From Monoplex corrugatus (Eukaryota; Mollusca; Gastropoda; Littorinimorpha; Ranellidae), in assembly GCA_030674185.1 (NCBI GenBank), contig JAPXFY010000022.1, positions 37,499,040 to 37,563,039 of the forward strand: a stretch of DNA of 64,000 bases, in the 5' to 3' direction. Made by a program: the position numbers and the translations under genes. Shown here piece by piece: positions 1-64,000 of the stretch. The notes under the pieces were generated by a model. The model saw nothing but the letters and a program-made list of their open reading frames with translations, was not told the DNA's origin and did not search any database. Every line of letters starts with the position of its first letter. The stretch's first letter is position 1.

Positions 1-46
1 GTAACAATGTACTTTCGATTTGACATCTGTGTAAGGGATCACGGAC

Positions 47-1272
47 TTAAGACATCTTTGCCATTGTAGCCTTCTTGGCCAGGTAATCAGCCTTTTCATT
101 GCCTCCAATACCAATATGGCCAGGAATCCAGGCAAAACCAATCTCGTAACCGTCATTTGCTAGAGTAGAATACAGTTCAAAGAACTTCACAAGTTCAGGG
201 TGACTAATGTTTCGGCAAGCGATTGCCTGCAAAGCAGAAAGGGAGTCAGAAAAAATGAGAAACTCTTTGTGTTTGGATTGGGACACCATTTTTAGTGCTA
301 AAATCAGAGCAGTCAGTTCAGCAGTGTAAACCAAACTGTCAGATGGAATACGTTTTGAAAATGCTCCATTGGGAATCTCGGAGCAGAAGGCAGCGGCAGC
401 GGCAGCCACACCTTCATCACACTTGGACCTATCAGTGAAGATTCTGCGGGATGATGGAGATTTTTCACACAATTCCGCATAAAACGATTTGTATGCCAGT
501 GCACTGGTATTGTCTTTACGGAAGGAAGCAAGATCAAAACAAACCTTCGGTGTTTTCAACGTCCATGGTGGACTATCTGGAAACTTGGAGAAGTCGTTAA
601 CAACTGCTAAATTTATATATGCCGTTTCCAAATGGGGACGGATATGCAGCCCCAAAGGAGGAGTCATTTTTGGATGTTTTTCAAAGTCACTTTCAAATCT
701 GGGGTTGAAGACACAGTCGTAGGCTGGGTTTTCCGGTTCAGAGAACAGTTTCAAACAGAAATTTAAACTTAGTTTCAGTCTACGGTTGCTCAGGGAGGGC
801 TCTCCCCTGCCTCTGCATACAAACAATACACAGGAGTTGTTCTGAATGCACCAAGACATAGGCGCAGCCCTTGATGGTGAATGGGATCAAGTGCCTCAAG
901 GTATGACGCTCTCACAGACCCATATACTACACAGCCATAGTCCAGTTTAGAGCGAATTAAAGCTCTGTACAGGTGTAGTAACGTTTTCTTGTCGGCACCC
1001 CAGTCTGTATGAGCTACAACTCGAAGAATATTCAGAGCTTTCTGGCAAGATGTTTTTAGATGTTGGATATGACTGAGAAAGTTCAACTTTTCATCAAAAA
1101 TCAAGCTCAGAAATTTAGCTTCTTTTACAGCTGGAATGATGCACTTTCCCAGACGAATTTCTGGAGCGGCAAAGAATTCTCGCAGGTTATGAAAGTGAAT
1201 ACACTGTGTTTTGGTTATGGAAAAGGTAAAGCCATTTGTCTCTGCCCACTGCTGGATCTTATCTACACACAA
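47..1272 (-). pseudogene. N-LINE copy A ORF2, RT thumb/connection and RNase H region
   Basis: Two overlapping minus-strand frames (1272-790 and 859-47) encode the downstream part of ORF2. The RNase H fold is recognisable by its ordered acidic motifs: TDRSK (normally TDGSK, as in copy C), AELTAL, FSDSLSAL and the closing GHIGIGGNEKADYLA. In the family this domain degrades the RNA of the RNA:cDNA hybrid during target-primed reverse transcription. Upstream, the segment with LRVVAHTDWGADKKT and RSKLDYGCVVYGS is the usual thumb region of I/Jockey-type RTs. An Ala run (AAAAAA) reflects a short GCA-type repeat expansion. The frame breaks near 790-860, and again at 47-60, where one extra base relative to copy B creates a stop. 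This is a fragment of a non-functional ORF2. Confidence 0.85.
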
Positions 1273-2599
1273 CTGCAGCCGTCACTGAACGCCTGCATAG
1301 AAGCTTCCACTTGCGTAAACTGCAAAATCGTCCACAAACAGGGAGCAGTCCTAGCCCTGCTGTACTGATTTGACTATGTTGTTGATCTTGATACTGAACA
1401 GCGCAGGAGAGAGAATGCTCCCTTGTGGTACACCCAGCTCTTGCTCATGGATGTCCGACAGAGTAGTACCAACCCACACTTGAAACTGCCTATCGGCCAA
1501 AAACTTTTGGATAAACGTAGGTAGGTGACCCCCTAAAACCCAATTCGTGTAGATCCATAAGAATTCCTTATTTCCAAGTGCTATCCAAGAAGATAGCCAC
1601 TACATGCTGTTTCTGCAGAAATGCATTATGGATGGTTGTTTCAAGACGAATTAAATGATGTACTGTGGAATGGTGCTTGCGAAAACCGCATTGTTCTTTG
1701 GCCAAGATGCCGTCATTCTCCAGTTTCCATATCAGTCTCTTATTGACCATTTTCTCCATCACTTTGCACAGACAACTGGTTAGGGCTATTGGCCGGTAAT
1801 TGGATGGATTAGATACATCCTTTCCAGATTTAGGTATAGGGACGATCAGGGCTTTCCGCCATGAGGGAGGAAAGAATCCTGTCGTCCATATGTAATTGTA
1901 CACTTTCAACAGAATGTCCAAACCCTTTTCCGGGAGATGCTTCACCAGTTGATAATGAACTTTATCCAAGCCAGGAGAAGAGTCAGAGCAAGTCACAAGA
2001 GCGTCTTTTCATTCTCCTAATGTCAGTGGAAGATTGTACTCTTCTGTGTTATCAGAGATGAAGTTACAAGCTCTCTTTTCTTTCACCGATTTGTGTTTCC
2101 GGAAGACCACCGAGGAAGAGTTCTTTTCGATGGTAGATGCCAACATGTTAGAGATGGCTTTTTTGTCAGTAATTAAACAATCTGACACTTTCAGATGGTG
2201 GACAGAGGGACAGGTGTTTTTCCCTTTAATTTGTTTGATAATTTTCCAAACTTTCTTTTTAGGAGTTCGGGATGTCAGTTTCGAGCAGAAGTTTCTCCAG
2301 GACTGTTGTTTGTTTCTTTTAAAGATGAATCTTGACTTTGCTCGTAGTTTCTGATGAGCTCGAACATTATCCGCCGATGGACTTTGAAACATGCGACGAT
2401 GATGTTTCTTGCGCTCTTGTTTTATCCGTTTACATTCTAAAGTAAACCACGGAGTTTTAGGCATGTGCGCTTTCTTTGATGATGTGGGAATTGCTCGTTT
2501 GGCACAGCTCATGATGATCTGCATCAGAGTGTTTACTGGATCATCACTCTGCAGGACCCTTTCTTCCTCCAAATCACTCAGGACAGCCCTCTCGAACAA
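1273..2599 (-). pseudogene. N-LINE copy A ORF2, pre-RT linker and reverse transcriptase core
   Basis: The pre-RT linker (2599-2009) is rich in basic residues. The RT frame (1996-1568) carries the finger motifs SSPGLDKV and NYRPIALTSCLCKVMEKMV and the QCGFRKHHST block typical of non-LTR RTs. The frame then fails. Compared with copies B and C, about 15 bases are missing near 1582-1590, exactly over the FFDLVKAYDT segment that supplies the first catalytic Asp. The later VPQGSILSP and FVDD parts survive only as out-of-frame DNA around 1340-1450. An RT without motif A cannot polymerise, so this copy is inactive whatever the state of the rest. Confidence 0.85.
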
Positions 2600-3364
2600 A
2601 TCCCAGTCAGCCCTACGAAAAACAAAGCGCTCGGTAGAGACTCGAGTCTAACACTTTGATTTGTTAAGACAACTGGAAGATGATCACTTCCATGGAGATC
2701 ATCTAGAACTTTCCACTCATAGTCCAAAACCAGCGAAGCATCACACACTGATATATCCAAACAAGAAAGTGTACCTTTTGCAGGATGGATATATGTTGGA
2801 GAACCATCGTTTAAACAGCATAAGTTTAAATCGGAGAAGACATCTTCAAACAAGAGACCTCGCGCTGAAGTATCTTCACTACCCCAAAGCGGGGAATGGT
2901 CATTCAAATCGCCGAGCAACAGAAAAGGTTTGGGAAGTTCCTCAATCAAATCAACCAGTTCTTCTTTTGTAACAGCAACAGATGGAGGGAGGTACACAGA
3001 GCAAATGGTTAATGTTTTGTTTAGAGATACCCTTGCCGCTACTGCTTGCAAACTGGTGTTCAGATTTATAGAACTAAACAAAACAGACCTATGTAGCAGC
3101 AAACATACTCCACCCGTTACTCCTCCATCTTTAGGTTGTGCTGGTTTGGAAACAATGTTGAAATTCATTAATGAAAAACTCTTTCCTTCGCGTATTAATT
3201 AATGTTTCTTGCAAAGCCACTACAGCAGGCTGCAGGTCATGGCAAAGTAGCTGGAGCTCCTCTAGATTGGCGTAGACACCTCGTATGTTCCAATGGACTA
3301 TAGACTGCATTATTGGCGGAATTATACAAGGCACTTTAGTCCATATCTGTTTCGTCCTCCTCAA
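2578..3364 (-). pseudogene. N-LINE copy A ORF2, APE-type endonuclease domain
   Basis: ORF2 starts near 3364 with a leader ending in IVHWNIRGVYANLEELQ, the WNIRG motif found at the N-terminus of APE-like LINE endonucleases. It continues with VVALQETLI (the metal-binding Glu), LLGDLNDHSPLWGS, CLDISVCD and GSDHLPVV, the expected order of catalytic blocks. The family role is to nick the target DNA and start target-primed reverse transcription. The catalytic residues look intact, but a 4-base duplication (ttaa, near 3195-3203) absent from copy B shifts the frame after LINTRRK, splitting the domain into 3364-3131 and 3168-2578. ORF1 ends 18 bases upstream of the first codon, so the two ORFs are nearly contiguous. 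Confidence 0.85.
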
Positions 3365-3381
3365 TTTGCAATGGAGCGTAC

Positions 3382-4559
3382 TTATTTTCTAGTTTTTTTT
3401 TCAACTTTCCTCTGGCGGTCGGACCTGACGGCTGACCTGCCTGCAGGAAGCCCGGGCTTAGGCCCTTTAAGTGCTGGAGGAGGGTTCTTCATTTCTACCA
3501 GCATTACTTTGGGCCCTACTCCATTTCCTGTGGAGCTGCTCCCGGACGGCTGGGGCGGGAGGGCGGGTTTACCAGGGAGCATTGACTGCTTTTGGCTGTT
3601 GAACAGCCTGGGAGGCAGCGGTTTTAACGCCCCCGCTGAGGGCCTTTGTGTCTTGCAATGTTTTAAAATTCGTCTTTGTCCATGTTATTTCTGTTTGACA
3701 GGCTATGGATACTTGAACTGTTTTGACTACCGACGCGTAACTTTTAGTAGACAAACTGCTGCCCTCTACCAACCTTTTGGCTTCGTGATGGGTTTTTTTC
3801 AGTTTTCAGTCGTTGAATGGCTTGTTCCTTTTGCCATACGGGGCAATCTTTCGAGGATGATGGATGGTTACCTCCACAATTTATGCAGTTTAGTGGATCG
3901 TCGCATCTCCCCTCATGTGCCTCCTTGGCGCACATGGCACACTTTTCAGTTTCTGTGCATCTGTCCTTGATGTGGCCGAACTTGTGACAACGAAAGCAGC
4001 GCATTGGTGATAGCATATACAACGACACTTTTACCTTCAAGTATCCAACTTTCAAGCCTTGGGGTATAGTAGGAGAGCAAAATGTAAGAAAGAGCGTGTT
4101 TGTAGGGATTTTGTCGGACCCTTTCCGGAACATGGCCCGGCGTACCTCTACAACGCCCTGGCTTTTCAGTTCCGTTAGGATCTCCTCCTCCGACACTCCT
4201 CTCAGCTCAGAGCACCTTACGACTCCTTTGCTGCTGTTCAGTCCTTTGTGTGGAGTGACTTTTATTCCACGATCAACTAGTACTGATGCTTTCAGCAAGC
4301 GATCGGACTGCTTGTTATCCTTGCACTCCACAAGGTAGTCTCCGTTTCGCAGCTTTTTAATCGTTTTAGGGTTTCCTATTAGGGCTTGAAATCCCTTCTG
4401 TATGGCAAAGGGACTCAATTTCCAGATAGGTTTTTCTTCCTCAATGCCCGTCACCACTAGCCACGCCGCCCAAAAACCGGTTGCCTGTCTTGTTTCGTCC
4501 TCGGAATCAGAGTTAATTTCATTATCTCGTTTTCTTTTTTGTTTGTTTTGTTTTGACAT
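3382..4559 (-). pseudogene. N-LINE copy A ORF1, gag-like nucleic-acid-binding protein
   Basis: The start at 4559 gives a 271-residue frame beginning MSKQNKQKRKRDNE, a basic N-terminus. A middle segment (about residues 35-155) has RRM-like spacing. Three zinc knuckles follow at about residues 190-240: CFRCHKFGHIKDRC, CAMCAKEAHEGRC and CINCGGNHPSSSKDC. The third ends SKDCPVWQKEQAIQ, a hallmark of ORF1 proteins of Jockey and I-type LINEs that coat the RNA. A frameshift around 3780 breaks the protein after the knuckles. The Pro- and Lys-rich C-terminal part continues in other frames (3772-3569 and 3582-3382) and ends just before ORF2. In copy B the join is uninterrupted, which shows the break is a mutation here. 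Confidence 0.85.
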
Positions 4560-5062
4560 GAGCGTAGGCTCAACGATGGCAGAAATGACTCGGTCACCCC
4601 AGGAGAGCTGCCGTGCTGGGGAAGGGACAGAGGATGGCCAATCTCTTGGCGTCCGTCTGCCTGGAACCGTCCCGCATGAAACCAGACAGTGTACTTTAAC
4701 GACTGACTAGCGTACAGTTACTCATCCCCTCGCCAAGTACCTCAAGCTTGGGATTACGGGTTGCTTACGGCAACCACTCGTGAACATGACGATGGGCATG
4801 AAGAAAATGGAAATGAGGGTGGGACCACGCTTCGTCTCATCCCTCCCCCTTGACCTGTCCGACATGGGTAACCATACCAGGGGCATTACTTTTATTATGC
4901 TGTTTAGAGTCCAGTCCACGTCAACAGCCTTGGTTATCGGGACTGTCATTCAAAAAACACAAAGCTTTCTAGCAAGTAGCCCCCGTCGGCATAGCTCAAG
5001 GGATCACTGGGAACTCAAGCCCCCCGACCACGGCAAGGTGGTGGTCCCGTCCGGGGGGAGGT
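4560..5062 (-). promoter_or_regulatory. N-LINE copy A 5'UTR / internal promoter region
   Basis: About 500 bases upstream of ORF1 are conserved in copies B (24441-24957) and C (32669-33172), which defines the element's 5' end near 5062. The outermost 60 bases are GC-rich and contain CCACCTTGCCGTGGTC on the minus strand, where GACCAC can pair with GTGGTC. I/Jockey-type LINEs usually carry an internal downstream promoter here; that role is inferred, as no specific box was identified. Confidence 0.6.
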
Positions 5063-5335
5063 AGATAGGTAGATAGGTAGACATATAGACACATAGTTAG
5101 ATATAAGTAGGTAGATAGACATATCTAGACAGACATAGATGGATGATGGATAGACAGACAGATAGACACACAGGCAGATAGACAGGCAGATAGATAGCTA
5201 AACAGACAGACACACAGACAGATACATGGATGTAGATAGATGGATAGATAGACAGATAGACAGATGGAGAGAGAGAGAGAGAGAGCTACATACATACAGA
5301 CAGATGGACAGACAGACATACATATCTACCTTTCT
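5063..5335. repeat. GATA/GACA-type microsatellite
   Basis: Degenerate tetranucleotide repeats of GATA, GGTA and GACA with a short GA run near 5272-5285 directly abut the LINE 5' end. Confidence 0.9.
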
Positions 5336-5911
5336 GACTGCTTTTATGAATAACCTGTCGGCTGAACTCACTCCTCTTTCTCTCCCTAAGGACTAGATAT
5401 AAGAGAGGCCCAATGACACCTGATGCTACTATCCTAAAGTATTGTGAACTCTGAACTATCTCTCTCTCTCTCCCTTTTTCTCTCTCTTTCTTTCTCTCTC
5501 CCTCTTTGTCATTCTCTCTCTTTATGCGTCTGCTATAATTTTTTGAGTTGTTGAAAATATAAAATTTGTAAGCTTGGAAAAAAAATGTTTAAAAAAGAAA
5601 CGGCTTTTAGCTAAGCCTACCATTTTAAAATAATGTAGGATCTCCCCCCCCCTCCCCACACACACACACACACACAGACACACACGCCTGATCGCTCTAA
5701 TGTTAGATTGCTTTTCTCTTGTTCTTTAGATTGCTTGATTTTACCTTATATGATACAATGCCTTTATGTTTTCATAGATTTTTCCACCCCATAGACATCT
5801 CTTTATCTTGTGTATTTATTTATTTCTTATTTATTTATTTATGTATTTATCTATATGCTAATTTATTTCTTTTTTCCGTCTAAAAGCACATATTTGAATA
5901 GACGTTAAAAG

Positions 5912-5918
<7 letters not shown>
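5336..5918. repeat. Mixed low-complexity DNA (CT, CA and TTTA tracts)
   Basis: CT-rich tract at 5456-5525, short CA tract at 5655-5690 and TTTA-type repeats at 5810-5870, separated by AT-rich sequence with no recognisable gene. Confidence 0.7.

Positions 5919-6007
<89 letters not shown>
5919..6007. repeat. (CA)n microsatellite
   Basis: An almost perfect CA dinucleotide run of about 44 units. Confidence 0.97.
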
Positions 6008-6010
<3 letters not shown>

Positions 6011-6189
6011 CGCAAACGCGTTTTGGTTTTGTTTTACCCCGTCCTTTCAGGCAGACATAATCCGTTTTCGGGGATGTGCATGATGGGTAGTTCGTATTTC
6101 TTTAAACCACCCAACACCGACCTGGCATACAGGATTTTGATCGTATGTATTTCGCATTCTGCGTGCGTGTGCGCATTCTCCTTTCCCTC

Positions 6190-6190
6190 C

Positions 6191-6238
<48 letters not shown>

Positions 6239-6285
6239 CGCACACACACGCACGCACACGCACGCACACACACACACAGAGAGAC
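6190..6285. repeat. (CA)n/(CG CA)n microsatellite
   Basis: CA repeat with CG interruptions towards its right end. The long Cys/Val and His/Thr frames here arise from the repeat alone. Confidence 0.95.
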
Positions 6286-6334
6286 ACTGGCACAGACATA
6301 TACATTATTTCAGTGTTTAATATATCCTTTAATT

Positions 6335-6519
6335 TAACCCTTTGACACCTGCACCCTGTCCACCAGCATCTCGCATTGTACAAAACAAAAACTCAACCCT
6401 CTAACTCCCTCACCCTATCTACCAACTTCCTACAGCAGGAAGCTGGCGGGTAAGGTGAGGGAGTCAAAGGGTTTATTTTTTTGCAGTTGGTGGATAAGCT
6501 ACGGGAGTCAAAGCGTTAA
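6335..6519. mobile_element. Palindromic foldback element, TTAACCCTTTGAC family
   Basis: A 185-bp element starts TTAACCCTTTGAC and ends GTCAAAGCGTTAA. The left half (CTCCCTCACCCTATC, CCAACTTCC) is mirrored by the right half (GGAAGCTGG, GGTGAGGGAGTC), so most of the element can fold back on itself around 6430-6440. This looks like a small non-autonomous DNA element or foldback repeat. No coding capacity. Confidence 0.75.
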
Positions 6520-6779
6520 CCCCCATTGGGGCATGGAAGATAGCAAAGAAAATTCCAAAGGAATCAACATAAACACGAAGCAGAAAGAATTAACAACAGT
6601 CCAATTGAAAGAAAAGCACATCTGAAAATGTCTTTTCAACAGGATACTCAAAATGTTCAGGATGCAAGTATACAATTTTAGAAAATTCGTTGTTTCGCTT
6701 AGTTCAGGTGACCTGTTGTCCTTCCAGAAATCAAGTTACACATTGAGAACACAGACTTGACAGTTTTGTGGAATAAACT

Positions 6780-6986
6780 TTAACCCTTTGACTCCCGTAC
6801 CCTGTACACCATCTGACTCCCTCACCCTATCCACCAGCTTCCTACACATAGCCCTGATACGGCTCTACGCAGTCGGCTGGGCTATAAATAGCAATAACAA
6901 TAACAGCTTCCTATAGGATAGGGTGAGGAAGTCAAAGGGTTAAGTTTTTGCAGTTGGTGGATAGGGTGCGGGAGTCAAATGGTTAA
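6780..6986. mobile_element. Palindromic foldback element, second copy, with nested insert
   Basis: Same family as 6335-6519, with ends TTAACCCTTTGACTCCC and GGGAGTCAAATGGTTAA. It is interrupted in its centre by a 60-bp solo LINE tail (6845-6904) flanked by a 9-bp duplication. Confidence 0.75.
6845..6904 (+). mobile_element. 60-bp solo retroelement tail
   Basis: The insert holds only the hairpin core (TAGCCCTGATA, GTCGGCTGGGCTATAA) and a short AATAAC-type tail. The 9-mer AGCTTCCTA occurs on both sides (6836-6844 and 6905-6913), as expected for a target-site duplication. The uninterrupted relative at 6430 lacks the insert. Confidence 0.75.
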
Positions 6987-7112
6987 TCATCATGGAATCT
7001 AGGACATTCGAAAATAAAGTGAAACTCATCGCTTAGAACATTGTCATCACAAAACTCACATACTCTGCTTTTTCTGCCTACTGTTTTGTTTTTACCATAA
7101 TATTTCAGTTTC
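6987..7112. other. No recognisable feature
   Basis: Short AT-rich spacer between the palindromic element and the tail-derived array. Confidence 0.5.
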
Positions 7113-7925
7113 AGGTTCAGGTTCCTATTACTTATAGCCCAGCCGACTACTAGAGCCATATCAGGGCTAACACCACGTTAAAAACAACACCCAAGTTCAG
7201 GTTCATATTGCTTATAGCCCAGCCGACAAGTAGAGCCATATCAGGGCTAATACCATGTTAAAAACTCCAAAGTACAGACAGGTTCATATTGCTTATAGCC
7301 CAGCCGACTATTAGAGCCATATCAGGGCTAACACCACGTTAAAAACAACACCCAAGTTCAGGTTCATATTGCTTATAGCCCAGCCGACAAGTAGAGCCAT
7401 ATCAGGGCTAATACCATGTTAAAAACTCCAAAGTACAGACAGGTTCATATTGCTTATAGCCCAGCCGACAAGTAGAGCCATATCAGGGCTAATACCATGT
7501 TAAAAACTCCAAAGTACAGACAGGTTCATATTGCTTATAGCCCAGCCGACTATTAGAGCCATATCAGGGCTAACACCACGTTAAAAACTCCAAAGTACAG
7601 ACAGGTTCATATTGCTTATAGCCCAGCCGACAAGTAGAGCCATATCAGGGCTAATACCATGTTAAAAACTCCAAAGTACAGACAGGTTCATATTGCTTAT
7701 AGCCCAGCCGACAAGTAGAGCCATATCAGGGCTAACACCACGTCAGAAACGACACCCAAGGTCGGTCTCATATTGCTTATAGCCCAGCCGACTACTAGAG
7801 CCACATCAGGGCTAACACCACGTTAAAAACAACACCTAAGTTCGGGCTCATATTGCTTAAAGCCCAGCCGACTACTAGAGCCATATCAATCAGGTTAAGA
7901 TAAAAGACAACAGTTAAAAACCATG
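7113..7925. repeat. Tandem array of 80-81 bp units derived from the N-LINE tail
   Basis: Ten units have the AGCCCAGCCGAC core starting at 7136, 7216, 7297, 7377, 7458, 7539, 7620, 7701, 7781 and 7861, a spacing of 80-81 bases. Two unit types differ in the spacer (ACAACACCCAAGTTC or ACTCCAAAGTACAGAC). The last unit runs into a normal N-LINE 3'UTR, so the array grew from one such tail. Confidence 0.92.
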
Positions 7926-8040
7926 CTCACCGTTAACCTTGCAAATGTAAAATGCAATTAAGAAAAACTCATACATAAAATCATATCAGGTGAAATCTAT
8001 TGATCTCTTGTAAAAACTGGAACATTGCATCAGGAGGGAG
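7926..8040 (-). mobile_element. N-LINE 3'UTR and last ORF2 codons (truncated copy)
   Basis: On the minus strand this reads the ORF2 end (FYKRSIDFT, stop) followed by the 3'UTR seen in copies B, D and E, then the tail array. It is 5'-truncated near 8035. Confidence 0.8.
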
Positions 8041-8049
8041 GTATCATTT

Positions 8050-8550
8050 ACCCTACTGTTACTGTTTAAAGCCCAGCCGACTGCGTAGAGCCATATCAGG
8101 GCTACAACCAGTTCAAAACACGCACAACACGTCAACAGAAATAAAAGGGAAAAGAAAATCACACATTTCAATTCATTCACGCACTCAATCCAAGGAGATG
8201 CCCCTGACCACTCCGTCCAACCCACCGCACAGAGGATACAAAAAACATACCTGAATACAAATTTAAACGTAACTAAGAACACCAAACCACACATAAAAAC
8301 GGGCCTAAACCACCAACCGCCTCCGCACATTTCACATCCCCAGAGACAAAAATGTACCCAACACACGTACCCAATTATCAATCCCAATCAAGCACATACA
8401 GGTCAATGGACCAGAAAATGACGGGGAAAAATGACAGAAAGTAAAGGAGGAAGGAAGAAACAGTCACAGAAATGAGGAAATTTCTAGCACAGAATTTCCA
8501 GAAAGTGGGGATACTATTTATACTGAAAAAAAAACCGGCATCTACACTTG
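8050..8550 (-). mobile_element. F2 element copy 1
   Basis: Member of the dispersed F2 family. The 3' end on the minus strand is the tail core followed by GGGCTTTAAACAGTAAC. The 5' end carries CAGTATAAATAGTATCCCCAC. No protein of the family is conserved between copies. Confidence 0.8.
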
Positions 8551-9299
8551 TGACTCATCTACCCTAATTTAGTCTCAAGCTTGTGATATACGCATCAAAA
8601 TATAATCACAAAAACATATGTTTTTCTTAGCCTAGAGTGAGTAAGCAACTTTTTTTTTAAATACAAAATATGGATGTTACCAAAACTTTAAGAATCCTTA
8701 GCAAAACGAAAACTCGTGTGGATCAATATGACAACCATTCTGAACAATTTATGTATATATATATAAGTTCCCATAAGTTTATAGAGTATTCTCTGCATTG
8801 CCATTTGACCAAAGGCTGCATCCAAAAAATGAATCATTTTAGAATTACTCGATTCTCACTGGATATGATCCCGTTTTACCGTAAACATTCTCAGTCATAA
8901 CACTTCTTGTTATTTTCAACAAACCAATTTAAGCTGCAATTTTTCAAGTCAGTCCCTGCTCTGACGTCACCCCACACCCTCATAATTCACAACCATACAA
9001 TTTGTGCAACAGTAGTAGGCCTATTATCAACGTAAGCACAAAATTTAGAGGCAAATCTTTCCAGCTGTCTGAAAAAAGTTTGATCAGGGGCAGTTTTCTC
9101 ACCCATGTAAAAGTTATTACTTCTACAAAATTCTGTACTCAAGTTTTGGGGAAAAAAAATCAGTCTTTTTACGTTCCATGATGTGCACTATTTCGTTCAG
9201 TAAAAACTATTACCTTGAATTTAGATTTACTTCTATTTTCAAAATAGTACAGTAACCAAGTAGAGTAGATAGAGAATTCTGTAAATATACATTATTATA
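8551..9299. other. AT-rich region with no recognised feature
   Basis: No match within the window, no microsatellite and no convincing coding signal. A 76-codon frame at 8670-8900 has no recognisable motif. Confidence 0.5.
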
Positions 9300-9529
9300 C
9301 TCACGCACGCACACACACACACACACGCACTCTCTCTCTCAATCTTACACACACACACACACTCTCTCTCTCATACACACACACACACTCTCTCTCCCTC
9401 ACACACACACTTTCTCTCTCTCACTCACACACACACTCTCTCTCTTTCACACACACACATACATACACACACACACTCTCTCTCTCTCCACAATACGCAA
9501 ATATACACATTATCTCTCTCTCTCTCACG

Positions 9530-9569
<40 letters not shown>

Positions 9570-9587
9570 CTCTCTCTCACACACACA

Positions 9588-9632
<45 letters not shown>

Positions 9633-9677
9633 CCACACACTCTCTCGATCTTTTTCACACACACACACCACACACAA

Positions 9678-9715
<38 letters not shown>

Positions 9716-9755
9716 GCACGCACACGTGCGCGCGCGCACACACACTCTCTCTCAG
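9300..9755. repeat. Compound (CA)n/(CT)n microsatellite
   Basis: Alternating CA and CT blocks repeated many times, with a CG-rich end near 9715-9740. Confidence 0.97.
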
Positions 9756-10027
9756 GTTACAATCGTAAAAGATGAGCTATTGACCTCCAACCAAGCGAGC
9801 GCCTGTGCCTATCAAAACGACGGACAATCTCGGAAAACCCAATCTGGTACGGTACGATAAATTCAGCGAATGACGTAACTGATCAATACGTTTTGAGCTC
9901 AGATCACGTGACCATGACGTAGGCGTCTCCATATTGATCGATCCTCAGACCCACGCAGGACGAAGCTTCCGGCCAAGCGACCTCATCGGAATATCGGAGT
10001 GACTGAGCTGGCAACGCATTGGGACGA
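9756..10027. other. Single-copy-looking sequence
   Basis: Balanced composition with several CpGs. No repeat partner was found in the window and no motif recognised. Confidence 0.4.
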
Positions 10028-10255
10028 AACCATAGACATGAGTACTTGAAAGATTGGCAACTAACTGTGTCACACACTGTGCCATCATCGGCTCGCATAT
10101 GCACCGAGATTCCATAGACATGAGCACTTGAAACATTGGCAGCTAACTCTGTCACATTGTGTATCATCACCGCCTCATTATGAACGTTTGAAAGATTGGC
10201 AACTAACTCTGTCATGCTATGTGCAATCATCGCCTCGCAAGGTACCGTGGTTACA
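10028..10255. repeat. Three imperfect tandem units of about 70-80 bp
   Basis: The motif CTTGAAAGATTGGCAACTAA and close variants recurs at about 10046, 10127 and 10188, each followed by CTGTGTCACA/CTCTGTCA and ATCATC..GCCTC. The motif CATAGACATGA also recurs. The open minus-strand frames here follow the repeat. Confidence 0.75.
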
Positions 10256-10261
10256 TAGACA

Positions 10262-10900
10262 TGATACTGTTATTCTTGTTTAAAGCCCAGCCGACTGCAC
10301 AGAGCCATATCAGGGCTATAAGCGTTTCAAAACACACACCAGAAAGGAAAAGAAAATTAAGTACACATATCAATGCATTCGTACACATAATCTAAGGACA
10401 TGCGCCTGACGTTGACCACTCCGTCCAATTTATCACACAGGGGATTTAAAAAACAATCCTAGATATAAATTTAAATATAAGGGCACTAAAACATACATAA
10501 AAATGGCCTAAATGACCTCAAATTGCTGCCGCATATCTCATTTCCCTAGAGCCAAAACTGCACTTAATCATGTACCCAGTTACCAATCCGAAGCGAAAAT
10601 ATGTAAGATTTTATCGAACACATACAGATGCTGGGGGCAACGAGAGATAGAGACAGATGGAAGTCCATGATCGCCAACGCCATGCAGCAGGGCATCTGAT
10701 GATGATGATGATGATACAGGTGAATAGACCAGCAAGGCAAAAAATGATTGGAAGAAATGACAGAAAGCAAAGGAATAAGGCAGAAGCAAAGGAATAAGGC
10801 AGAAGCAAAGAAAGTGACAGAAAATTTCTAGCACAGAATTTCCAGAAGTGGAGTTACTGTTTTTACTGAATGAGCCCCCGGCATCTTCACGGGGGTAACC
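10262..10900 (-). mobile_element. F2 element copy 2, with an inserted LINE fragment
   Basis: F2 family, tail core at 10285-10320 and TATA-containing end at about 10850-10900. A foreign LINE 3' fragment sits inside at about 10619-10717. Confidence 0.8.
10619..10717 (+). mobile_element. RTE-like LINE 3' end fragment
   Basis: Encodes the ATRDR.RWK(A/S)MIANAM end seen at 43040, 50700 and 51660, followed by a GAT repeat. It is the extreme 3' end of an RTE-like LINE inserted in F2 copy 2. Confidence 0.65.
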
Positions 10901-11270
10901 CCGATAGGTGTGCATGTACGCAATCAAGAAAACTTCAAACAGTTTAAAACCAAACAAAAACAAAAACAAATAATTAAGAAAAGGCAATATCGTCTATGCC
11001 AAACAGCGAAACCGTTTGTTTCGTTTGCCTTCCACTTGGTCAGCCCCCCCCCCCCCCCCCCCCCCTGCCGAATGTCATGCTGTTCGGCGGCGTTATATTC
11101 AGGCATGTTGTTCCAATTGATAGAGGTGACATCGTGGCAATCTGTGTTCAGTTCTCCGTTCCTTTTGACCGCAGGGGCAGATTGGTGATGGCATCAGTTT
11201 CAATCTGCAGTTCATACTCGGCACTGCGCCGGTAGAGGCCAGAAGAGCGCTTCGTCACTAAGGACCACGT
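10901..11270. other. Unassigned sequence with a poly-C run
   Basis: A-rich stretch, then a C homopolymer at about 11045-11065, then sequence with no recognised motif. Frames crossing the poly-C encode only Pro or Gly runs. Confidence 0.5.
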
Positions 11271-11274
11271 GTTC

Positions 11275-11480
11275 ATAGTTCATAATTCATACTGCTTATA
11301 GTCCAGCCAACCACTAGAGCCATATCAGGGCTGACACCATGTTAAAATCAACTCCGCATTGAAAGACTGAAAAAGCTCACGACTTTCAAGTCTTAAAATG
11401 CATTGAAAAATCTTTCCCAGACGTAGTCATTTAGGATGAAATCGATTGAGTTCTTTAAAAACCACTTGGTGCTCTCGACA
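11275..11480 (-). mobile_element. Degenerate N-LINE tail
   Basis: Matches the N-LINE 3'UTR with divergence (tail core at 11295-11335, then the 3'UTR to the IDF codons). 5'-truncated. Confidence 0.65.
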
Positions 11481-11639
11481 GAAGGTGGTAGTTGTCCCTA
11501 TGTATCTTTTCTACCAGTGGCTGATTTATTAAGACAGAAGATTACAGTGAAAATTATCCCATCTTGAAGCTCGAGAGGACTTTCTGTAACTGTCCCATCA
11601 GTGGCTACCAAGTCCAGCACCGTTTTTCACAATGCTATG

Positions 11640-12045
11640 ATGGTGAATAGACAAAGGGGATGATAATCATGCTGCTGTGAAGATCCATGCTCGATTGAGC
11701 TTGTGTGACAGGGCTGTACTCTACGCTCCCTTTCATTATGTGTCCTGGCATCACCCAGGCCCGAGAGGTAAAGACACCCGCTGTGTCCGTCAGGACTTTT
11801 GAGCAACATTCTCACTGACGCATCCGTGAAGTGATCGAGGCCTTACTGTGTGGTCCAAGTCTTCCGAATGAGTACATAGCACACTCAACTCTGGGTAGGA
11901 TAAGGTACGCCCCCCCCCCCCCCCCCCCAACCAAAAAAAAAAAAAAATCCATAATGATGTCAACACGACTGAAGGGATTTGAACGCACAATTTTCCAACC
12001 TTCAGTCTGTTACACTAACTGGATTACGATGCGTGATAAAATGAA
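11640..12045 (-). mobile_element. tRNA-derived SINE, copy 1
   Basis: Read on the minus strand, a tRNA-like head with a B-box-like GCGTTCAAATCCC (rc of 11974-11986) is followed by a body (CCAGAGTTGAG, GACCACACAGT, CTCTCGGGCCTGG) and a TGATTATCATCC end. The same order occurs on the plus strand at 53700-54085, which defines a dispersed SINE family. A long G/T homopolymer block (11908-11946) has expanded between head and body. Confidence 0.75.
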
Positions 12046-12208
12046 AGAAACGTAGGATTAAGTTCCCACCTTGATCAATAATGAACAAGTAAGAGCATTA
12101 TATTGCCACCACATAGCTAAACATTACCTCCCACGCAACAATCTGTAACTTCCCTCAACATTGTGTCAACGTATTAAGTTCATGTTGCACAGTAATGCCC
12201 AGCTGACC

Positions 12209-15175
12209 TTCCTTCCTTCCTTCTTTCCTTCCTGTCCCTTAACCCTATCCAGGGTCGTGGATGAACGTCGCACCGTCTGTCTCCACCTCTGTCTGTCATG
12301 AACAAGGGTCTGGGTCGTGGCAAAGCTTTTTCCTGTCCATTCGTCAATATTGTCCATCCACCTTTTTCTCTGTCTGCCTCTTTTTCTTCCTCCCTGGACT
12401 GTTCCTTGGAGTATTGTTTTTGATAGTCCGTTGGTTCTTGTCACGTGACCATACCACCGAAGTTTCCTTTTTCTTACTGTTGTCAGAAGGTTTTCATAGT
12501 TTTTGACATGCTGTGAAATTGTTCTTCGCACTTCCTCATTGGTAATGTGGTCTTTGTATGAGATGCCAAGCACTCTTCTAAAGCATCTCATTTCTACTGC
12601 CAGGATCTTCTTTTGCAGTTCTGCTGTTAGTGTCCATGACTCGCACGCGTAGAGAAAGATTGACAGGACCAATGCGTGCATTAGCTTCAGTTTGGAAGTG
12701 AGGGCGATGTTTTTGTCCCTCCAGATGGGCTTCAGCTTGGCTAGTGCTGCTGTTGTCTGTGCTGCTCTTGCAAGAACTTCGGTTTTCGATCCCTGTTCAC
12801 TGATAATGGCTCCGAGATATTTGAACTGAGCCATGGTTTCCAGCTCACTCCCGCTGACTGTAATCTTCTTTTCTATTGGTTTTGTGCTGTTTGTCATCAA
12901 CTTTGTCTTTTCGGCACTGATCTCCATGCCATATCTGGATGATGTCTCGTCCAGGTGTTTCACCAGGTTGGCAAGTTCGTCTTCATTTCCAGCCAACCAT
13001 CGATGTCGTCGGCAAATCTCAAGTTGGTGATTGTCCTTCCTCCAATACTGACTGAGCCGTGATGGTTTTCAAGGGCATCCGTCATAATGCGCTCAAGGAA
13101 GATGTTGAACAAGATTGGAGAGAGGAGACAGCCCTGGCGAACTCCAACTGATGTGTGAAACCAGTCCCCCACTGTGCCCTCAACAAGCATGCGCTGCTCG
13201 CTTTTGCGTATAGCTGTGTGATGGTGTCAATAAGCTTCCTTCCCATGTTGTACTTCCTCATGGTGGCCCACAGTGCTTCATGCCATACTCTGTCAAATGC
13301 CTTTTTGAAGTCGATAAAAACGTGGTAGATGTCCTGTTGGTGTTGGCTGTATTTTTCGCATAGGACTCTGAGATTGAATATTTGTTCTGTTGTGCTTCTA
13401 CCACTGCGAAATCCCGCTTGTTCTTCGGCAATGATCTCCTCTGCCTGTGGTTTCAGTCTGTTCAAAATGACTTTCAGCATCACTTTGCTAGCATGGCTGA
13501 TAAGGCTGATCGTTCTGTAATTCTGGCATAGTTATAAATTGCCTTTCTTGGAAAGTGTGATGATTAGTGACTGGGTCCAAGGTGTCGGCCATTCTCCCGT
13601 CTGCCAGATTTTGTTGCAGATTTTCCAGAGGATGTCAGTCACTGCCTCCCCTCCATGCTTGATCAGTTCTGCTGGGATGTTGTCCACTCCAGCAGCTTTT
13701 CCATCTTTCAGCGATCGTATTGCTGTTTCGACTTCTTCGCGTAGAATAGGGTGGTCATCGTCATTTGTTGATTCCTGGCATGTAAGGACAGTTGAGTCAC
13801 CCTGTGTCTGGTGGTTGTAGAGTTCAGAGCAGTATTCTGTCCATCTATGGATGATTTCTTTATCTTCTGTCAGGCACTTTCCTTGTTTGTCTTGAATGGT
13901 ACTGATCCTTGCCTGTCTCTGTGTGGTGAGTTCGTTCACCACTTTGTACGCCTTTATGTTGTTGTTCTTGTTTAGGCTGTCTTCTATTTCTGTGCATTTA
14001 TTTTGTATCCATCCTTCTTTGGCCTCCCTCATGCCTTTTCTGATTTCTTTGTTGATGTTTCTGTAGGCTAGGGCTCCGTCTGTTGTATTTTTGACTTTCT
14101 TGATTTCTCTTCTTTTGTCACACATTTCAAGGATTTCGTCTGTAATCCAGGGTTGGGTTTTCCGGCGTTGTTTTCCTAAGAGGTCATTTGCAGTCTCTGT
14201 CATCACTGTGTTAAACTTGGTGGTCATTTCCTCCGCAGTTTCTTCTTGTGTGCTCAATGCTGCAAACTTTCCGCCTATTGTTGCTTGGAAGGACTCTGCA
14301 ATGGAGGGGTCCTTGAGTCTGTCCAAGTTGAACTTCAGTCTGATGTTCTTGGGCTTCTTGATCTTCTTCAACCTGACCTTGAAGTTCATTATCACCAGGT
14401 CATGGTCACTACCCACATCTGCACCTGGAAATGTTCGCGTCTTGGCCTCTGCAGATTCCAGATCTAAAACGGATTGGGACCAAGATGTAGTCGATCTGGT
14501 GGTTGGTCCCATTTGGTGCATGCCAAGTCCAGCATCGTGACGCCTTGTGTTCACCAAGGGTGTTAGCCAGTGTCATGTTGTTGTATCCGGCGAACTCAAG
14601 TAGGCGCAGTCCTCGCTCGTTGGAAATTGCATTACAGGAGGGCCCACAATGGTTCTTCCAGTCTTTTAATGCATCAGCGCCCACCTTAGCATTCCAGTCT
14701 CCCTGAATGATAAGGATGTCTTTTTTGTCAACCTCGTCAATGATTTCTTGAAGTTGTGTGTAGAATTCCACCACATCCTCATCATCATAGTCTGTTGTCG
14801 GTGCATAGGTTTGTATCGCTGTGATGTTGAATGGTGCTGCTCGGAGGCGGATGGAAATGAGCCTGTTGGATATTGGGCGGCATCCGAGTATTGAGTTCTT
14901 GATGTTCTTATTGACAAGAAATCCTACGCCGTGGATGTGTTTTTTCAAGTCTCCACTGTAGTACAATACATGTCCTTCCTCAGTTTGGTGTTCTCCATCA
15001 TCTTTCCACCTGACTTCGCTCAGTCCAACTACATGCCAGGAATATCTTTCCAGCTCATGCGTAAGTTCGTGCAATTTGCCTGGCTGTGCAAGTGTTCTAA
15101 CATTCCATGTGGCGATGGTGAGAGTTTCTCTTCCTCGGATCTTTTTTGAAGAGGTTCCACCAGTCGCATACTTGT
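12209..15175 (-). mobile_element. RTE-like LINE inserted into an N-LINE tail
   Basis: A 2967-bp minus-strand LINE ends in a GGAA-type 3' repeat (12209-12235) and starts near 15175. The 9-mer CAGCTGACC lies on both sides (12200-12208 and 15176-15184). Outside it, the two flanks (12171-12208 and 15176-15212) join to form a normal N-LINE tail, so this is a clean insertion with a target duplication. The element is close to complete over its coding part. Confidence 0.85.
12260..15120 (-). pseudogene. Endonuclease-reverse transcriptase ORF of the RTE-like LINE
   Basis: The N-terminus (from about 15115) reads IATWNVRTL, then GLSEVRW, IQGDWNAKVG and NHQIDYIL, the APE endonuclease blocks of RTE-type LINEs. 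The RT follows: DGKAAGVDNIPAEL near 13700, AEEQAGFRSGRSTTEQI and VFIDFKKAFDRVWH at 13300-13450, VGVRQGCLLSPILFN and LRFADD at about 13010-13160. The C-terminal part has KLRWYGHVTR, GRQRKRWMDNI and a final DRQRWRQTV. The reading frame changes near 14500, 13190 and 12980, and a stop lies at about 13532, so it is not translatable as one protein. Domain content and order are those of a single-ORF RTE-like element; the exact clade is uncertain. Confidence 0.85.
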
Positions 15176-15216
15176 CAGCTGACCACTAAAGCCAAATCAA
15201 GGGTAACACTGTTCAC

Positions 15217-15440
15217 TTCAGTTCAGTTCAGTTCGTATTGTTTATAGCCCAGCCGACTATCATAGCCATATCAGGGCTACCACCACGTGAAAAAAGAAAA
15301 AACTATAAAAAAAAAAAATACACACACACACACAAAAGACCGTTACGATAAAAGACAACAGTTAAAAACCATGCTCACCGTTAACCTTGCAAATAAGGGT
15401 AATACCACATTAAAAACAGTTCCAAAGTTTAAATAAAAAG
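15217..15440 (-). mobile_element. N-LINE tail with CAGTT/TGAAC terminal repeat
   Basis: Starts with several CAGTT units (TGAAC on the element strand), then the core at 15246-15285 and the 3'UTR. An A-rich/CA interruption lies at 15295-15335. Confidence 0.75.
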
Positions 15441-15481
15441 ACAACAGTTAAAAACCAAGTTCATGGTTTCTTTTCAAATCT

Positions 15482-15489
15482 AACGCGCG

Positions 15490-15542
<53 letters not shown>

Positions 15543-15545
15543 TCT
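15482..15545. repeat. (CG)n(CA)n microsatellite
   Basis: CG run changing into CA run. The homologous position in the 17.2 kb copy is an AT/AC/CT tract. Confidence 0.95.
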
Positions 15546-15604
15546 CTCGTTGATCAAGGTGATTTTTCTCATCACACCATATATTATTACGCATGTACAA
15601 ATGG

Positions 15605-15898
15605 GAACCAGATAATAGTGGAAATAGAATCAGAATGCGTACCTAATATAACGAGACAAGACAGGCTCATATTTTGGGCAACAGGGCTTTATCAAGCATA
15701 AACGTTGTCAAGCATAAACGTAATACAATAAAGAACAAATATCAAACAAAAGTACGAAGAAAGAAACGGGGGTGGGGGGTGGGGGGTGGCAGGGGAGACA
15801 GAAACACATTGTCGCTTGACAAAGGCCAGTCGGGTGCCCGTCTTGTCTCGTAATATATACAAACGCACTCTGATTCTATTTTCACATTTTTCTGGTTT
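15605..15898. mobile_element. Foldback element copy 1 (about 60-bp inverted ends)
   Basis: The left end AATAGAATCAGAATGCG, AACGAGACAAGACAGG is mirrored at the right end by CCGTCTTGTCTCG and CTGATTCTATTTTC. An inner pair (GGCTTTATCAAGC, CGCTTGACAAAGGCC) is also inverted. There is no coding capacity. A second copy lies at 17388-17692. Confidence 0.8.
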
Positions 15899-16067
15899 GT
15901 TTGCTAGAAGGTGGGCGGTCACACTTGTTTTGGATTGCGTACGAATGAATGAATGTTTATATCTGCGCTTGTTACAAGTGATGTTTATACTTCTGGTTAC
16001 AGTTTGTATAATTAGCACTGGTTACGAACACTGATGACATTCACTACAAAGAAGCGTCCCTCTCACT

Positions 16068-17040
16068 CCCTCACCTTATCCTTACAACCTGCTGCAAAAA
16101 CTTGACCCCTCCCTCACCCTATGCACCAACTGCAAAAACTTGACCCCTCCATCCCCTATGCACAAACTGCAAAAACTTGACCCCTCCATCACCCTATGCA
16201 CCAGCTGCAAAAACTTGACCCCTCCCCTCCCTCACCCTAGCCACCAACTGCAAAAGCTTGACCCCTCCCTCACCCTATGCACCTGCTGCAAAGCTTGACC
16301 CCTCCCTCATCCTATGCACCTGCTGCAAAGCTTGACCCCTCCCTCACCCTATGCACTAGCTGCAAAGCTTTGACCCCTCCCCTCCCTCACCTTATGCACC
16401 AGCTGCAAAGCTTGACCCCTCCCTCACCCTATGCACCTGCTGCAAAGCTTGACCCCTCCCTCACCCTATGCACCAGCTGCAAAGCTTTGACCCCTCCCTC
16501 ACCCTATGCACCAGCTGCAAAAACTTGACCCCTCCCCTCCCTCACCCTATGCACCAGCTGTAAAAACTTGACCCCTCCCCCACCCTATGCACCAGCTGCA
16601 AAAAATTGACCCCTCCCTCACCCTATGCCCAGCTGCAAAAGCTTGACCCCTCCCTCACCCTATGCACAGCTGCAAAAGCTTGACCCCTCCCTCACCCTAT
16701 GCACCAGTTGCAAAAACTTGACCCCTCCCCTCCCTCACCCTATGCACCAGCTGCAAAAACTTGACCCCTCCCCTCCTTCACCCTATGCCCAGCTGCAAAA
16801 TCTTGACCCCTCCCTCACCCTATGCACCAGATGCACCCTTTCACTCCCTTACCCTACCAGCTGCAAAGACAACCCTTTCACTCCCTCACCCTATCCATCA
16901 GCTACACAAACATCCACTCCCCTCCCTCCCCCTATCCACCAACTGTAAAAATTCAACTTTCACTCCCTCACCCTATCCACCAACTGTAAAACTTCTAAAA
17001 ACTCATTTTCACTCCCTCACCCTATCCACCAGCTGTGAAA
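16068..17040. repeat. Minisatellite of about 35-40 bp units
   Basis: About 25 units contain TTGACCCCTCCCTCACCC, TATGCACCAGCTGCAAA and variants. The motif is one arm of the TTAACCCTTTGACTCCC palindromic family, with the units at 16830-17030 closest to the original arm (CACTCCCTCACCCTATCCAC). Confidence 0.92.
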
Positions 17041-17074
17041 ATGTACATCTGGTTAGATTATGTGCGCGAATGCA

Positions 17075-17205
17075 GATTCATATTGCTTATAGCCCAGCCG
17101 ACTACTAGAGCCATATCACGGCTAACACCACGTTAAAGACAATTCCATCGTTTAAATACAAAGACAACAGTTAAAAACCAAGTTCATGATTTCTTTTCAA
17201 GTCTA
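17075..17205 (-). mobile_element. N-LINE solo tail
   Basis: Tail core at 17090-17130 followed by the 3'UTR. It shares its right part with 15420-15480, so the two form a larger duplicated unit with the foldback element. Confidence 0.75.
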
Positions 17206-17214
17206 AACACACAC

Positions 17215-17222
17215 ACATATAC

Positions 17223-17310
<88 letters not shown>

Positions 17311-17345
17311 ATACACACGCTCTCTCTCTCTCTCTCTCTCTCGTT
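17215..17345. repeat. (AT)n(AC)n(CT)n microsatellite
   Basis: AT run at 17225-17272, AC run to about 17320, CT run to 17342. Confidence 0.96.
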
Positions 17346-17387
17346 GATCAAGGTGATTTTTCTCATCACACTATATTACGCTTCCAC

Positions 17388-17692
17388 GAATGGGAATCAG
17401 GAAATGGAAATAGAATCAGAATGCGCATTTAATATAACGAGACAAGACAGGCTCACAGTTTTGGGCTACGGGCCTTTATCAAACATACACGTTCGTCAAG
17501 CATAAACGTAATACAATAAAGAACAAATATCATATAAACAAAAATGAAAAGAAAGAAAAACGGGGGCTGGGAGGGGAGACAGAAACACACTGTCGCTTGA
17601 CAAAGGCCAGTTGGCTGGAAATTTGCGCCTGTCTGGTCTCGTTATATTAAATACGCGTTCTGATTCTATTTTCACATTTTTCTGGTTTCTGG
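17388..17692. mobile_element. Foldback element copy 2
   Basis: Same inverted ends as 15605-15898 (GAATCAGAATGCG, ATAACGAGACAAGACAGG and their complements at 17635-17680) and the same inner sequences. The flank GTTGATCAAGGTGATTTTTC is shared as well, so a unit larger than the foldback was copied. Confidence 0.8.
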
Positions 17693-17716
17693 TCTCAAGG
17701 GTGAAGAGTGGCAATC

Positions 17717-17893
17717 AATTCATATTGCTTATAGCCCAGCAGACCACTACAGCCATATCAGGGCTAACACCACGTCAAAAACAACAACCCGTTAGAATAT
17801 AAAAAAACAACATAAAAACCATGCTCACCGTTAATCTTGCAAATCTAAAATGCCATTAAAGAAACACACGTAAAATTACATCAAGTGAAATCC
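17717..17893 (-). mobile_element. Extra N-LINE 3'UTR unit in tandem with copy B
   Basis: This repeats 17894-18078 almost exactly, so the 3'UTR of copy B is tandemly duplicated. Confidence 0.75.
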
Positions 17894-18078
17894 ATTCAAT
17901 TCATATTGCTTATAGCCCAGCCGACCACTACAGCCATATCAGGGCTAACACCACGTCAAAAAGAAAAGAACAACCCGTTAAGATAAAAAAAAAAAACCCA
18001 GATAAAACCCATGCTCACCGTCAACCTTGCAAATCTAGAATGCCATTAAAGAAAAGCACGTAAAATTACATCAAGTGA

Positions 18079-20521
18079 AATCTATTGATCTCTTGTAAAA
18101 ACTGGAATATTGCATCAGGAGGGACGTCTCGGAAGAGCTATTTAAGGAATCTGCCATGTAGTGCTTTTGTCTCACATCGTACAAGTCCCAGCAATCGAGG
18201 AGGTGGTGTCGGATTCTCAACGGCTCATTACACGGTATAACCATGGTGCTTCTTCATTTTTCAAAAGGTACGAGTGAGTGTAGGATGTGTGACCCGTGCG
18301 TAATCTACATAACACTGTCTCTTTCTTACGGTTTCCTGCAGCAGATGGGAGAATTTCTTTCAGGTTAGGGCGGATTTGGAAGAGTTTGTTATCTGTCTGT
18401 TTATTCCAATTCTCCTGCCACAGATTTCTTACGTAACTGTGTACTTTCGATTTGACATCTGTGTAAGGGATCACGGACATAGACATCTTTGTCATTGTAG
18501 CCTTCTTGGCCAGGTAGTCAGCCTTTTCATTACCTCCAATACAGACACGCAGACCCAAAGGAGGAGTCACTTTTGGATGTTTTTCAAAGTCACTTTCAAA
18601 TCTGGGGTTGAAGACAGTCGTAAGCTGGGTTCAGAGAACAGTTTCAAACAGAAATTTAAACTTAGTTTCAGTCTACGGTTGCTCAGGGAAGGCTCCCCTG
18701 CCTCTGCATACAAACTATACACAGGAGTTGTTCTGAATGCACCAAGACATAGGCGCAGCCCTTGATGGTGAATGGGATCAGGTGCCTGTAGGTACGACGC
18801 TCTCACAGACCCATATACTACACAGCCATAGTCCAGTTTAGAGCGAATTAAAGCTCTGTACAGGTGTAGTATCGTTTTCTTGTCGGCGCCCCAGTCTGTA
18901 TGAGCTACAACTCGAAGAATATTCAGAGCTTTCTGGCAAGATGTTTTTAGATGTTGGATATGACTGAGAAAGTTCAACTTTTCATCAAAAATCAAGCCCA
19001 GAAGTTTAGCTTCTTTTACAGTTGGAATGATGCACTTTCCCAGACGAATTTCTGGAGCGGCAAAGAATTCTCGCAGGTTATGAAAGTGAATACACTGTGG
19101 TTTGGTTGCGGAAAAGGTAAAGTCATTTGTCTCTGCCCACTGCTGGATCTTATCTACACACAACTGCAGCCGTCACTGAACGCCTGCATAGAAGCTTCCA
19201 CTTGCGTAAACTGCAAAATCGTCCACAAACAGGGAGCAGTCCGAGCCCTGCTGTACTGATTTGACTATGTTGTTGATCTTGATACTGAACAGCGCAGGAG
19301 AGAGAATGCTCCCTTGTGGTACACCCAGCTCTTGCTCATGGATGTCTGACAGAGTAGTACCAACCCACACTTGAAACTGCCTATCGGCCAAAAACTTTTG
19401 GATAAACGTAGGTAGGTGACCCCTAAAACCTAATTCGTGTAGATCCATAAGAATTCCTGATTTCCAAGTGGTATCATAGGCTTTCACTAAATCAAAGAAG
19501 ATAGCCACTACATGCTGTTTCTGCAGAAATGCATTATGGATGGTTGTTTCAAGACGAATTAAATGATGTACTGTGGAATGGTGCTTGCGAAAACCGCATT
19601 GTTCTTTGGCCAAGATGCCGTCATTCTCCAGTTTCCACATCAGTCTCTTACTGACCATTTTCTCAATCACTTTGCACAGACAACTGGTTAGGGCTATTGG
19701 CCGGTAATTGGATGGATTGGATACATCTTTTCCAGGTTTAGGTATATTGACAATCAGGGCTTTCCGCCATGAGGGAGGAAAGAATCCTGTCGTCCATATG
19801 TAATTGTACACTTTCAACAGAATGTCCAAACTCTTTTCCAGACGATGCTTCACCAGTTGATAATGAACTTTATCCAAGCCAGGAGAAGAGTCAGAGCAAG
19901 TCACAAGAGCGTCTTTTAATTCTCCTAATGTCAGTGGAAGATTGTACTCTTCTGTGTTATCAGAGACGAGGTTACAAGCTCTCTTTTCTTTCACCGATTT
20001 GTATTTTCCGAAAGACCACCGATTTATTTGCTGAGGAAGAGTTCTTTTCGATGGTAGACACCAACATGTTACAGACGGCTTTTTTGTCAGAAATCAAACA
20101 ATCTGACACTTTCAGATGGTCAACAGAGGGACAGGTGTTTTTTCCCTTTAATTTGTTTGATAATTTTCCAGACTTTCTTTTTAGGAGTTCGGGATGTCGG
20201 TTTCGAGCAGAAGTTTCTCCAGGACTGTTGTTTGTTTCTTTTAAAGATGTATCTTGACTTTGCTCGTAGTTTTTGATGAGCCCGAACATTGTCCACCGAT
20301 GGACTTTGAAACACGCGACGTTGAGCTTTCTTGCGTTTTTGTTTTATCCGTTTACATTCTACAGTAAACCACGGAGTTTTAGGCATGTGCGCTTTCTTTG
20401 ATGATGTGGGAATTGCTCGTTTGGCACAGCTCAGTATGATCTGTGTCAGAGTGTTTACTGGATCATCACTCTGCAGGACCCTTTCTTCCTCCAAATCACT
20501 CCAGACAGCCCTCTCGAACAA
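18079..20521 (-). pseudogene. N-LINE copy B ORF2, pre-RT, RT and C-terminal region
   Basis: The RT lies in one long frame (19994-19173) with all core motifs: SSPGLDKVHYQLVKH, NYRPIALTSCLCKVIEKMV, QCGFRKHHSTVHHL, FFDLVKAYDTTW (first Asp), GVPQGSILSPALF and LFVDDFAVYA (catalytic FVDD). The thumb and connection continue in 19163-18567 after a frame change. Most of the RNase H between AYKSFY and GGNEKAD is missing: near 18543-18567 the sequence jumps from the segment before RNase H to its closing GGNEKADYLAKKA. The C-terminal tail (18570-18217) ends in a conserved VHSYVRNLWQENWN and a Cys-poor segment, then RSIDFT and stop. So this copy keeps the polymerase motifs but lacks the RNase H core. Confidence 0.8.
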
Positions 20522-20528
20522 ATCCCAG

Positions 20529-20745
20529 ATACCTCAGCACAAGGTCTCTTCCTGGAAGATGTCTTCTCTGATTTAAACGATGGTTCTCCGACATATATCC
20601 ATCCTGCAAAAGGTACACTTTCCTGTTTGGATTTATCAGTGTGTGATGCTTCGCTGGTTTTGGACTATGAGTGGAAATCAAATCAACCAGTTCTTATGTA
20701 ACAGCAACAGATGGAGGGAGGTACACTATCTCAAAGCGCTCCGGT
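20529..20745. other. Scrambled inverted duplication inside N-LINE copy B
   Basis: 20529-20685 is the reverse complement of the endonuclease segment at about 20823-20972, and 20683-20735 repeats 21035-21090 in direct orientation. The two arms carry different small deletions relative to copy A. Confidence 0.75.
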
Positions 20746-21129
20746 AGAGACTCGTATCCAACGCTTGGATTTGCTAAGACAACTGGAAGATGATCACTTC
20801 CATGGAGATCATCCAGAACTTTCCACTCATAGTCCAAAACCAGCGAAGCATCACACACTGATAAATCCAAACAGGAAAGTGTACCTTTTGCAGGATGGAT
20901 ATATGTCGGAGAACCATCGTTTAAACAGCATAAGTTTAAATCCAGGAAGAGACCTCGCGCTGAAGTATCTTCACTACCCCAAAGCGGGGAATGGCCATTC
21001 AAATCGCCGAGCAACAGAAAAGATTTGGGAAGTTCCTCAATCAAATCAACCGGTTCTTCTTATGTAACAGCAACAGATGGAGGGAGATACACAGAACAAA
21101 TGGTTATTGTTTTGTTTAGAGATACCCTT
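20694..21129 (-). pseudogene. N-LINE copy B endonuclease, C-terminal part
   Basis: The minus-strand frame 21044-20694 carries SFLLLGDLNGHSPLWGS, TLSCLDLSVCD and DDLHGSDHLPVVL, the last three catalytic blocks of the APE endonuclease. It is separated from its N-terminal half (22897-23228) by the L2-like insertion. Comparison with copy A shows the two halves were continuous before that insertion. A small deletion removes part of LLFEDVFSDL after ARGL. The domain is therefore destroyed by insertion, rearrangement and deletion. Confidence 0.8.
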
Positions 21130-22617
21130 CCAGGTTCTCTCTACTCTGACTGTCTCCCTACTCTCCTCCCATTCATCACTGACATCATCAACACTTCTTT
21201 TCAAACTGGAACTGTCCCAGATTCTTTCAAGTCTGCTATTGTTCACCCTCTCCTCAAGAAACACAATTTAGACCCAAATGAGCTGAAAAATTACCGGCCT
21301 ATCTCTAATCTCTCTTTCTTGTCAAAACTCCTTGAAAAAGTCGTCCTCAACCAGCTGAACTCTCACCTGTCTGCCAACAATCTCCTCAATCCTTTCCAGT
21401 CAGCCTACCGCCAGTGCCATAGCACTGAAACTGCCCTACTACACATTCTCAACAATCTCCTCCTTGCAACTGATACTGGCAAAGTCTCTCTCCTCACACT
21501 CCTTGATCTGTCTGCAGCCTTCGATACCATTGACCATGGTATTCTCCTTTCTAGACTTCATCATACTTTTGGCATCTCTGACATTGCTCTCTCCTGGTTC
21601 ACTTCATATTTATCAAACAGAAAACAAACCGTTCTCATCAATGGCACTTACTCTCAACCTGCATACCTGATCTGTGGTGTTCCACAAGGCTCTGTCCTTG
21701 GCCCTGTTCTTTTCACTCTTTATACCTCCCCCCTGTCCACCATCATCAACTCCCACTCTATAAAACACCACTTCTATGCTGATGACACCCAACTTCAAGA
21801 CAGTGACTCACCTGATAATATACAGCGCCTGTTGACTCGCACCACTGAGTGTTACTCGGACATCAAGAACTGGATGACGTTCAACAAACTTCAGCTTAAT
21901 GACGACAAGACAGAAGCTATCCTCATTGGCATCCGTCAGAAACTTTCTCAGCTGCCTCCTCTTTCTCTCCCATTATGTAACACATCAGTCCCAATTTCTG
22001 ATTCAGCTAAAAACCTTGGTGTCTACATTGACTCTACCCTCTCCATGAACAACCTTGTTTCTCAAACTGCCAGATCTTGCTACTATCATCTCCATCATAT
22101 AAGCCTGATCAAGAAGTATCTCTCTGTGGAAACAACTGCAAAACTCGTTCTCTCCTTCATAATATCTCGCATTGACTATTGCAATTCACTCCTGTCTGGT
22201 CTTCCTGCCTCCACCATTCACATCCTACAGCGCATTCAAAACAATGCTGTACGCCTTGTACTCAAAAAGAAAAAAGCTGACCACATATCTCCTCTCCTGG
22301 CACAACTTCACTGGCTCCCTGTATCAAAGCGCATACAGTACAAACTAGACACCATGTGCTACAAAAGCCTCAATAACGCAGCCCCCGATTACCTGTCAAG
22401 CCTACTTGAGATCTATGTTCCCTCACGTACCCTCCGCTCTGCCTCCGATCCTCTGACTTTTCGCTTTCCACGCACTAAGCTCAATACCTATGGTCCACGA
22501 GCCTTCTCTGTTTCTGGTCCACTCTCCTGGAACAAACTTCCTCTCTCAGTCCGTCAGCAACCTACTTTTGTCTCCTTCAAGTCCGCTCTCAAAACTCACC
22601 TTTTCTCCTCTGCATAA
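21130..22617 (+). CDS. Reverse transcriptase domain of L2-like LINE (partial, uninterrupted)
   Basis: An uninterrupted frame of 530 codons starts at 21025 in host LINE sequence; residues 36-530 belong to the L2-like element. Motifs in order: ELKNYRPISNLSFLSKLLEK near residue 90, AYRQCHSTETALLHI near 130, LLDLSAAFDTIDH at about 159-171, CGVPQGSVLGPVLF near 215, FYADDTQ at 250-256 and NPxKTEAILI-type NDDKTEAILIG near 290, then the thumb with RIDYCNSLLSG and the end FKSALKTHLFSSA. In the family this enzyme copies LINE RNA at a nicked target. The endonuclease is absent by 5' truncation, so the copy is not autonomous, but the lack of any stop or frameshift suggests a recent insertion. The upstream 35 codons are fortuitous. 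Confidence 0.85.
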   Translation, partial: PGSLYSDCLPTLLPFITDIINTSFQTGTVPDSFKSAIVHPLLKKHNLDPNELKNYRPISNLSFLSKLLEKVVLNQLNSHLSANNLLNPFQSAYRQCHSTETALLHILNNLLLATDTGKVSLLTLLDLSAAFDTIDHGILLSRLHHTFGISDIALSWFTSYLSNRKQTVLINGTYSQPAYLICGVPQGSVLGPVLFTLYTSPLSTIINSHSIKHHFYADDTQLQDSDSPDNIQRLLTRTTECYSDIKNWMTFNKLQLNDDKTEAILIGIRQKLSQLPPLSLPLCNTSVPISDSAKNLGVYIDSTLSMNNLVSQTARSCYYHLHHISLIKKYLSVETTAKLVLSFIISRIDYCNSLLSGLPASTIHILQRIQNNAVRLVLKKKKADHISPLLAQLHWLPVSKRIQYKLDTMCYKSLNNAAPDYLSSLLEIYVPSRTLRSASDPLTFRFPRTKLNTYGPRAFSVSGPLSWNKLPLSVRQQPTFVSFKSALKTHLFSSA

Positions 22618-22896
22618 AATCATAACCTCACTCAACCCCCCCTCTGCAGCCTGTCTCCGCTCGGAGGGGAATCACTTTGTTATAATATATAATTGTATAT
22701 AATATGCTCTCTAAAATTTTCCATTGCTTTTATTCTTGCTTTTATTGCTTTTATTGTTTCTCCCCATTTATAGCCATGCGTGTGTGTGTGTGTGTATGCG
22801 TGCGTGTGCGTGCGTGCGTGTGTGTCTGTTTCAGCGCTTAGATTTGATTTTGTCGAGATTTTGCGCTATATAAATATTGTAATTATTATTATTATT
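21130..22896 (+). mobile_element. L2/CR1-group LINE, 5'-truncated
   Basis: The insertion boundaries come from copy A, where the same place reads AGATACCCTTGCCGCTACTG without interruption. Here it is split after CCCTT (21129) and resumes at GCCGCC (22897). The 3' end reads TTTGCGCTATATAAATA followed by ATT repeats, the characteristic L2/CR1 tail. No target duplication is visible. The element lacks its endonuclease half. Confidence 0.88.
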
Positions 22897-23228
22897 GCCG
22901 CCACTGCTTGCAAACTGGTGTTCAGATTAATAGAACTAAACAAAACAGACCTATGTAGCAGCAAACATACTCCACCCGTTACTCCTCTGTCTTTAGGTTG
23001 TGCTGGTTTGGAAACAATGTTAAAATTCATTAATGAAAAACTCTTTCCTTCGCGTATTAATGTTTCTTGCAAAGCCACTACAGCAGGCTGCAGGTCACGG
23101 CAAAGTAGCTGGAGCTCCTCTAGATTGGCGTAGACACCTCGTATGTTCCAATGGACTATAGACTGCATTATTGGCGGAATTATACATGTACAAGGCACTT
23201 TAGTCCATATCTGTTTCGTCCTCCTCAA
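22897..23228 (-). pseudogene. N-LINE copy B endonuclease, N-terminal part
   Basis: Reads MRRTKQIWTKVP, then IVHWNIRGVYANLEELQ, VVALQETLIREGKSFSLMNF and the start of the next block up to LNTSLQAVAA, where the L2-like element interrupts. The WNIRG and QETLI motifs are intact, and the ttaa duplication of copy A is absent, so the frame through this region is the ancestral one. Confidence 0.82.
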
Positions 23229-23239
23229 CTTGCAATGGA

Positions 23240-24440
23240 GCGTACTTATTTTCTAGTTTTTTTCAGCTTTCTTCAGGCGGTCAGACCTGACGGCTGACCT
23301 GCCTGCAGGAAGCCCGGGCTTAGGCCCTTTCAGTGCTAGAGGAGTGTTCTTCATTTTTACCAGCATTACTTTGGGCCCTCCTCCATTTCCTGTGGAGCTG
23401 CTACCGGACGGCGGGGCGGGAGGGCGTGTTTACCAGGGAGACTAGGTTTCCCTAGGTTGCCAGCATTGACTGCTTTTGGCTGTTGAACAGCCCGGGAGGC
23501 AGCGGTTTTAACGCCCCCGCTGAGAGCCTTTGTGTCTTGCAATGTTTCAAAATTCGTCTTTGTCCATGTTATTTCTGTTTGACAGGCTATGGATACTTGA
23601 TGAACTGTTTTGACTACCAACGCGTAACTTTTGGTAGACAAACTGCTGCCCTCCACCAATCTTTTGGCTTCGTGGAAATTTTTTTTTTCAGTTTTCAGTC
23701 GTTGAATGGCTTGTTCCTTTTGCCATACGGGGCAATCTTTCGAGGATGATGGATGGTTACCTCCACAATTTATGCAGTTTAGTGGACCGTCGCATCTCCC
23801 CTCATGTGCCTTCTTGGCGCACATGGCACACTTTTCAGTGTCCTTGATGTGGCCGAACTTACGACAACGGAAGCAGCGCATTGGTGTTGGCACATACAAC
23901 AACACTTTCACCTTCAAGTATCCAACTTTCAAGTCTTGGGGTATAGTAGGAGAGCAAAATGTAAGAAAGAGCGTGTTTGTAGGGATTTTGTCGGACCCTT
24001 TCCGGAACATGGCCCGGCGTACCTCTACAACGCCCTGGCTTTTCAGTTCCGTTCGGATCTCCTCCTCCGACACTCCTCTCAGCTCAGGGCACCTTACGAC
24101 TCCTTTGCTGCTGTTCAGTCCTTTGTGTGGAGTGACTTTTATTCCACGATCAACAAATACTGATGCTTTCAGCAAGCGATCTGACTGCTTGTTGTCCTTG
24201 CACTCCACAAGGTAGTCTCCGTTTCGCAGCTTTTTTTATGGTTTTAGGGTTTCCTATTAGGGCTTGAAATCCCTTCTGTATGACAAAGGGACTCAATTTC
24301 CAGATAGATTTTTCATCCTCAATGCCCGTCACCACTAGCCACGCCGCCCAAAAAAACCGGTTGCCTGTCTTGTTTCGTCCTCAGAATCCAAGTCAATTTC
24401 AATGTCTCGTTTTCGTTTTTGTTTGTTATGTTTTGACATG
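23240..24440 (-). pseudogene. N-LINE copy B ORF1, gag-like protein
   Basis: The main frame (24208-23366, 280 residues) covers the RRM-like middle and the zinc-knuckle region. Knuckles two and three are intact (CAMCAKKAHEGRC, CINCGGNHPSSSKDC), but the first reads CFRCRKFGHIKD and then TEKC: a 12-base deletion relative to copy A removed the fourth ligand. The C-terminal extension (SSLSTKSY to PRRPVAAPQEM) is continuous here, unlike copy A. The N-terminus is in another frame (24335-24150) because of extra T bases near 24233, and the start region near 24440 is displaced by a small insertion. The family role is RNA binding in the ribonucleoprotein; this copy is broken. Confidence 0.82.
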
Positions 24441-24957
24441 AGCGTAGGCTCAACGATGGCAGAAATGACTCGGTCACCCCAGGAGAGCTGCCGTGCTGGG
24501 GAAGGGACAGAGGATGGCCAATCTCTTGGCGTCCGTCTGCCTGGAACCGTCCCGCATGAAACCAGACAGTGTACTTTAACGACTGACTAGCTGTACTACA
24601 GCCATCCATCCCCTCGCCAAGTACCTCAGCTTGGGATTACGGGTTGCTTACGGCAACCACTCGTGAACATGACGATGGGCATGAAGAAAATGGAAATGAG
24701 GGTGGGACCACGCTTCGTCTCATCCCTCCCCCTTGACCTGTCCGACATGGGTAACCCTACCACGGGCATTAATTTTGTTATGCTGTTTAGAGTTCAGTCC
24801 ACGTCAACAGCCTTGGTTATCAGGACTGTCATGGAAAAAAACAATAAGCTTTCTAGCAAGTAGCCCCCGTCGGCATAGCTCAAGGGATCAATGGGACCTC
24901 AAGCCCCCCGACCATGGCAAGTTGGTGTTCCTGTCCGGAGGGAGGAAAGCGTTTGAT
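24441..24957 (-). promoter_or_regulatory. N-LINE copy B 5'UTR
   Basis: Homologous to 4560-5062 and 32669-33172 over its whole length, ending in the GC-rich 5' terminus near 24957. Confidence 0.6.
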
Positions 24958-25010
24958 GCTAAGTGGCTCATCACATCATGCACTATGGTGCCCTATTTTT
25001 TAAAGGTTCC

Positions 25011-25560
25011 AGGTTCATACTGCTTATAGTCCAGCCGACTACTAAAGCCATATCAGGGCTAACACCACGTCAAAAATGACAACCAGGTTAAGAAAGAAGA
25101 TAACAGTTAAAAACCATGTTCACTCTTAACCTGACAAGTCTAAAATGCAATTAAAACTATAAACTATACTCAGACGTAAAATCATCAGCTGAAATCTGTT
25201 GATCTCTTGTAAAAACTGGAAAATTGCATCAGGAGGGACGTCTCGGAGAGGTTTTTTAAGGAGTCCGCCGTGTAATGCTTTTGTCTCACATCGTATAAGT
25301 CCCAGCAATCAAAGCGGAGGTGTTTTTTTAAAGGTGTGACCAAATGCAGAATGTATGACTAATGTGTAGCCGTGTGTAACACTGACTCTTTCCCATTATT
25401 CCCAGGGATACACTCGATCTCTTTACGGTCAGGGCAGATAAGGAAAGGTTTGTTGTCATCTGGTTGTTCCATTTCTCTTGACACAGATTTTTCACCGACT
25501 TTGGAATTTAAATATCAGATCTGTGTAAGGGACAAAGGATTTAGACAAAGTGCCCAGCGA
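25011..25560 (-). mobile_element. N-LINE copy D, diverged 3' end
   Basis: Tail core at 25028-25068, 3'UTR, then ORF2 C-terminal codons readable on the minus strand to about 25560 (the DLYDVRC and SIDF-type segments). More diverged than copies A-C. It lies about 50 bp beyond the 5' end of copy B in the same orientation. Confidence 0.75.
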
Positions 25561-26221
25561 ATAAAATCATCCCCCCACCCCCCACCCCAAAAACAAAAAT
25601 CATGCAGTGTGTGGACCTTTCAGAGAGTTCAATTTTTTTAACCAGTTGGTTCATCTAGATTCTTCGTACCCTTTTACGAATCTTGACTCTTTTGGTTTTG
25701 AATTCACGTGGAGGTGGTGATGTCTGGGACGTTTTTGGCAAGACAGGAAGCCTGCCGTACGACCCATTGCACGGACAGTTTCAGTTTCTCAAGATGACGT
25801 CTCCGCGCTCAGAACGAATTCCATATGCACTAACGTCGCAGGTACCACGTGTATGGTGACCGTGGCACAAGCCTTAAGCCTGCACATAAACCCATGTGCT
25901 GGCCAGGTCCTGAGGCCCTACCCAGACTATGTTTTACCTAGTCTATATTTTATACTGGTAATTTATCAGCTGAAATAATCTTGGTTACATGTAAATGACA
26001 TGTGTTTCTGTGTATCTTACCTTCAAAAAAGGAACGTATATATAAAGTAAATAAATGAATAATGAAAAGTCTGAATCACAACACAACTAGCTATCCGGTA
26101 TAAATTCGTTTCACTTGTCGAAACAGGGACAATCTTGCATTGTTTTGCTCAGGATTGTGTGTTGTCTGAACATTGTAGCATCCATAGTAGTGCTTATGGC
26201 CAGCAGGAAACTTCATGATTA
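25561..26221. other. No recognised gene; includes a short dispersed segment
   Basis: Mostly unassigned. The segment at about 26145-26215 (GTGTGTTGTCTGA, TTCATGA) resembles 33510-33600 and 34145-34240, which also precede tails. Confidence 0.45.
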
Positions 26222-26868
26222 TTAACATCATTAACGTTTAAAGCCCAGCTGACTGTGTTAAGCCGCATCAGGAAGACAACCCTCTCAATACACACACAAC
26301 ACCTCGACGACCCTATCAGGGCAATAACTTTCAAAACATACACAATACTTCAACAGAAATAAAGAAGGAAAAGAAAATTAAGTACACATATCAATGCATT
26401 CGCGCACATAATCTAAAGATATGCCTCTGGGTTGACCACTCCGTCCAATTATCACACACACACACACAAAACATACCTGAATATAAATTTAAACATAACG
26501 CAGGACACTGAAACATACATAAAAACTGACCTAAACTACCCTAAAAATTGCTTCCACATATCTCATTTCCACAGAACCAGAAATGCACATTATATAATCA
26601 CCAGTCCTAAGAGAAAGTACGAAAGACTTTATCGAACACATACAGGTGAATGGACCAGCAAGGCCGAAAATGATAGGAAGAAATGACAGAAAGCAAAAGA
26701 ACAAGGCAGAAAAACAAGGCAGAAAAACAGAGTGACAGAGTTCAGTTCATAATGCTTTTAGCGCATCTGACAGTGACAGAAAAGAGGGCATTTCTAGCAC
26801 AGAATTTCCAGAAGGTGAGGATACTATTTATACCGAAAAGCGCCTCCGGCATCCCCACGGGATGTACT
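26222..26868 (-). mobile_element. F2 element copy 3
   Basis: Tail core at 26238-26275 and TATA-containing 5' end (ACTATTTATACCG on the plus strand) at about 26820-26865. A short CA run lies inside. Confidence 0.82.
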
Positions 26869-27057
26869 GATCTCTTGTAGAAACTTGAAAATTGCATATA
26901 GATGAACACTTATGCTTTTACCCCTTGTGTACAATGCTGCGATTTCACAGGTCTCACTTCTGTTGGCATTGCTGTACAAAGACTGCTACTCTAGAGAAAC
27001 AGATGCATACAGAAAAAGAATGAAAAAAAACTACAGGAGAAAAATGGGTGGCGCTGG

Positions 27058-27560
27058 GTTCAGGTTCATATTGCTTATAGCCCAGCCGACTTGCTAGAGC
27101 CAGATCAGGGCTAACACCATGTCAAAAACGACAACCCGATTAAGATAAAAGACAATTAAAAACCATGCTCACCATTAACCTTGCAAGTTTAAAATGCAAT
27201 TAAAGAAACTATACTTAGACGTAAAATCATATCGGGTGAAATCTATTGATCTCTTGTAAAAACTGGTAAATCGCATCAGGAGGGACGTCTAGGATGGGGT
27301 TCTTTAAGGAGTCCACCAAGTAGTGCTTTTGCCTCACCTCGTACAAGTCCCAGCAATCAGGGAGGAGGTGTCTGATGCTAACGGCTCGTCACACGGTGGC
27401 GCTGCACTAAACCGCCAATGCTCTGCTAGAGGAAAGCAGTCCCAATTTTAAATACTCTGACCAAAAATATATCAAAGACAAATGTTTTAAAAATCATTTC
27501 CTTCCAAGCCTAAGTTTGAACTTTGGATTTCGGATCCTTGTAAAAGATGAAGGACTTAGG
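27058..27560 (-). mobile_element. N-LINE copy E, 3' end
   Basis: Tail core at 27076-27116, 3'UTR and ORF2 C-terminal codons, truncated near 27560. Diverged beyond 27400. Confidence 0.75.
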
Positions 27561-27654
27561 CAAAGTGTCCCTTGCATGAAACCAAAAACCCTGCAATGAA
27601 CGCATCAACACGGTGTGCGTACTCTTCTTCGAGTTCAACTCCTTCCACCAGTTT

Positions 27655-28290
27655 CTGTTATTGTTTAAAGCCCAGCCGACTGCGTAGAGCCATATCAGGG
27701 CTACAACCGCTTCAAAACATGCAAAACTTCAACAAGAATATGAAAATTAAGTGCGCATATCAATGCATTCGCGCACATACTTTAGGACATGCCCCTGGCG
27801 TTGACTTCTCCTTCCAATCTATCGCACAGGGGATTAAAAAAAAACCCACTGAATACAAGTATAAGCGTACCTAAGGACACTAAAACATATATGAAAACAG
27901 GCATAATTACCTAAAATTGCTTCCGCATATCCCACCTCCCTAGAGCCAAAAATGCACTGAATACATGAACACAAGACTTTATCAAACACATACAAGTGAA
28001 TAGACCAGCAAGGCAGAAAGTTCAGTTTAGTTCAGTTCATACTGCTTATAGCCCAGCCGACTACTAGAGCCACATCAAGACTAACACCACATCAAAAAGA
28101 AAAGAACAACCCGTTAAGATAAAAGACAACAATTAGCAAGGCAGAAAATGATAGAAAGAAATGACACAAAGCAAAGGAACAAGACAGAAACAGAGAGTAA
28201 AACAGTAAAGAGGACATTTCTAGCACAGAATTTCCAGAGGGTGGGGATACTATTTATACTTAAAGAGCCCCTGGCATCCCCACCACTGGT
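27655..28290 (-). mobile_element. F2 element copy 4, with nested solo tail
   Basis: F2 with tail core at 27668-27705 and TATA end near 28240-28285. Interrupted at 28020-28134 by an N-LINE solo tail. Confidence 0.85.
28020..28134 (-). mobile_element. 115-bp N-LINE solo tail with 13-bp target duplication
   Basis: The 13-mer AGCAAGGCAGAAA stands on both sides (28007-28019 and 28135-28147), and F2 continues normally across it. The insert is the tail core plus part of the 3'UTR, starting with CAGTT-type terminal units. Confidence 0.88.
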
Positions 28291-28384
28291 TTGATCATCT
28301 CAATTCAACACACACTCTTATGAGCCTATGTTTTTTTTCTGGGAGAACCCAAGTGGAACTGATGATGTCAAGGTGATTACTGTT

Positions 28385-28738
28385 GTTCTTATTGATTGTT
28401 TAAAACTCTACTGACTGCTCAGAGCGATATCAATGATACAGCTACTGCAAATGTAAACAACTCGATGACCCTGAAAAAGAAACCGAAAAAAATTATGTAC
28501 ATATACCAATGCATTCATGAACATGATCTAAGGATATGCCCATGGCGTGAATCTTTCCACCCAAGGGATGCGTTTGAAAAATCAGAATACAAATTAAACA
28601 TAAAAAAAGGACACAAATACACAAAACTGGCCAAAATTCCTTAAAATTGATTCTGCGTATCACAAATCCTTAGAGCAAAAATTGCAGTTAAAACATCGTC
28701 ATTTATCACTCCTAACAAAGTATAGAAGGCCTTTTGTT
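28385..28738 (-). mobile_element. F2 element copy 5 (diverged), interrupted by N-LINE copy C
   Basis: The F2 body is recognisable from the core (28402-28435) to about 28735, where N-LINE copy C begins. A small piece matching the F2 5' end appears at 33377-33415. Confidence 0.65.
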
Positions 28739-28754
28739 CCGGTTCATATTGCTT

Positions 28755-31575
28755 ACGTCTCGGAAGAGCTCCTTTAAGGAATCTGCCGTGTAGTGCTTTT
28801 GTCTCACATCGTACAAGTCCCAGCATTCGAGGAGGTGGTGTCGGATGCTCAACGGCTCATCACACGGTATCCACCATGGTGCTGCTTCATTTTTCAAAAG
28901 GTACAAGTGAGTGTAGGATGTGTGACCTGTGCATAATCTACATAACACTGTCTCTTTCTTACAGTTTCCTGCAGCAGATGGGAGGATTTCTTTCAGGTTA
29001 GGGCAGATTTGGAAAAGTTTGTTATCTGCCTATTCATTCCAATTCTCCTGCCACAGATTTCTTACGTAACTGTGTACTTTCAATTTGACATCTGTGTCAG
29101 GGATCAAGGACTTAGACATCTTTGTCATGGTAGCCTTCTTGGCCAGGTAGTCAGCCTTTTCATCGCCTCCAATTTCAACATGGCTAGGAATCCAGGCAAA
29201 AACAATCTCGTAACCTTCATTTGCAAGAGTAGAATACAGTTCAAAGAACTTCACAAGTTCAGGGTGACTAATGTTTCAGCAAGTGATTCCATGCAAAGCA
29301 GAAAGGGAGTAAAAAAAAAAAAGAAAGAAAAAAGAAAAAAAGGAGAAACTCTTTGTGTTTGGATTGGGACACCATTTTTAGTGCCAAAACCAGAGCAGTC
29401 AGTTCAGCAGTGTAAACAGAACTTTCAGATGGAATACGTTCTGAAAATGCTCCATTGGGAATCTCGGAGCAGAAGGCAGCGGCAGCAACACCTTCATCAC
29501 ACTTGGACCCATCAGTGAAGATTCTGCAGGATGATGGAGATTTTTCATACAATTCCGCATAAAACGATTTGTACGCCAGTGCACTGGTGTTGTTTTTATG
29601 GAAGGAAGCAAGATCAAAACAAACCTTCGGTGTTTTCAACGTCCATGGTGGACTATCTGGAAACTTGGAGAAGTCGTTAACAACTGCTAAATTTATATCT
29701 GCCTTTTCCAAATAGGGACGGATACGCAGCCCCAAAAGAGGAGTCACTTTTGGATGTTTTTCAAAGTCACTTTCAAATCTGGGGTTGAAGACACAGTCGT
29801 AGGCTGGGTTTTCCGGTTCAGAGAACAGTTTCAAACAGAAATTTAAACTTAGTGTCAGTCTACGGTTGCTCAGGGAAGGCTCCCCTGCCTCTGCATACAA
29901 ACTATACACAGGAGTTGTTCTGAATGCACCAAGACATAGGCGCAGCCCTTGATGGTGAATGGGATCAAGTGCCTGTAGGTACGACGCTCTCGCAGACCCA
30001 TATACTACGCAGAACATAGTCCAGTTTAGAGCAAATTAATGCTCTGTACAGGTGTAGTATCGTTTTCTTGTCGGCACCCCAGTCTGTATGAGCTACAACT
30101 CGAAGAATATTCAGAGCTTTCTGGCAAGATGTTTTTAGATGTTGGATATGACTGAGAAAGTTCAACTTTTCATCAAAAATCAAGCTCAGAAATTTAGCTT
30201 CTTTTACAGCTGGAATGATGCACTTTCCCAGACGAATTTCTGGAGCAGCAAAGAATTCTCGCAGGTTATGAAAGTGAATACACTGTGGTTTGGTTGCAGA
30301 AAAAGTGAAGCCGTTTGTCTCTGCCCACTGCTGGATCTTATCTACACACAACTGCAGCCATCGCTGAACACCCGCATAGAAGCTTCTACCTGCATAAACT
30401 GCAAACTCGTCCACAAACAGGGAGCAGTCCGAGCCCTGCTGTACTGAGTTGACTATGTTGTTGACCTTGATACTGAACAGTGCAGGAGAGAGAATACTCC
30501 CTTGTGGTACACCCAGCTCTTGCTCATGGATATCCGACAGAGTAGTACCAACCCACATTTGAAACTGTCGATCGGCCAAAAACGTTTGGATAAACATAGG
30601 TAGGTGACCCCAAAAACCCAATTCGTGTAGATCCATAAGAATTCCTGATTTCCAAGTGGTATCATAGGCTTTCACTAAATCAAAGAAGATAGCCACTCCA
30701 TGCCGTTTCTGCAGAAATGCATTACGGATGGTCGTTTCAAGACGAATTAAATGATGTACTGTGGAATGGTGCTTGCGAAAACCGCATTGTTCTTAAGCCA
30801 AGATGCCGTCATTCTCCAGTTTCCACATCAGTCTCTTACTGACCATTTTCTCAATAACTTTGCAAAGACAACTAGTCAGAGCTATGGCCGGTAATTGGAT
30901 GGATTGGATACATCTTTTCCAGGTTTAGGTAAACGGACGATCAGGGTTTTCCGCCATGAGGGAGGAAAGAATCCTGTCGTCCATATGTAATTGTACACTT
31001 TCAACAGAATTTCCAAACCCTTTTCCGGAGATGCTTCACCAGTTGATAATGCACTGCATCGAAGCCAGGAGAACAGTCACAGCAAGTCACAAGAGCGTCT
31101 TTTAATTCTCCTAATGTCTCTGGAAGATTGTACTCTTCCGTGTTATCAGAGACGAAGTTAGAAGCTGTCTTTTCTTTCACCGATTAGTGTTTCCGAAAAC
31201 CGCCGATTTATTTGCTGAGGAAGAGTTCTTTTCGATGGTCGACGCCAACGTATTAGAGACGATTTTTTTGTCAGTAACCAAACAATCTGACACTTTCAGA
31301 TGGTGAACAGAGGGGCAGGTGTTTTTCCCTTTAATTTGTTTGATAATTTTCCAGACTTTCTTTTTAGGATTTCGGGATGTCAGTTCCGAGCAAACGTTTC
31401 TCCAGGACTGTAGTTTGTTTCTTTTAAAGATGTATCTTGACTTTGCTCGTAGTTCTTGATGAGCCCGAACACTGTCCGCCGATGGACTTTGAAACACGCG
31501 ACGTTGAGCTTTCTTGCGTTCTTGTTTTATCCGTTTACATTCTAAAGTAAACCATGGTGTTTTAGCCATGTGCAC
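28755..31575 (-). pseudogene. N-LINE copy C ORF2 without endonuclease
   Basis: The pre-RT linker occupies 31575-31177. The RT is split: the finger region (31170-30700) has frame breaks, while 30696-29965 carries FFDLVKAYDTTW, GVPQGSILSPALF and LFVDEFAVYA. The last is a substitution of the second Asp in the catalytic FVDD motif. RNase H (30017-29268) keeps TDGSKCDEG and AELTALVLA, but an A/G-rich insertion at 29310-29345 destroys the next motif. The closing GGDEKADYLAKKA follows in 29254-29030. The C-terminal RRLCTGHTSYTH segment is at 28948-28712. The endonuclease is absent entirely, so this copy could neither nick its target nor polymerise. Confidence 0.85.
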
Positions 31576-31584
31576 TTTCTTTAA

Positions 31585-32668
31585 AGCGCGGGCTTAGGCC
31601 CTTTAAGTGCTGGAGGAGTGTTCATTATTTCCACCAACATTACTTTTGGCCCTCCTCCACTTACTGTTGAGCTGCTCCCGGCCGGCCGGGGCGGGAGGGT
31701 GGGTTTACCAGGGAGACTGGGTTTCCCTGGGTTGCCAACATTGGCTGCTTTTGGCTGTTGAAAAGCCTGTGAAGCAGTGGGTTTAATGCCCCCGCTGAGG
31801 GCCTTTGTGTGTTGCACTGTTTCCAAATTTGACTTGTTCCAGGTTAGAAACGTTTGACAGGCTATGGACACTTGACTGTCTTGACTACAGACGTATAACT
31901 TTTGGTCGATGAGCTGTTGCCCTCCACCAATCTTTTGTCTTCGTGGAAAAGTTGGGGTTTTTTGCCGTTTTCAGTCGTTGTATTGCTTGTTCCTTTTGCC
32001 ATACGGGGCAATCTTTCGAGGATGATGGATGGTCAGCTCCACAGTTTATACAATTTAGTGGACTTTCACATCTCCCCTCATGTGCCTCCTTGGCGCACAT
32101 GGCACTTTTCGGTTTCCGAACACCTGTCCTTGACGTGTCCAAACTTTTGACATCGGAAGCAGCGCATTGGTGATGGCACATACAATGACACTTTCAAATA
32201 GCCAATTGGGGTATACCTGGAGAACAAAATGTTAGGAACAGTGTGTTTGTCAGGATTTTTTCAGACCCTTTTCAGAACATGGCCCGGCGTACCTCTACAA
32301 TGCCCTGGGTTTTCAGTTCCGTCCTGATCTCCTCTTCCAACACACCTCTCAGTCCTTTGTGTGGTGTAACTTTTATTGTACTGTCAACAAGTACCGATGC
32401 TCTAAGCAGGCGATCTGCTTGCTTGTTGTCTTTACATTCCACAAGGTATTCTCCGTTTCGCAGCTTTTTAATTGTTTTGGGGTTTCCTATCAGGGCTTTA
32501 AATCCCTTCTGTATGGCAAAGGGATTCAGTTTCCATATTGGTTTTTCCTCATCAATGCCGGTCACCACCAACCATGCTGCCCAAAAACCTGTTTCCTGTC
32601 TAGTTTCTTCCTCGGAATCCGAGTTATATTCGTTGTCTCTTTTCTTTTTTGTTTGTTGGGTTTAGACA
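31585..32668 (-). pseudogene. N-LINE copy C ORF1
   Basis: Three frames cover the gag-like protein: 32571-32272 (TGIDEEKPIWKLNPFAIQKG to VEVRRAMF), 32181-31885 (zinc knuckles) and 31871-31581 (C-terminal extension ending PALKGPKPAL). Knuckles two and three are intact (CAKEAHEGRC, CINCGADHPSSSKDC), while the first is lost to a frameshift near 32150. At its 3' end ORF1 is joined at 31580 to sequence that lies about 980 bp further on in copy A, which defines the endonuclease deletion. Part of the segment between VRCSELRG and EEEI is also deleted. Confidence 0.82.
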
Positions 32669-33172
32669 TGAGCGTAGGCTCAACGATGGCAGAAACTTCT
32701 CGGTCACCCCCAGAGAGCTGCTGTGCTGGGTAAGGGGCAATGGATGGCCAATCTCTTGGCGTCCGTCCGCCTGGAACCGTCCCGCATGAAACCAGACAGT
32801 GTACTTTAACAACTGACTATCGCACAGCCAGCCATCCCCTCGCCAAGTACCTCAAGCTTGGGATTACGGGTTGCTTACGAAAACCACTCGTGAACATGAC
32901 GATGGGAATGAAGAAAATGGAGATGAGGGTGGGACCACGCTTTGTCTCATCCCTCCCCCTTGACCTGTCCGACATGGGTAACCCTACCACGGGCATTATT
33001 ATATTATGCTGTTAAGAGTCCAGTCCACGTCAACTGCCTTGGTTATTGGGACTGTCATAGAAAAAACACACAGCTTTCTAGCAAGTAGCCCCTGTTGGCA
33101 TAGCTCAAGGGATTATTGGGACGTCAAGCCCCACGACCATGGCAAGGTGGCAGTCCCATCCGGGCGGAAGGT
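32669..33172 (-). promoter_or_regulatory. N-LINE copy C 5'UTR
   Basis: Homologous to the 5'UTRs of copies A and B, including the GC-rich 5' terminus. Confidence 0.6.
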
Positions 33173-33189
33173 CAGCGTAATGTTTATAC

Positions 33190-33415
33190 TGTTCTTTAGG
33201 AGGCCACCGTGTAGTGCTTTTGTCTCACATCGTACAATTTCCAGCAATCAAGGAGGAGGTGTCTCTGATGCTCAACAGCTCGTCACAAGGTATACACCAC
33301 GATGTTACTTAATTTTTTTTAAAGGTACGAATGAGTGTAAGATGTGTGACCCATGTGTAACCTACACAACACTGTAATGTTTATGCTGAAATTACCCTCA
33401 GCATCCCCACTAGCG
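33190..33415 (-). mobile_element. N-LINE ORF2 fragment joined to an F2 5' end piece
   Basis: 33190-33376 matches the ORF2 C-terminal region (as 18150-18330). 33377-33415 matches the F2 5' end (TTTATGCTGA, CAGCATCCCCAC). Confidence 0.65.
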
Positions 33416-33602
33416 ACGATACCAGGATCGTTCCTTGCAAGACAGCCTGCAGAACGATCTTACCATCCCTAAGGATTATGGAGAGTACTGGAAGAACCTT
33501 CCATCTGTTTTGATTGGTGTTGTGTGTCGTCTGATCTTTGCGACTACCATAGTGGTGCGTATGATTTGCTGTCAGCTTCATGAAAATGCTATCAAACAAC
33601 AG

Positions 33603-34500
33603 CTCAGTTCAGTTCAGTTCAGTTCATATTGCTTATAGCCCAGCCGACTACTACAGCCATATCAGGGCTAACACATATAACCAAGTTTAGGTTCACATTG
33701 GTTATAGCCCAACCGACTACTAGAGCCATATCAGGGCTAACACCACGTTAAAAACGACACCCAATTTCACGTTCATATTGCTTATAGCCCAGCCAGCTGC
33801 TAAAAGCATATCAGGGCTGAGACTGCATTAAAAACATCCAAGTTCAGGTTCATATTACTTACAGCCCAGCTGATTAGTAGGGCCATAACAGGGCTAACAC
33901 CACTTCAAAAACGAAAACCCGGTTAAGATAAAAGACAACAGTTAAAAACCATGTTCACCGTTCACGTTCTTATTGCTTATAGCCCAGCCGACTACTAGAG
34001 CCATATCAGGGCTAACACTATGTCAAAAACAACAACGGGGTTAAGATAAAAGACAACAGTTAAAAACCATGCTCACTGTTAATCTTGCAAGTCTTAAATG
34101 CAATTAAAGAAAAACAGCCGTAAAATCATATCAGCTGAATCTTTTGATCGGTGTTGTGTGTCGTCTGATCTTTGTGGCAACCACAGTGCTGGTGATGGTT
34201 TGCAGTCAGCTTCATGAAAATGCTGCCATCAAACAACACTTCAATTCATACTGCTTATAGCCCAGCCGACTACTAAAGCCATATCAGGACTAACACCACG
34301 TCAAAAGTGACAACCATGTTAAGATAAAAGACAACAGCTAAAAACCATGCTCACCATTCAAGTTCATACTGCTTATAGCCCAGGCCACTATTACAGCCAT
34401 ATCAGGGCTAACACCATGTCAAAACAAAACTGGTTAAAATTAAGATAAAAGACAACAGTTAACCTTGCAAGTCTAAAATGCAATTAAAAAAAACCCATAC
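33603..34500 (-). repeat. Cluster of N-LINE solo tails
   Basis: Tail cores begin near 33638, 33707, 33787, 33866, 33978, 34260 and 34380, most with part of the 3'UTR. The first is preceded by four CAGTT units. Unlike the array at 7.1 kb, the spacing is irregular, and a segment at 34145-34240 repeats 33510-33600. Confidence 0.85.
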
Positions 34501-34509
34501 TTGGACGTT

Positions 34510-35058
34510 ATTGATACTGTTATTGACATTGTTGCCTAAAGCCCGGCCGACTCCGTAGAGGCATATCAGGGCTATAACCGCTTCAAAACATACAAAACTT
34601 GAACAGGAATATAAAAAAAGAAAAGAAAAGAAAATTTAAGTATACATATCAATGCATTCGTGCACACAATCTAAAGACATGCCCCCGGCGTTGACCACTC
34701 CGTCCAATTTATCGCACAGGGGAGATTTAAAAAACACACCTGAATACAATTTAAGTATACTTAAGGACATCAGAACATGTATAAAAACAGGAATAAATCA
34801 CCTAAAATTGCTTCCACTTATCTCACCTCACTAGAGCCAAAAAAGCACTTAATACATGTACCCAATCATCCATCCTAAGAAAAAGTACGCATGACTTACA
34901 GGTGAATGGATCAGCAAGGCAGAAAATGATAGGAATAAATGACAGAAAGCAAGGGAATGAGGTAAAAACAAAGAGAGTGACAGAAAAGAGGAAATTTTTA
35001 GCACAGAATATCCAGAATACTATTTGTACTAAAAGAGCTCCCGGCATCCCCACGGTGG
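34510..35058 (-). mobile_element. F2 element copy 6
   Basis: Tail core at 34543-34580; 5' end with CTATTTGTACT at about 35020-35058 (TATA motif mutated). Confidence 0.8.
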
Positions 35059-35215
35059 TATCCATGCAGTGAGGAAGGATTTATCAAAATGTCTTCTGCA
35101 TGAAACGAGCCAAAAATATGCAGCAAACGCATGGATACCGTGTGCGGACCTTTCTTTGAATTCTATTCATTCCACCAAGTTCAAGTTCGTGTTGTTTACG
35201 GCCCGGCCGTCTCTT

Positions 35216-36432
35216 CCACCAGTTGTATCATCTCCATTCTACAGTTGGATCATCTCCTACAGTTGTATCATCTCCATTCTACAGTTGGATCATCTCCTAC
35301 AGTTGTATCATCTCCATTCTACAGTTGGATCATCTCCTACAGTTGCATCATTTCCATTTTACAGTTGGATTACCTCGAATTCTACAGTTGGATCATATCC
35401 ATTTCACCAGTTGGATCGTCTCCATTCTACAGTTGGATCATCTCAAATTCTACAGTTGGATCATCTCCATTCTACAGTTGGATCATCTCAAATTCTACAG
35501 TTGAATTATCTCCATTTTACAGTTGGGTCATCTCCTTTCTACTGTTGGATCATCTCCATTCTACAGTTGGATCATCTCGAATTCTACTGTTGGATCATCT
35601 CGAATTCTACTGTTGTAGATCATCTCCATTCTACAGTTGGATCATCTCAAATTCTACAGTTGGATCATCTCCATTCTACAGTTGGATCATCTCAAATTCT
35701 ACAGTTGAATTATCTCCATTTTACAGTTGGGTCATCTCCTTTCTACTGTTGGATCATCTCCATTCTACAGTTGGATCATCTCGAATTCTACTGTTGGATC
35801 ATCTCGAATTCTACTGTTGGATCATCTCCTTTCTACAGTTGGATCGTCTCCATTCTACAGATCGATCATCTCCATTCAACAGTTCGATCATCTCGAATTC
35901 TACTGTTGGATCATCTCCAACAGTTCGATCATCTCGAATTCTACTGTTAGATTATCTCGAATTCTACAGTTCGATCATCTCGAATTCTACTGTTAGATCT
36001 CGAATTCTACAGTTGGATCATCTCCAATTCTACATTTGGATCATCTCGAATTCTACTGTTGGATCATCTCCATTCTACAATTGGATCATTTCGAATTCTA
36101 CAATTCTAAAGTTGGATCATCTCCATTTCACCAGTTGGATTATTTCCATTCTACAGTTGGATCATCTCCATTCTACAGTTGGATCATTTCGAATTCTACA
36201 ATTCTAAAGTTGGATCATCTCCATTTCACCAGTTGGATTATTTCCATTCTACAGCTGGATCGTCTCTTTCCTACAGTTGGATAATCTCGAATTCTACAGC
36301 TGGATCGTCTCTTTCCTACAGTTGGATCATCTCAAATTCTACTGTTGGATCACCTCCATTCTACAGTTGGATCATATCGAATTCTACAACTGGATCACCT
36401 CCATTCTATAGTTGGATCATCTCGAATTCTAC
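35216..36432. repeat. 22-bp minisatellite
   Basis: About 55 units of TCTACAGTTGGATCATCTCC and variants (AATTC or CATTC junctions, CTGTT or CAGTT). Since 22 is not divisible by 3, the unit reads through in all three frames, giving long spurious open frames of the type HSTVGSSPFYSWIISILQLD. Confidence 0.95.
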
Positions 36433-36517
36433 ATACACTCTAAGAAGCTTGACTTTTTTGGTGAGACCCCCTGGTGGAGTTGATGCTGCCAGTCTTATTA
36501 TTATTATTATCATTATT

Positions 36518-36632
36518 ACTTAAAGCCCAGTCGAATGTGCAGCACAGTATCAAAGGCCATAAATATTGCAAAATGTACGTAACTCCTCGATGACCTGGAA
36601 CAAACTGGAAAAGAAAATTAAGTACACATAGC
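36518..36632 (-). mobile_element. F2 element copy 7, truncated
   Basis: Only the tail core and adjacent 90 bp are present; an N-LINE tail (36633-36680) follows. Confidence 0.65.
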
Positions 36633-36680
36633 GAGTTCATATTCCTTATACCCCAGCCGACTACTGGAGCCATATCAGGG

Positions 36681-37245
36681 CTGTTGTTATTGTTTAAAGC
36701 CCAGCCGACTGTGTAGAGCCATGTCAGGGACATAACAGCTTCAAAACATACAAAATTCAACAGGAACAAAACAAACAAACAAACAAAAACGAAAAGAAAA
36801 GAAAATCAAGCACACATATCAATGCATTCGCGCATCCAATCCAAGGACATGCCCCTGGTGTTGACCACTCCTTCCAATTTATCGCACTGGGGATTTAAAA
36901 ACCACACCTGAATATAAATATACCTAAGCACACCAAAACATAGACAAAAACAGCCATAAATACTTAAAGCTCCTTCTGCATATCTCACCTCCCTAGAGCC
37001 AAAAATGCACTGTATACGAGTACATGTACCCAATTATTCAGCCAAAGAAAAAGTACGCATGACTTTATTGAACACATACAGGTGAATGGACCAGCAAGGC
37101 AGAAAATGATAGGAAGAAGTAACAGAAAGCAAAGGAGGAAGAAAGAAACAAAGGAGTGACAGAAAAGAGAAAATTTCTAGCACAGAATTTCCAGAAGATG
37201 GAGATACTATTTATACTGAAAGAGCTCCCAGCATCCCCACAAGGC
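36681..37245 (-). mobile_element. F2 element copy 8
   Basis: Full-length member: tail core at 36698-36735, TATA end (ACTATTTATACTG on plus strand) at about 37207-37245. Confidence 0.82.
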
Positions 37246-37665
37246 TACCTTTCATACATACGATCATACAAGATGGTTACACACTGACCTCTTGTAAAAA
37301 CCTGAAAATAACATCTGGTGGAACAGTTATGAAAAACTCGTTGAAAAACCTGTTGTAAAAGCGTTGTAATTGGCAAATATTTTACTCGCCATGGCCAGTC
37401 AAAAACATTTGGCAAGTAAAAACAAAACTTAACTCGACAATGGTGGATATGAAATAGCGGTTAGATTTGGTACACATATGACTAACCTTGACACTGTTTC
37501 ACAAGTTTTCCCATCTAGTCACCCAATATTACAGAGTACTGTAAACAGTGACCCTGCAATGCTTGTTGTGTACACATATATCTATGCGATGAAGAGCTCA
37601 AAGACTACAGCCCTTGAGTCAGAAATTTCTATTAGGAAGAAAAGCTAGATACACGGAGTCGTTTC
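37246..37665. other. Unassigned sequence
   Basis: No repeat partner or coding signal seen. Confidence 0.4.
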
Positions 37666-37754
37666 CGTTATCGTAACTGTTTATTTAAAGCCCAGCCGAC
37701 AGCACATAGCCATATCAGGGCTAAAATCGTTTCAAAATATACATAATCTTTCAG

Positions 37755-37800
<46 letters not shown>

Positions 37801-37862
37801 GAAGTGAAAATTAAAAAAAAAAAACAAGAAAGGAAAATTACACATATCAATGTATTCGAGTC
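37666..37862 (-). mobile_element. F2 element copy 9, truncated, with CA expansion
   Basis: Tail core at 37686-37722, then a CA microsatellite (37757-37797), then F2 body to about 37862. Confidence 0.7.
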
Positions 37863-37924
37863 AAAGCTTTCTTCCCAAATAGACTTTACGTGGCTGGCTT
37901 ACGATTAGCAGTAAAATTTGACTA

Positions 37925-38400
37925 CATACGTGATCTGCTCATTTAGGAAATGAACTCAAACCTGAAATACTGCAAACACTCATTTGGCCTGTTGTGTTAT
38001 ATGGAAGTGATGGATGGACTCTTAAAGCTGCAGATGAAAACAGAATCAAAAGTGCTGAGATTTGGTTCTAAAGAAGACTCCTAAGAATAAGCTGGACTGA
38101 AAGACGAACAAACCAAAACATTCTAGAAAAACTGAACAAACAACCTGAACTTTAAGGCCTGATTAGAAAAAGGAAAATGCAATACTTTAGACACGCTACG
38201 AGACATCAGAGCTGCTATGTAATGAAGACTGTGGCCCAGGGAAAAATGTGGTCCAGGACAAGGAAGACCGCCTAGCCAAGTGGATGAAGCTGCCGAAAAA
38301 TTAAATCTATAGAAAGACTGTCAGACAGAAGGGGATGGAGACAGCTGACGGGACATGCATCACCGGCTACCATCAAGAATGAATGACGTCACCGATAGGT
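37925..38400 (+). pseudogene. Decayed RTE-like LINE, C-terminal fragment
   Basis: Plus-strand translation, with several stops, gives PVVLYGSDGWTLKAADENRI, then RRLLRISWTERRTNQNILEKL and KRKMQYFRHATR. These are the thumb and C-terminal features of the LINE at 59642-60988 (MLYGCEAWTMKKEDERRV, RRLLRVKWTDRRSNESIL, RRKLKYVGHAIR). It ends with an ACCGATAGGTGA-type segment corresponding to that element's DADR terminus. At least three in-frame stops show it is an old copy. Nothing of the catalytic core remains. Confidence 0.7.
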
Positions 38401-38589
38401 GAACGTGATCTGAGAAGGAAATCCGTCAGTGCCGAAAAAGCTGCCATTATGTGGGCCATTTCCTGTCAAAGAACAAGGAAGCCCAATACAACGAGTGGCT
38501 AGACAGTCTGGATTTGATTTATGAAGATGACAAAATGAACAGACTATACCAATCTGAGACTGAAAGACCGTCTTGTGTATTTGTATTTG

Positions 38590-38688
38590 TGTGCATGTGT
38601 CTGTGTGCGCGCGCGCGCGTGTGCACGTGTGTGTACGCATGTGTGCGCGTGCACGTGTGAGAGAGTGTATGTGTGTATGTGCACGTGT

Positions 38689-38751
<63 letters not shown>

Positions 38752-38760
38752 TGTGTGTTT
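38590..38760. repeat. (GT)n microsatellite
   Basis: GT repeat with CG and AT interruptions in its left half. Confidence 0.96.
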
Positions 38761-38764
38761 TCAT

Positions 38765-39044
38765 TACAATTCTTTTCGTGTTTTTTGTGTGCTTTTTTTT
38801 TTTTATTATAGGCCTACCATACTTCTACATTCATTGAAATATAAAAATTGAAGAAATCCAGTGCTGTCCCCTCTTACCCCCAGACTAATCAATCAATCTA
38901 TGCAAGTAAGATCTCATAGCACCACTCCGTTATTGTCTATGCGTGTACTTTGGCAGGTGAAATTTTCATTCTGGCCAATAAAAATTGTGAAGCACTTGTC
39001 AATGGCTAGAGGGCAAGAACACCCATTTTCAGGGCTGTGTAAAA
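38765..39044. other. Unassigned sequence
   Basis: AT-rich, no recognisable feature. Confidence 0.4.
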
Positions 39045-39165
39045 TGCGTATGTCTCACATTGTGCAAGTTCAAGTACTCAATACGGTGTTTGATGTTGAA
39101 TGGCTCGTCACACGGTACAGACCATCACCATAGTGCTTATTTTCTTTAAAAGGTATCAGTGTAAA
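39045..39165 (-). mobile_element. Diverged N-LINE ORF2 fragment
   Basis: Resembles 18155-18275 (TGTCTCACATTGTGCAAG, TGGCTCGTCACACGGTA, TTTAAAAGGTA). Confidence 0.6.
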
Positions 39166-39199
39166 TTGATTAATGGCCTGAATATTCAAGAAATTGTCC

Positions 39200-39300
39200 A
39201 CAAAAGTCAAGACAGAGCAGCCTGGAGGGAGATGGTGGTATCCGGGTGTGCAGCGGCCAACACCGAACCCGATGACGCCGACAGGTGAGACTGGCAAGAT
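39200..39300 (+). mobile_element. RTE-like LINE 3' terminus
   Basis: Encodes DRAAWREMVVSGCAAANTEP, then DDADR and stop, followed by CAGGTGAGACTGGC. This matches the C-terminus and tail of the LINE at 59642-60988 (DRECWRQLV, SCAAANTVPGDADR). Confidence 0.7.
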
Positions 39301-39724
39301 GAGCGTCGATATTGTTATTGATGTTTAAAGCCCAGCCGACTGCGAAGAGCCATATCAGGGCTATAACCGCTTCAAAACATACAAAACATCAACAGGGGGA
39401 AAAAAAGAAAAGAAAAAAGAAAAACAAGTACACATTTCAATGCATTCGTGCATATACTCTAAGTATATGCCCCTGGCATTAACCACTGTCCAATTCATCG
39501 CACAGGGGATTTAAAAAACACACCTGAATACAAATATAAGCATACCTTAGGACACAAACATATGAAAACAGGCATAAATTACCGAAAATTGCTTCTGCAT
39601 ATCTCACCTCCCTTGACCCAAAAATGCACTTAATACATGTACCCAATTATCAATCCTAAGAAAAAGTACGTTAGACTTTATCGAATACATACTGGTGAAT
39701 GGCCCATTACGGCAGAAAATTATA

Positions 39725-41354
39725 AGCTACGCACAAAAAGTTAAGGATCACTTGCACAAAAATTCATAACTTTCAAAATAAGAAAGCCAATGCGTTGAAG
39801 TTTGGCAAACATTTAATTCCATGCTTTAGTGATAACGATACACAATTGCCTTCAATTTCGAGCAATCGTTTGGTGTGTACATTTGATCAAAGTGGGTACG
39901 TATCGAAATTTGATTTCCCAAAGTCATTGAAATCACAAGACAGGGCATTCTGATGCTCCCAAAAGTTCAGTAATGCGTGTAACTGCCATGGCTGTTCTGG
40001 CACTCGACGCAGCGAGTCCTCATCGAGTTGACCAGGTTGGTGAAGATCCTCTGTGGAAGCGCCTGCCACTCAGCCTGCAGCATCTGGTAGAGGTGTTGGG
40101 CATCCCTGGGAGGGGGGTGGTTGCTCCTCACTTTGCGATCCAGCTCATCCCAGAGGTTCTCAATCGGGTTGAGATCGAGACTGCATGCTGGCCACTCCAT
40201 TCTGTTGACTCCAGACTGCTGCAGGAAGTCGTTGACCACCCTTGCCCTGTGGGGGCGAGCGTTGTCATCCTGGTAGACAGCCGTCGGTCCCATCTGCTGC
40301 AGTGTAGGCACAGCCAGCAGTCGAAGGATCTCATCCCGGTATCGGAGGCCAGTCAGGTTACCCTGTACATGATACAAGGGTGTTCTGTGGTGAAGGCTGA
40401 AGGCCCCCCAGACCATTACAGAACCTCCACCAAAGGCCACCTTTTCTTGGACAGTGGTGTCAATAAAGCGTTGCCCTGGGCGCCTCCAGACCTCAGTCGG
40501 CCGTCGTTGTGGTTCATGGTGAAGCGTGATTCATCACTGAACATGACCTGGGACCATTGCTGACGTGTCCACCTCACGTGACGTCTGCAGAAGGCGCGGC
40601 GTGCTGCCCTATGGGCTGGAGTTAAGCGTGGCCGTACAGCTGGGCGACGAGAACGGAGGTTAAACCCATGAAGGCGGTTCCGTATGGTCTGCTGGCTGAT
40701 GTTGATGTTAGTAGCCACCCTCAGCTGCCTTCGAATGATGCTGGAAGAGGCTGTTCTTGTCTGCAGGGCTTGTCGTTCAATGAGACGATCTTCACGTGGG
40801 TTTGTCTTCTTCGGTCGACCAGATCTGCGTCTTTCATGGACCCTCCCAGTGGCTGTGAAGCGTTGAATCAGTCTGACAATGACCGAGATGGACACCTGAA
40901 GTCGCCTGGCCACTTCTCACTTGGGAACACCATCTTGGAACCATGCAACAGCTCGTCCCCTCTCAAACTCGCTCAATTTTCGTCGTGGAGGCATTGTCAG
41001 ATCAGGCCTACTACTGGTGGAATGTCTTCTTATAAAGCCAAGCAAGAGACAGCATCTCACACAAACAGCAGTGCTTGCACGTGCATAATGGTTTTTCCAT
41101 CTGGCTTGTGCAATGTGTTCAGGCAGAACGGTCCAAAACAAGGTCCTTTTTCGCAAGTTTCCGCTTTTCCGTTTGCGGCCAAGCTCAGTAGTAGAGATTC
41201 CCGTGCAATTTTCGCACTAACACAACATCGCCCACTTACAGCTGAACAAGAATTCATAACAATTTGGCTGGACTGAGAAATAAATAACAGTAGCGAACTG
41301 AGTTTATTACGCACCTGTTTTCTCATAGTGATCCTTAACTTTTTGTGCATAGTG
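39725..41354 (-). mobile_element. Tc1-type DNA transposon
   Basis: A 1630-bp element is flanked by TA dinucleotides (39723-39724 and 41355-41356). The terminal inverted repeats share CACAAAAAGTTAAGGATCAC (39732-39751 and its complement at 41328-41347); the outermost 7-8 bases are imperfect. Length, TA duplication and a DD34E transposase are all typical of Tc1. Confidence 0.92.
39967..40994 (-). pseudogene. Tc1-type transposase (DD34E), one stop and one frameshift
   Basis: From the ATG at 40994 the protein begins MPPRRKLSEFERGRAVAWF, a paired-type helix-turn-helix. A TGA at about 40914-40916 follows GVPK and is probably a CGA mutation. The second DNA-binding half (RRRSGRPKKT, with a GRPKK AT-hook-like joint, then RRQLRVATNINISQQTIRNRL) leads to the catalytic domain. 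Catalytic residues: FSDESRF (first Asp), VYQDDNARPHRA (second Asp) and NPIENLWDEL (Glu); 34 residues separate the last two. A single-base loss near 40440 shifts frame between 40913-40416 and 40440-39967. The total of about 340 residues is normal for the family. The enzyme would cut and paste the element at TA sites; this copy is only two lesions away from intact. Confidence 0.9.
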
Positions 41355-41599
41355 TAGATAGAAATTACAAAGCAAATGAAGAAGACAGAATCAAAGAGAG
41401 TGACAGAAAAGAGGAAATTTGCAGCGCAGAATTTCCAGAAGGTGGGGATACTATTTATACTCAAAGAGCCCCCGGCACCCCCATGGGGGTCGTGATGAGT
41501 GTAAAATGAGTGATCCTTGTGTAACCTGATTACCATCTTTTTTCTACATTTCCAAATACACATGGGAGGAAGGGGCAGAAGTTTATCATCATCATCATC

Positions 41600-42925
41600 A
41601 GTTTCCCTGACGTGCATAGTATGTAAGCTTATGGAGCACATAGTTGTCAGCTCTGTGATGCAGCACTTCGAGGCTCACGCCACTCTCAACGACAGCCAAC
41701 ATGGTTTTTCGACGGGGGCGATCATGTGAGAGCCAACTCCTGGAGTTTGTAGAGGAGCCAACCACCAATTTGGAGAATGGGAAGCAGACAGACATCCTAA
41801 TTATGGACTTCACAAAGGCCTTCGACCGTGTTAACCACAGTCTGCTGATCCACAAACTCAAACACTATGGTATACAAGGCTCCACTCTCACATGGATCAA
41901 CAGCTTCCTCAAGAATCGACGCCAAGCAGTCGTAGTTGACGGTCACCACTCCTCCTATGTCAGCATTAGGTCAGGAGTACCTCAGGGTTCCGTGTTGGGA
42001 CCTTGGCCCATATCAACGACCTTCCGTACAAGCTGACGGCACTGGTAAGACTATTTGCAGATGACAGCAGTGTACAGGGTTGTAGTCAACAACGAACAAC
42101 AAGACCAGCTACAGCAAGACCTCCAGCGCCTATCGGAATGGGAGAAGAGCTGGGACATGCTGTTCCACCCTGCAAAGTACGTGTCTATGTTAGTCACCAG
42201 GAGCAGGAGCCCACTGGACCACTCCTACGTCCTGCACGGCCACAACCTGGACACCATCCACACAGCCAAATACCTGGGCGTCACACTACATCGAGAAATG
42301 ACATGGGACACCCACATCAACGAGACGGTAAACAAAGCTAACCGAATGCTGGGTTTCCTTAGGCGCAATTTAAAGATAAGCTCCAGTTCCATCAAGGAGA
42401 AGTAGTACAACTACAAGGCGTTCGTGAGATCCCTTCTTGAATATGCATCATCAGTATGGGATCCATACACACAGAAGAGCATAGACAAGTTGGAGGCCGT
42501 TCAGAGACGTGCCGCTCGTTTCATGCTCAACCGATACCACAACACGTCAAGTGTCAGCCGGTTGATCGACCAACTGGGCTGGCCATCTCTTGAGCAGCGA
42601 AGAAGAACCACACGTCTGCGGTTTATCTATAAAATCCACCATGGATTAATCCAGTGCCCAATTATCCGGAGCAAGCTAGACCCACCCCCACCACAACAGC
42701 GCCGTACCCACAACCATCAGTTGTGCCTCATCAACACCAGTACTCAGTACAGAGGTGGCTCATTTCTACCCAGGACTGTTAGGGACTGGAACCATCTTCC
42801 CAGTCAAACAGTAGAGGCAGCAACAGTCGATGCTTTTGTGTCGCAAGCCTCCGCCCAACTGAGTTTCTGGACACCACGTGGCCCTTACGTAACGGATTTC
42901 AGCTATGCTTATGGACAATGAGAAG
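41600..42925 (+). pseudogene. CR1/Jockey-group LINE, 5'-truncated RT fragment
   Basis: The RT begins near 41600 with VSLTCIVCKLMEHIV, then NDSQHGF, MDFTKAFDRVNHSLL (motif A), SGVPQGSVLGP and VRLFADDS (motif with FADD), FHPAKYVSMLV, AKYLGVTLHREMTWD and, after a TAG stop at about 42403, the long C-terminal frame with LEYASSVWDPYT, QRRAARFML and SVSRLIDQLGWPSLEQRRR. Frame changes lie near 41720, 42010 and 42060. No endonuclease is present. The C-terminal block is typical of widespread CR1/Jockey-group elements in marine invertebrates. It starts just after an ATC repeat that may belong to an older element. Confidence 0.8.
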
Positions 42926-42999
42926 AGTGAAATGATCAGAACTTACAAATGGACTGTGTCACTGTCTACAACACCCCCCCCCCCTTTATGTGCCGGAAT

Positions 43000-43520
43000 G
43001 ATCATCCTCAAGATCGTGGGCACCAAAGGAAAGAAGGAGCAGGAGGTGCCTTGCCGCATGGCATTGGCGATCATGGCCTTCCATCTGTTTCTATCCCTTG
43101 TTGCCGCAAGCACCTCTTCCACCCTCTCTGTCTTCAGCCACTCTGCAAGCCCATCCAATAATTTCTCCCTGGTCTACCTGGTGCTCTTTCCCTCTACCCT
43201 TCCTGTTGTGACCAGGTGCTCTAATTCCCCTTTCCTCATAAAATGGCCTATAAATATTGCCTGTCCTTTCCTAATCTTTCTTATCAATGATCTTCCGTCT
43301 GCCTCCATCAATACTGTCTAGTTTGTTTTCTCTGCTGTCCTTGGAACTCTCAACATTCTTCTTAGAAACCACATCTCGGCTGCCTCAGTCATGTTCTGGC
43401 TATGCTTGTTGACTGCCCACGCCTTACAACCGTATAACATTATCGGTTCTATATAAAATTCAAGAACTCTCTTCCAGACATTTGTCATCATATCATCAAC
43501 AAATTGTTTCCAGGAGGGGC
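43000..43520 (-). pseudogene. RTE-like LINE C-terminal fragment
   Basis: The minus-strand translation, with one clear stop, gives RVLEFYIEPIMLYGCKAWAV, AAEMWFLRRMLRVPRTAEK, IRKGQAIFIGHFMRKGELEH and, at the end, [20 protein letters not shown]. This is the thumb and C-terminal part of a third RTE-like family, whose last 150 bp recur at 50686, 51625 and 10619. It is too short to contain any catalytic residue. Confidence 0.75.
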
Positions 43521-43544
43521 ATCAGATCCTTTCTATTTGTTCAA

Positions 43545-43685
43545 TACAAATATGGCCAGGAATCCAGGCAAAGACAATGTGGTAACCTTCACTTTGTCTT
43601 GTAAGAGTAGAAAACAGTTCAAAGAACTTCAGAAGCTCTGGTGACTAATGTTTCGGCCAGCAATTGCCTGCAACGCAGAAAATGG
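43545..43685 (-). mobile_element. Small N-LINE RNase H fragment
   Basis: Matches 110-245 of copy A (AATATGGCCAGGAATCCAGG, CAATTGCCTGCAACGCAG) with about 10-15% visible differences. Confidence 0.7.
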
Positions 43686-43689
43686 GGCC

Positions 43690-44560
43690 ACGTCGTATCA
43701 ATCCACTCAATAAACTAGTAAACTGTAACACATACACAACAAACGCAAGTACGTATATATCCGCCATTTTCGTCTGTTCAACGAAACGTCTGCAGTCATC
43801 TATTTTTTCCCTAAGTTTTATGTATTTACTATTTGTTATTTCTTCTTTGTTGTCTTTTGCATGTGCATGACAAAAGGTCTTAGTTTTGACCAAAAGTTTG
43901 TGCTTGTCTTGTTTCATTGTATTACTACGCGCCCTGATTTTTGTTTTGTGTTCCTGGACGCTGGCCTATGTAACATAGACATTTCGCTGTTCGACTTTGA
44001 CTGAGACTTGTGTTAAGAGATAAAACTGGACCTACCAGTACTTTGCAAACGTGTTTGAAACAGTCGAATGTTTGCAGATCTAGCCTCACTCAGCCATTGG
44101 GTGTCGCCATCGCTTCTAGTTCTACACTGCCCCGGAAAACCTTTCAAATGGCGGAGGAAGAAAATGACGGTCGGCCTACGTTGCAGTTTAAAATTACGAC
44201 ATTGACGATACCCAGAACAAAAAAATAGATAAAAAGTGCACTCTGGACCAGAAACGTAAACTGAACTGTCCAAAATGAAAGCGTTTGACAATGGTCGACG
44301 TAGGTAAGGACTATGTTTGTAGCACAGGAAATTCGAGACAGCTTCAAACTTGTGAGGGAAAGACACGTCGGAAAAACTGACGAAAATCACGTGAAAACCG
44401 TGCTTGACTGCGGAGACTTGAAACGACATCCGGTTGGAGGGAAAAACAAAACAAAACACACACACACACGCACATACACACAAAGTTCTAGCCTTTCCCT
44501 TTGAGAAATTAAAAAAAGGTTTGCAGTTGATTCTTTAAGAAGAGGTAGGTGTGAAAACAA
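43690..44560. other. Mostly single-copy sequence with a possible short ORF
   Basis: No repeat partner in the window apart from a short CA tract (44456-44480). It holds the small ORF listed at 44148-44228 and a GTAAG at about 44303 that could serve as a splice donor. No known gene recognised. Confidence 0.35.
44148..44228 (+). CDS. Possible 26-codon ORF, function unknown
   Basis: An ATG in good context (TTTCAAATGGCGG) opens MAEEENDGRPTLQFKITTLT, then IPRTKK and stop. The upstream frame is also open to 44010. I do not recognise the peptide. It could be the 5' coding end of a split gene, a remnant, or chance. Only the start context and the surrounding non-repetitive DNA argue for it. Confidence 0.15.
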   Translation: MAEEENDGRPTLQFKITTLTIPRTKK

Positions 44561-44778
44561 AACAAAAACGCGCGCACGTGTGTGTGCATGTCTGTGTTTG
44601 TGTCAACACATGTGTGTATACAAGAGTGTGCGCCTGTCTGTGTGCAAGTTTGTCTCTGTGCATGTGTGTGTGTGTGTGTGCGAGCGTGCGCGCGCTAGGC
44701 AATGCATGCAATGTGGAGAAGTGGGGGATCTGCCAGCAATTAACTCCTCGAGTCTGGCCAAAACTCTTTGCACAGGCA

Positions 44779-46996
44779 AGGTCTTGAAATGGGAGGGGGA
44801 TAGTGGAAAGGTACCTATGGTCTTGAAATGGGAGGGGGATAGTGGAAAGGTACCTGTAGTCATGAAATGGGAGGGGGATAGTGGAAAGGTACATATGGTC
44901 TTGAAATGGGAGGGGGATAGTGGAAAGGTTCCTATGGTCTTGAAATGGGAGGGGGGTGGTGGAAAGGTACCTATGGTCTTGAAATGGGAGGGGGATAGTG
45001 GAAAGGTAGATATGGTCTTGAAATGGGAGGGGGATAGTGGAAATGTACCTATGGTCTTGAAATGGGAGGGGGATAGTGGAAAGGTACATATGGTCTTGAA
45101 ATGGGAGGGGGATAGTGGAAAGGTACCTATGGTCTTGAAATGGGAGGGGGATAGTGGAAAGGTACCTATGGTCTTGAAATGAGAGGGGGATAGTGGGAAG
45201 GTAGATATGGTCTTGAAATGAGAGGGGGGGGTGGAAAGGTACCTATGGTCTTGAAATGGGAGGGGGATAGTGGGAAGGTAGATATGGTCTTGAAATGAGA
45301 GGGGGATAGTGGAAAGGTACCTATGGTCTTGAAATGAGAGGGGGATAGTGGAAAGGTACCTATGGTCTTGAAATGGGAGGGGGATGGTGGAAAGGTACCT
45401 ATGGTCTTGAAATGGGAGGGGGATGGTGGAAAGGTACATATGGTCTTGAAATGGGAGGGGGATAGTGGGAAGGTACATATGGTCTTGAAATGGGAGGGGG
45501 ATAGTGGAAAGGTACCTATGGTCTTGAAATGGGAGGGGGATAGTGGAAAGGTACCTATGGTCTTGAAATGGGAGGGGGATAGTGGAAAGGTACCTATGGT
45601 CTTGAAATGGGAGGGGGATAGTGGAAAGGTACCTATGGTCTTGAAATGGGAGGGGGATGGTGGAAAGGTACATACGGTCTTGAAATGGGAGGGGGATGGT
45701 GGAAAGGTACCTATGGTCTTGAAATGAGAGGGGGATAGTGGAAAGGTACCTATGGTCATGAAATGAGAGGGGGATAGTGGAAAGGTACCTATGGTCTTGA
45801 AATGGGAGGGGGATAGTGGAAAGGTACCTATGGTCATGAAATGAGAGGGGGATAGTGGAAAGGTACCTATGGTCTTGAAATGGGAGGGGGATAGTGGAAA
45901 GGTACATATGGTCTTGAAATGGGAGGGGGATGGTGGAAAGGTACCTATGGTCTTGAAATGGGAGGGGGATAGTGGAAAGGTACCTATGGTCATGAAATGG
46001 GAGGGGGATGGTGGAAAGGTACCTATGGTCTTGAAACGGGAGGGGGATAGTGGAAAGGTACCTATGGTCTTGAAATGGGAGGGGATAGTGGAAAGGTACC
46101 TATGGTCTTGAAATGGGAGGGGGATAGTGGAAAGGTACCTATGGTCTTGAAATGGGAGGGGGATAGTGGAAAGGTACATATGGTCTTGAAATGGAGGGGG
46201 ATGGTGGAAAGGTACCTATGGTCTTGAAATGGGAGGGGGATAGTGGAAAGGTACCTATGGTCATGAAATGGGAGGGGGATGGTGGAAAGGTACCTATGGT
46301 CTTGAAACGGGAGGGGGATAGTGGAAAGGTACCTATGGTCTTGAAATGGGAGGGGATAGTGGAAAGGTACCTATGGTCTTGAAATGGGAGGGGGATAGTG
46401 GAAAGGTACCTATGGTCTTGAAATGGGAGGGGGATAGTGGAAAGGTACCTATGGTCTTGAAATGGGAGGGGGATAGTGGAAAGGTACCTATGGTCTTGAA
46501 ATGGGAGGGGGATAGTGGAAAGGTACCTATGGTCATGAAATGGGAGGGGGATAGTGGAAAGGTACCTATGGTCATGCAATGGGAGGGGGATAGTGGGAAG
46601 GTACATATGGTCTTGAAATGGGAGGGGGATGGTGGAAAGGTACCTATGGTCTTGAAATGGGAGGGGGATAGTGGAAAGGTACCTATGGTCATGAAATGGG
46701 AGGGGGATAGTGGGAAGGTACATATGGTCTTGAAATGGGAGGGGGATAGTGGAAAGGTACCTATGGTCTTGAAATGGGAGGGGGATAGTGGAAAGGTACC
46801 TATGGTCATGAAATGGGAGGGGGATGGTGGAAAGGTACCTATGGTCATGAAATGGGAGGGGGATAGTGGAAAGGTACATATGGTCATGAAATGAGAGGGG
46901 GATGGTGGAAAGGTACCTATGGTCTTGAAATGGGAGGGGGATAGTGGAAAGGTACCTATTATCTTGAAATGGGAGGGGGATAGTGGAAAAGTACAT
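44779..46996. repeat. 39-bp minisatellite, about 57 units
   Basis: The unit is CTTGAAATGGGAGGGGGATA followed by GTGGAAAGGTACCTATGGT, 39 bases. Because 39 is 13 codons, frames stay open on both strands (MVLKWEGDSGKVP repeated on plus, YLSTIPLPFQDHR on minus). Variants (CTTG/CATG, ATA/ATG, CCT/CAT) are interspersed. A block of seven units is duplicated with a 271-bp period (46037 and 46308 carry the same AAACGG variant). Confidence 0.97.
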
Positions 46997-47134
46997 GTAC
47001 TTATGAAACTCTAAGCTGACACAAACCAGATTGATGGAAACATTAAGATAGATAGTAAACGGGCCGGTTTGTGATATTGTGGGCTGGGACTGAACTCGGG
47101 ATATCAGATCTTTAGTCTTTGCCTCTATCAATAA

Positions 47135-47314
47135 CAACTATAATTATAATAATAATGATAATAACAATGATAATACTGATAATATCAATAATAACAATGA
47201 TAATAATAGTAGTAGTAGAAGTAGTAACAACAATAATGATAATAATGATAACAACAACAATAATAATGATACTGATAATAATAATAATGACAATAAAATA
47301 ATAATAATGATGAC
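47135..47314. repeat. AAT/GAT trinucleotide microsatellite
   Basis: Imperfect AAT, GAT and AAC triplets that form the 3' tail of the adjoining SINE. Confidence 0.92.
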
Positions 47315-47684
47315 ATTTATAAGGCGCCAAATCTTGATTCAGGAAGACAAGAAGGATAACTGGGCTTCAAGCGGAGGGACCTCGGAAATAAATCTACCTC
47401 TCCAATATTTCTATCCCAGGGCATCCATGAAAACACCCTGCTCTTCACTAGTTTCAACTGCCTTGGGATCTTTTAGGCCAAAAAGCACACGAGTACCGAC
47501 TCTATCTCTCTCTCTTCTTCCCCCCTCCCCCTTCCATCTGAAGGTCTAGCCAGACTTTCAATCGTTCAGTTCGGTTTTCTGGTCAAATTCAGAAGAAAAG
47601 TCGAGGCCTCAGCAGGAAGCGAACCATGGAACCTCGAGTTTACTTATTGGCAGGCGAACGTCTGAACCATTCTGCCACCTTCCT
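47315..47684 (-). mobile_element. tRNA-derived SINE with L2-like 3' tail
   Basis: On the minus strand a tRNA-like head has GGCAGAATGGTTCAGACG (A-box region, about 47660-47676) and GGTTCGCTTCC (B-box-like, 47615-47625). The 3' end reads GATTTGGCGCCTTATAAATG and then ATT-type repeats, matching the L2-like LINE end at 22850-22890 (GATTTTGCGCTATATAAATA, ATT repeats). Confidence 0.75.
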
Positions 47685-47699
47685 CCCCAAAATAATCAA

Positions 47700-48165
47700 C
47701 CTGCGTATGACGTCATTTAGATCGTGTGTTCTCATAAACACGTAATGGAAGTTAGTGTTAGATCGTAAGAACAAACAGTAAATAGTTTGATGATACGGCC
47801 ATGTTTGCGGAAGTCCAGGTTTTTACTCTTCAAAAAAAATAAAAAGCTTCAGGATGGCATAATTGTTATACTTTGGGTACCAAGTATGCTCATGGCAGTG
47901 GGATCAGTCACTGTTTCTTGAAAAGATTTTTCTACATCTGTGTAGATCTACAGACGAGAAAATAAATAGAGCTGACGATACATACTGAAAATCTGATGGA
48001 CTTTGAAACCAATACAAAAAAGATGATCAAGCCATTATAATCATCTCCAGTTTAATCTGAAAAAGAAATGTTGTGTACTCATCTTAGGACTTGTATACTC
48101 TTCAATCACATTTAAACAGACAGACATGAAATATTTCTGGTTTCGGTCTGTGGGTCTTCTGTACG
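47700..48165. other. Unassigned AT-rich sequence
   Basis: No repeat partner, motif or coding signal seen. Confidence 0.4.
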
Positions 48166-48169
48166 GGGT

Positions 48170-48186
48170 ACACACACACTCCCTCT

Positions 48187-48281
<95 letters not shown>

Positions 48282-48498
48282 TACACTCATACACACACAC
48301 GCGCGCGGGTGCGCACGCACACACACACGCACATACAGACATACACACACACATACATACATACATACATACATACATACATACATACATACATACGTAC
48401 ATACATACATACATACACACATACATACACTGCCTCTCTCTCTCTGTCTCTGTTATTGTCTCTCTCTCTGTCTCTCTCTCTCACGCTCTGTCTCTTTG

Positions 48499-48584
<86 letters not shown>

Positions 48585-48700
48585 GTGTCTGTGTCTGTGT
48601 CTGTGTCTGTGTGTGGGTGTCTGTGTGTGTATCTGCGTGCGTATGTGTACGCGTGCGTGCGCCTGCGGGTACATGTCCACTCAAGCACACTGTGTTATTG
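48170..48700. repeat. Compound microsatellite (CT, CA, CATA, GT)
   Basis: CT run 48180-48240, CA 48240-48350, CATA about 48350-48428, CT 48432-48510, GT 48513-48585, then GTCT-type repeats. Confidence 0.97.
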
Positions 48701-49085
48701 TGTGTGTCTATAATTCAGTTTAGACCGACCAATGCTCTAATTCACATTCAGAACAGATGCAAACGAGATGTGTGCCACGTGAATGACATCAGCAATCAGG
48801 AAGGCCAATCAATCAAATAGCCGCCGGCTCCGTTTGAGAATTGATGCAGGTGCATGTCAGTGTCGAGCATGCGCGTTTAATTTAGAGTGCATGTATAAGG
48901 AAATCTGCAACCGTTAGTGCACGCGTGCCGTGCACACACGCGCGTGCACGCAGGCACTCACACACACACACACATTTACACACACGCACTTACGCACACA
49001 CACAGACACACTCAATGTTTGCCTGAGACGAAGCAGACTCGATTGCAACGTACCGCAAGGGCTTAATTTCTAGACTCTTCAGTTC
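48701..49085. other. Unassigned sequence with short CA tracts
   Basis: Unique-looking DNA with CA/CG-rich tract at about 48925-49010. Nothing else recognised. Confidence 0.4.
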
Positions 49086-49450
49086 TGTGCATGCGCGCGC
49101 GCGCACGCGCGTGTATGTGTGTGTGTATGTGTGTGTTTGTGTTTGTGTGTGTGTGTGTGTGTGTTTCTCTGTGTGTGTGTATGTGTTCGTTCGTTGCTTG
49201 ATTTAACGTCTTTTCACTATAAGTGATATTAGACGGATTTGTGTATGTGTGTGTGCGTGCGCGTGCGCTCATGCTAGTGTGCGTGTGTGTGTATCTGTAT
49301 GTGCGTATGTGTGAGTGTGTCTGTGCAAATGTGTGTGTGTCTATGTATGTGTGTGTGTGCGTGTGTGTGTGCGTGTGTGTGTATGTGTGCATATGTGTGT
49401 ATGTGTGCATATGTGTGTGTATGTGTGCATATGTGTGTGTGTGTGAGACA
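49086..49450. repeat. GT-rich microsatellites
   Basis: GT runs at 49110-49180 and 49240-49450, broken by TATG and GCGT units. Confidence 0.95.
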
Positions 49451-49524
49451 GAGACGTGTTCACTGCTTTTGTACTTTTAAAGACATACGTATTCCTCTTG
49501 TTCTTCTTCTGTACGCTAGAGTTA

Positions 49525-49910
49525 CAAATTATTATTATTATTATTATTATATTATTATTATTATGATTATTATTATTATCATCAGTATAATTATTATTAT
49601 CATCATCATCATCATCATTATTATTACTATTGTTATTATTATTATTATTATTGTTGTTGTTATTGTTGTCGTCGTCGTCGTCACATCATCATCATTATAT
49701 TATCATTGTCATTATCAACATAGTCATCATCATCATCATCATCATCATCATTACTACTACTACTACTAACTATGAATATTATTGTTTTTATTAACAATAG
49801 TTTTGTTATCATTATTACTCTCATGATTAATATAATAATGATTATCATTATCATCCTTGTGATTCTTTTTAGTCACATTTTTATCATTACTCAGTCAGTC
49901 ATAGAACAAA
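49525..49910. repeat. ATT/ATC trinucleotide microsatellite
   Basis: Imperfect ATT, ATC, GTT, GTC and ACT triplets. Confidence 0.95.
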
Positions 49911-50274
49911 CTTAACGTCGTCTGCTCAATACTTGTCTCAATTTGAGTCTATTTACAAGAGACATAACATATCGGTAATTTGTGGGACTTTTTTTTCCCA
50001 TCATAGCCAGTGTACCATCAAATGAAGCAGGTTTCCTACGGGTTTTCTCATAGACGTAATTTATCACCGAGTAATGGGAAGATCCCACCCTCCCATCCCC
50101 ACCCCCACCCCCACCCCCATCTCTCCCCATAGCAGTCTGGTCTTTTTAATAGTCCCATGTCGCGGTTGTCTTCAACAGAATTTATCTCAATACGCACTGG
50201 AAATATTTTTTAAATGCAGTTTAGATTTTGAAAGGCCGGTCATGTGCTTGGTGTTTGATTGTTGCCTTTCGATT

Positions 50275-50510
50275 AGACTTGGATTTTTTCCAGTTTTTAC
50301 GAGATCAATAGATTTTACCTGATTTGATTTTACGGCTGTTTTTTTTTTTTTGGTTGCATTTTAGACTTGCAAGGTTAACGTTGAGCATGGAATTCAACTG
50401 TTGTCTTTTATCTTAACTGGGTTGTCGTTTTTGACGTGGTGTTAACCCTGATATGGCTCTAGAAGTCGGCTGGGTTGTGAGCAACATGAACTTGAACTTG
50501 AAGTAGACTT
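50275..50510 (+). mobile_element. N-LINE solo 3' end, plus strand
   Basis: Reads the ORF2 end (RSIDFT), 3'UTR, the tail core and a GAACTT-type terminal repeat at 50493-50507. 5'-truncated near 50275. Confidence 0.82.
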
Positions 50511-50524
50511 GGAGTTCGTTTTAA

Positions 50525-50650
50525 TCCTTTAACTCCCGCACCCTACCCACTAAGTGTAAAAACTTAACCCTTTGGTTCGCTCACAGCTTCTTGCATGAAG
50601 CTGGTGGATAGGGTGAGGAATTCAAAGGGCTATGTTTTTGCTTTGCTAAC
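50525..50650. mobile_element. Diverged TTAACCCTTTGAC palindromic element
   Basis: AACTCCCGCACCCTACCCAC, AACTTAACCCTTTGG, AAGCTGGTGGATAGGGTGAG and TCAAAGGGCTA follow the order of 6335-6519. Confidence 0.65.
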
Positions 50651-50685
50651 GTGGTTGACAATAAAGGATGCTGGTGGACAGGGTC

Positions 50686-50860
50686 ATCATCATCATGTAC
50701 CCTGCCGCATGGCGTTGGCAATCATGGCCCTCCATATGCATCTATCCCTTGTCGCCGCAAGTACATCTACCACCTTCTCTGTCCTCAGCCACCCTGCAAG
50801 TCTGTCCAGTATTTTCTCCCTGGAGTCTACCTGGTGTTCTGTGATGGTCTCAGTGGTCGG
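50686..50860 (-). mobile_element. RTE-like LINE 3' fragment
   Basis: Same 3' end as 43040-43190 ([10 protein letters not shown] on the minus strand) with a CAT repeat tail at its left edge. Confidence 0.7.
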
Positions 50861-50974
50861 CTGGGCTATAAGAAACATGAGCCGGAATGAAATGGTTTCA
50901 CTGAGACAGAAACTCTGAGAGCCGAGTTCAGTTCCAGTTATCCTGCCAACCATCCGGCTAGCAGAAACAGCAAC

Positions 50975-51026
50975 GACAACCACACACACACACAGACACA
51001 CACACAGACACACACACACACACACA

Positions 51027-51080
<54 letters not shown>

Positions 51081-51160
51081 TACAGACACACACAGAGAGA
51101 CACACACACACAGATACAGACATAGACGGAGACAGACACACACACACACACACATACACA

Positions 51161-51214
<54 letters not shown>

Positions 51215-51420
51215 TAGACAGAAACACACACACACATACACATACAGATACACACACACATACACAGTGAGAGACAGACAGACAGATAGAGAGAGAGACA
51301 CACACGAAGACTAAAACCCTATCTCTCTCTCTCTCTTTCTCTGTATGTGTGTCTGTCTGTCTGTCTCTCTCTCTCTTTCTCACGCACACACACACACACA
51401 CATCACTACTCACTGTAATA
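50975..51420. repeat. CA-rich compound microsatellite
   Basis: CA, CAGA and CT blocks. Long Cys/Val frames on the minus strand come from the repeat. Confidence 0.97.
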
Positions 51421-51624
51421 CTCCTTACTAATCAACATGGTAGTACCAGAGAGCATGTCGTCTGCACGAGTTCACATCCTTACTTTTCATTCCAAGGTAA
51501 TTTGGAAATGTGTTAGGAGAAAAATCCCCACCATTTTCACTAGTATTCTTTACAAGTCTGAGTCAAAGGTGTCGACCACCGAGAATTCAGATTGCACAAG
51601 TTTTTGAAGTCATGACGACAAGGT
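51421..51624. other. Unassigned sequence
   Basis: Short unique-looking spacer. Confidence 0.35.
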
Positions 51625-52330
51625 CAAGGTCGCAACATCACCATCATCATCAAGTGTCCTGCCACATGGCGTTGGCAATCATGGCCCTCCATATACATCT
51701 ATCCCTTGTTGCCGGAAGCACATCTTCCACCCTCTCTGTCCTCAGCCACTCTGCAAGTCCGTCCAATTTGTTTTTCCTGAAAAGGAACTTCTTCTGAGCA
51801 GCAATGGAGTCCGTTCTTACATATGGCTCAATCTCTTGGACCCTAACAACGACATTGGAGATGAAGATTGATGGAGCATACACACAAATGCTGCGTGCAG
51901 CCCTGAACAAATCCTGGAGAGAACATCCAACTAACAAAGAGTTATATGGCAAGATCCCACCAATCAGTAAATCAATACGTCAACAAAGACTGCGCTTCGC
52001 GGGACACTGCTGGCGTAGCAAAGAAGAACTGGTGGGGGATGTTCTACTATGGAGACCCAGTCACGGCAAACAAAGACCAGGACGTCGAAAGAAGACCTTC
52101 ATCGACCAACTGATCGATGATACGGGCTGTCAGTATGATGAACTATCTACTGCAATGTCTGACAGAGAAGGATGGAAGAAACGTGTCATGAATAGCCGAG
52201 CAAGCTCGACATGATGATGATGATGGGTCTATCTGGTGCTCTCTTTCCCTCCAGCTTTCCTGTTGTGGCCAGGTGCTTTAATTTCCCTTTCCTCATGAAA
52301 TGGCCTATAAGTGTTGCCTGGGGTCGCAAA
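51625..52330 (-). mobile_element. RTE-like LINE 3' fragment split by another LINE
   Basis: 51625-51780 and 52226-52330 together match 43040-43270 in order and orientation. A plus-strand LINE end sits between them. Confidence 0.72.
51795..52228 (+). pseudogene. LINE ORF C-terminal fragment (third RTE-like type)
   Basis: A 136-codon frame from 51804 ends in TGA at 52214 and continues with an ATG/TGA repeat as its 3' tail. Motifs are LTYGSISWTL, SIRQQRLRFAGHCWRSKEEL, GRRKKTFIDQLIDDTGC and DREGWKKRVMN, which is the C-terminal region of a widespread invertebrate LINE. There are no RT catalytic motifs, so it is a 5'-truncated insertion. The frame itself has no stop, suggesting it is fairly young. 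The insertion lies within another LINE fragment near 51780. Confidence 0.75.
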
Positions 52331-52440
52331 GAGTGAAAAATGTCTTTCTTTCTTGTCTTCTATCTGCCGCTTCTGCCGTCAGGTTTTGTGGGGAGGCGGA
52401 GACAACGGTCAAGTGTGAGGTAGGGGCTGCCTGTGTGACT

Positions 52441-52590
52441 GTTCAGTTCAGTTCATATTGCATATAGCCCAGCCGAGTACTAGAACCATATCAGGGCTAA
52501 CACCACGTCAGAAGAAAAAAAAAAGACAAAAAAAAAAGACAGAACACATTAGGATAAAAGACAACAGTTAAAAACCATGCTCACCGAGCC
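52441..52590 (-). mobile_element. N-LINE solo tail
   Basis: Starts with CAGTT units; tail core at 52465-52503; then 3'UTR. Confidence 0.78.
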
Positions 52591-52595
52591 AGCGT

Positions 52596-53495
52596 CTGTT
52601 GTTTGTTATTTTTCTTTAACGACCAGCCGACTGCGTAGAGCCATATCAGGATTATAACCATGTCAAAACATACCCAATACTCCAATAGGAAGAAAAAATG
52701 AAAAGAAAATTAAGTACACATATCAATGCGTTCGCGCACATAATCTAATAAGATGCCTCTCGCGTTGACCACTCTGTCCAAGTTATCACACAGTAGATTT
52801 AAAGAATATATCTGAATACATTTATTTAAACACAACCAAGGACACTAAAACATACATAAAAACGGGCCTAAACTACCTAAAATTGCTATCGCATATCTCA
52901 CTTTCCTAGAGCCAAAAATTCACATAATACATGTACCCAATTATCAATCCTAAGAGAAAGTACATACGATTTTATCGAATGCATACAGGTTAATAGACCA
53001 GCAAGGCAGAAAATGCTAGGAAGAAATGACCAGAAAGGAAAGGAAAAAGGCAGAAACAAGGAGTAAAACAACAACAACAATAACAAAAACAATAACAACA
53101 ATAACAACAAAGGAAATAAGATGGAAGCAGGGAGAATTTTTAGATATCAACTAAGTAACATAACTCTTGAGAGTCACGGAGTTATCTCCCATGTAGAATT
53201 ATTTCTCAAACCCAACACAGTTTGCGCTACCCATTCAGCTGGCATAGACGCAGCCACAAGGCATACAGTGGTAAAAGGAATGTTCTGACCTTACCACTTT
53301 ATGCTTTGTGGCTGCGTCTATGCTAGCTGAATGGTAGCGCAAACTGTGTTGGGTTTGAGAAATTCTACATGGGAGATAACTCCGTGACTCTCAAGAACAA
53401 TAACAACAAAAAACCCAGGAATTTCTGGCACAGAAGTTTTAGAAGGTATGGGTACTATTTATACTGAAAAAGCTCCTGGTATCCCCACAGGGGGA
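52596..53495 (-). mobile_element. F2 element copy 11, split by a foldback element
   Basis: F2 tail core at 52620-52655; 5' end with ACTATTTATACTG and GGTATCCCCACAGGG near 53452-53492. An extra AAC repeat lies at 53066-53110. Confidence 0.8.
53160..53397. mobile_element. Near-complete hairpin foldback element
   Basis: The left arm (CTTGAGAGTCACGGAGTTAT, GTTTGCGCTACC, GACGCAGCCACAA) is matched by the complement on the right (TTGTGGCTGCGTC, GGTAGCGCAAAC, ATAACTCCGTGACTCTCAAG). The arms are about 105 bp with a loop of about 16 bases near 53280. It interrupts F2 copy 11. Confidence 0.88.
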
Positions 53496-53699
53496 ACAGG
53501 GGGTGGGAGGGGGGATCCAGCGTCTGCGAGGTCATCCTCTTGCCTCTGATAATAGGCTCTGTAAACTGGTTGGTGCCTAAAATAAGCAATTTTTTGAGGA
53601 CAGTCAGTGGACACCTTTTTGTCGGTACTTTCTGACAATATTTAAAATCTGTTTTCACTGCTGTGACTGTCTGTCACTGTCCTCGCTTCAAGTCAAATT

Positions 53700-54085
53700 G
53701 TATTTAATTTAACCAGTCGCTGTTGTGTAGTAATTAGTGCAATGGACTTCTGACTGGAAGTTTGTGGGTTCGAATCCTCATCAGTCCCTTAAAAAAAATC
53801 ATTGTGGAATTTTTCAGCTCTAACCAGGTCCTGCCCAGAGTTGAGCATGCTATGGGGTCATTAGGAAGACTGGGACCACACAGTCAAATCTCACCCACTT
53901 CATTGATGCGTCATTTAAGGTGTTGCTTAAATCTCCTGACCAACACCGTAGGTATTTGTATCTCTCGGGCCTGGTTGACGTTAGGAAAAATTATGATAAT
54001 AAACGTAGAGTACAGCCCTGTCACGTAGTCTTACTCCAAGACGGAATTCCATGGCATCATGATTATCATCCTCATTGTCATCATC
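53700..54085 (+). mobile_element. tRNA-derived SINE, copy 2
   Basis: The head reads CGCTGTTGTGTAGTAATTAG with the B box GGTTCGAATCC at 53767-53777, then the same body as 11640-12045 (CCAGAGTTGAG, GGACCACACAGT, CTCTCGGGCCTGG, GAGTACAGCCCTGTCAC) and ATGATTATCATCC. An A-run replaces the homopolymer block of copy 1. Confidence 0.8.
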
Positions 54086-54560
54086 GTCATTGCATTACAA
54101 AAACTGTACCAACTTCTGTGGCCATTGAAGTGGCGTAGAAAAAGGGACCCCCCCCCCCCCCAAAAAAAAAGACCCCAAAAATCCCCTGTTTCTTCACGGT
54201 CAGTGACATTGGTAAATACAATATTTCGATTTTCTGTCATAGTTTTTGCATAGAAAAACGACTGCCAGAATGGCTTAACCACTTTCTTTCCAGGTTTTCT
54301 TTTTTCAAAGGTCATCGATGACGGTGTTCATATGGCTCTGAGGTGTCGGCCGGGCTTAAAACACTTATACTACTACTACTACTACTACTGACAACAACAA
54401 TAACAACAACAATAATAGTAATGGCAACAACAATAAATCATCATCATCATCATCTACGTGGTCTTATTTCAAAGATAGCATTTATTCCTAAATGTTCAGA
54501 ATTCCCCACACCCCCCTCCCCCTTGTTTAAAAACAAAACAAAACAAAACAAACGATTTAT
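54086..54560. other. Mixed low-complexity DNA and a degenerate N-LINE tail
   Basis: Poly-C/poly-A at 54150-54172. Plus-strand ATATGGCTCTGAGGTGTCGG, then CCGGGCTTAAAAC at 54320-54360, is a worn tail core followed by ACT, AAC and ATC triplets. Confidence 0.55.
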
Positions 54561-54565
54561 CTCCC

Positions 54566-54751
54566 TTTGTAAGCTCGTATTTTGCCATACGTGAACGACG
54601 CTATAGCGAAGCAGACGACAAGCTGGCCAGACAAGAACTTGCAGGTCGCAGAAACAAACGGGCTGCCCGCGCAAGTCGTGATCGATGTTTACGGGAATGG
54701 CAGTCGTGCGACGACGAAACTGACAACATGTCGTCTGCGAAGTTCAGTTGA
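54566..54751 (+). CDS. Possible exon fragment with bZIP-like basic stretch
   Basis: In frame with 54590 the DNA reads RERRYSEADDKLARQEL, then AGRRNKRAARASRDRCLREW, and ends in TGA at 54749-54751. The segment RNKRAARASRDR fits the N-x-x-A-A-x-x-S-R spacing of bZIP basic regions. No leucine zipper follows and there is no upstream Met, so it would have to be an internal exon or a remnant. A similar Arg/Ala-rich spacing occurs in repeated N-terminal regions of some helitron-type proteins. The surrounding DNA is CpG-rich and not repeated in the window. Identity is unproven. Confidence 0.2.
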   Translation, partial: FVSSYFAIRERRYSEADDKLARQELAGRRNKRAARASRDRCLREWQSCDDETDNMSSAKFS

Positions 54752-55150
54752 CGCCGTTGGTTTGGGTGATGTTTTGTGTCGGCTACGTGGCGGAGCATGT
54801 GAGTAAAACGCTTGCATACTGTGTGAGTCTGATATGTCCTTTGCTCGATTTATTTTTTTCTTCATTTTCGAGAGGAACGGGGTCAGATGCCGTGATGGTA
54901 TATTTTTGCTGGAAGCTAGTCGCAGAAGCAGGTCCCCCTCCCCCACCCCTTCTGCCCTCACCCTTTCCGAGTTACAAGCGTCACTGAGAGAAGAATCGAC
55001 CGATTTGGTGGTGGCAGTATTTTTTTTTCTTCCGCGCATTGTCGGTGATTGTGAAGGGGCTGTGTTGCGAGTGTTTGTGTGTTTGTGCATTTGATTTGTG
55101 CCAACACACCAAGGCAATAGACTGATTAACCATCCGTCCTTTGAATGGAG
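54752..55150. other. CpG-containing single-copy-looking sequence
   Basis: Not repeated in the window. Includes GCATGTGAGTAAAAC near 54800, a possible splice donor context. A 142-codon minus-strand frame (55117-54689) is basic and Ser-rich but not recognisable. Confidence 0.35.
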
Positions 55151-55154
55151 ACGA

Positions 55155-55157
55155 ATG

Positions 55158-55226
<69 letters not shown>

Positions 55227-55295
55227 AATGCAGAGATTTCTGTGTGTTAATGCGGAAAGAGAGAGAGAGAGAGAGATCTGTTTGTTAATTAATGC

Positions 55296-55353
<58 letters not shown>

Positions 55354-55382
55354 TTCTGTGTTAATGGAGAGTTCTGTGTGTT

Positions 55383-55450
<68 letters not shown>
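55155..55450. repeat. (GA)n microsatellite
   Basis: Four long GA runs separated by short TTAATG and TCTGTGTG segments. Confidence 0.97.
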
Positions 55451-55900
55451 TGTGTTAGTGCGTTTGCTTACATCCCTGGAAAAATATTTACAACGCACAA
55501 AGATTACTGATAAACCTTGTGAATTAATTTCGGTCAGTGTTTATGGCACAAATTCAGCGGAGAGTGCGTTGTGTACAAACTGTGTAAGCGCTGAGTTGCT
55601 GTTTGCTAAACGCGAGTTGTTCGGTCATCCTTAAAAGTTGTGACGGTGTCTGGTAACATAAAATTTCGAAACCAAAACGAAATGGTCCTGTTGTTGATGC
55701 CAACAGCAGTCTTGCAGTTAGTATACATCCATTTTGTTGTCTGAACACAATGACAGTTTGCAGCCTCTTCTCTCTCCACCCCCACCCCCCCTCGCTACGG
55801 TATGTGTACGCTTTGTATCTTCGAATTTTTGTCAATATCATGATTATGAGTGAATGTTTTAATGAATGGTGAGAGAGTGCTTTTTGATTTGTATATCAAA
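55451..55900. other. Unassigned single-copy-looking sequence
   Basis: No repeat or motif recognised. Confidence 0.4.
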
Positions 55901-56004
55901 ATTTGGCGCATTGTTATTATTATTATATAACCATCATCATAGTCATCATCATCATCATCATCGTCATCATTACTGAAAAAAAAAAAACAGCGTATGGAAT
56001 GCTG

Positions 56005-59000
56005 GTAGTCAGTGCAGTCACTAGCAATCTGTTACATACACATATACTAGTGATGCTAGCAGTCTGTTTCACATATACTAGTAGCATGTCGCACATATAC
56101 TCGCGGTCTATTGTGCAGATTGACAGTCTGTTCCACAGATACTAGCAGTCTATTGTGCAGATTGACAGTCTGTTCCACATATACTAGCGGTCTATTGTGC
56201 AGACTTGGCAGTCTGTTACACAGATACTAGCAGTATATTGTGCAGACTTGGCAGTCTGTTTCACAGAAAGTAGCAGTCTACTGTGCAGACTTTGCAGTCT
56301 GTTACTTAGATATTAGAAGTCTATTGTGCAGACTTGGCAATCTGTTACTAAGATACTAGCAGTCTGTTGTGCAGATTTGACAGTCTGTTACACAGATACT
56401 AGCAGTCTATTGTGCAGATTTAACAGTCTGTTACACAGATACTAGAAGTCTATTGTGCAGACTTGGTAGTCTGTTCCACAGATACGAGTAGTCTATTGTG
56501 CAGACTTGGCAGTCTGTTCCACAGATACTACCAGTCTGTTGTGCTGAGTTGACAGTCTGTTCCACAGATACTAGCGGTCTATTGTGCAGACTTGACTGTT
56601 TCACAGATACTAGCAGTCTATAGTGCAGACTTGGCAGTCTGTTACACAGATATTAGCAGTTTATTGTGCAGATTTGGCAGTCTGTTCTACAGATACTAGC
56701 AGTCTGTTGTGCAGACTTGGCAGTCTGTTACACAGATACTACCAGTCTGTTGTGCTGATTTGACAGTCTGTTCCACAGATACTAGCGGTCTGTTGTGCAG
56801 ACGACTGTTTCACAGATACTAGCAGTCTATCGTACAGACTTGGCACTTTGTTACACATTACTAGCAGTCTATTATGCAGATTTGCAGTCTGTTTTACAGA
56901 TACTACCAGTCTATTGTGCAGACGACTGTTTCACAGATATTAGCAGTCTATTGTGCAGACTTGACTGTTTCACAGATACTAGCGGTCTATTGTGCAGACT
57001 TGACTTTCACAGATACTAATGGTCTATTGTGCAGACGACTGTTTCACAGATACTAGCAGTCTATCGTACAGACTTGGCACTTTGTTACACATATACTAGC
57101 AGTCTATTATGCAGATTTGCAGTCTGTTTTACAGATACTAGCAGTCTATTGTGTAGACTTGCAGTCTGTTTCACAGATACTAGCAGTCTATTGGGCAGAC
57201 TTGCAGTCTGTTTCACAGATACTAGCGGTCTATTGTGCAGACCTGGCAGTCTGTTTCACAGTTTAGCAGTCTATTGTGCAGCCTTGCAGTCTGTTACCCA
57301 GACACTAGCAGTCTATTGTGCAGACTTAGCAGTTTGTTTCACAGATACTAGCAGTCTATTGTTCAGATTTGAAAGTCTGTTACACATATACTTGCAGTCT
57401 ATTGTGCAGACTTGCAGTCTGTTTCAAGATACTACATTCTATTGTGCAGCCTTGCAGTCTGTTACACAGATACTAGCAGTTTATTGTGCAGACTTGGCAG
57501 TCTGTTACACAGATACTAGTAGTCTATGGTTCAGATTTGACAGTCTGTTAGATACTAGCAGTCTATTGTGCAGACTTGCAGTCTGTTCCACAGATACTAG
57601 CAGTCTATTGTGCAGCCTTGCAGTCTGTTACACAGATATTAGCAGTCTATTGTTCAGATTTGAAAGTCTGTTACACATATACTTGCAGTCTATTGTGCAG
57701 ACTTGCAGTCTGTTTCAAGATACTACATTCTATTGTGCAGCCTTGCAGTCTGTTACACATATACTAGCAGACTATTGTGCAGACTTGGCAGTCTGTTACA
57801 CAGATACTAGTAGTCTATTGTTCAGATTTGACAGTCTGTTAGATACTAGCAGTCTATTGTGCAGACTTGCAGTCTGTTCCACAGATACTAGCAGTCTATT
57901 GTGCAGCCTTGCAGTCTGTTACACAGATATTAGCAGTCTATTGTGCAGACTTGCTGTCTGTTTCACAGGTACTAGCAATCTATTGTGCCGACTTGACAGC
58001 CTGTTACACAGATACTAGCAGTTTATTGTGTAGATTTGACAGTCTGTTACACAGATACTAGCAGTTTATTGTGTAGATTTGACAGTCTGTTACACAGATA
58101 CTAGCAGTTTATTGTGTAGATTTGACAGTCTGTTACACAGATACTAGCAGTTTATTGTGTAGATTTGACAGTCTGTTACACAGATACTAGCAGTTTATTG
58201 TGTAGATTTGACAGTCTGTTACACAGATACTAGCAGTTTATTGTGTAGATTTGACAGTCTGTTACACAGATACTAGCAGTTTATTGTGTAGATTTGAGTC
58301 TGTTACACAGATACTAGCAGTTTATTGTGTAGATTTGACAGTCTGTTACACAGATACTAGCAGTTTATTGTGCAGATTTGACAGTCTGTTACACAGATAT
58401 TAGCAGTTTATTGTGTAGATTTGACAGTCTGCTACACAGATACTAGCAGTTTATTGTGTAGATTTGACAGTCTGCTACACAGATACTAGCAGTTTATTGT
58501 GTAGATTTGACAGTCTGCTACACAGATACTAGCAATCTATTGTGTAGATTTGACAGTCTGTTACACAGATACTAGCAGTCTATTGTGTAGATTTGACAGT
58601 CTGTTACACAGATATTAGCAGTTTATTGTGTAGATTTGACAGTCTGTTACACAGATACTAGCAGTTTATTGTGCAGATTTGACAGTCTGCTACACAGATA
58701 CTAGCAATCTATTGTGTAGATTTGACAGTCTGTTACACAGATACTAGCAGTCTATTGTGTAGATTTGACAGTCTGTTACACAGATATTAGCAGTTTATTG
58801 TGTAGATTTGAGTCTGTTACACAGATACTAGCAGTTTATTGTGTAGATTTGACAGTCTGCTACACAGATACTAGCAGTTTATTGTGTAGATTTGAGTCTG
58901 TTACACAGATACTAGCAGTCAATTGTGTAGATTTGACAGTCTGTTACACAGATACTAGCAGTCTATTGTGCAGATTTGACAGTCTGTTACACAGATACTA

Positions 59001-59641
59001 GCAGTTTATTGTGTAGATTTGACAGTCTGTTACACAGATACTAGCAGTCTATTGTGTAGATTTGACAGTCTGTTACACAGATACTAGCAGTTTATTGTGT
59101 AGATTTGACAGTCTGTTACACAGATACTAGCAGTCTATTGTGTAGATTTGACAGTCTGTTACACAGATACTAGCAGTTTATTGTGTAGATTTGACAGTCT
59201 GTTACACAGATACTAGCAGTCTATTGTGCAGATTTGACAGTCTGTTACACAGATACTAGCAGTTTATTGTGTAGATTTGACAGTCTGTTACACAGATACT
59301 AGCAGTCTATTGTGCAGATTTGACAGTCTGTTACACAGATACTAGCAGTTTATTGTGTAGATTTGACAGTCTGTTACACAGATACTAGCAGTTTATTGTG
59401 TAGATTTGACAGTCTGTTACACAGATACTAGCAGTTTATTGTGCAGATTTGACAGTCTGTTACACAGATACTAGCAGTCTATTGTGCAGATTTGACAGTC
59501 TGTTACACAGATACTAGCAGTTTATTGTGTAGATTTGACAGTCTGTTACACAGATACTAGCAGTTTATTGCGCAGATTTGACAGTCTGTTACACAGATAC
59601 TAGCAGTTTATTGTGTAGATTTGACAGTCTGTTACACAGAT
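56005..59641. repeat. 43-bp satellite array, left block
   Basis: About 85 units of CAGTCTGTTACACAGATACT, AG, CAGTTTATTGTGTAGATTTG, A. Units at 58.0-59.6 kb are very uniform; those at 56.0-57.9 kb are diverged, often 40-43 bp. Each unit is itself two related halves, both starting CAGT(C/T)T(G/A)TT. Open frames here are produced by the repeat. Confidence 0.97.
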
Positions 59642-60988
59642 CTCACCTGTCTCACCTGTCGGCGTCACCGGGAACAGTGTTGGCCGCTGCACATGATGTC
59701 CTCACAAGTTGCCTCCAGCACTCTCGATCTTGGCTAAGTCTGACCACCTCCTGGAGTTTCTTGCCACTGATGTTTGTGATGTTTCTAGCAAGTGATGCAG
59801 GTGGCCGTCCTCTGTTTCTCTTTCCTTCCACTTTACCTTGGAGGACAGTGGACATCAAGTCTGTTCTCTCATTACGGATTGCGTGTCCAACATATTTCAG
59901 TTTCCTCCGTTGTATGAGTACTAGAAGCTTGCGTGTAGTACCCAACTCATTCAGTATGCTTTCATTTGAGCGCCTATCCGTCCATTTGACCCTCAGCAGT
60001 CTTCGGTAAAACCACAGCTCTGCTGCTTCCACTCGTCTTTCATCCTCTTTCTTCATTGTCCATGCCTCGCAGCCGTATAACATCACTGGCCAGACAAGAC
60101 ATTTTAAGAGTTTTATCTTAAGGTCTGCTGTTATGCTGTGGTCTTTCCAAATATTGTTCAATTGAACCATACTGTTCTTGGCCATTCCAATTCTCATCTT
60201 TATGTCTTTTGAGCATGTTCCATCGTGTGTCTTGACTGAACCTAAATATCTAAAGTCCTTGACATTTTCTAGAGGGACTTGGTTTAGCATGATCTGGTCC
60301 TGTCTAGTGTTATATTTGCCTGCAACATGCATAACCTTTGTCTTCTTTGAATTTAAGTCCAGCCCAGCTGCCTTTCCAACCCGGTCTACCCTGTACAGGA
60401 TCCTCCTAGAGCCTGTAATGTTGTCTGCCAGTAATCCTGTGTCATCTGCGTAGCGTAAATTTGACAGGTTTCTACCACCAATATTTACTCCCATGTCTTC
60501 TATGTCTGCTTCTCTCATGATATGTTCAGTGTATATGCTGAAGAGATGTGGAGACAGGATGCAACCTTGCCTTACCCCTTTAGTGATGTTAAAAAATTTG
60601 CAGTTTTGATTATTCCATCTGATTGTTGCTTTTTGATCATTATATAATGAAGCTATGAGGGAAACCAGATGTCTTGGAAAACCCATTTTGATCATGAAGT
60701 GGAAAAGACTTTGGTGAATCACGCTATCAAATGCTTTGCTGTAGTCAATGAAAACGATGAACATCTCTTGGTCTGTGTTTCTAATCTTTTCTATCAATAT
60801 CTGGAGTACAAACAGCATATCTATTGTTCCCCTGTTTTTCCTATAGCCTGCCTGACAGTCGGATAGCTCTTCCTCTACTTTTGGCTTTAACCTGTTTAAA
60901 ATTATTATCAGCAGTATTTTACTGGCATGACTGATCAGTGCAATTGTTCTATAATTGTTGCAGTCTTTGACATTTCCACTCTTATGTA
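59642..60988 (-). mobile_element. RTE-like LINE inserted in the 43-bp satellite
   Basis: The 8-mer ACACAGAT flanks both ends (59634-59641 and 60989-60996) and is satellite sequence. The 3' end has two GGTGAGAC units after the stop codon. The element is 5'-truncated in the RT fingers. Confidence 0.88.
59652..60988 (-). CDS. RTE-like reverse transcriptase, 5'-truncated, uninterrupted
   Basis: About 445 codons are open without a stop. The first residues LHKSGNVKDCNNYRTIALI are the RT fingers. ECQAGY-type DCQAGYRKNRGTIDMLF, VFIDYSKAFDSVIH (motif A), KGVRQGCILSPHLF and LRYADDTGLLAD (catalytic YADD) follow in order. The C-terminal region has MLYGCEAWTMKKEDERRV, RRKLKYVGHAIRNE, GKRNRGRPP and the end DRECWRQLVRTSCAAAN, TVPGDADR. 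It would polymerise cDNA at the nicked target; the endonuclease and start codon are missing because of 5' truncation. Fragments of the same family occur at 37925 and 39200. The intact frame marks it as younger than those. Confidence 0.87.
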
Positions 60989-61250
60989 ACACAGATACTA
61001 GCAGTTTATTGTGTAGATTTGACAGTCTGTTACACAGATACTAGCAGTTTATTGTGCTGGCTTGACAGACTGTTACACAGATACTAGCAGTTTATTGTGC
61101 TGGCTTGGCAGACTGTTACACAGATACTAGCAGTTTATTGTGCTGACTTGGCAGTCTGTTACACAGAAAATAACGGGTCTGTTGTGCTGGCAGTCTGTTG
61201 CATAAATACTAGCGCTCTGTTGCACGAAGACTGAACGGCCTGTCGTGCAG
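60989..61250. repeat. 43-bp satellite array, right block
   Basis: About six further units continue after the LINE and become increasingly diverged (GTGCTGGCTTGACAGACTG variants). Confidence 0.92.
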
Positions 61251-61287
61251 GTGTTTGCTGATGAAGAGTGCAGAAATTTAGCGGTGC

Positions 61288-61289
<2 letters not shown>

Positions 61290-61319
<30 letters not shown>

Positions 61320-62540
61320 TTGGGGGGGGGGGGGGTATAGCACGAGGATGGGATTGGCAGGCATATATCGCGTGAACTTGCATACCAGTGTAGGCGTGTT
61401 TATCAGAACAGTTAATGTATTATTCTCTCTGTCTCTGTCTGTCTGTTTCTTCTCTATCTCTCTGTATCTTTCTGTCTCTCTCTGTCTCTCCCTCAATCTG
61501 TCTCAGTCTGTCTCTGTCTGTCTGTCTCTCTGTGTTTCTCTCTGTCTGTCTCTATTTCTCTCTGTCTTTCTGTCTTTGTATCTCTCTCTCACTCTGTCTC
61601 TCTTTCTGTCTGTCTATCCGTCTGTATATATATCTTTCTCTCTCTGTGTCTGTCTTTATCTCTGTCTCTGTCTGCCTCTCTCTCTCTCTCTCCTGTCTGT
61701 CTTTCTGTCTCTCAGTCCGTCTGTATCTCTCTCTATCTGTATGTCTGTCTTTCGTGTCTCTGTCTGTCTTTGTCTCTCTGTCTCTGTCTCTCTCTGTCTC
61801 TCACTCCCTCTTTCTGCCTCACTCTGTCTCTCTGTCTTTCTGTCTCTGTTTTTCTGTGTCTGTCTGTCTTTCTGTATCTGTTTCTGTCACTCTCTCGGTC
61901 TGTCTGCCTGCCCGCCTGCCTGCCTGTCTGTCTGTCTGTCTGTCTTTCTCTCTCTCGCCCTCCTTTAATACATACATGTATATAAGGTTTGAAAATGCAT
62001 GCCGATGTAGGTGTGTGTCCCAACAGTGACGTATGTAAAGCTCTCTGTCTTTCCTTTCTCTCTCTCCCTCTGTCTGTCTCTCTGTCTGTCTGTCTCTGCC
62101 TGTCTGTCTGTCTCTGTCTCTCTTTTTCTCTCTGTCTCTCCTTCTCTGTCTGTCTGTTTGTCTTCTCTTTCTCTCTTTCTCCCCTTCTGTCTTTAGTGCA
62201 TATGTATGACGTGAAAATACATGCTAGTGCAGGGATGTATCAAAACAAAAAGCCCTCTCCTTCGTCTGTCTCTCCGTCTTAAGACATATATGATATCTAT
62301 GGTAAATCTGTATATACTCTCTCTCTTTCCTCTTTCTGTCTTTATGCATGTATATGGCGGGGAAATACATGCTCTCTCCTTTGTCTTTCTCCTTCCGTCT
62401 TAAGGCATATGGTGTCTATAGTAAATCTGTATACCCTCTCTCTCTCTCTCCTTTTTCTGTCTTTATGAATGTATATGGCGGGGAAATACATGCTCTCTCC
62501 TTCACCTTTCTCTCTCCGTCTTAAGACATATGGTGTCTAT
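61290..62540. repeat. CT/TCTG-rich microsatellite tract with embedded motif copies
   Basis: GT run and poly-G at 61291-61335, then CT, TCTG and CCTG repeats. Single copies of an ATGGCGTGAAAATACATGC-type motif are embedded at about 61352, 61975, 62200, 62345 and 62465. 62281-62400 and 62401-62521 are two 120-bp tandem units. Confidence 0.92.
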
Positions 62541-62544
62541 GGTA

Positions 62545-62725
<181 letters not shown>

Positions 62726-62729
62726 CTCT

Positions 62730-62836
62730 CTCTCTCGTGGGTTGTTATTGTTGTTGTTGTGTTTTGACGTGATGTTAGCCCTGATATGGCTCTAGTAGTC
62801 GGCTGGGCTATAAGCAATATGAACTGAACTGAACTC
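62730..62836 (+). mobile_element. N-LINE solo tail, plus strand
   Basis: GTTTTGACGTGATGTTAGCC, the core (GATATGGCTCTAGTAGTCGG) and the end CTATAAGCAATATGAACTG with three GAACT-type units, inserted in CT repeats. Confidence 0.85.
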
Positions 62837-63519
62837 TCTCTCTCTCTTTTCTTTCTCTCTCTCCTTCTCCTTTTTCTCTCTTTATGCATGTATATGGCCA
62901 GGAAATACACGCTCGTGTGGGCCAGTGTGGGCACGTAGCAAAGCAATCATATATAGGGCTTTTTCTTTCATTCCTATCTCTTAATACATATATGGTGTGA
63001 AAATACGTGCTAGTGTAAGCGTGTATCAGAAGTTAATCTGTGCATACTCTCTCTCCTTCATCTCTCTCTGTGTCTGTCTGTCTCTTTTTCTCTCTGTCAC
63101 TCTCTCTATTTGTTTCTGTCTCTATTTCTCTCTCTGTCTCTGTCTGTGTGTCTGTCTCTGTCTCTCTCCGCCTCCCTCCCTCTCCTTTAGTACATGTGTA
63201 TGGCGTGAATATACGTGCTGGTGTAAGCGTGTATCAGAGCAATTAACCTATGTAGTGCCGTCTGACCATCTCTGTGTGTGTGTCTCTCTGTGTCTGTCTG
63301 TCTCTCTGTCTGTTTGTCTGTCTATCTGTCTGTCTGTCTCTGTATTTCTCTCTCTCTCTTAACCCGTTGACTCCCTCACCCTGTCCATCAGCTTCCTGCC
63401 GTCTGTTCATCTCTCTCTCTCTCTGTGTCTCTCTCCCCTTTGACACACACACACACACAGACACACACACACACACACAGACACAGACACATACACAGAC
63501 ACACACACACACACACACA

Positions 63520-63584
<65 letters not shown>

Positions 63585-63760
63585 GGCGTGAATACACTTG
63601 CTGGTGCTGGTGTGTATCAGAACAGTTGACCTACGTAAAACCCTCTCTCCTTCATCTTTCGCTCTGTCTGTCTTTTTACATATATGGTATGGAAATACAT
63701 GCTGTCAGTGTAAGCGTGTATCAGAGCAATTAACGAATATGTAGACTGTTTCATTCATCT
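62837..63760. repeat. CT and CA microsatellites with five copies of a recurring 60-70 bp motif
   Basis: Motif copies lie at about 62885, 62988, 63190, 63570 and 63678 (GGCGTGAATA, GTGCTGGTGT, AAGCGTGTATCAGAGCAATT). Between them are CT runs and a CA run (63440-63565) ending in a TA run. Confidence 0.85.
63360..63402. mobile_element. Fragment of TTAACCC palindromic element
   Basis: TTAACCCGTTGACTCCCTC, ACCCTGTCCATCAGCTTCC: one arm only. Confidence 0.65.
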
Positions 63761-63843
63761 CTCTCTCTCTCTTTGTCTCTCTGTCTGTCTGTCTGTCTCT
63801 CTTTGTCTCTGTCTGTCTGTCTCTCTTTGTCTCTGTCTGTCTC

Positions 63844-64000
63844 TTAACCCTTTGACTCCTGCACCCTGCCTATCAACTGTAAAGAACTTAACCCTTTGAT
63901 TCCCTTACTCTGTCCACCAGCTTCCTACAAACTTAACCCTGTGACTTCCCTTGACTTCCCCACCCTATCCACCAGCTTTTTGTAGATAACCCTTTGATTC
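63844..64000. mobile_element. TTAACCC palindromic element, cut by the window edge
   Basis: Three successive arm copies start TTAACCCTTTGACTCCTGC (63844), TTAACCCTTTGATTCCC (63889) and TTAACCCTGTGAC (63933); the rest lies beyond the window. Confidence 0.7.

Follow-up and report, generated by a model that had tools for sequence, protein, structure and literature searches.

The locus examined here, a stretch of 64,000 nucleotides of Monoplex corrugatus DNA (the window), raises the question of why elements that differ in most of their sequence end in the same short 3' core, and whether the reverse transcriptase (RT) of one of them, a LINE with an RNase H domain (N-LINE), also copies another, the non-coding family F2. 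The first-pass annotation had counted about 40 copies of the core, and this number was indeed reproduced: the left half, TAGCCCTGATATGGCTCT, had 36 matches in the window at up to 3 mismatches and the right half, GTCGGCTGGGCTA, had 39 at up to 2 mismatches, compared with 0.03 and 0.44 in shuffled sequence, respectively, i.e., fewer than one expected. Joining the halves across a loop of 2-9 nt gave 37 cores, of which 9 (7135-7814) were supplied by a satellite array of 80/81-bp units and 28 lay outside it; cores at 6849, 37688, 39328, 50443, 52465, 52619 and 62776 fell beyond the range originally annotated. In the whole genome (3.02 Gb), the left half occurred in 59,839 near-exact copies, against 0 for the control. 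A primer for a snail transcript in PMC7761612 has 15 nt in common with the core.

The complementarity of the arms (outer TAGCCC/GGGCTA, inner GGCT/AGTC) was present as described, and so were the family-specific loops and tails. Loops were mostly of 4 nt (AGTG, AGTA) in cores labeled N and mostly of 5 nt in cores labeled F2, where ACGCA, GCGCA, ACACA and GTGCA were the commonest; the tails read TATAAGCAATATGAAC(TGAAC)n in N-LINE versus TTTAAACAATAAC(AATAAC)n in F2, the F2-type tail having the ACGCA loop and GGGCTTTAAACAATAAC, and (TGAAT)n was found in the genomic N-LINE loci nearest to the window's copy. Five cores labeled F2 had a 4-nt loop and a GGGCTA-type ending, and these are N tails situated near F2 copies. 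The consensus cores of the two families (window cores without a label and locus L015 left out; L016-L029, which form one array, and L064 dropped from the core set) were identical at 18/18 and 12/13 positions, while their flanks and loops diverged.

N-LINE encodes an AP-type endonuclease and an RNase H, recognized by Pfam in copy A (PF14529/PF03372 and PF00075, respectively), and an RT, recognized in copy B (PF00078), a combination that we take to be the architecture of the I superfamily; this class assignment is by domain content. An RNase H domain is expected in LINEs of the I group. Of 1,122 homologues, the 120 listed carry no informative names. In 23 of the 30 genomic loci that best matched the RNase H, the core lay 397-541 nt (about 0.5 kb) downstream of the RNase H, and it was absent from the other 7, namely copy A of the window and 6 others. 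The 4 kb past the window edge contained no core, and the 3' end of copy A looks lost. All three window copies (A, B and C) have 5' ends, and only B has a 3' end. A comparison of the N-LINE 5' region with Rfam gave just two weak matches, both below the gathering threshold, and the viral contigs compared gave no match.

Table 1. Positions of N-LINE, F2 and core-derived features in the window.
Feature	Position	Strand	Remarks
N-LINE copy A	1..5061	-	5' end at 5061 after TCCCCCC; extends past window edge; RNase H 47-886; endonuclease 2578-3198
Solo core	6849..6884	+	F2-type loop and AATAAC tail, yet GGGCTA ending; duplication CAGCTTCCTA, by eye
80/81-bp satellite array built from N-LINE 3' ends	7113..7888	-	
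F2 copy	8056..8547	-	
F2 copy with insert	10262..10900	-	
N-LINE copy B	17900..24952	-	RT 19173-20093; split by + strand LINE, about 21129-22895
Core ending N-LINE copy B	17913..17947	-	second tail 17732-17766
N-LINE 3' end, 5'-truncated ('solo tail')	25010..25323	-	homologous to copy B 17900-18209
F2 copy	26241..26858	-	very short N-LINE tail near 26775, apparent duplication CTGTCACT, by eye
N-LINE 3' end, 5'-truncated ('solo tail')	27057..27397	-	homologous to copy B 17900-18236
F2 copy	27655..28283	-	split by N-LINE tail 28020-28134
N-LINE tail inside F2 copy	28020..28134	-	flanking 13-bp duplication TTTCTGCCTTGCT, by eye
N-LINE copy C	28755..33178	-	fragmentary, without own 3' UTR
N-LINE 3' end, 5'-truncated	33960..34149	-	
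F2 copy	34510..35053	-	
F2 copy, full length	36685..37240	-	
F2 copy without head	39310..39724	-	
F2 copy without head	52605..53070	-	

The F2 consensus, built from 25 copies (L035, L042, L054, L058, L001, L008, L052 and lengths outside 480-680 nt were dropped), is 551 nt long and non-coding, its longest stop-to-stop frame being 84 amino acids, and at least 26,802 F2 heads were counted in the genome at up to 3 mismatches; in being short, non-coding and high-copy, F2 agrees with the strict definition of a SINE. Its 5' end is fixed, as 29 of 44 sampled loci matched from position 46-57 of the full-length window copy used as reference, with GTGGGGATGC at 51 (L015-L029 were left out, and so was L050, which had no core). 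In L014 and L033, the match was limited to the last 90-140 nt, and the upstream body may be of another kind. Direct repeats flanking 28 F2 copies averaged 6.6 nt (11-13 nt in 7 copies) versus 3.6 nt in 756 swapped pairs, and repeats of at least 7 nt flanked 13 of the 28 versus fewer than 2% of the swapped pairs. It is to be noted that the permitted spacing between repeat and GTGGGG had been widened to 10 nt, equally in elements and controls, once C-runs had been seen there; the excess is post hoc in this respect, and with no more than 3 nt permitted there was none over the control. The near-identical duplicates L035, L042, L054 and L058 were excluded, the five window copies in the test had repeats of 6 nt or less each, and one of them, at 27655-28283, was scored on the tail of its N insert instead of its own. 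Because of these target-site duplications and the mostly untruncated 5' ends, the F2 copies are regarded as retroposed, and their duplications and end-joined tails are those of TPRT products.

Between the F2 consensus and N-LINE copies A-C, the only convincing match was 59 nt at the 3' end of F2 (83% identity, E 1.5e-11); the next best was a T-rich 24-mer (E 0.007), and the remainder were short, T-rich or weak. Homology reaching far beyond the core, named at the outset as the sign of simple deletion derivatives, was not found in this comparison. SINE/LINE pairs are usually recognized by homology of a LINE to an unrelated non-coding family at the 3' end only, and F2 has exactly this pattern. 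A matching terminal repeat is usual in such pairs, though not obligatory, and here the repeats differ (TGAAC/TGAAT versus AATAAC).

The reading that we favor, with moderate confidence, is that F2, a SINE-like retroposon of about 550 nt without coding capacity, is copied by an RT of the N-LINE lineage acting at the shared 3' core. The F2 RNA, ending in the core and the AATAAC tail, would be bound at the core by this RT; the LINE endonuclease would nick the target, reverse transcription would be primed at the nick, and the outcome would be an F2 copy flanked by a short target-site duplication. Early arrest of cDNA synthesis would leave 5'-truncated copies, solo tails being the shortest. We infer the core as the recognition site and N-LINE as the source of the enzyme, and the same applies to any structure of the RNA. 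Mobilization in trans by N-LINE had been proposed for F2 and solo tails alike; for F2, it remains the best, though indirect, explanation, as the terminal repeats differ, the hybrids looked for are very rare and the helper could be a sister LINE, whereas for solo tails 5' truncation suffices.

A distinctly less probable alternative is that F2 owes its spread to another LINE, one bearing the F2-type loop and the AATAAC tail. This LINE, which would by now have become rare, old or extinct, would be a sister of N-LINE or, with lower probability, of RTE-like type, and the tail shared by N-LINE and F2 would reflect no more than descent from a common LINE ancestor. Loop type is indeed linked to tail type, since both hybrids searched were very rare: the N loop with the F2 tail had 17 genome matches and the N flank with the F2 loop 28, all with 2 mismatches, whereas the unmixed tails had 11,484 and 18,164. 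This linkage and the differing terminal repeats fit two lineages that have been apart for a long time, each perhaps with a helper of its own. The age of F2, by a rough measure, also lies between those of the old and young N-LINE sets; sampled young N-LINEs were about 3% diverged and F2 about 10% from consensus, both samples being biased. Moreover, six F2 loci have coding pieces of RTE-like LINEs upstream of the core, in four cases in the same orientation; two of these four appear, on inspection, to terminate in GAT repeats of their own, and another was interpreted as an F2 copy inserted independently. The F2 tail of L013 was considered as part of the upstream RTE-like LINE, but the sequence, read by eye, is that of an F2 copy truncated at the 5' end and flanked by an imperfect duplication of its own. 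Against a sister helper, 54 of the 55 sampled cores with a 5-nt loop and GGGCTT ending outside the L015 array were labeled F2, one was unplaced and none was N-LINE, the labels being assigned from 400 nt upstream and a few relying on short matches. Known pairs can also share a LINE tail despite different terminal repeats, e.g., SINEX-1_CR and SINEX-2_CR (PMC3747384, Table 2). Two further results speak for the favored reading: N tails with duplications were found inserted within F2 copies, and no N-LINE protein match was found upstream of the core in the 44 sampled F2 loci.

The 5' end of F2 is of separate interest. At least three C residues occurred in the 6 nt preceding GTGGGG in 22 of 28 F2 copies versus 64 of 1,015 background hexamers, a C-rich run precedes all three N-LINE 5' ends as well, and in F2 a 10-bp hairpin enclosing a TATAAATA comes after the run. 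Motif scans, which are weak tests, found no Pol III A box in F2 at up to 1 mismatch and B-box-like 9-mers only at 1 mismatch each, at 175, 179 and 383; the 13 runs of four or more T residues would hinder Pol III. A tRNA- or Rfam-derived head was considered and nothing matched, one full F2 copy giving no Rfam match at E<=1; as far as such weak scans can tell, F2 lacks the Pol III promoter or tRNA/5S/7SL head of a strict SINE. It is conceivable, though unlikely, that F2 represents a SINE-like retroposon of Pol II type and very high copy number, with no tRNA/5S/7SL ancestry, whose two ends both imitate those of its helper LINE. The 5' C-run would then act beside the 3' core as a second signal to the same machinery, for 5' finishing or jumping.

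The C-rich run before both families would also suit F2 as an internal-deletion derivative retaining the two ends of one N-LINE, as would the window locus 33207-33420, where an F2-like head is fused to N-LINE C-terminal sequence. This reading is nonetheless very improbable, because the convincing match is confined to the 59 nt at the 3' end: all three N-LINE copies include the 5' end, yet none of them matches the F2 head significantly, and the fusion, also considered as a family of its own, occurs once in the genome, in the window itself. The least probable view, that the core spread chiefly as DNA through satellite amplification or gene conversion, could draw on the tandem arrays of both tail types and is disfavored by the target-site duplications of the dispersed copies, which also have variable-repeat tails and, on the 5' side, a fixed end as well as truncations.

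The nested hairpin proposed for the core remains putative, since neither of the two tests named in the first-pass annotation supported it: 104 cores (satellite cores left out) gave no covariation signal, in a test to which nearly invariant arms lend little power, and the stability of the fold did not exceed that of shuffled controls (z -0.5 to -1.0). An alternative two-hairpin fold scored better in a set of 34 sequences owing to a single pair of columns in which the two families differ; with this pair left out, it was not better in the 104 cores, and it was about 5 kcal/mol weaker. For the outer pair formed by the third left-arm base and its partner, genome counts were 11,874 intact, 710 with the left single change and 40 double, covering three of the four states. 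Solo tails had been set apart as a third kind of element; two kinds suffice, as the solo tails inspected can be taken for N-LINE or F2 insertions that lost their 5' part, with duplications visible by eye at three of them, and a separate family was dropped in favor of truncation.

F2 and N-LINE are probably a new SINE-like/LINE pair of an already known type. In PMC3747384, 'stringent' LINE pairs such as UnaSINE1/UnaL2 of eel and TS/RTE of tobacco have a common 3' region (about 100 nt in TS/RTE) followed by short repeats; F2/N-LINE is likewise a short non-autonomous element and a LINE with a common 3' region, and differs in that its terminal repeats are not the same. The pairs tabulated there are mostly tRNA-headed, with a few 5S heads or LINE 5' ends, and the F2 head matches none of these. 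Mosquito Gecko is partnered with an I-named LINE (I-74_AAe and relatives), to which N-LINE with its RNase H may be compared; Gecko and SINE2-1_Acar (partner Vingi-2) are tRNA-headed, unlike F2 (PMC3747384, same table). Closer in this respect are EhLSINE/EhLINE and SINEX/RandI, which have a LINE tail and no identified Pol III head, the promoter being given as 'Unknown' for most EhLSINE and SINEX entries, and SINEX families share the LINE tail with differing terminal repeats, as do F2 and N-LINE; these pairs, however, belong to an amoeba and a green alga and to other LINE groups. Of the 58 SINE/LINE pairs in that table, none comes from a mollusc and few involve a LINE of the I group. If the favored reading is right, F2 and N-LINE would constitute a new mollusc parasite/helper pair on an RNase H LINE, of which no description was found in the literature. 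A single genome holding copies in the tens of thousands would then be a natural data set on the 3' bases needed by a LINE RT, and the differences in loop and tail would make helper specificity directly testable.

Tandem arrays are known for both tail types, one at 7113-7888 in the window and one of 97-bp units in L015. A gastropod satellite with a Nin-SINE-like segment, PcH-sat of Patella (PMC11121367), resembles these 80/81-bp and 97-bp arrays in its origin from part of a retroposon and differs from them in element, unit length and species.

The core, i.e., the 3' sequence in which a left and a right half flank a short loop, was first-pass annotated at about 40 copies, and is indeed far above chance in the window, with 36 left and 39 right halves against shuffled means of 0.03 and 0.44, respectively. 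Joined cores numbered 37, nine of them within a single satellite array. Across the assembly (3,018,142,536 bases, the window being C22:37499040-37563039), 59,839 sites matched the left 18-mer allowing no more than one mismatch, and none matched its reversed control. The two tail types, namely the F2-type (AATAAC repeats, 5-nt loop, GGGCTT ending; 25-mer) and the N-type (TGAAC or TGAAT repeats; 28-mer), were found 18,164 and 11,484 times in the genome at up to two mismatches, and the F2 head (45-mer, up to three mismatches) 26,802 times. The N-LINE tail has been amplified as a satellite in the window (table), and the F2 tail as 97-bp units at L015 (1410-2985), a sampled core-bearing locus elsewhere in the genome. 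The repeat content suggests a mollusc, as do fifteen nucleotides of the core that also occur in a Nassarius primer, which may be chance.

Pfam matches of N-LINE, a LINE encoding endonuclease, RT and RNase H, were to endonuclease and RNase H in copy A and to RT in copy B. With the RNase H part as genome query, 14,686 first-look candidates were reduced to 144 matches, and the core was present in 23 of the best 30 of these, 397-541 nt beyond the match. It was absent at the other seven of the best 30, three of which also lacked the 3' UTR match; they include window copy A, for which no core was found in the 4 kb past the window edge. Loci nearest the query usually ended in (TGAAT)n, and tails in the window in (TGAAC)n; by coordinates, N-type tails also lay 561 and 526 bp downstream of two remoter RNase H matches (66% and 73% identity).

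Features of the window
Feature	Position	Strand	Basis
N-LINE copy A	1-5061	minus	window self-comparison
N-LINE copy B, with nested LINE	17900-24952	minus	window self-comparison
N-LINE copy C	28755-33178	minus	window self-comparison
N-LINE tail satellite, 80/81-bp units	7113-7888
LINE coding region	12166-15185	minus	RT and/or endonuclease match
LINE coding region	59652-61040	minus	RT and/or endonuclease match
LINE coding region	20833-22617	plus	RT and/or endonuclease match
Long tandem array	16058-17041
Long tandem array	35214-36433
Long tandem array	44500-47100
Long tandem array	56052-59650
Tc1-like transposase remnants	39967-40916	minus	by eye, ORF list

F2, a non-coding retroposon family ending in the core, has a 551-nt consensus (built from 25 near-complete copies; mean distance of copies 0.10) that starts with a C-run and then GTGGGGATGC; around AGTATAAATA it holds an inverted repeat of 10 bp, and it has no frame above 84 aa. 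Among 44 core-bearing loci, two of them N-type, the match to the F2 reference started at positions 46-57 in 29, with GTGGGG at 51. Direct repeats flanking 28 F2 copies averaged 6.6 nt, against 3.6 nt in 756 swapped pairs, and reached at least 7 nt in 13 copies, none from the window, whereas fewer than 2% of swaps did so; 12 of these 13 copies had the repeat 4-7 nt outside GTGGGG, across a C-rich gap. At least three C were found within the 6 nt preceding GTGGGG in 22 of the 28 copies versus 64 of 1,015 background hexamers, and by eye C-rich runs also precede all three N-LINE 5' ends. Some 4-6 C stand before the first element base in F2 copies and in the N-LINE copies at 5061, 24952 and 33178; in F2 the C-run is outside the target-site duplication. 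F2 had been described as TATA-bearing, and a TATA-like box is present at about +32; since it would sit too deep to drive full-length RNA from the usual Pol II start, the description tells little about F2 transcription. Four alike loci (L035, L042, L054 and L058) each hold a pair of F2 heads together with a variant core, and probably reflect either segmental duplication or a family of F2 dimers.

When the F2 consensus was compared with N-LINE copies A-C, of which only B retains the 3' end, the sole convincing match covered positions 484-542 (83%, E 1.5e-11), the runner-up being a T-rich 24-mer (E 0.007). The consensus cores agreed at 18/18 positions on the left and 12/13 on the right, and differed in loop and flanks. 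Genome-wide, the N-loop/F2-tail hybrid gave 17 matches and that of N flank with F2 loop 28, all 28 with two mismatches; on these two hybrid types, loop and tail type are linked. The solo core at 6849 is of mixed type. Labelling of 133 sampled cores by BLAST on the 400 nt upstream gave 72 F2, 44 N and 17 of neither kind, 13 of these last from two arrays; with L015 left out, 55 cores combined a GGGCTT-type ending with a loop of 5 nt, 54 of them F2 and the remaining one, at 54322, unplaced. At L014 and L033 the F2 match was confined to the last 90-140 nt. In loci sampled by the left-18-mer and F2-tail searches, no N-LINE protein match was found upstream of the core. Thus, F2 and N-LINE are discrete families with a short 3' end in common. 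About 36 nt resembling the F2 head are joined directly onto N-LINE C-terminal sequence at 33207-33420, a junction pattern unique in the genome to this window copy.

Isolated cores, or solo tails, had been counted as a third kind of element; those examined read instead as ordinary 5'-truncated insertions. Two (25010-25323 and 27057-27397) correspond to 0.3 kb of the N-LINE 3' end, and by eye a 10-bp duplication accompanies the core at 6849, the tail at 28020-28134 splits an F2 copy with a 13-bp duplication on either side of the tail, and a still shorter tail lies inside the F2 copy at 26241-26858. The two tails within F2 copies show that N-LINE activity continued beyond the insertion of some F2 copies.

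For the N consensus cores, the lowest-energy fold was the nested hairpin proposed for the core (-12.9 kcal/mol); for F2 this hairpin, at -11.7, came within 0.1 of the minimum (-11.8 kcal/mol). It nevertheless stood only 0.5-1.0 sd below dinucleotide shuffles. Covariation gave no signal: RNAalifold kept eight pairs, none changed on both sides, and pairing was 90.4% versus 90.6% shuffled in 34 aligned sequences and 89.9% versus 89.7% in 104 distinct cores, with four both-side changes. This is absence of evidence, since the arms are near-invariant and dead copies, as they decay, must account for much of the variation. An alternative fold of two small hairpins was no better across the 104 cores, and weaker. 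Because unpaired bases are also conserved between the families, sequence recognition alone would account for this conservation.

Sharing a LINE 3' end is a known way for short retroposons to recruit LINE enzymes (PMC3747384). That source tabulates 58 such SINEs, no mollusc pair among them, with Gecko and SINE2-1_Acar paired with I and Vingi LINEs, and some families with a common LINE tail having different terminal repeats; F2 conforms to this kind, except that no Pol III signature was found in its head. On balance, we favor the N-LINE lineage as the helper of F2. That another LINE served is rather unlikely; RTE-like pieces upstream of the core at six of the loci from the left-18-mer and F2-tail searches, four in the same orientation, are either chance neighbors or a hint of such a helper. 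The same-orientation LINE coding pieces upstream of F2 are at L009, L013, L039 and L047. A literature search returned no description of the F2/N-LINE pair, a gastropod/bivalve SINE survey (Matetovici and others 2016), where one would be likeliest, being outside its scope, so that an earlier description is possible. Long open frames run through some of the window's tandem arrays, and are probably not genes; three further LINE coding regions and Tc1-like remnants also lie in the window.
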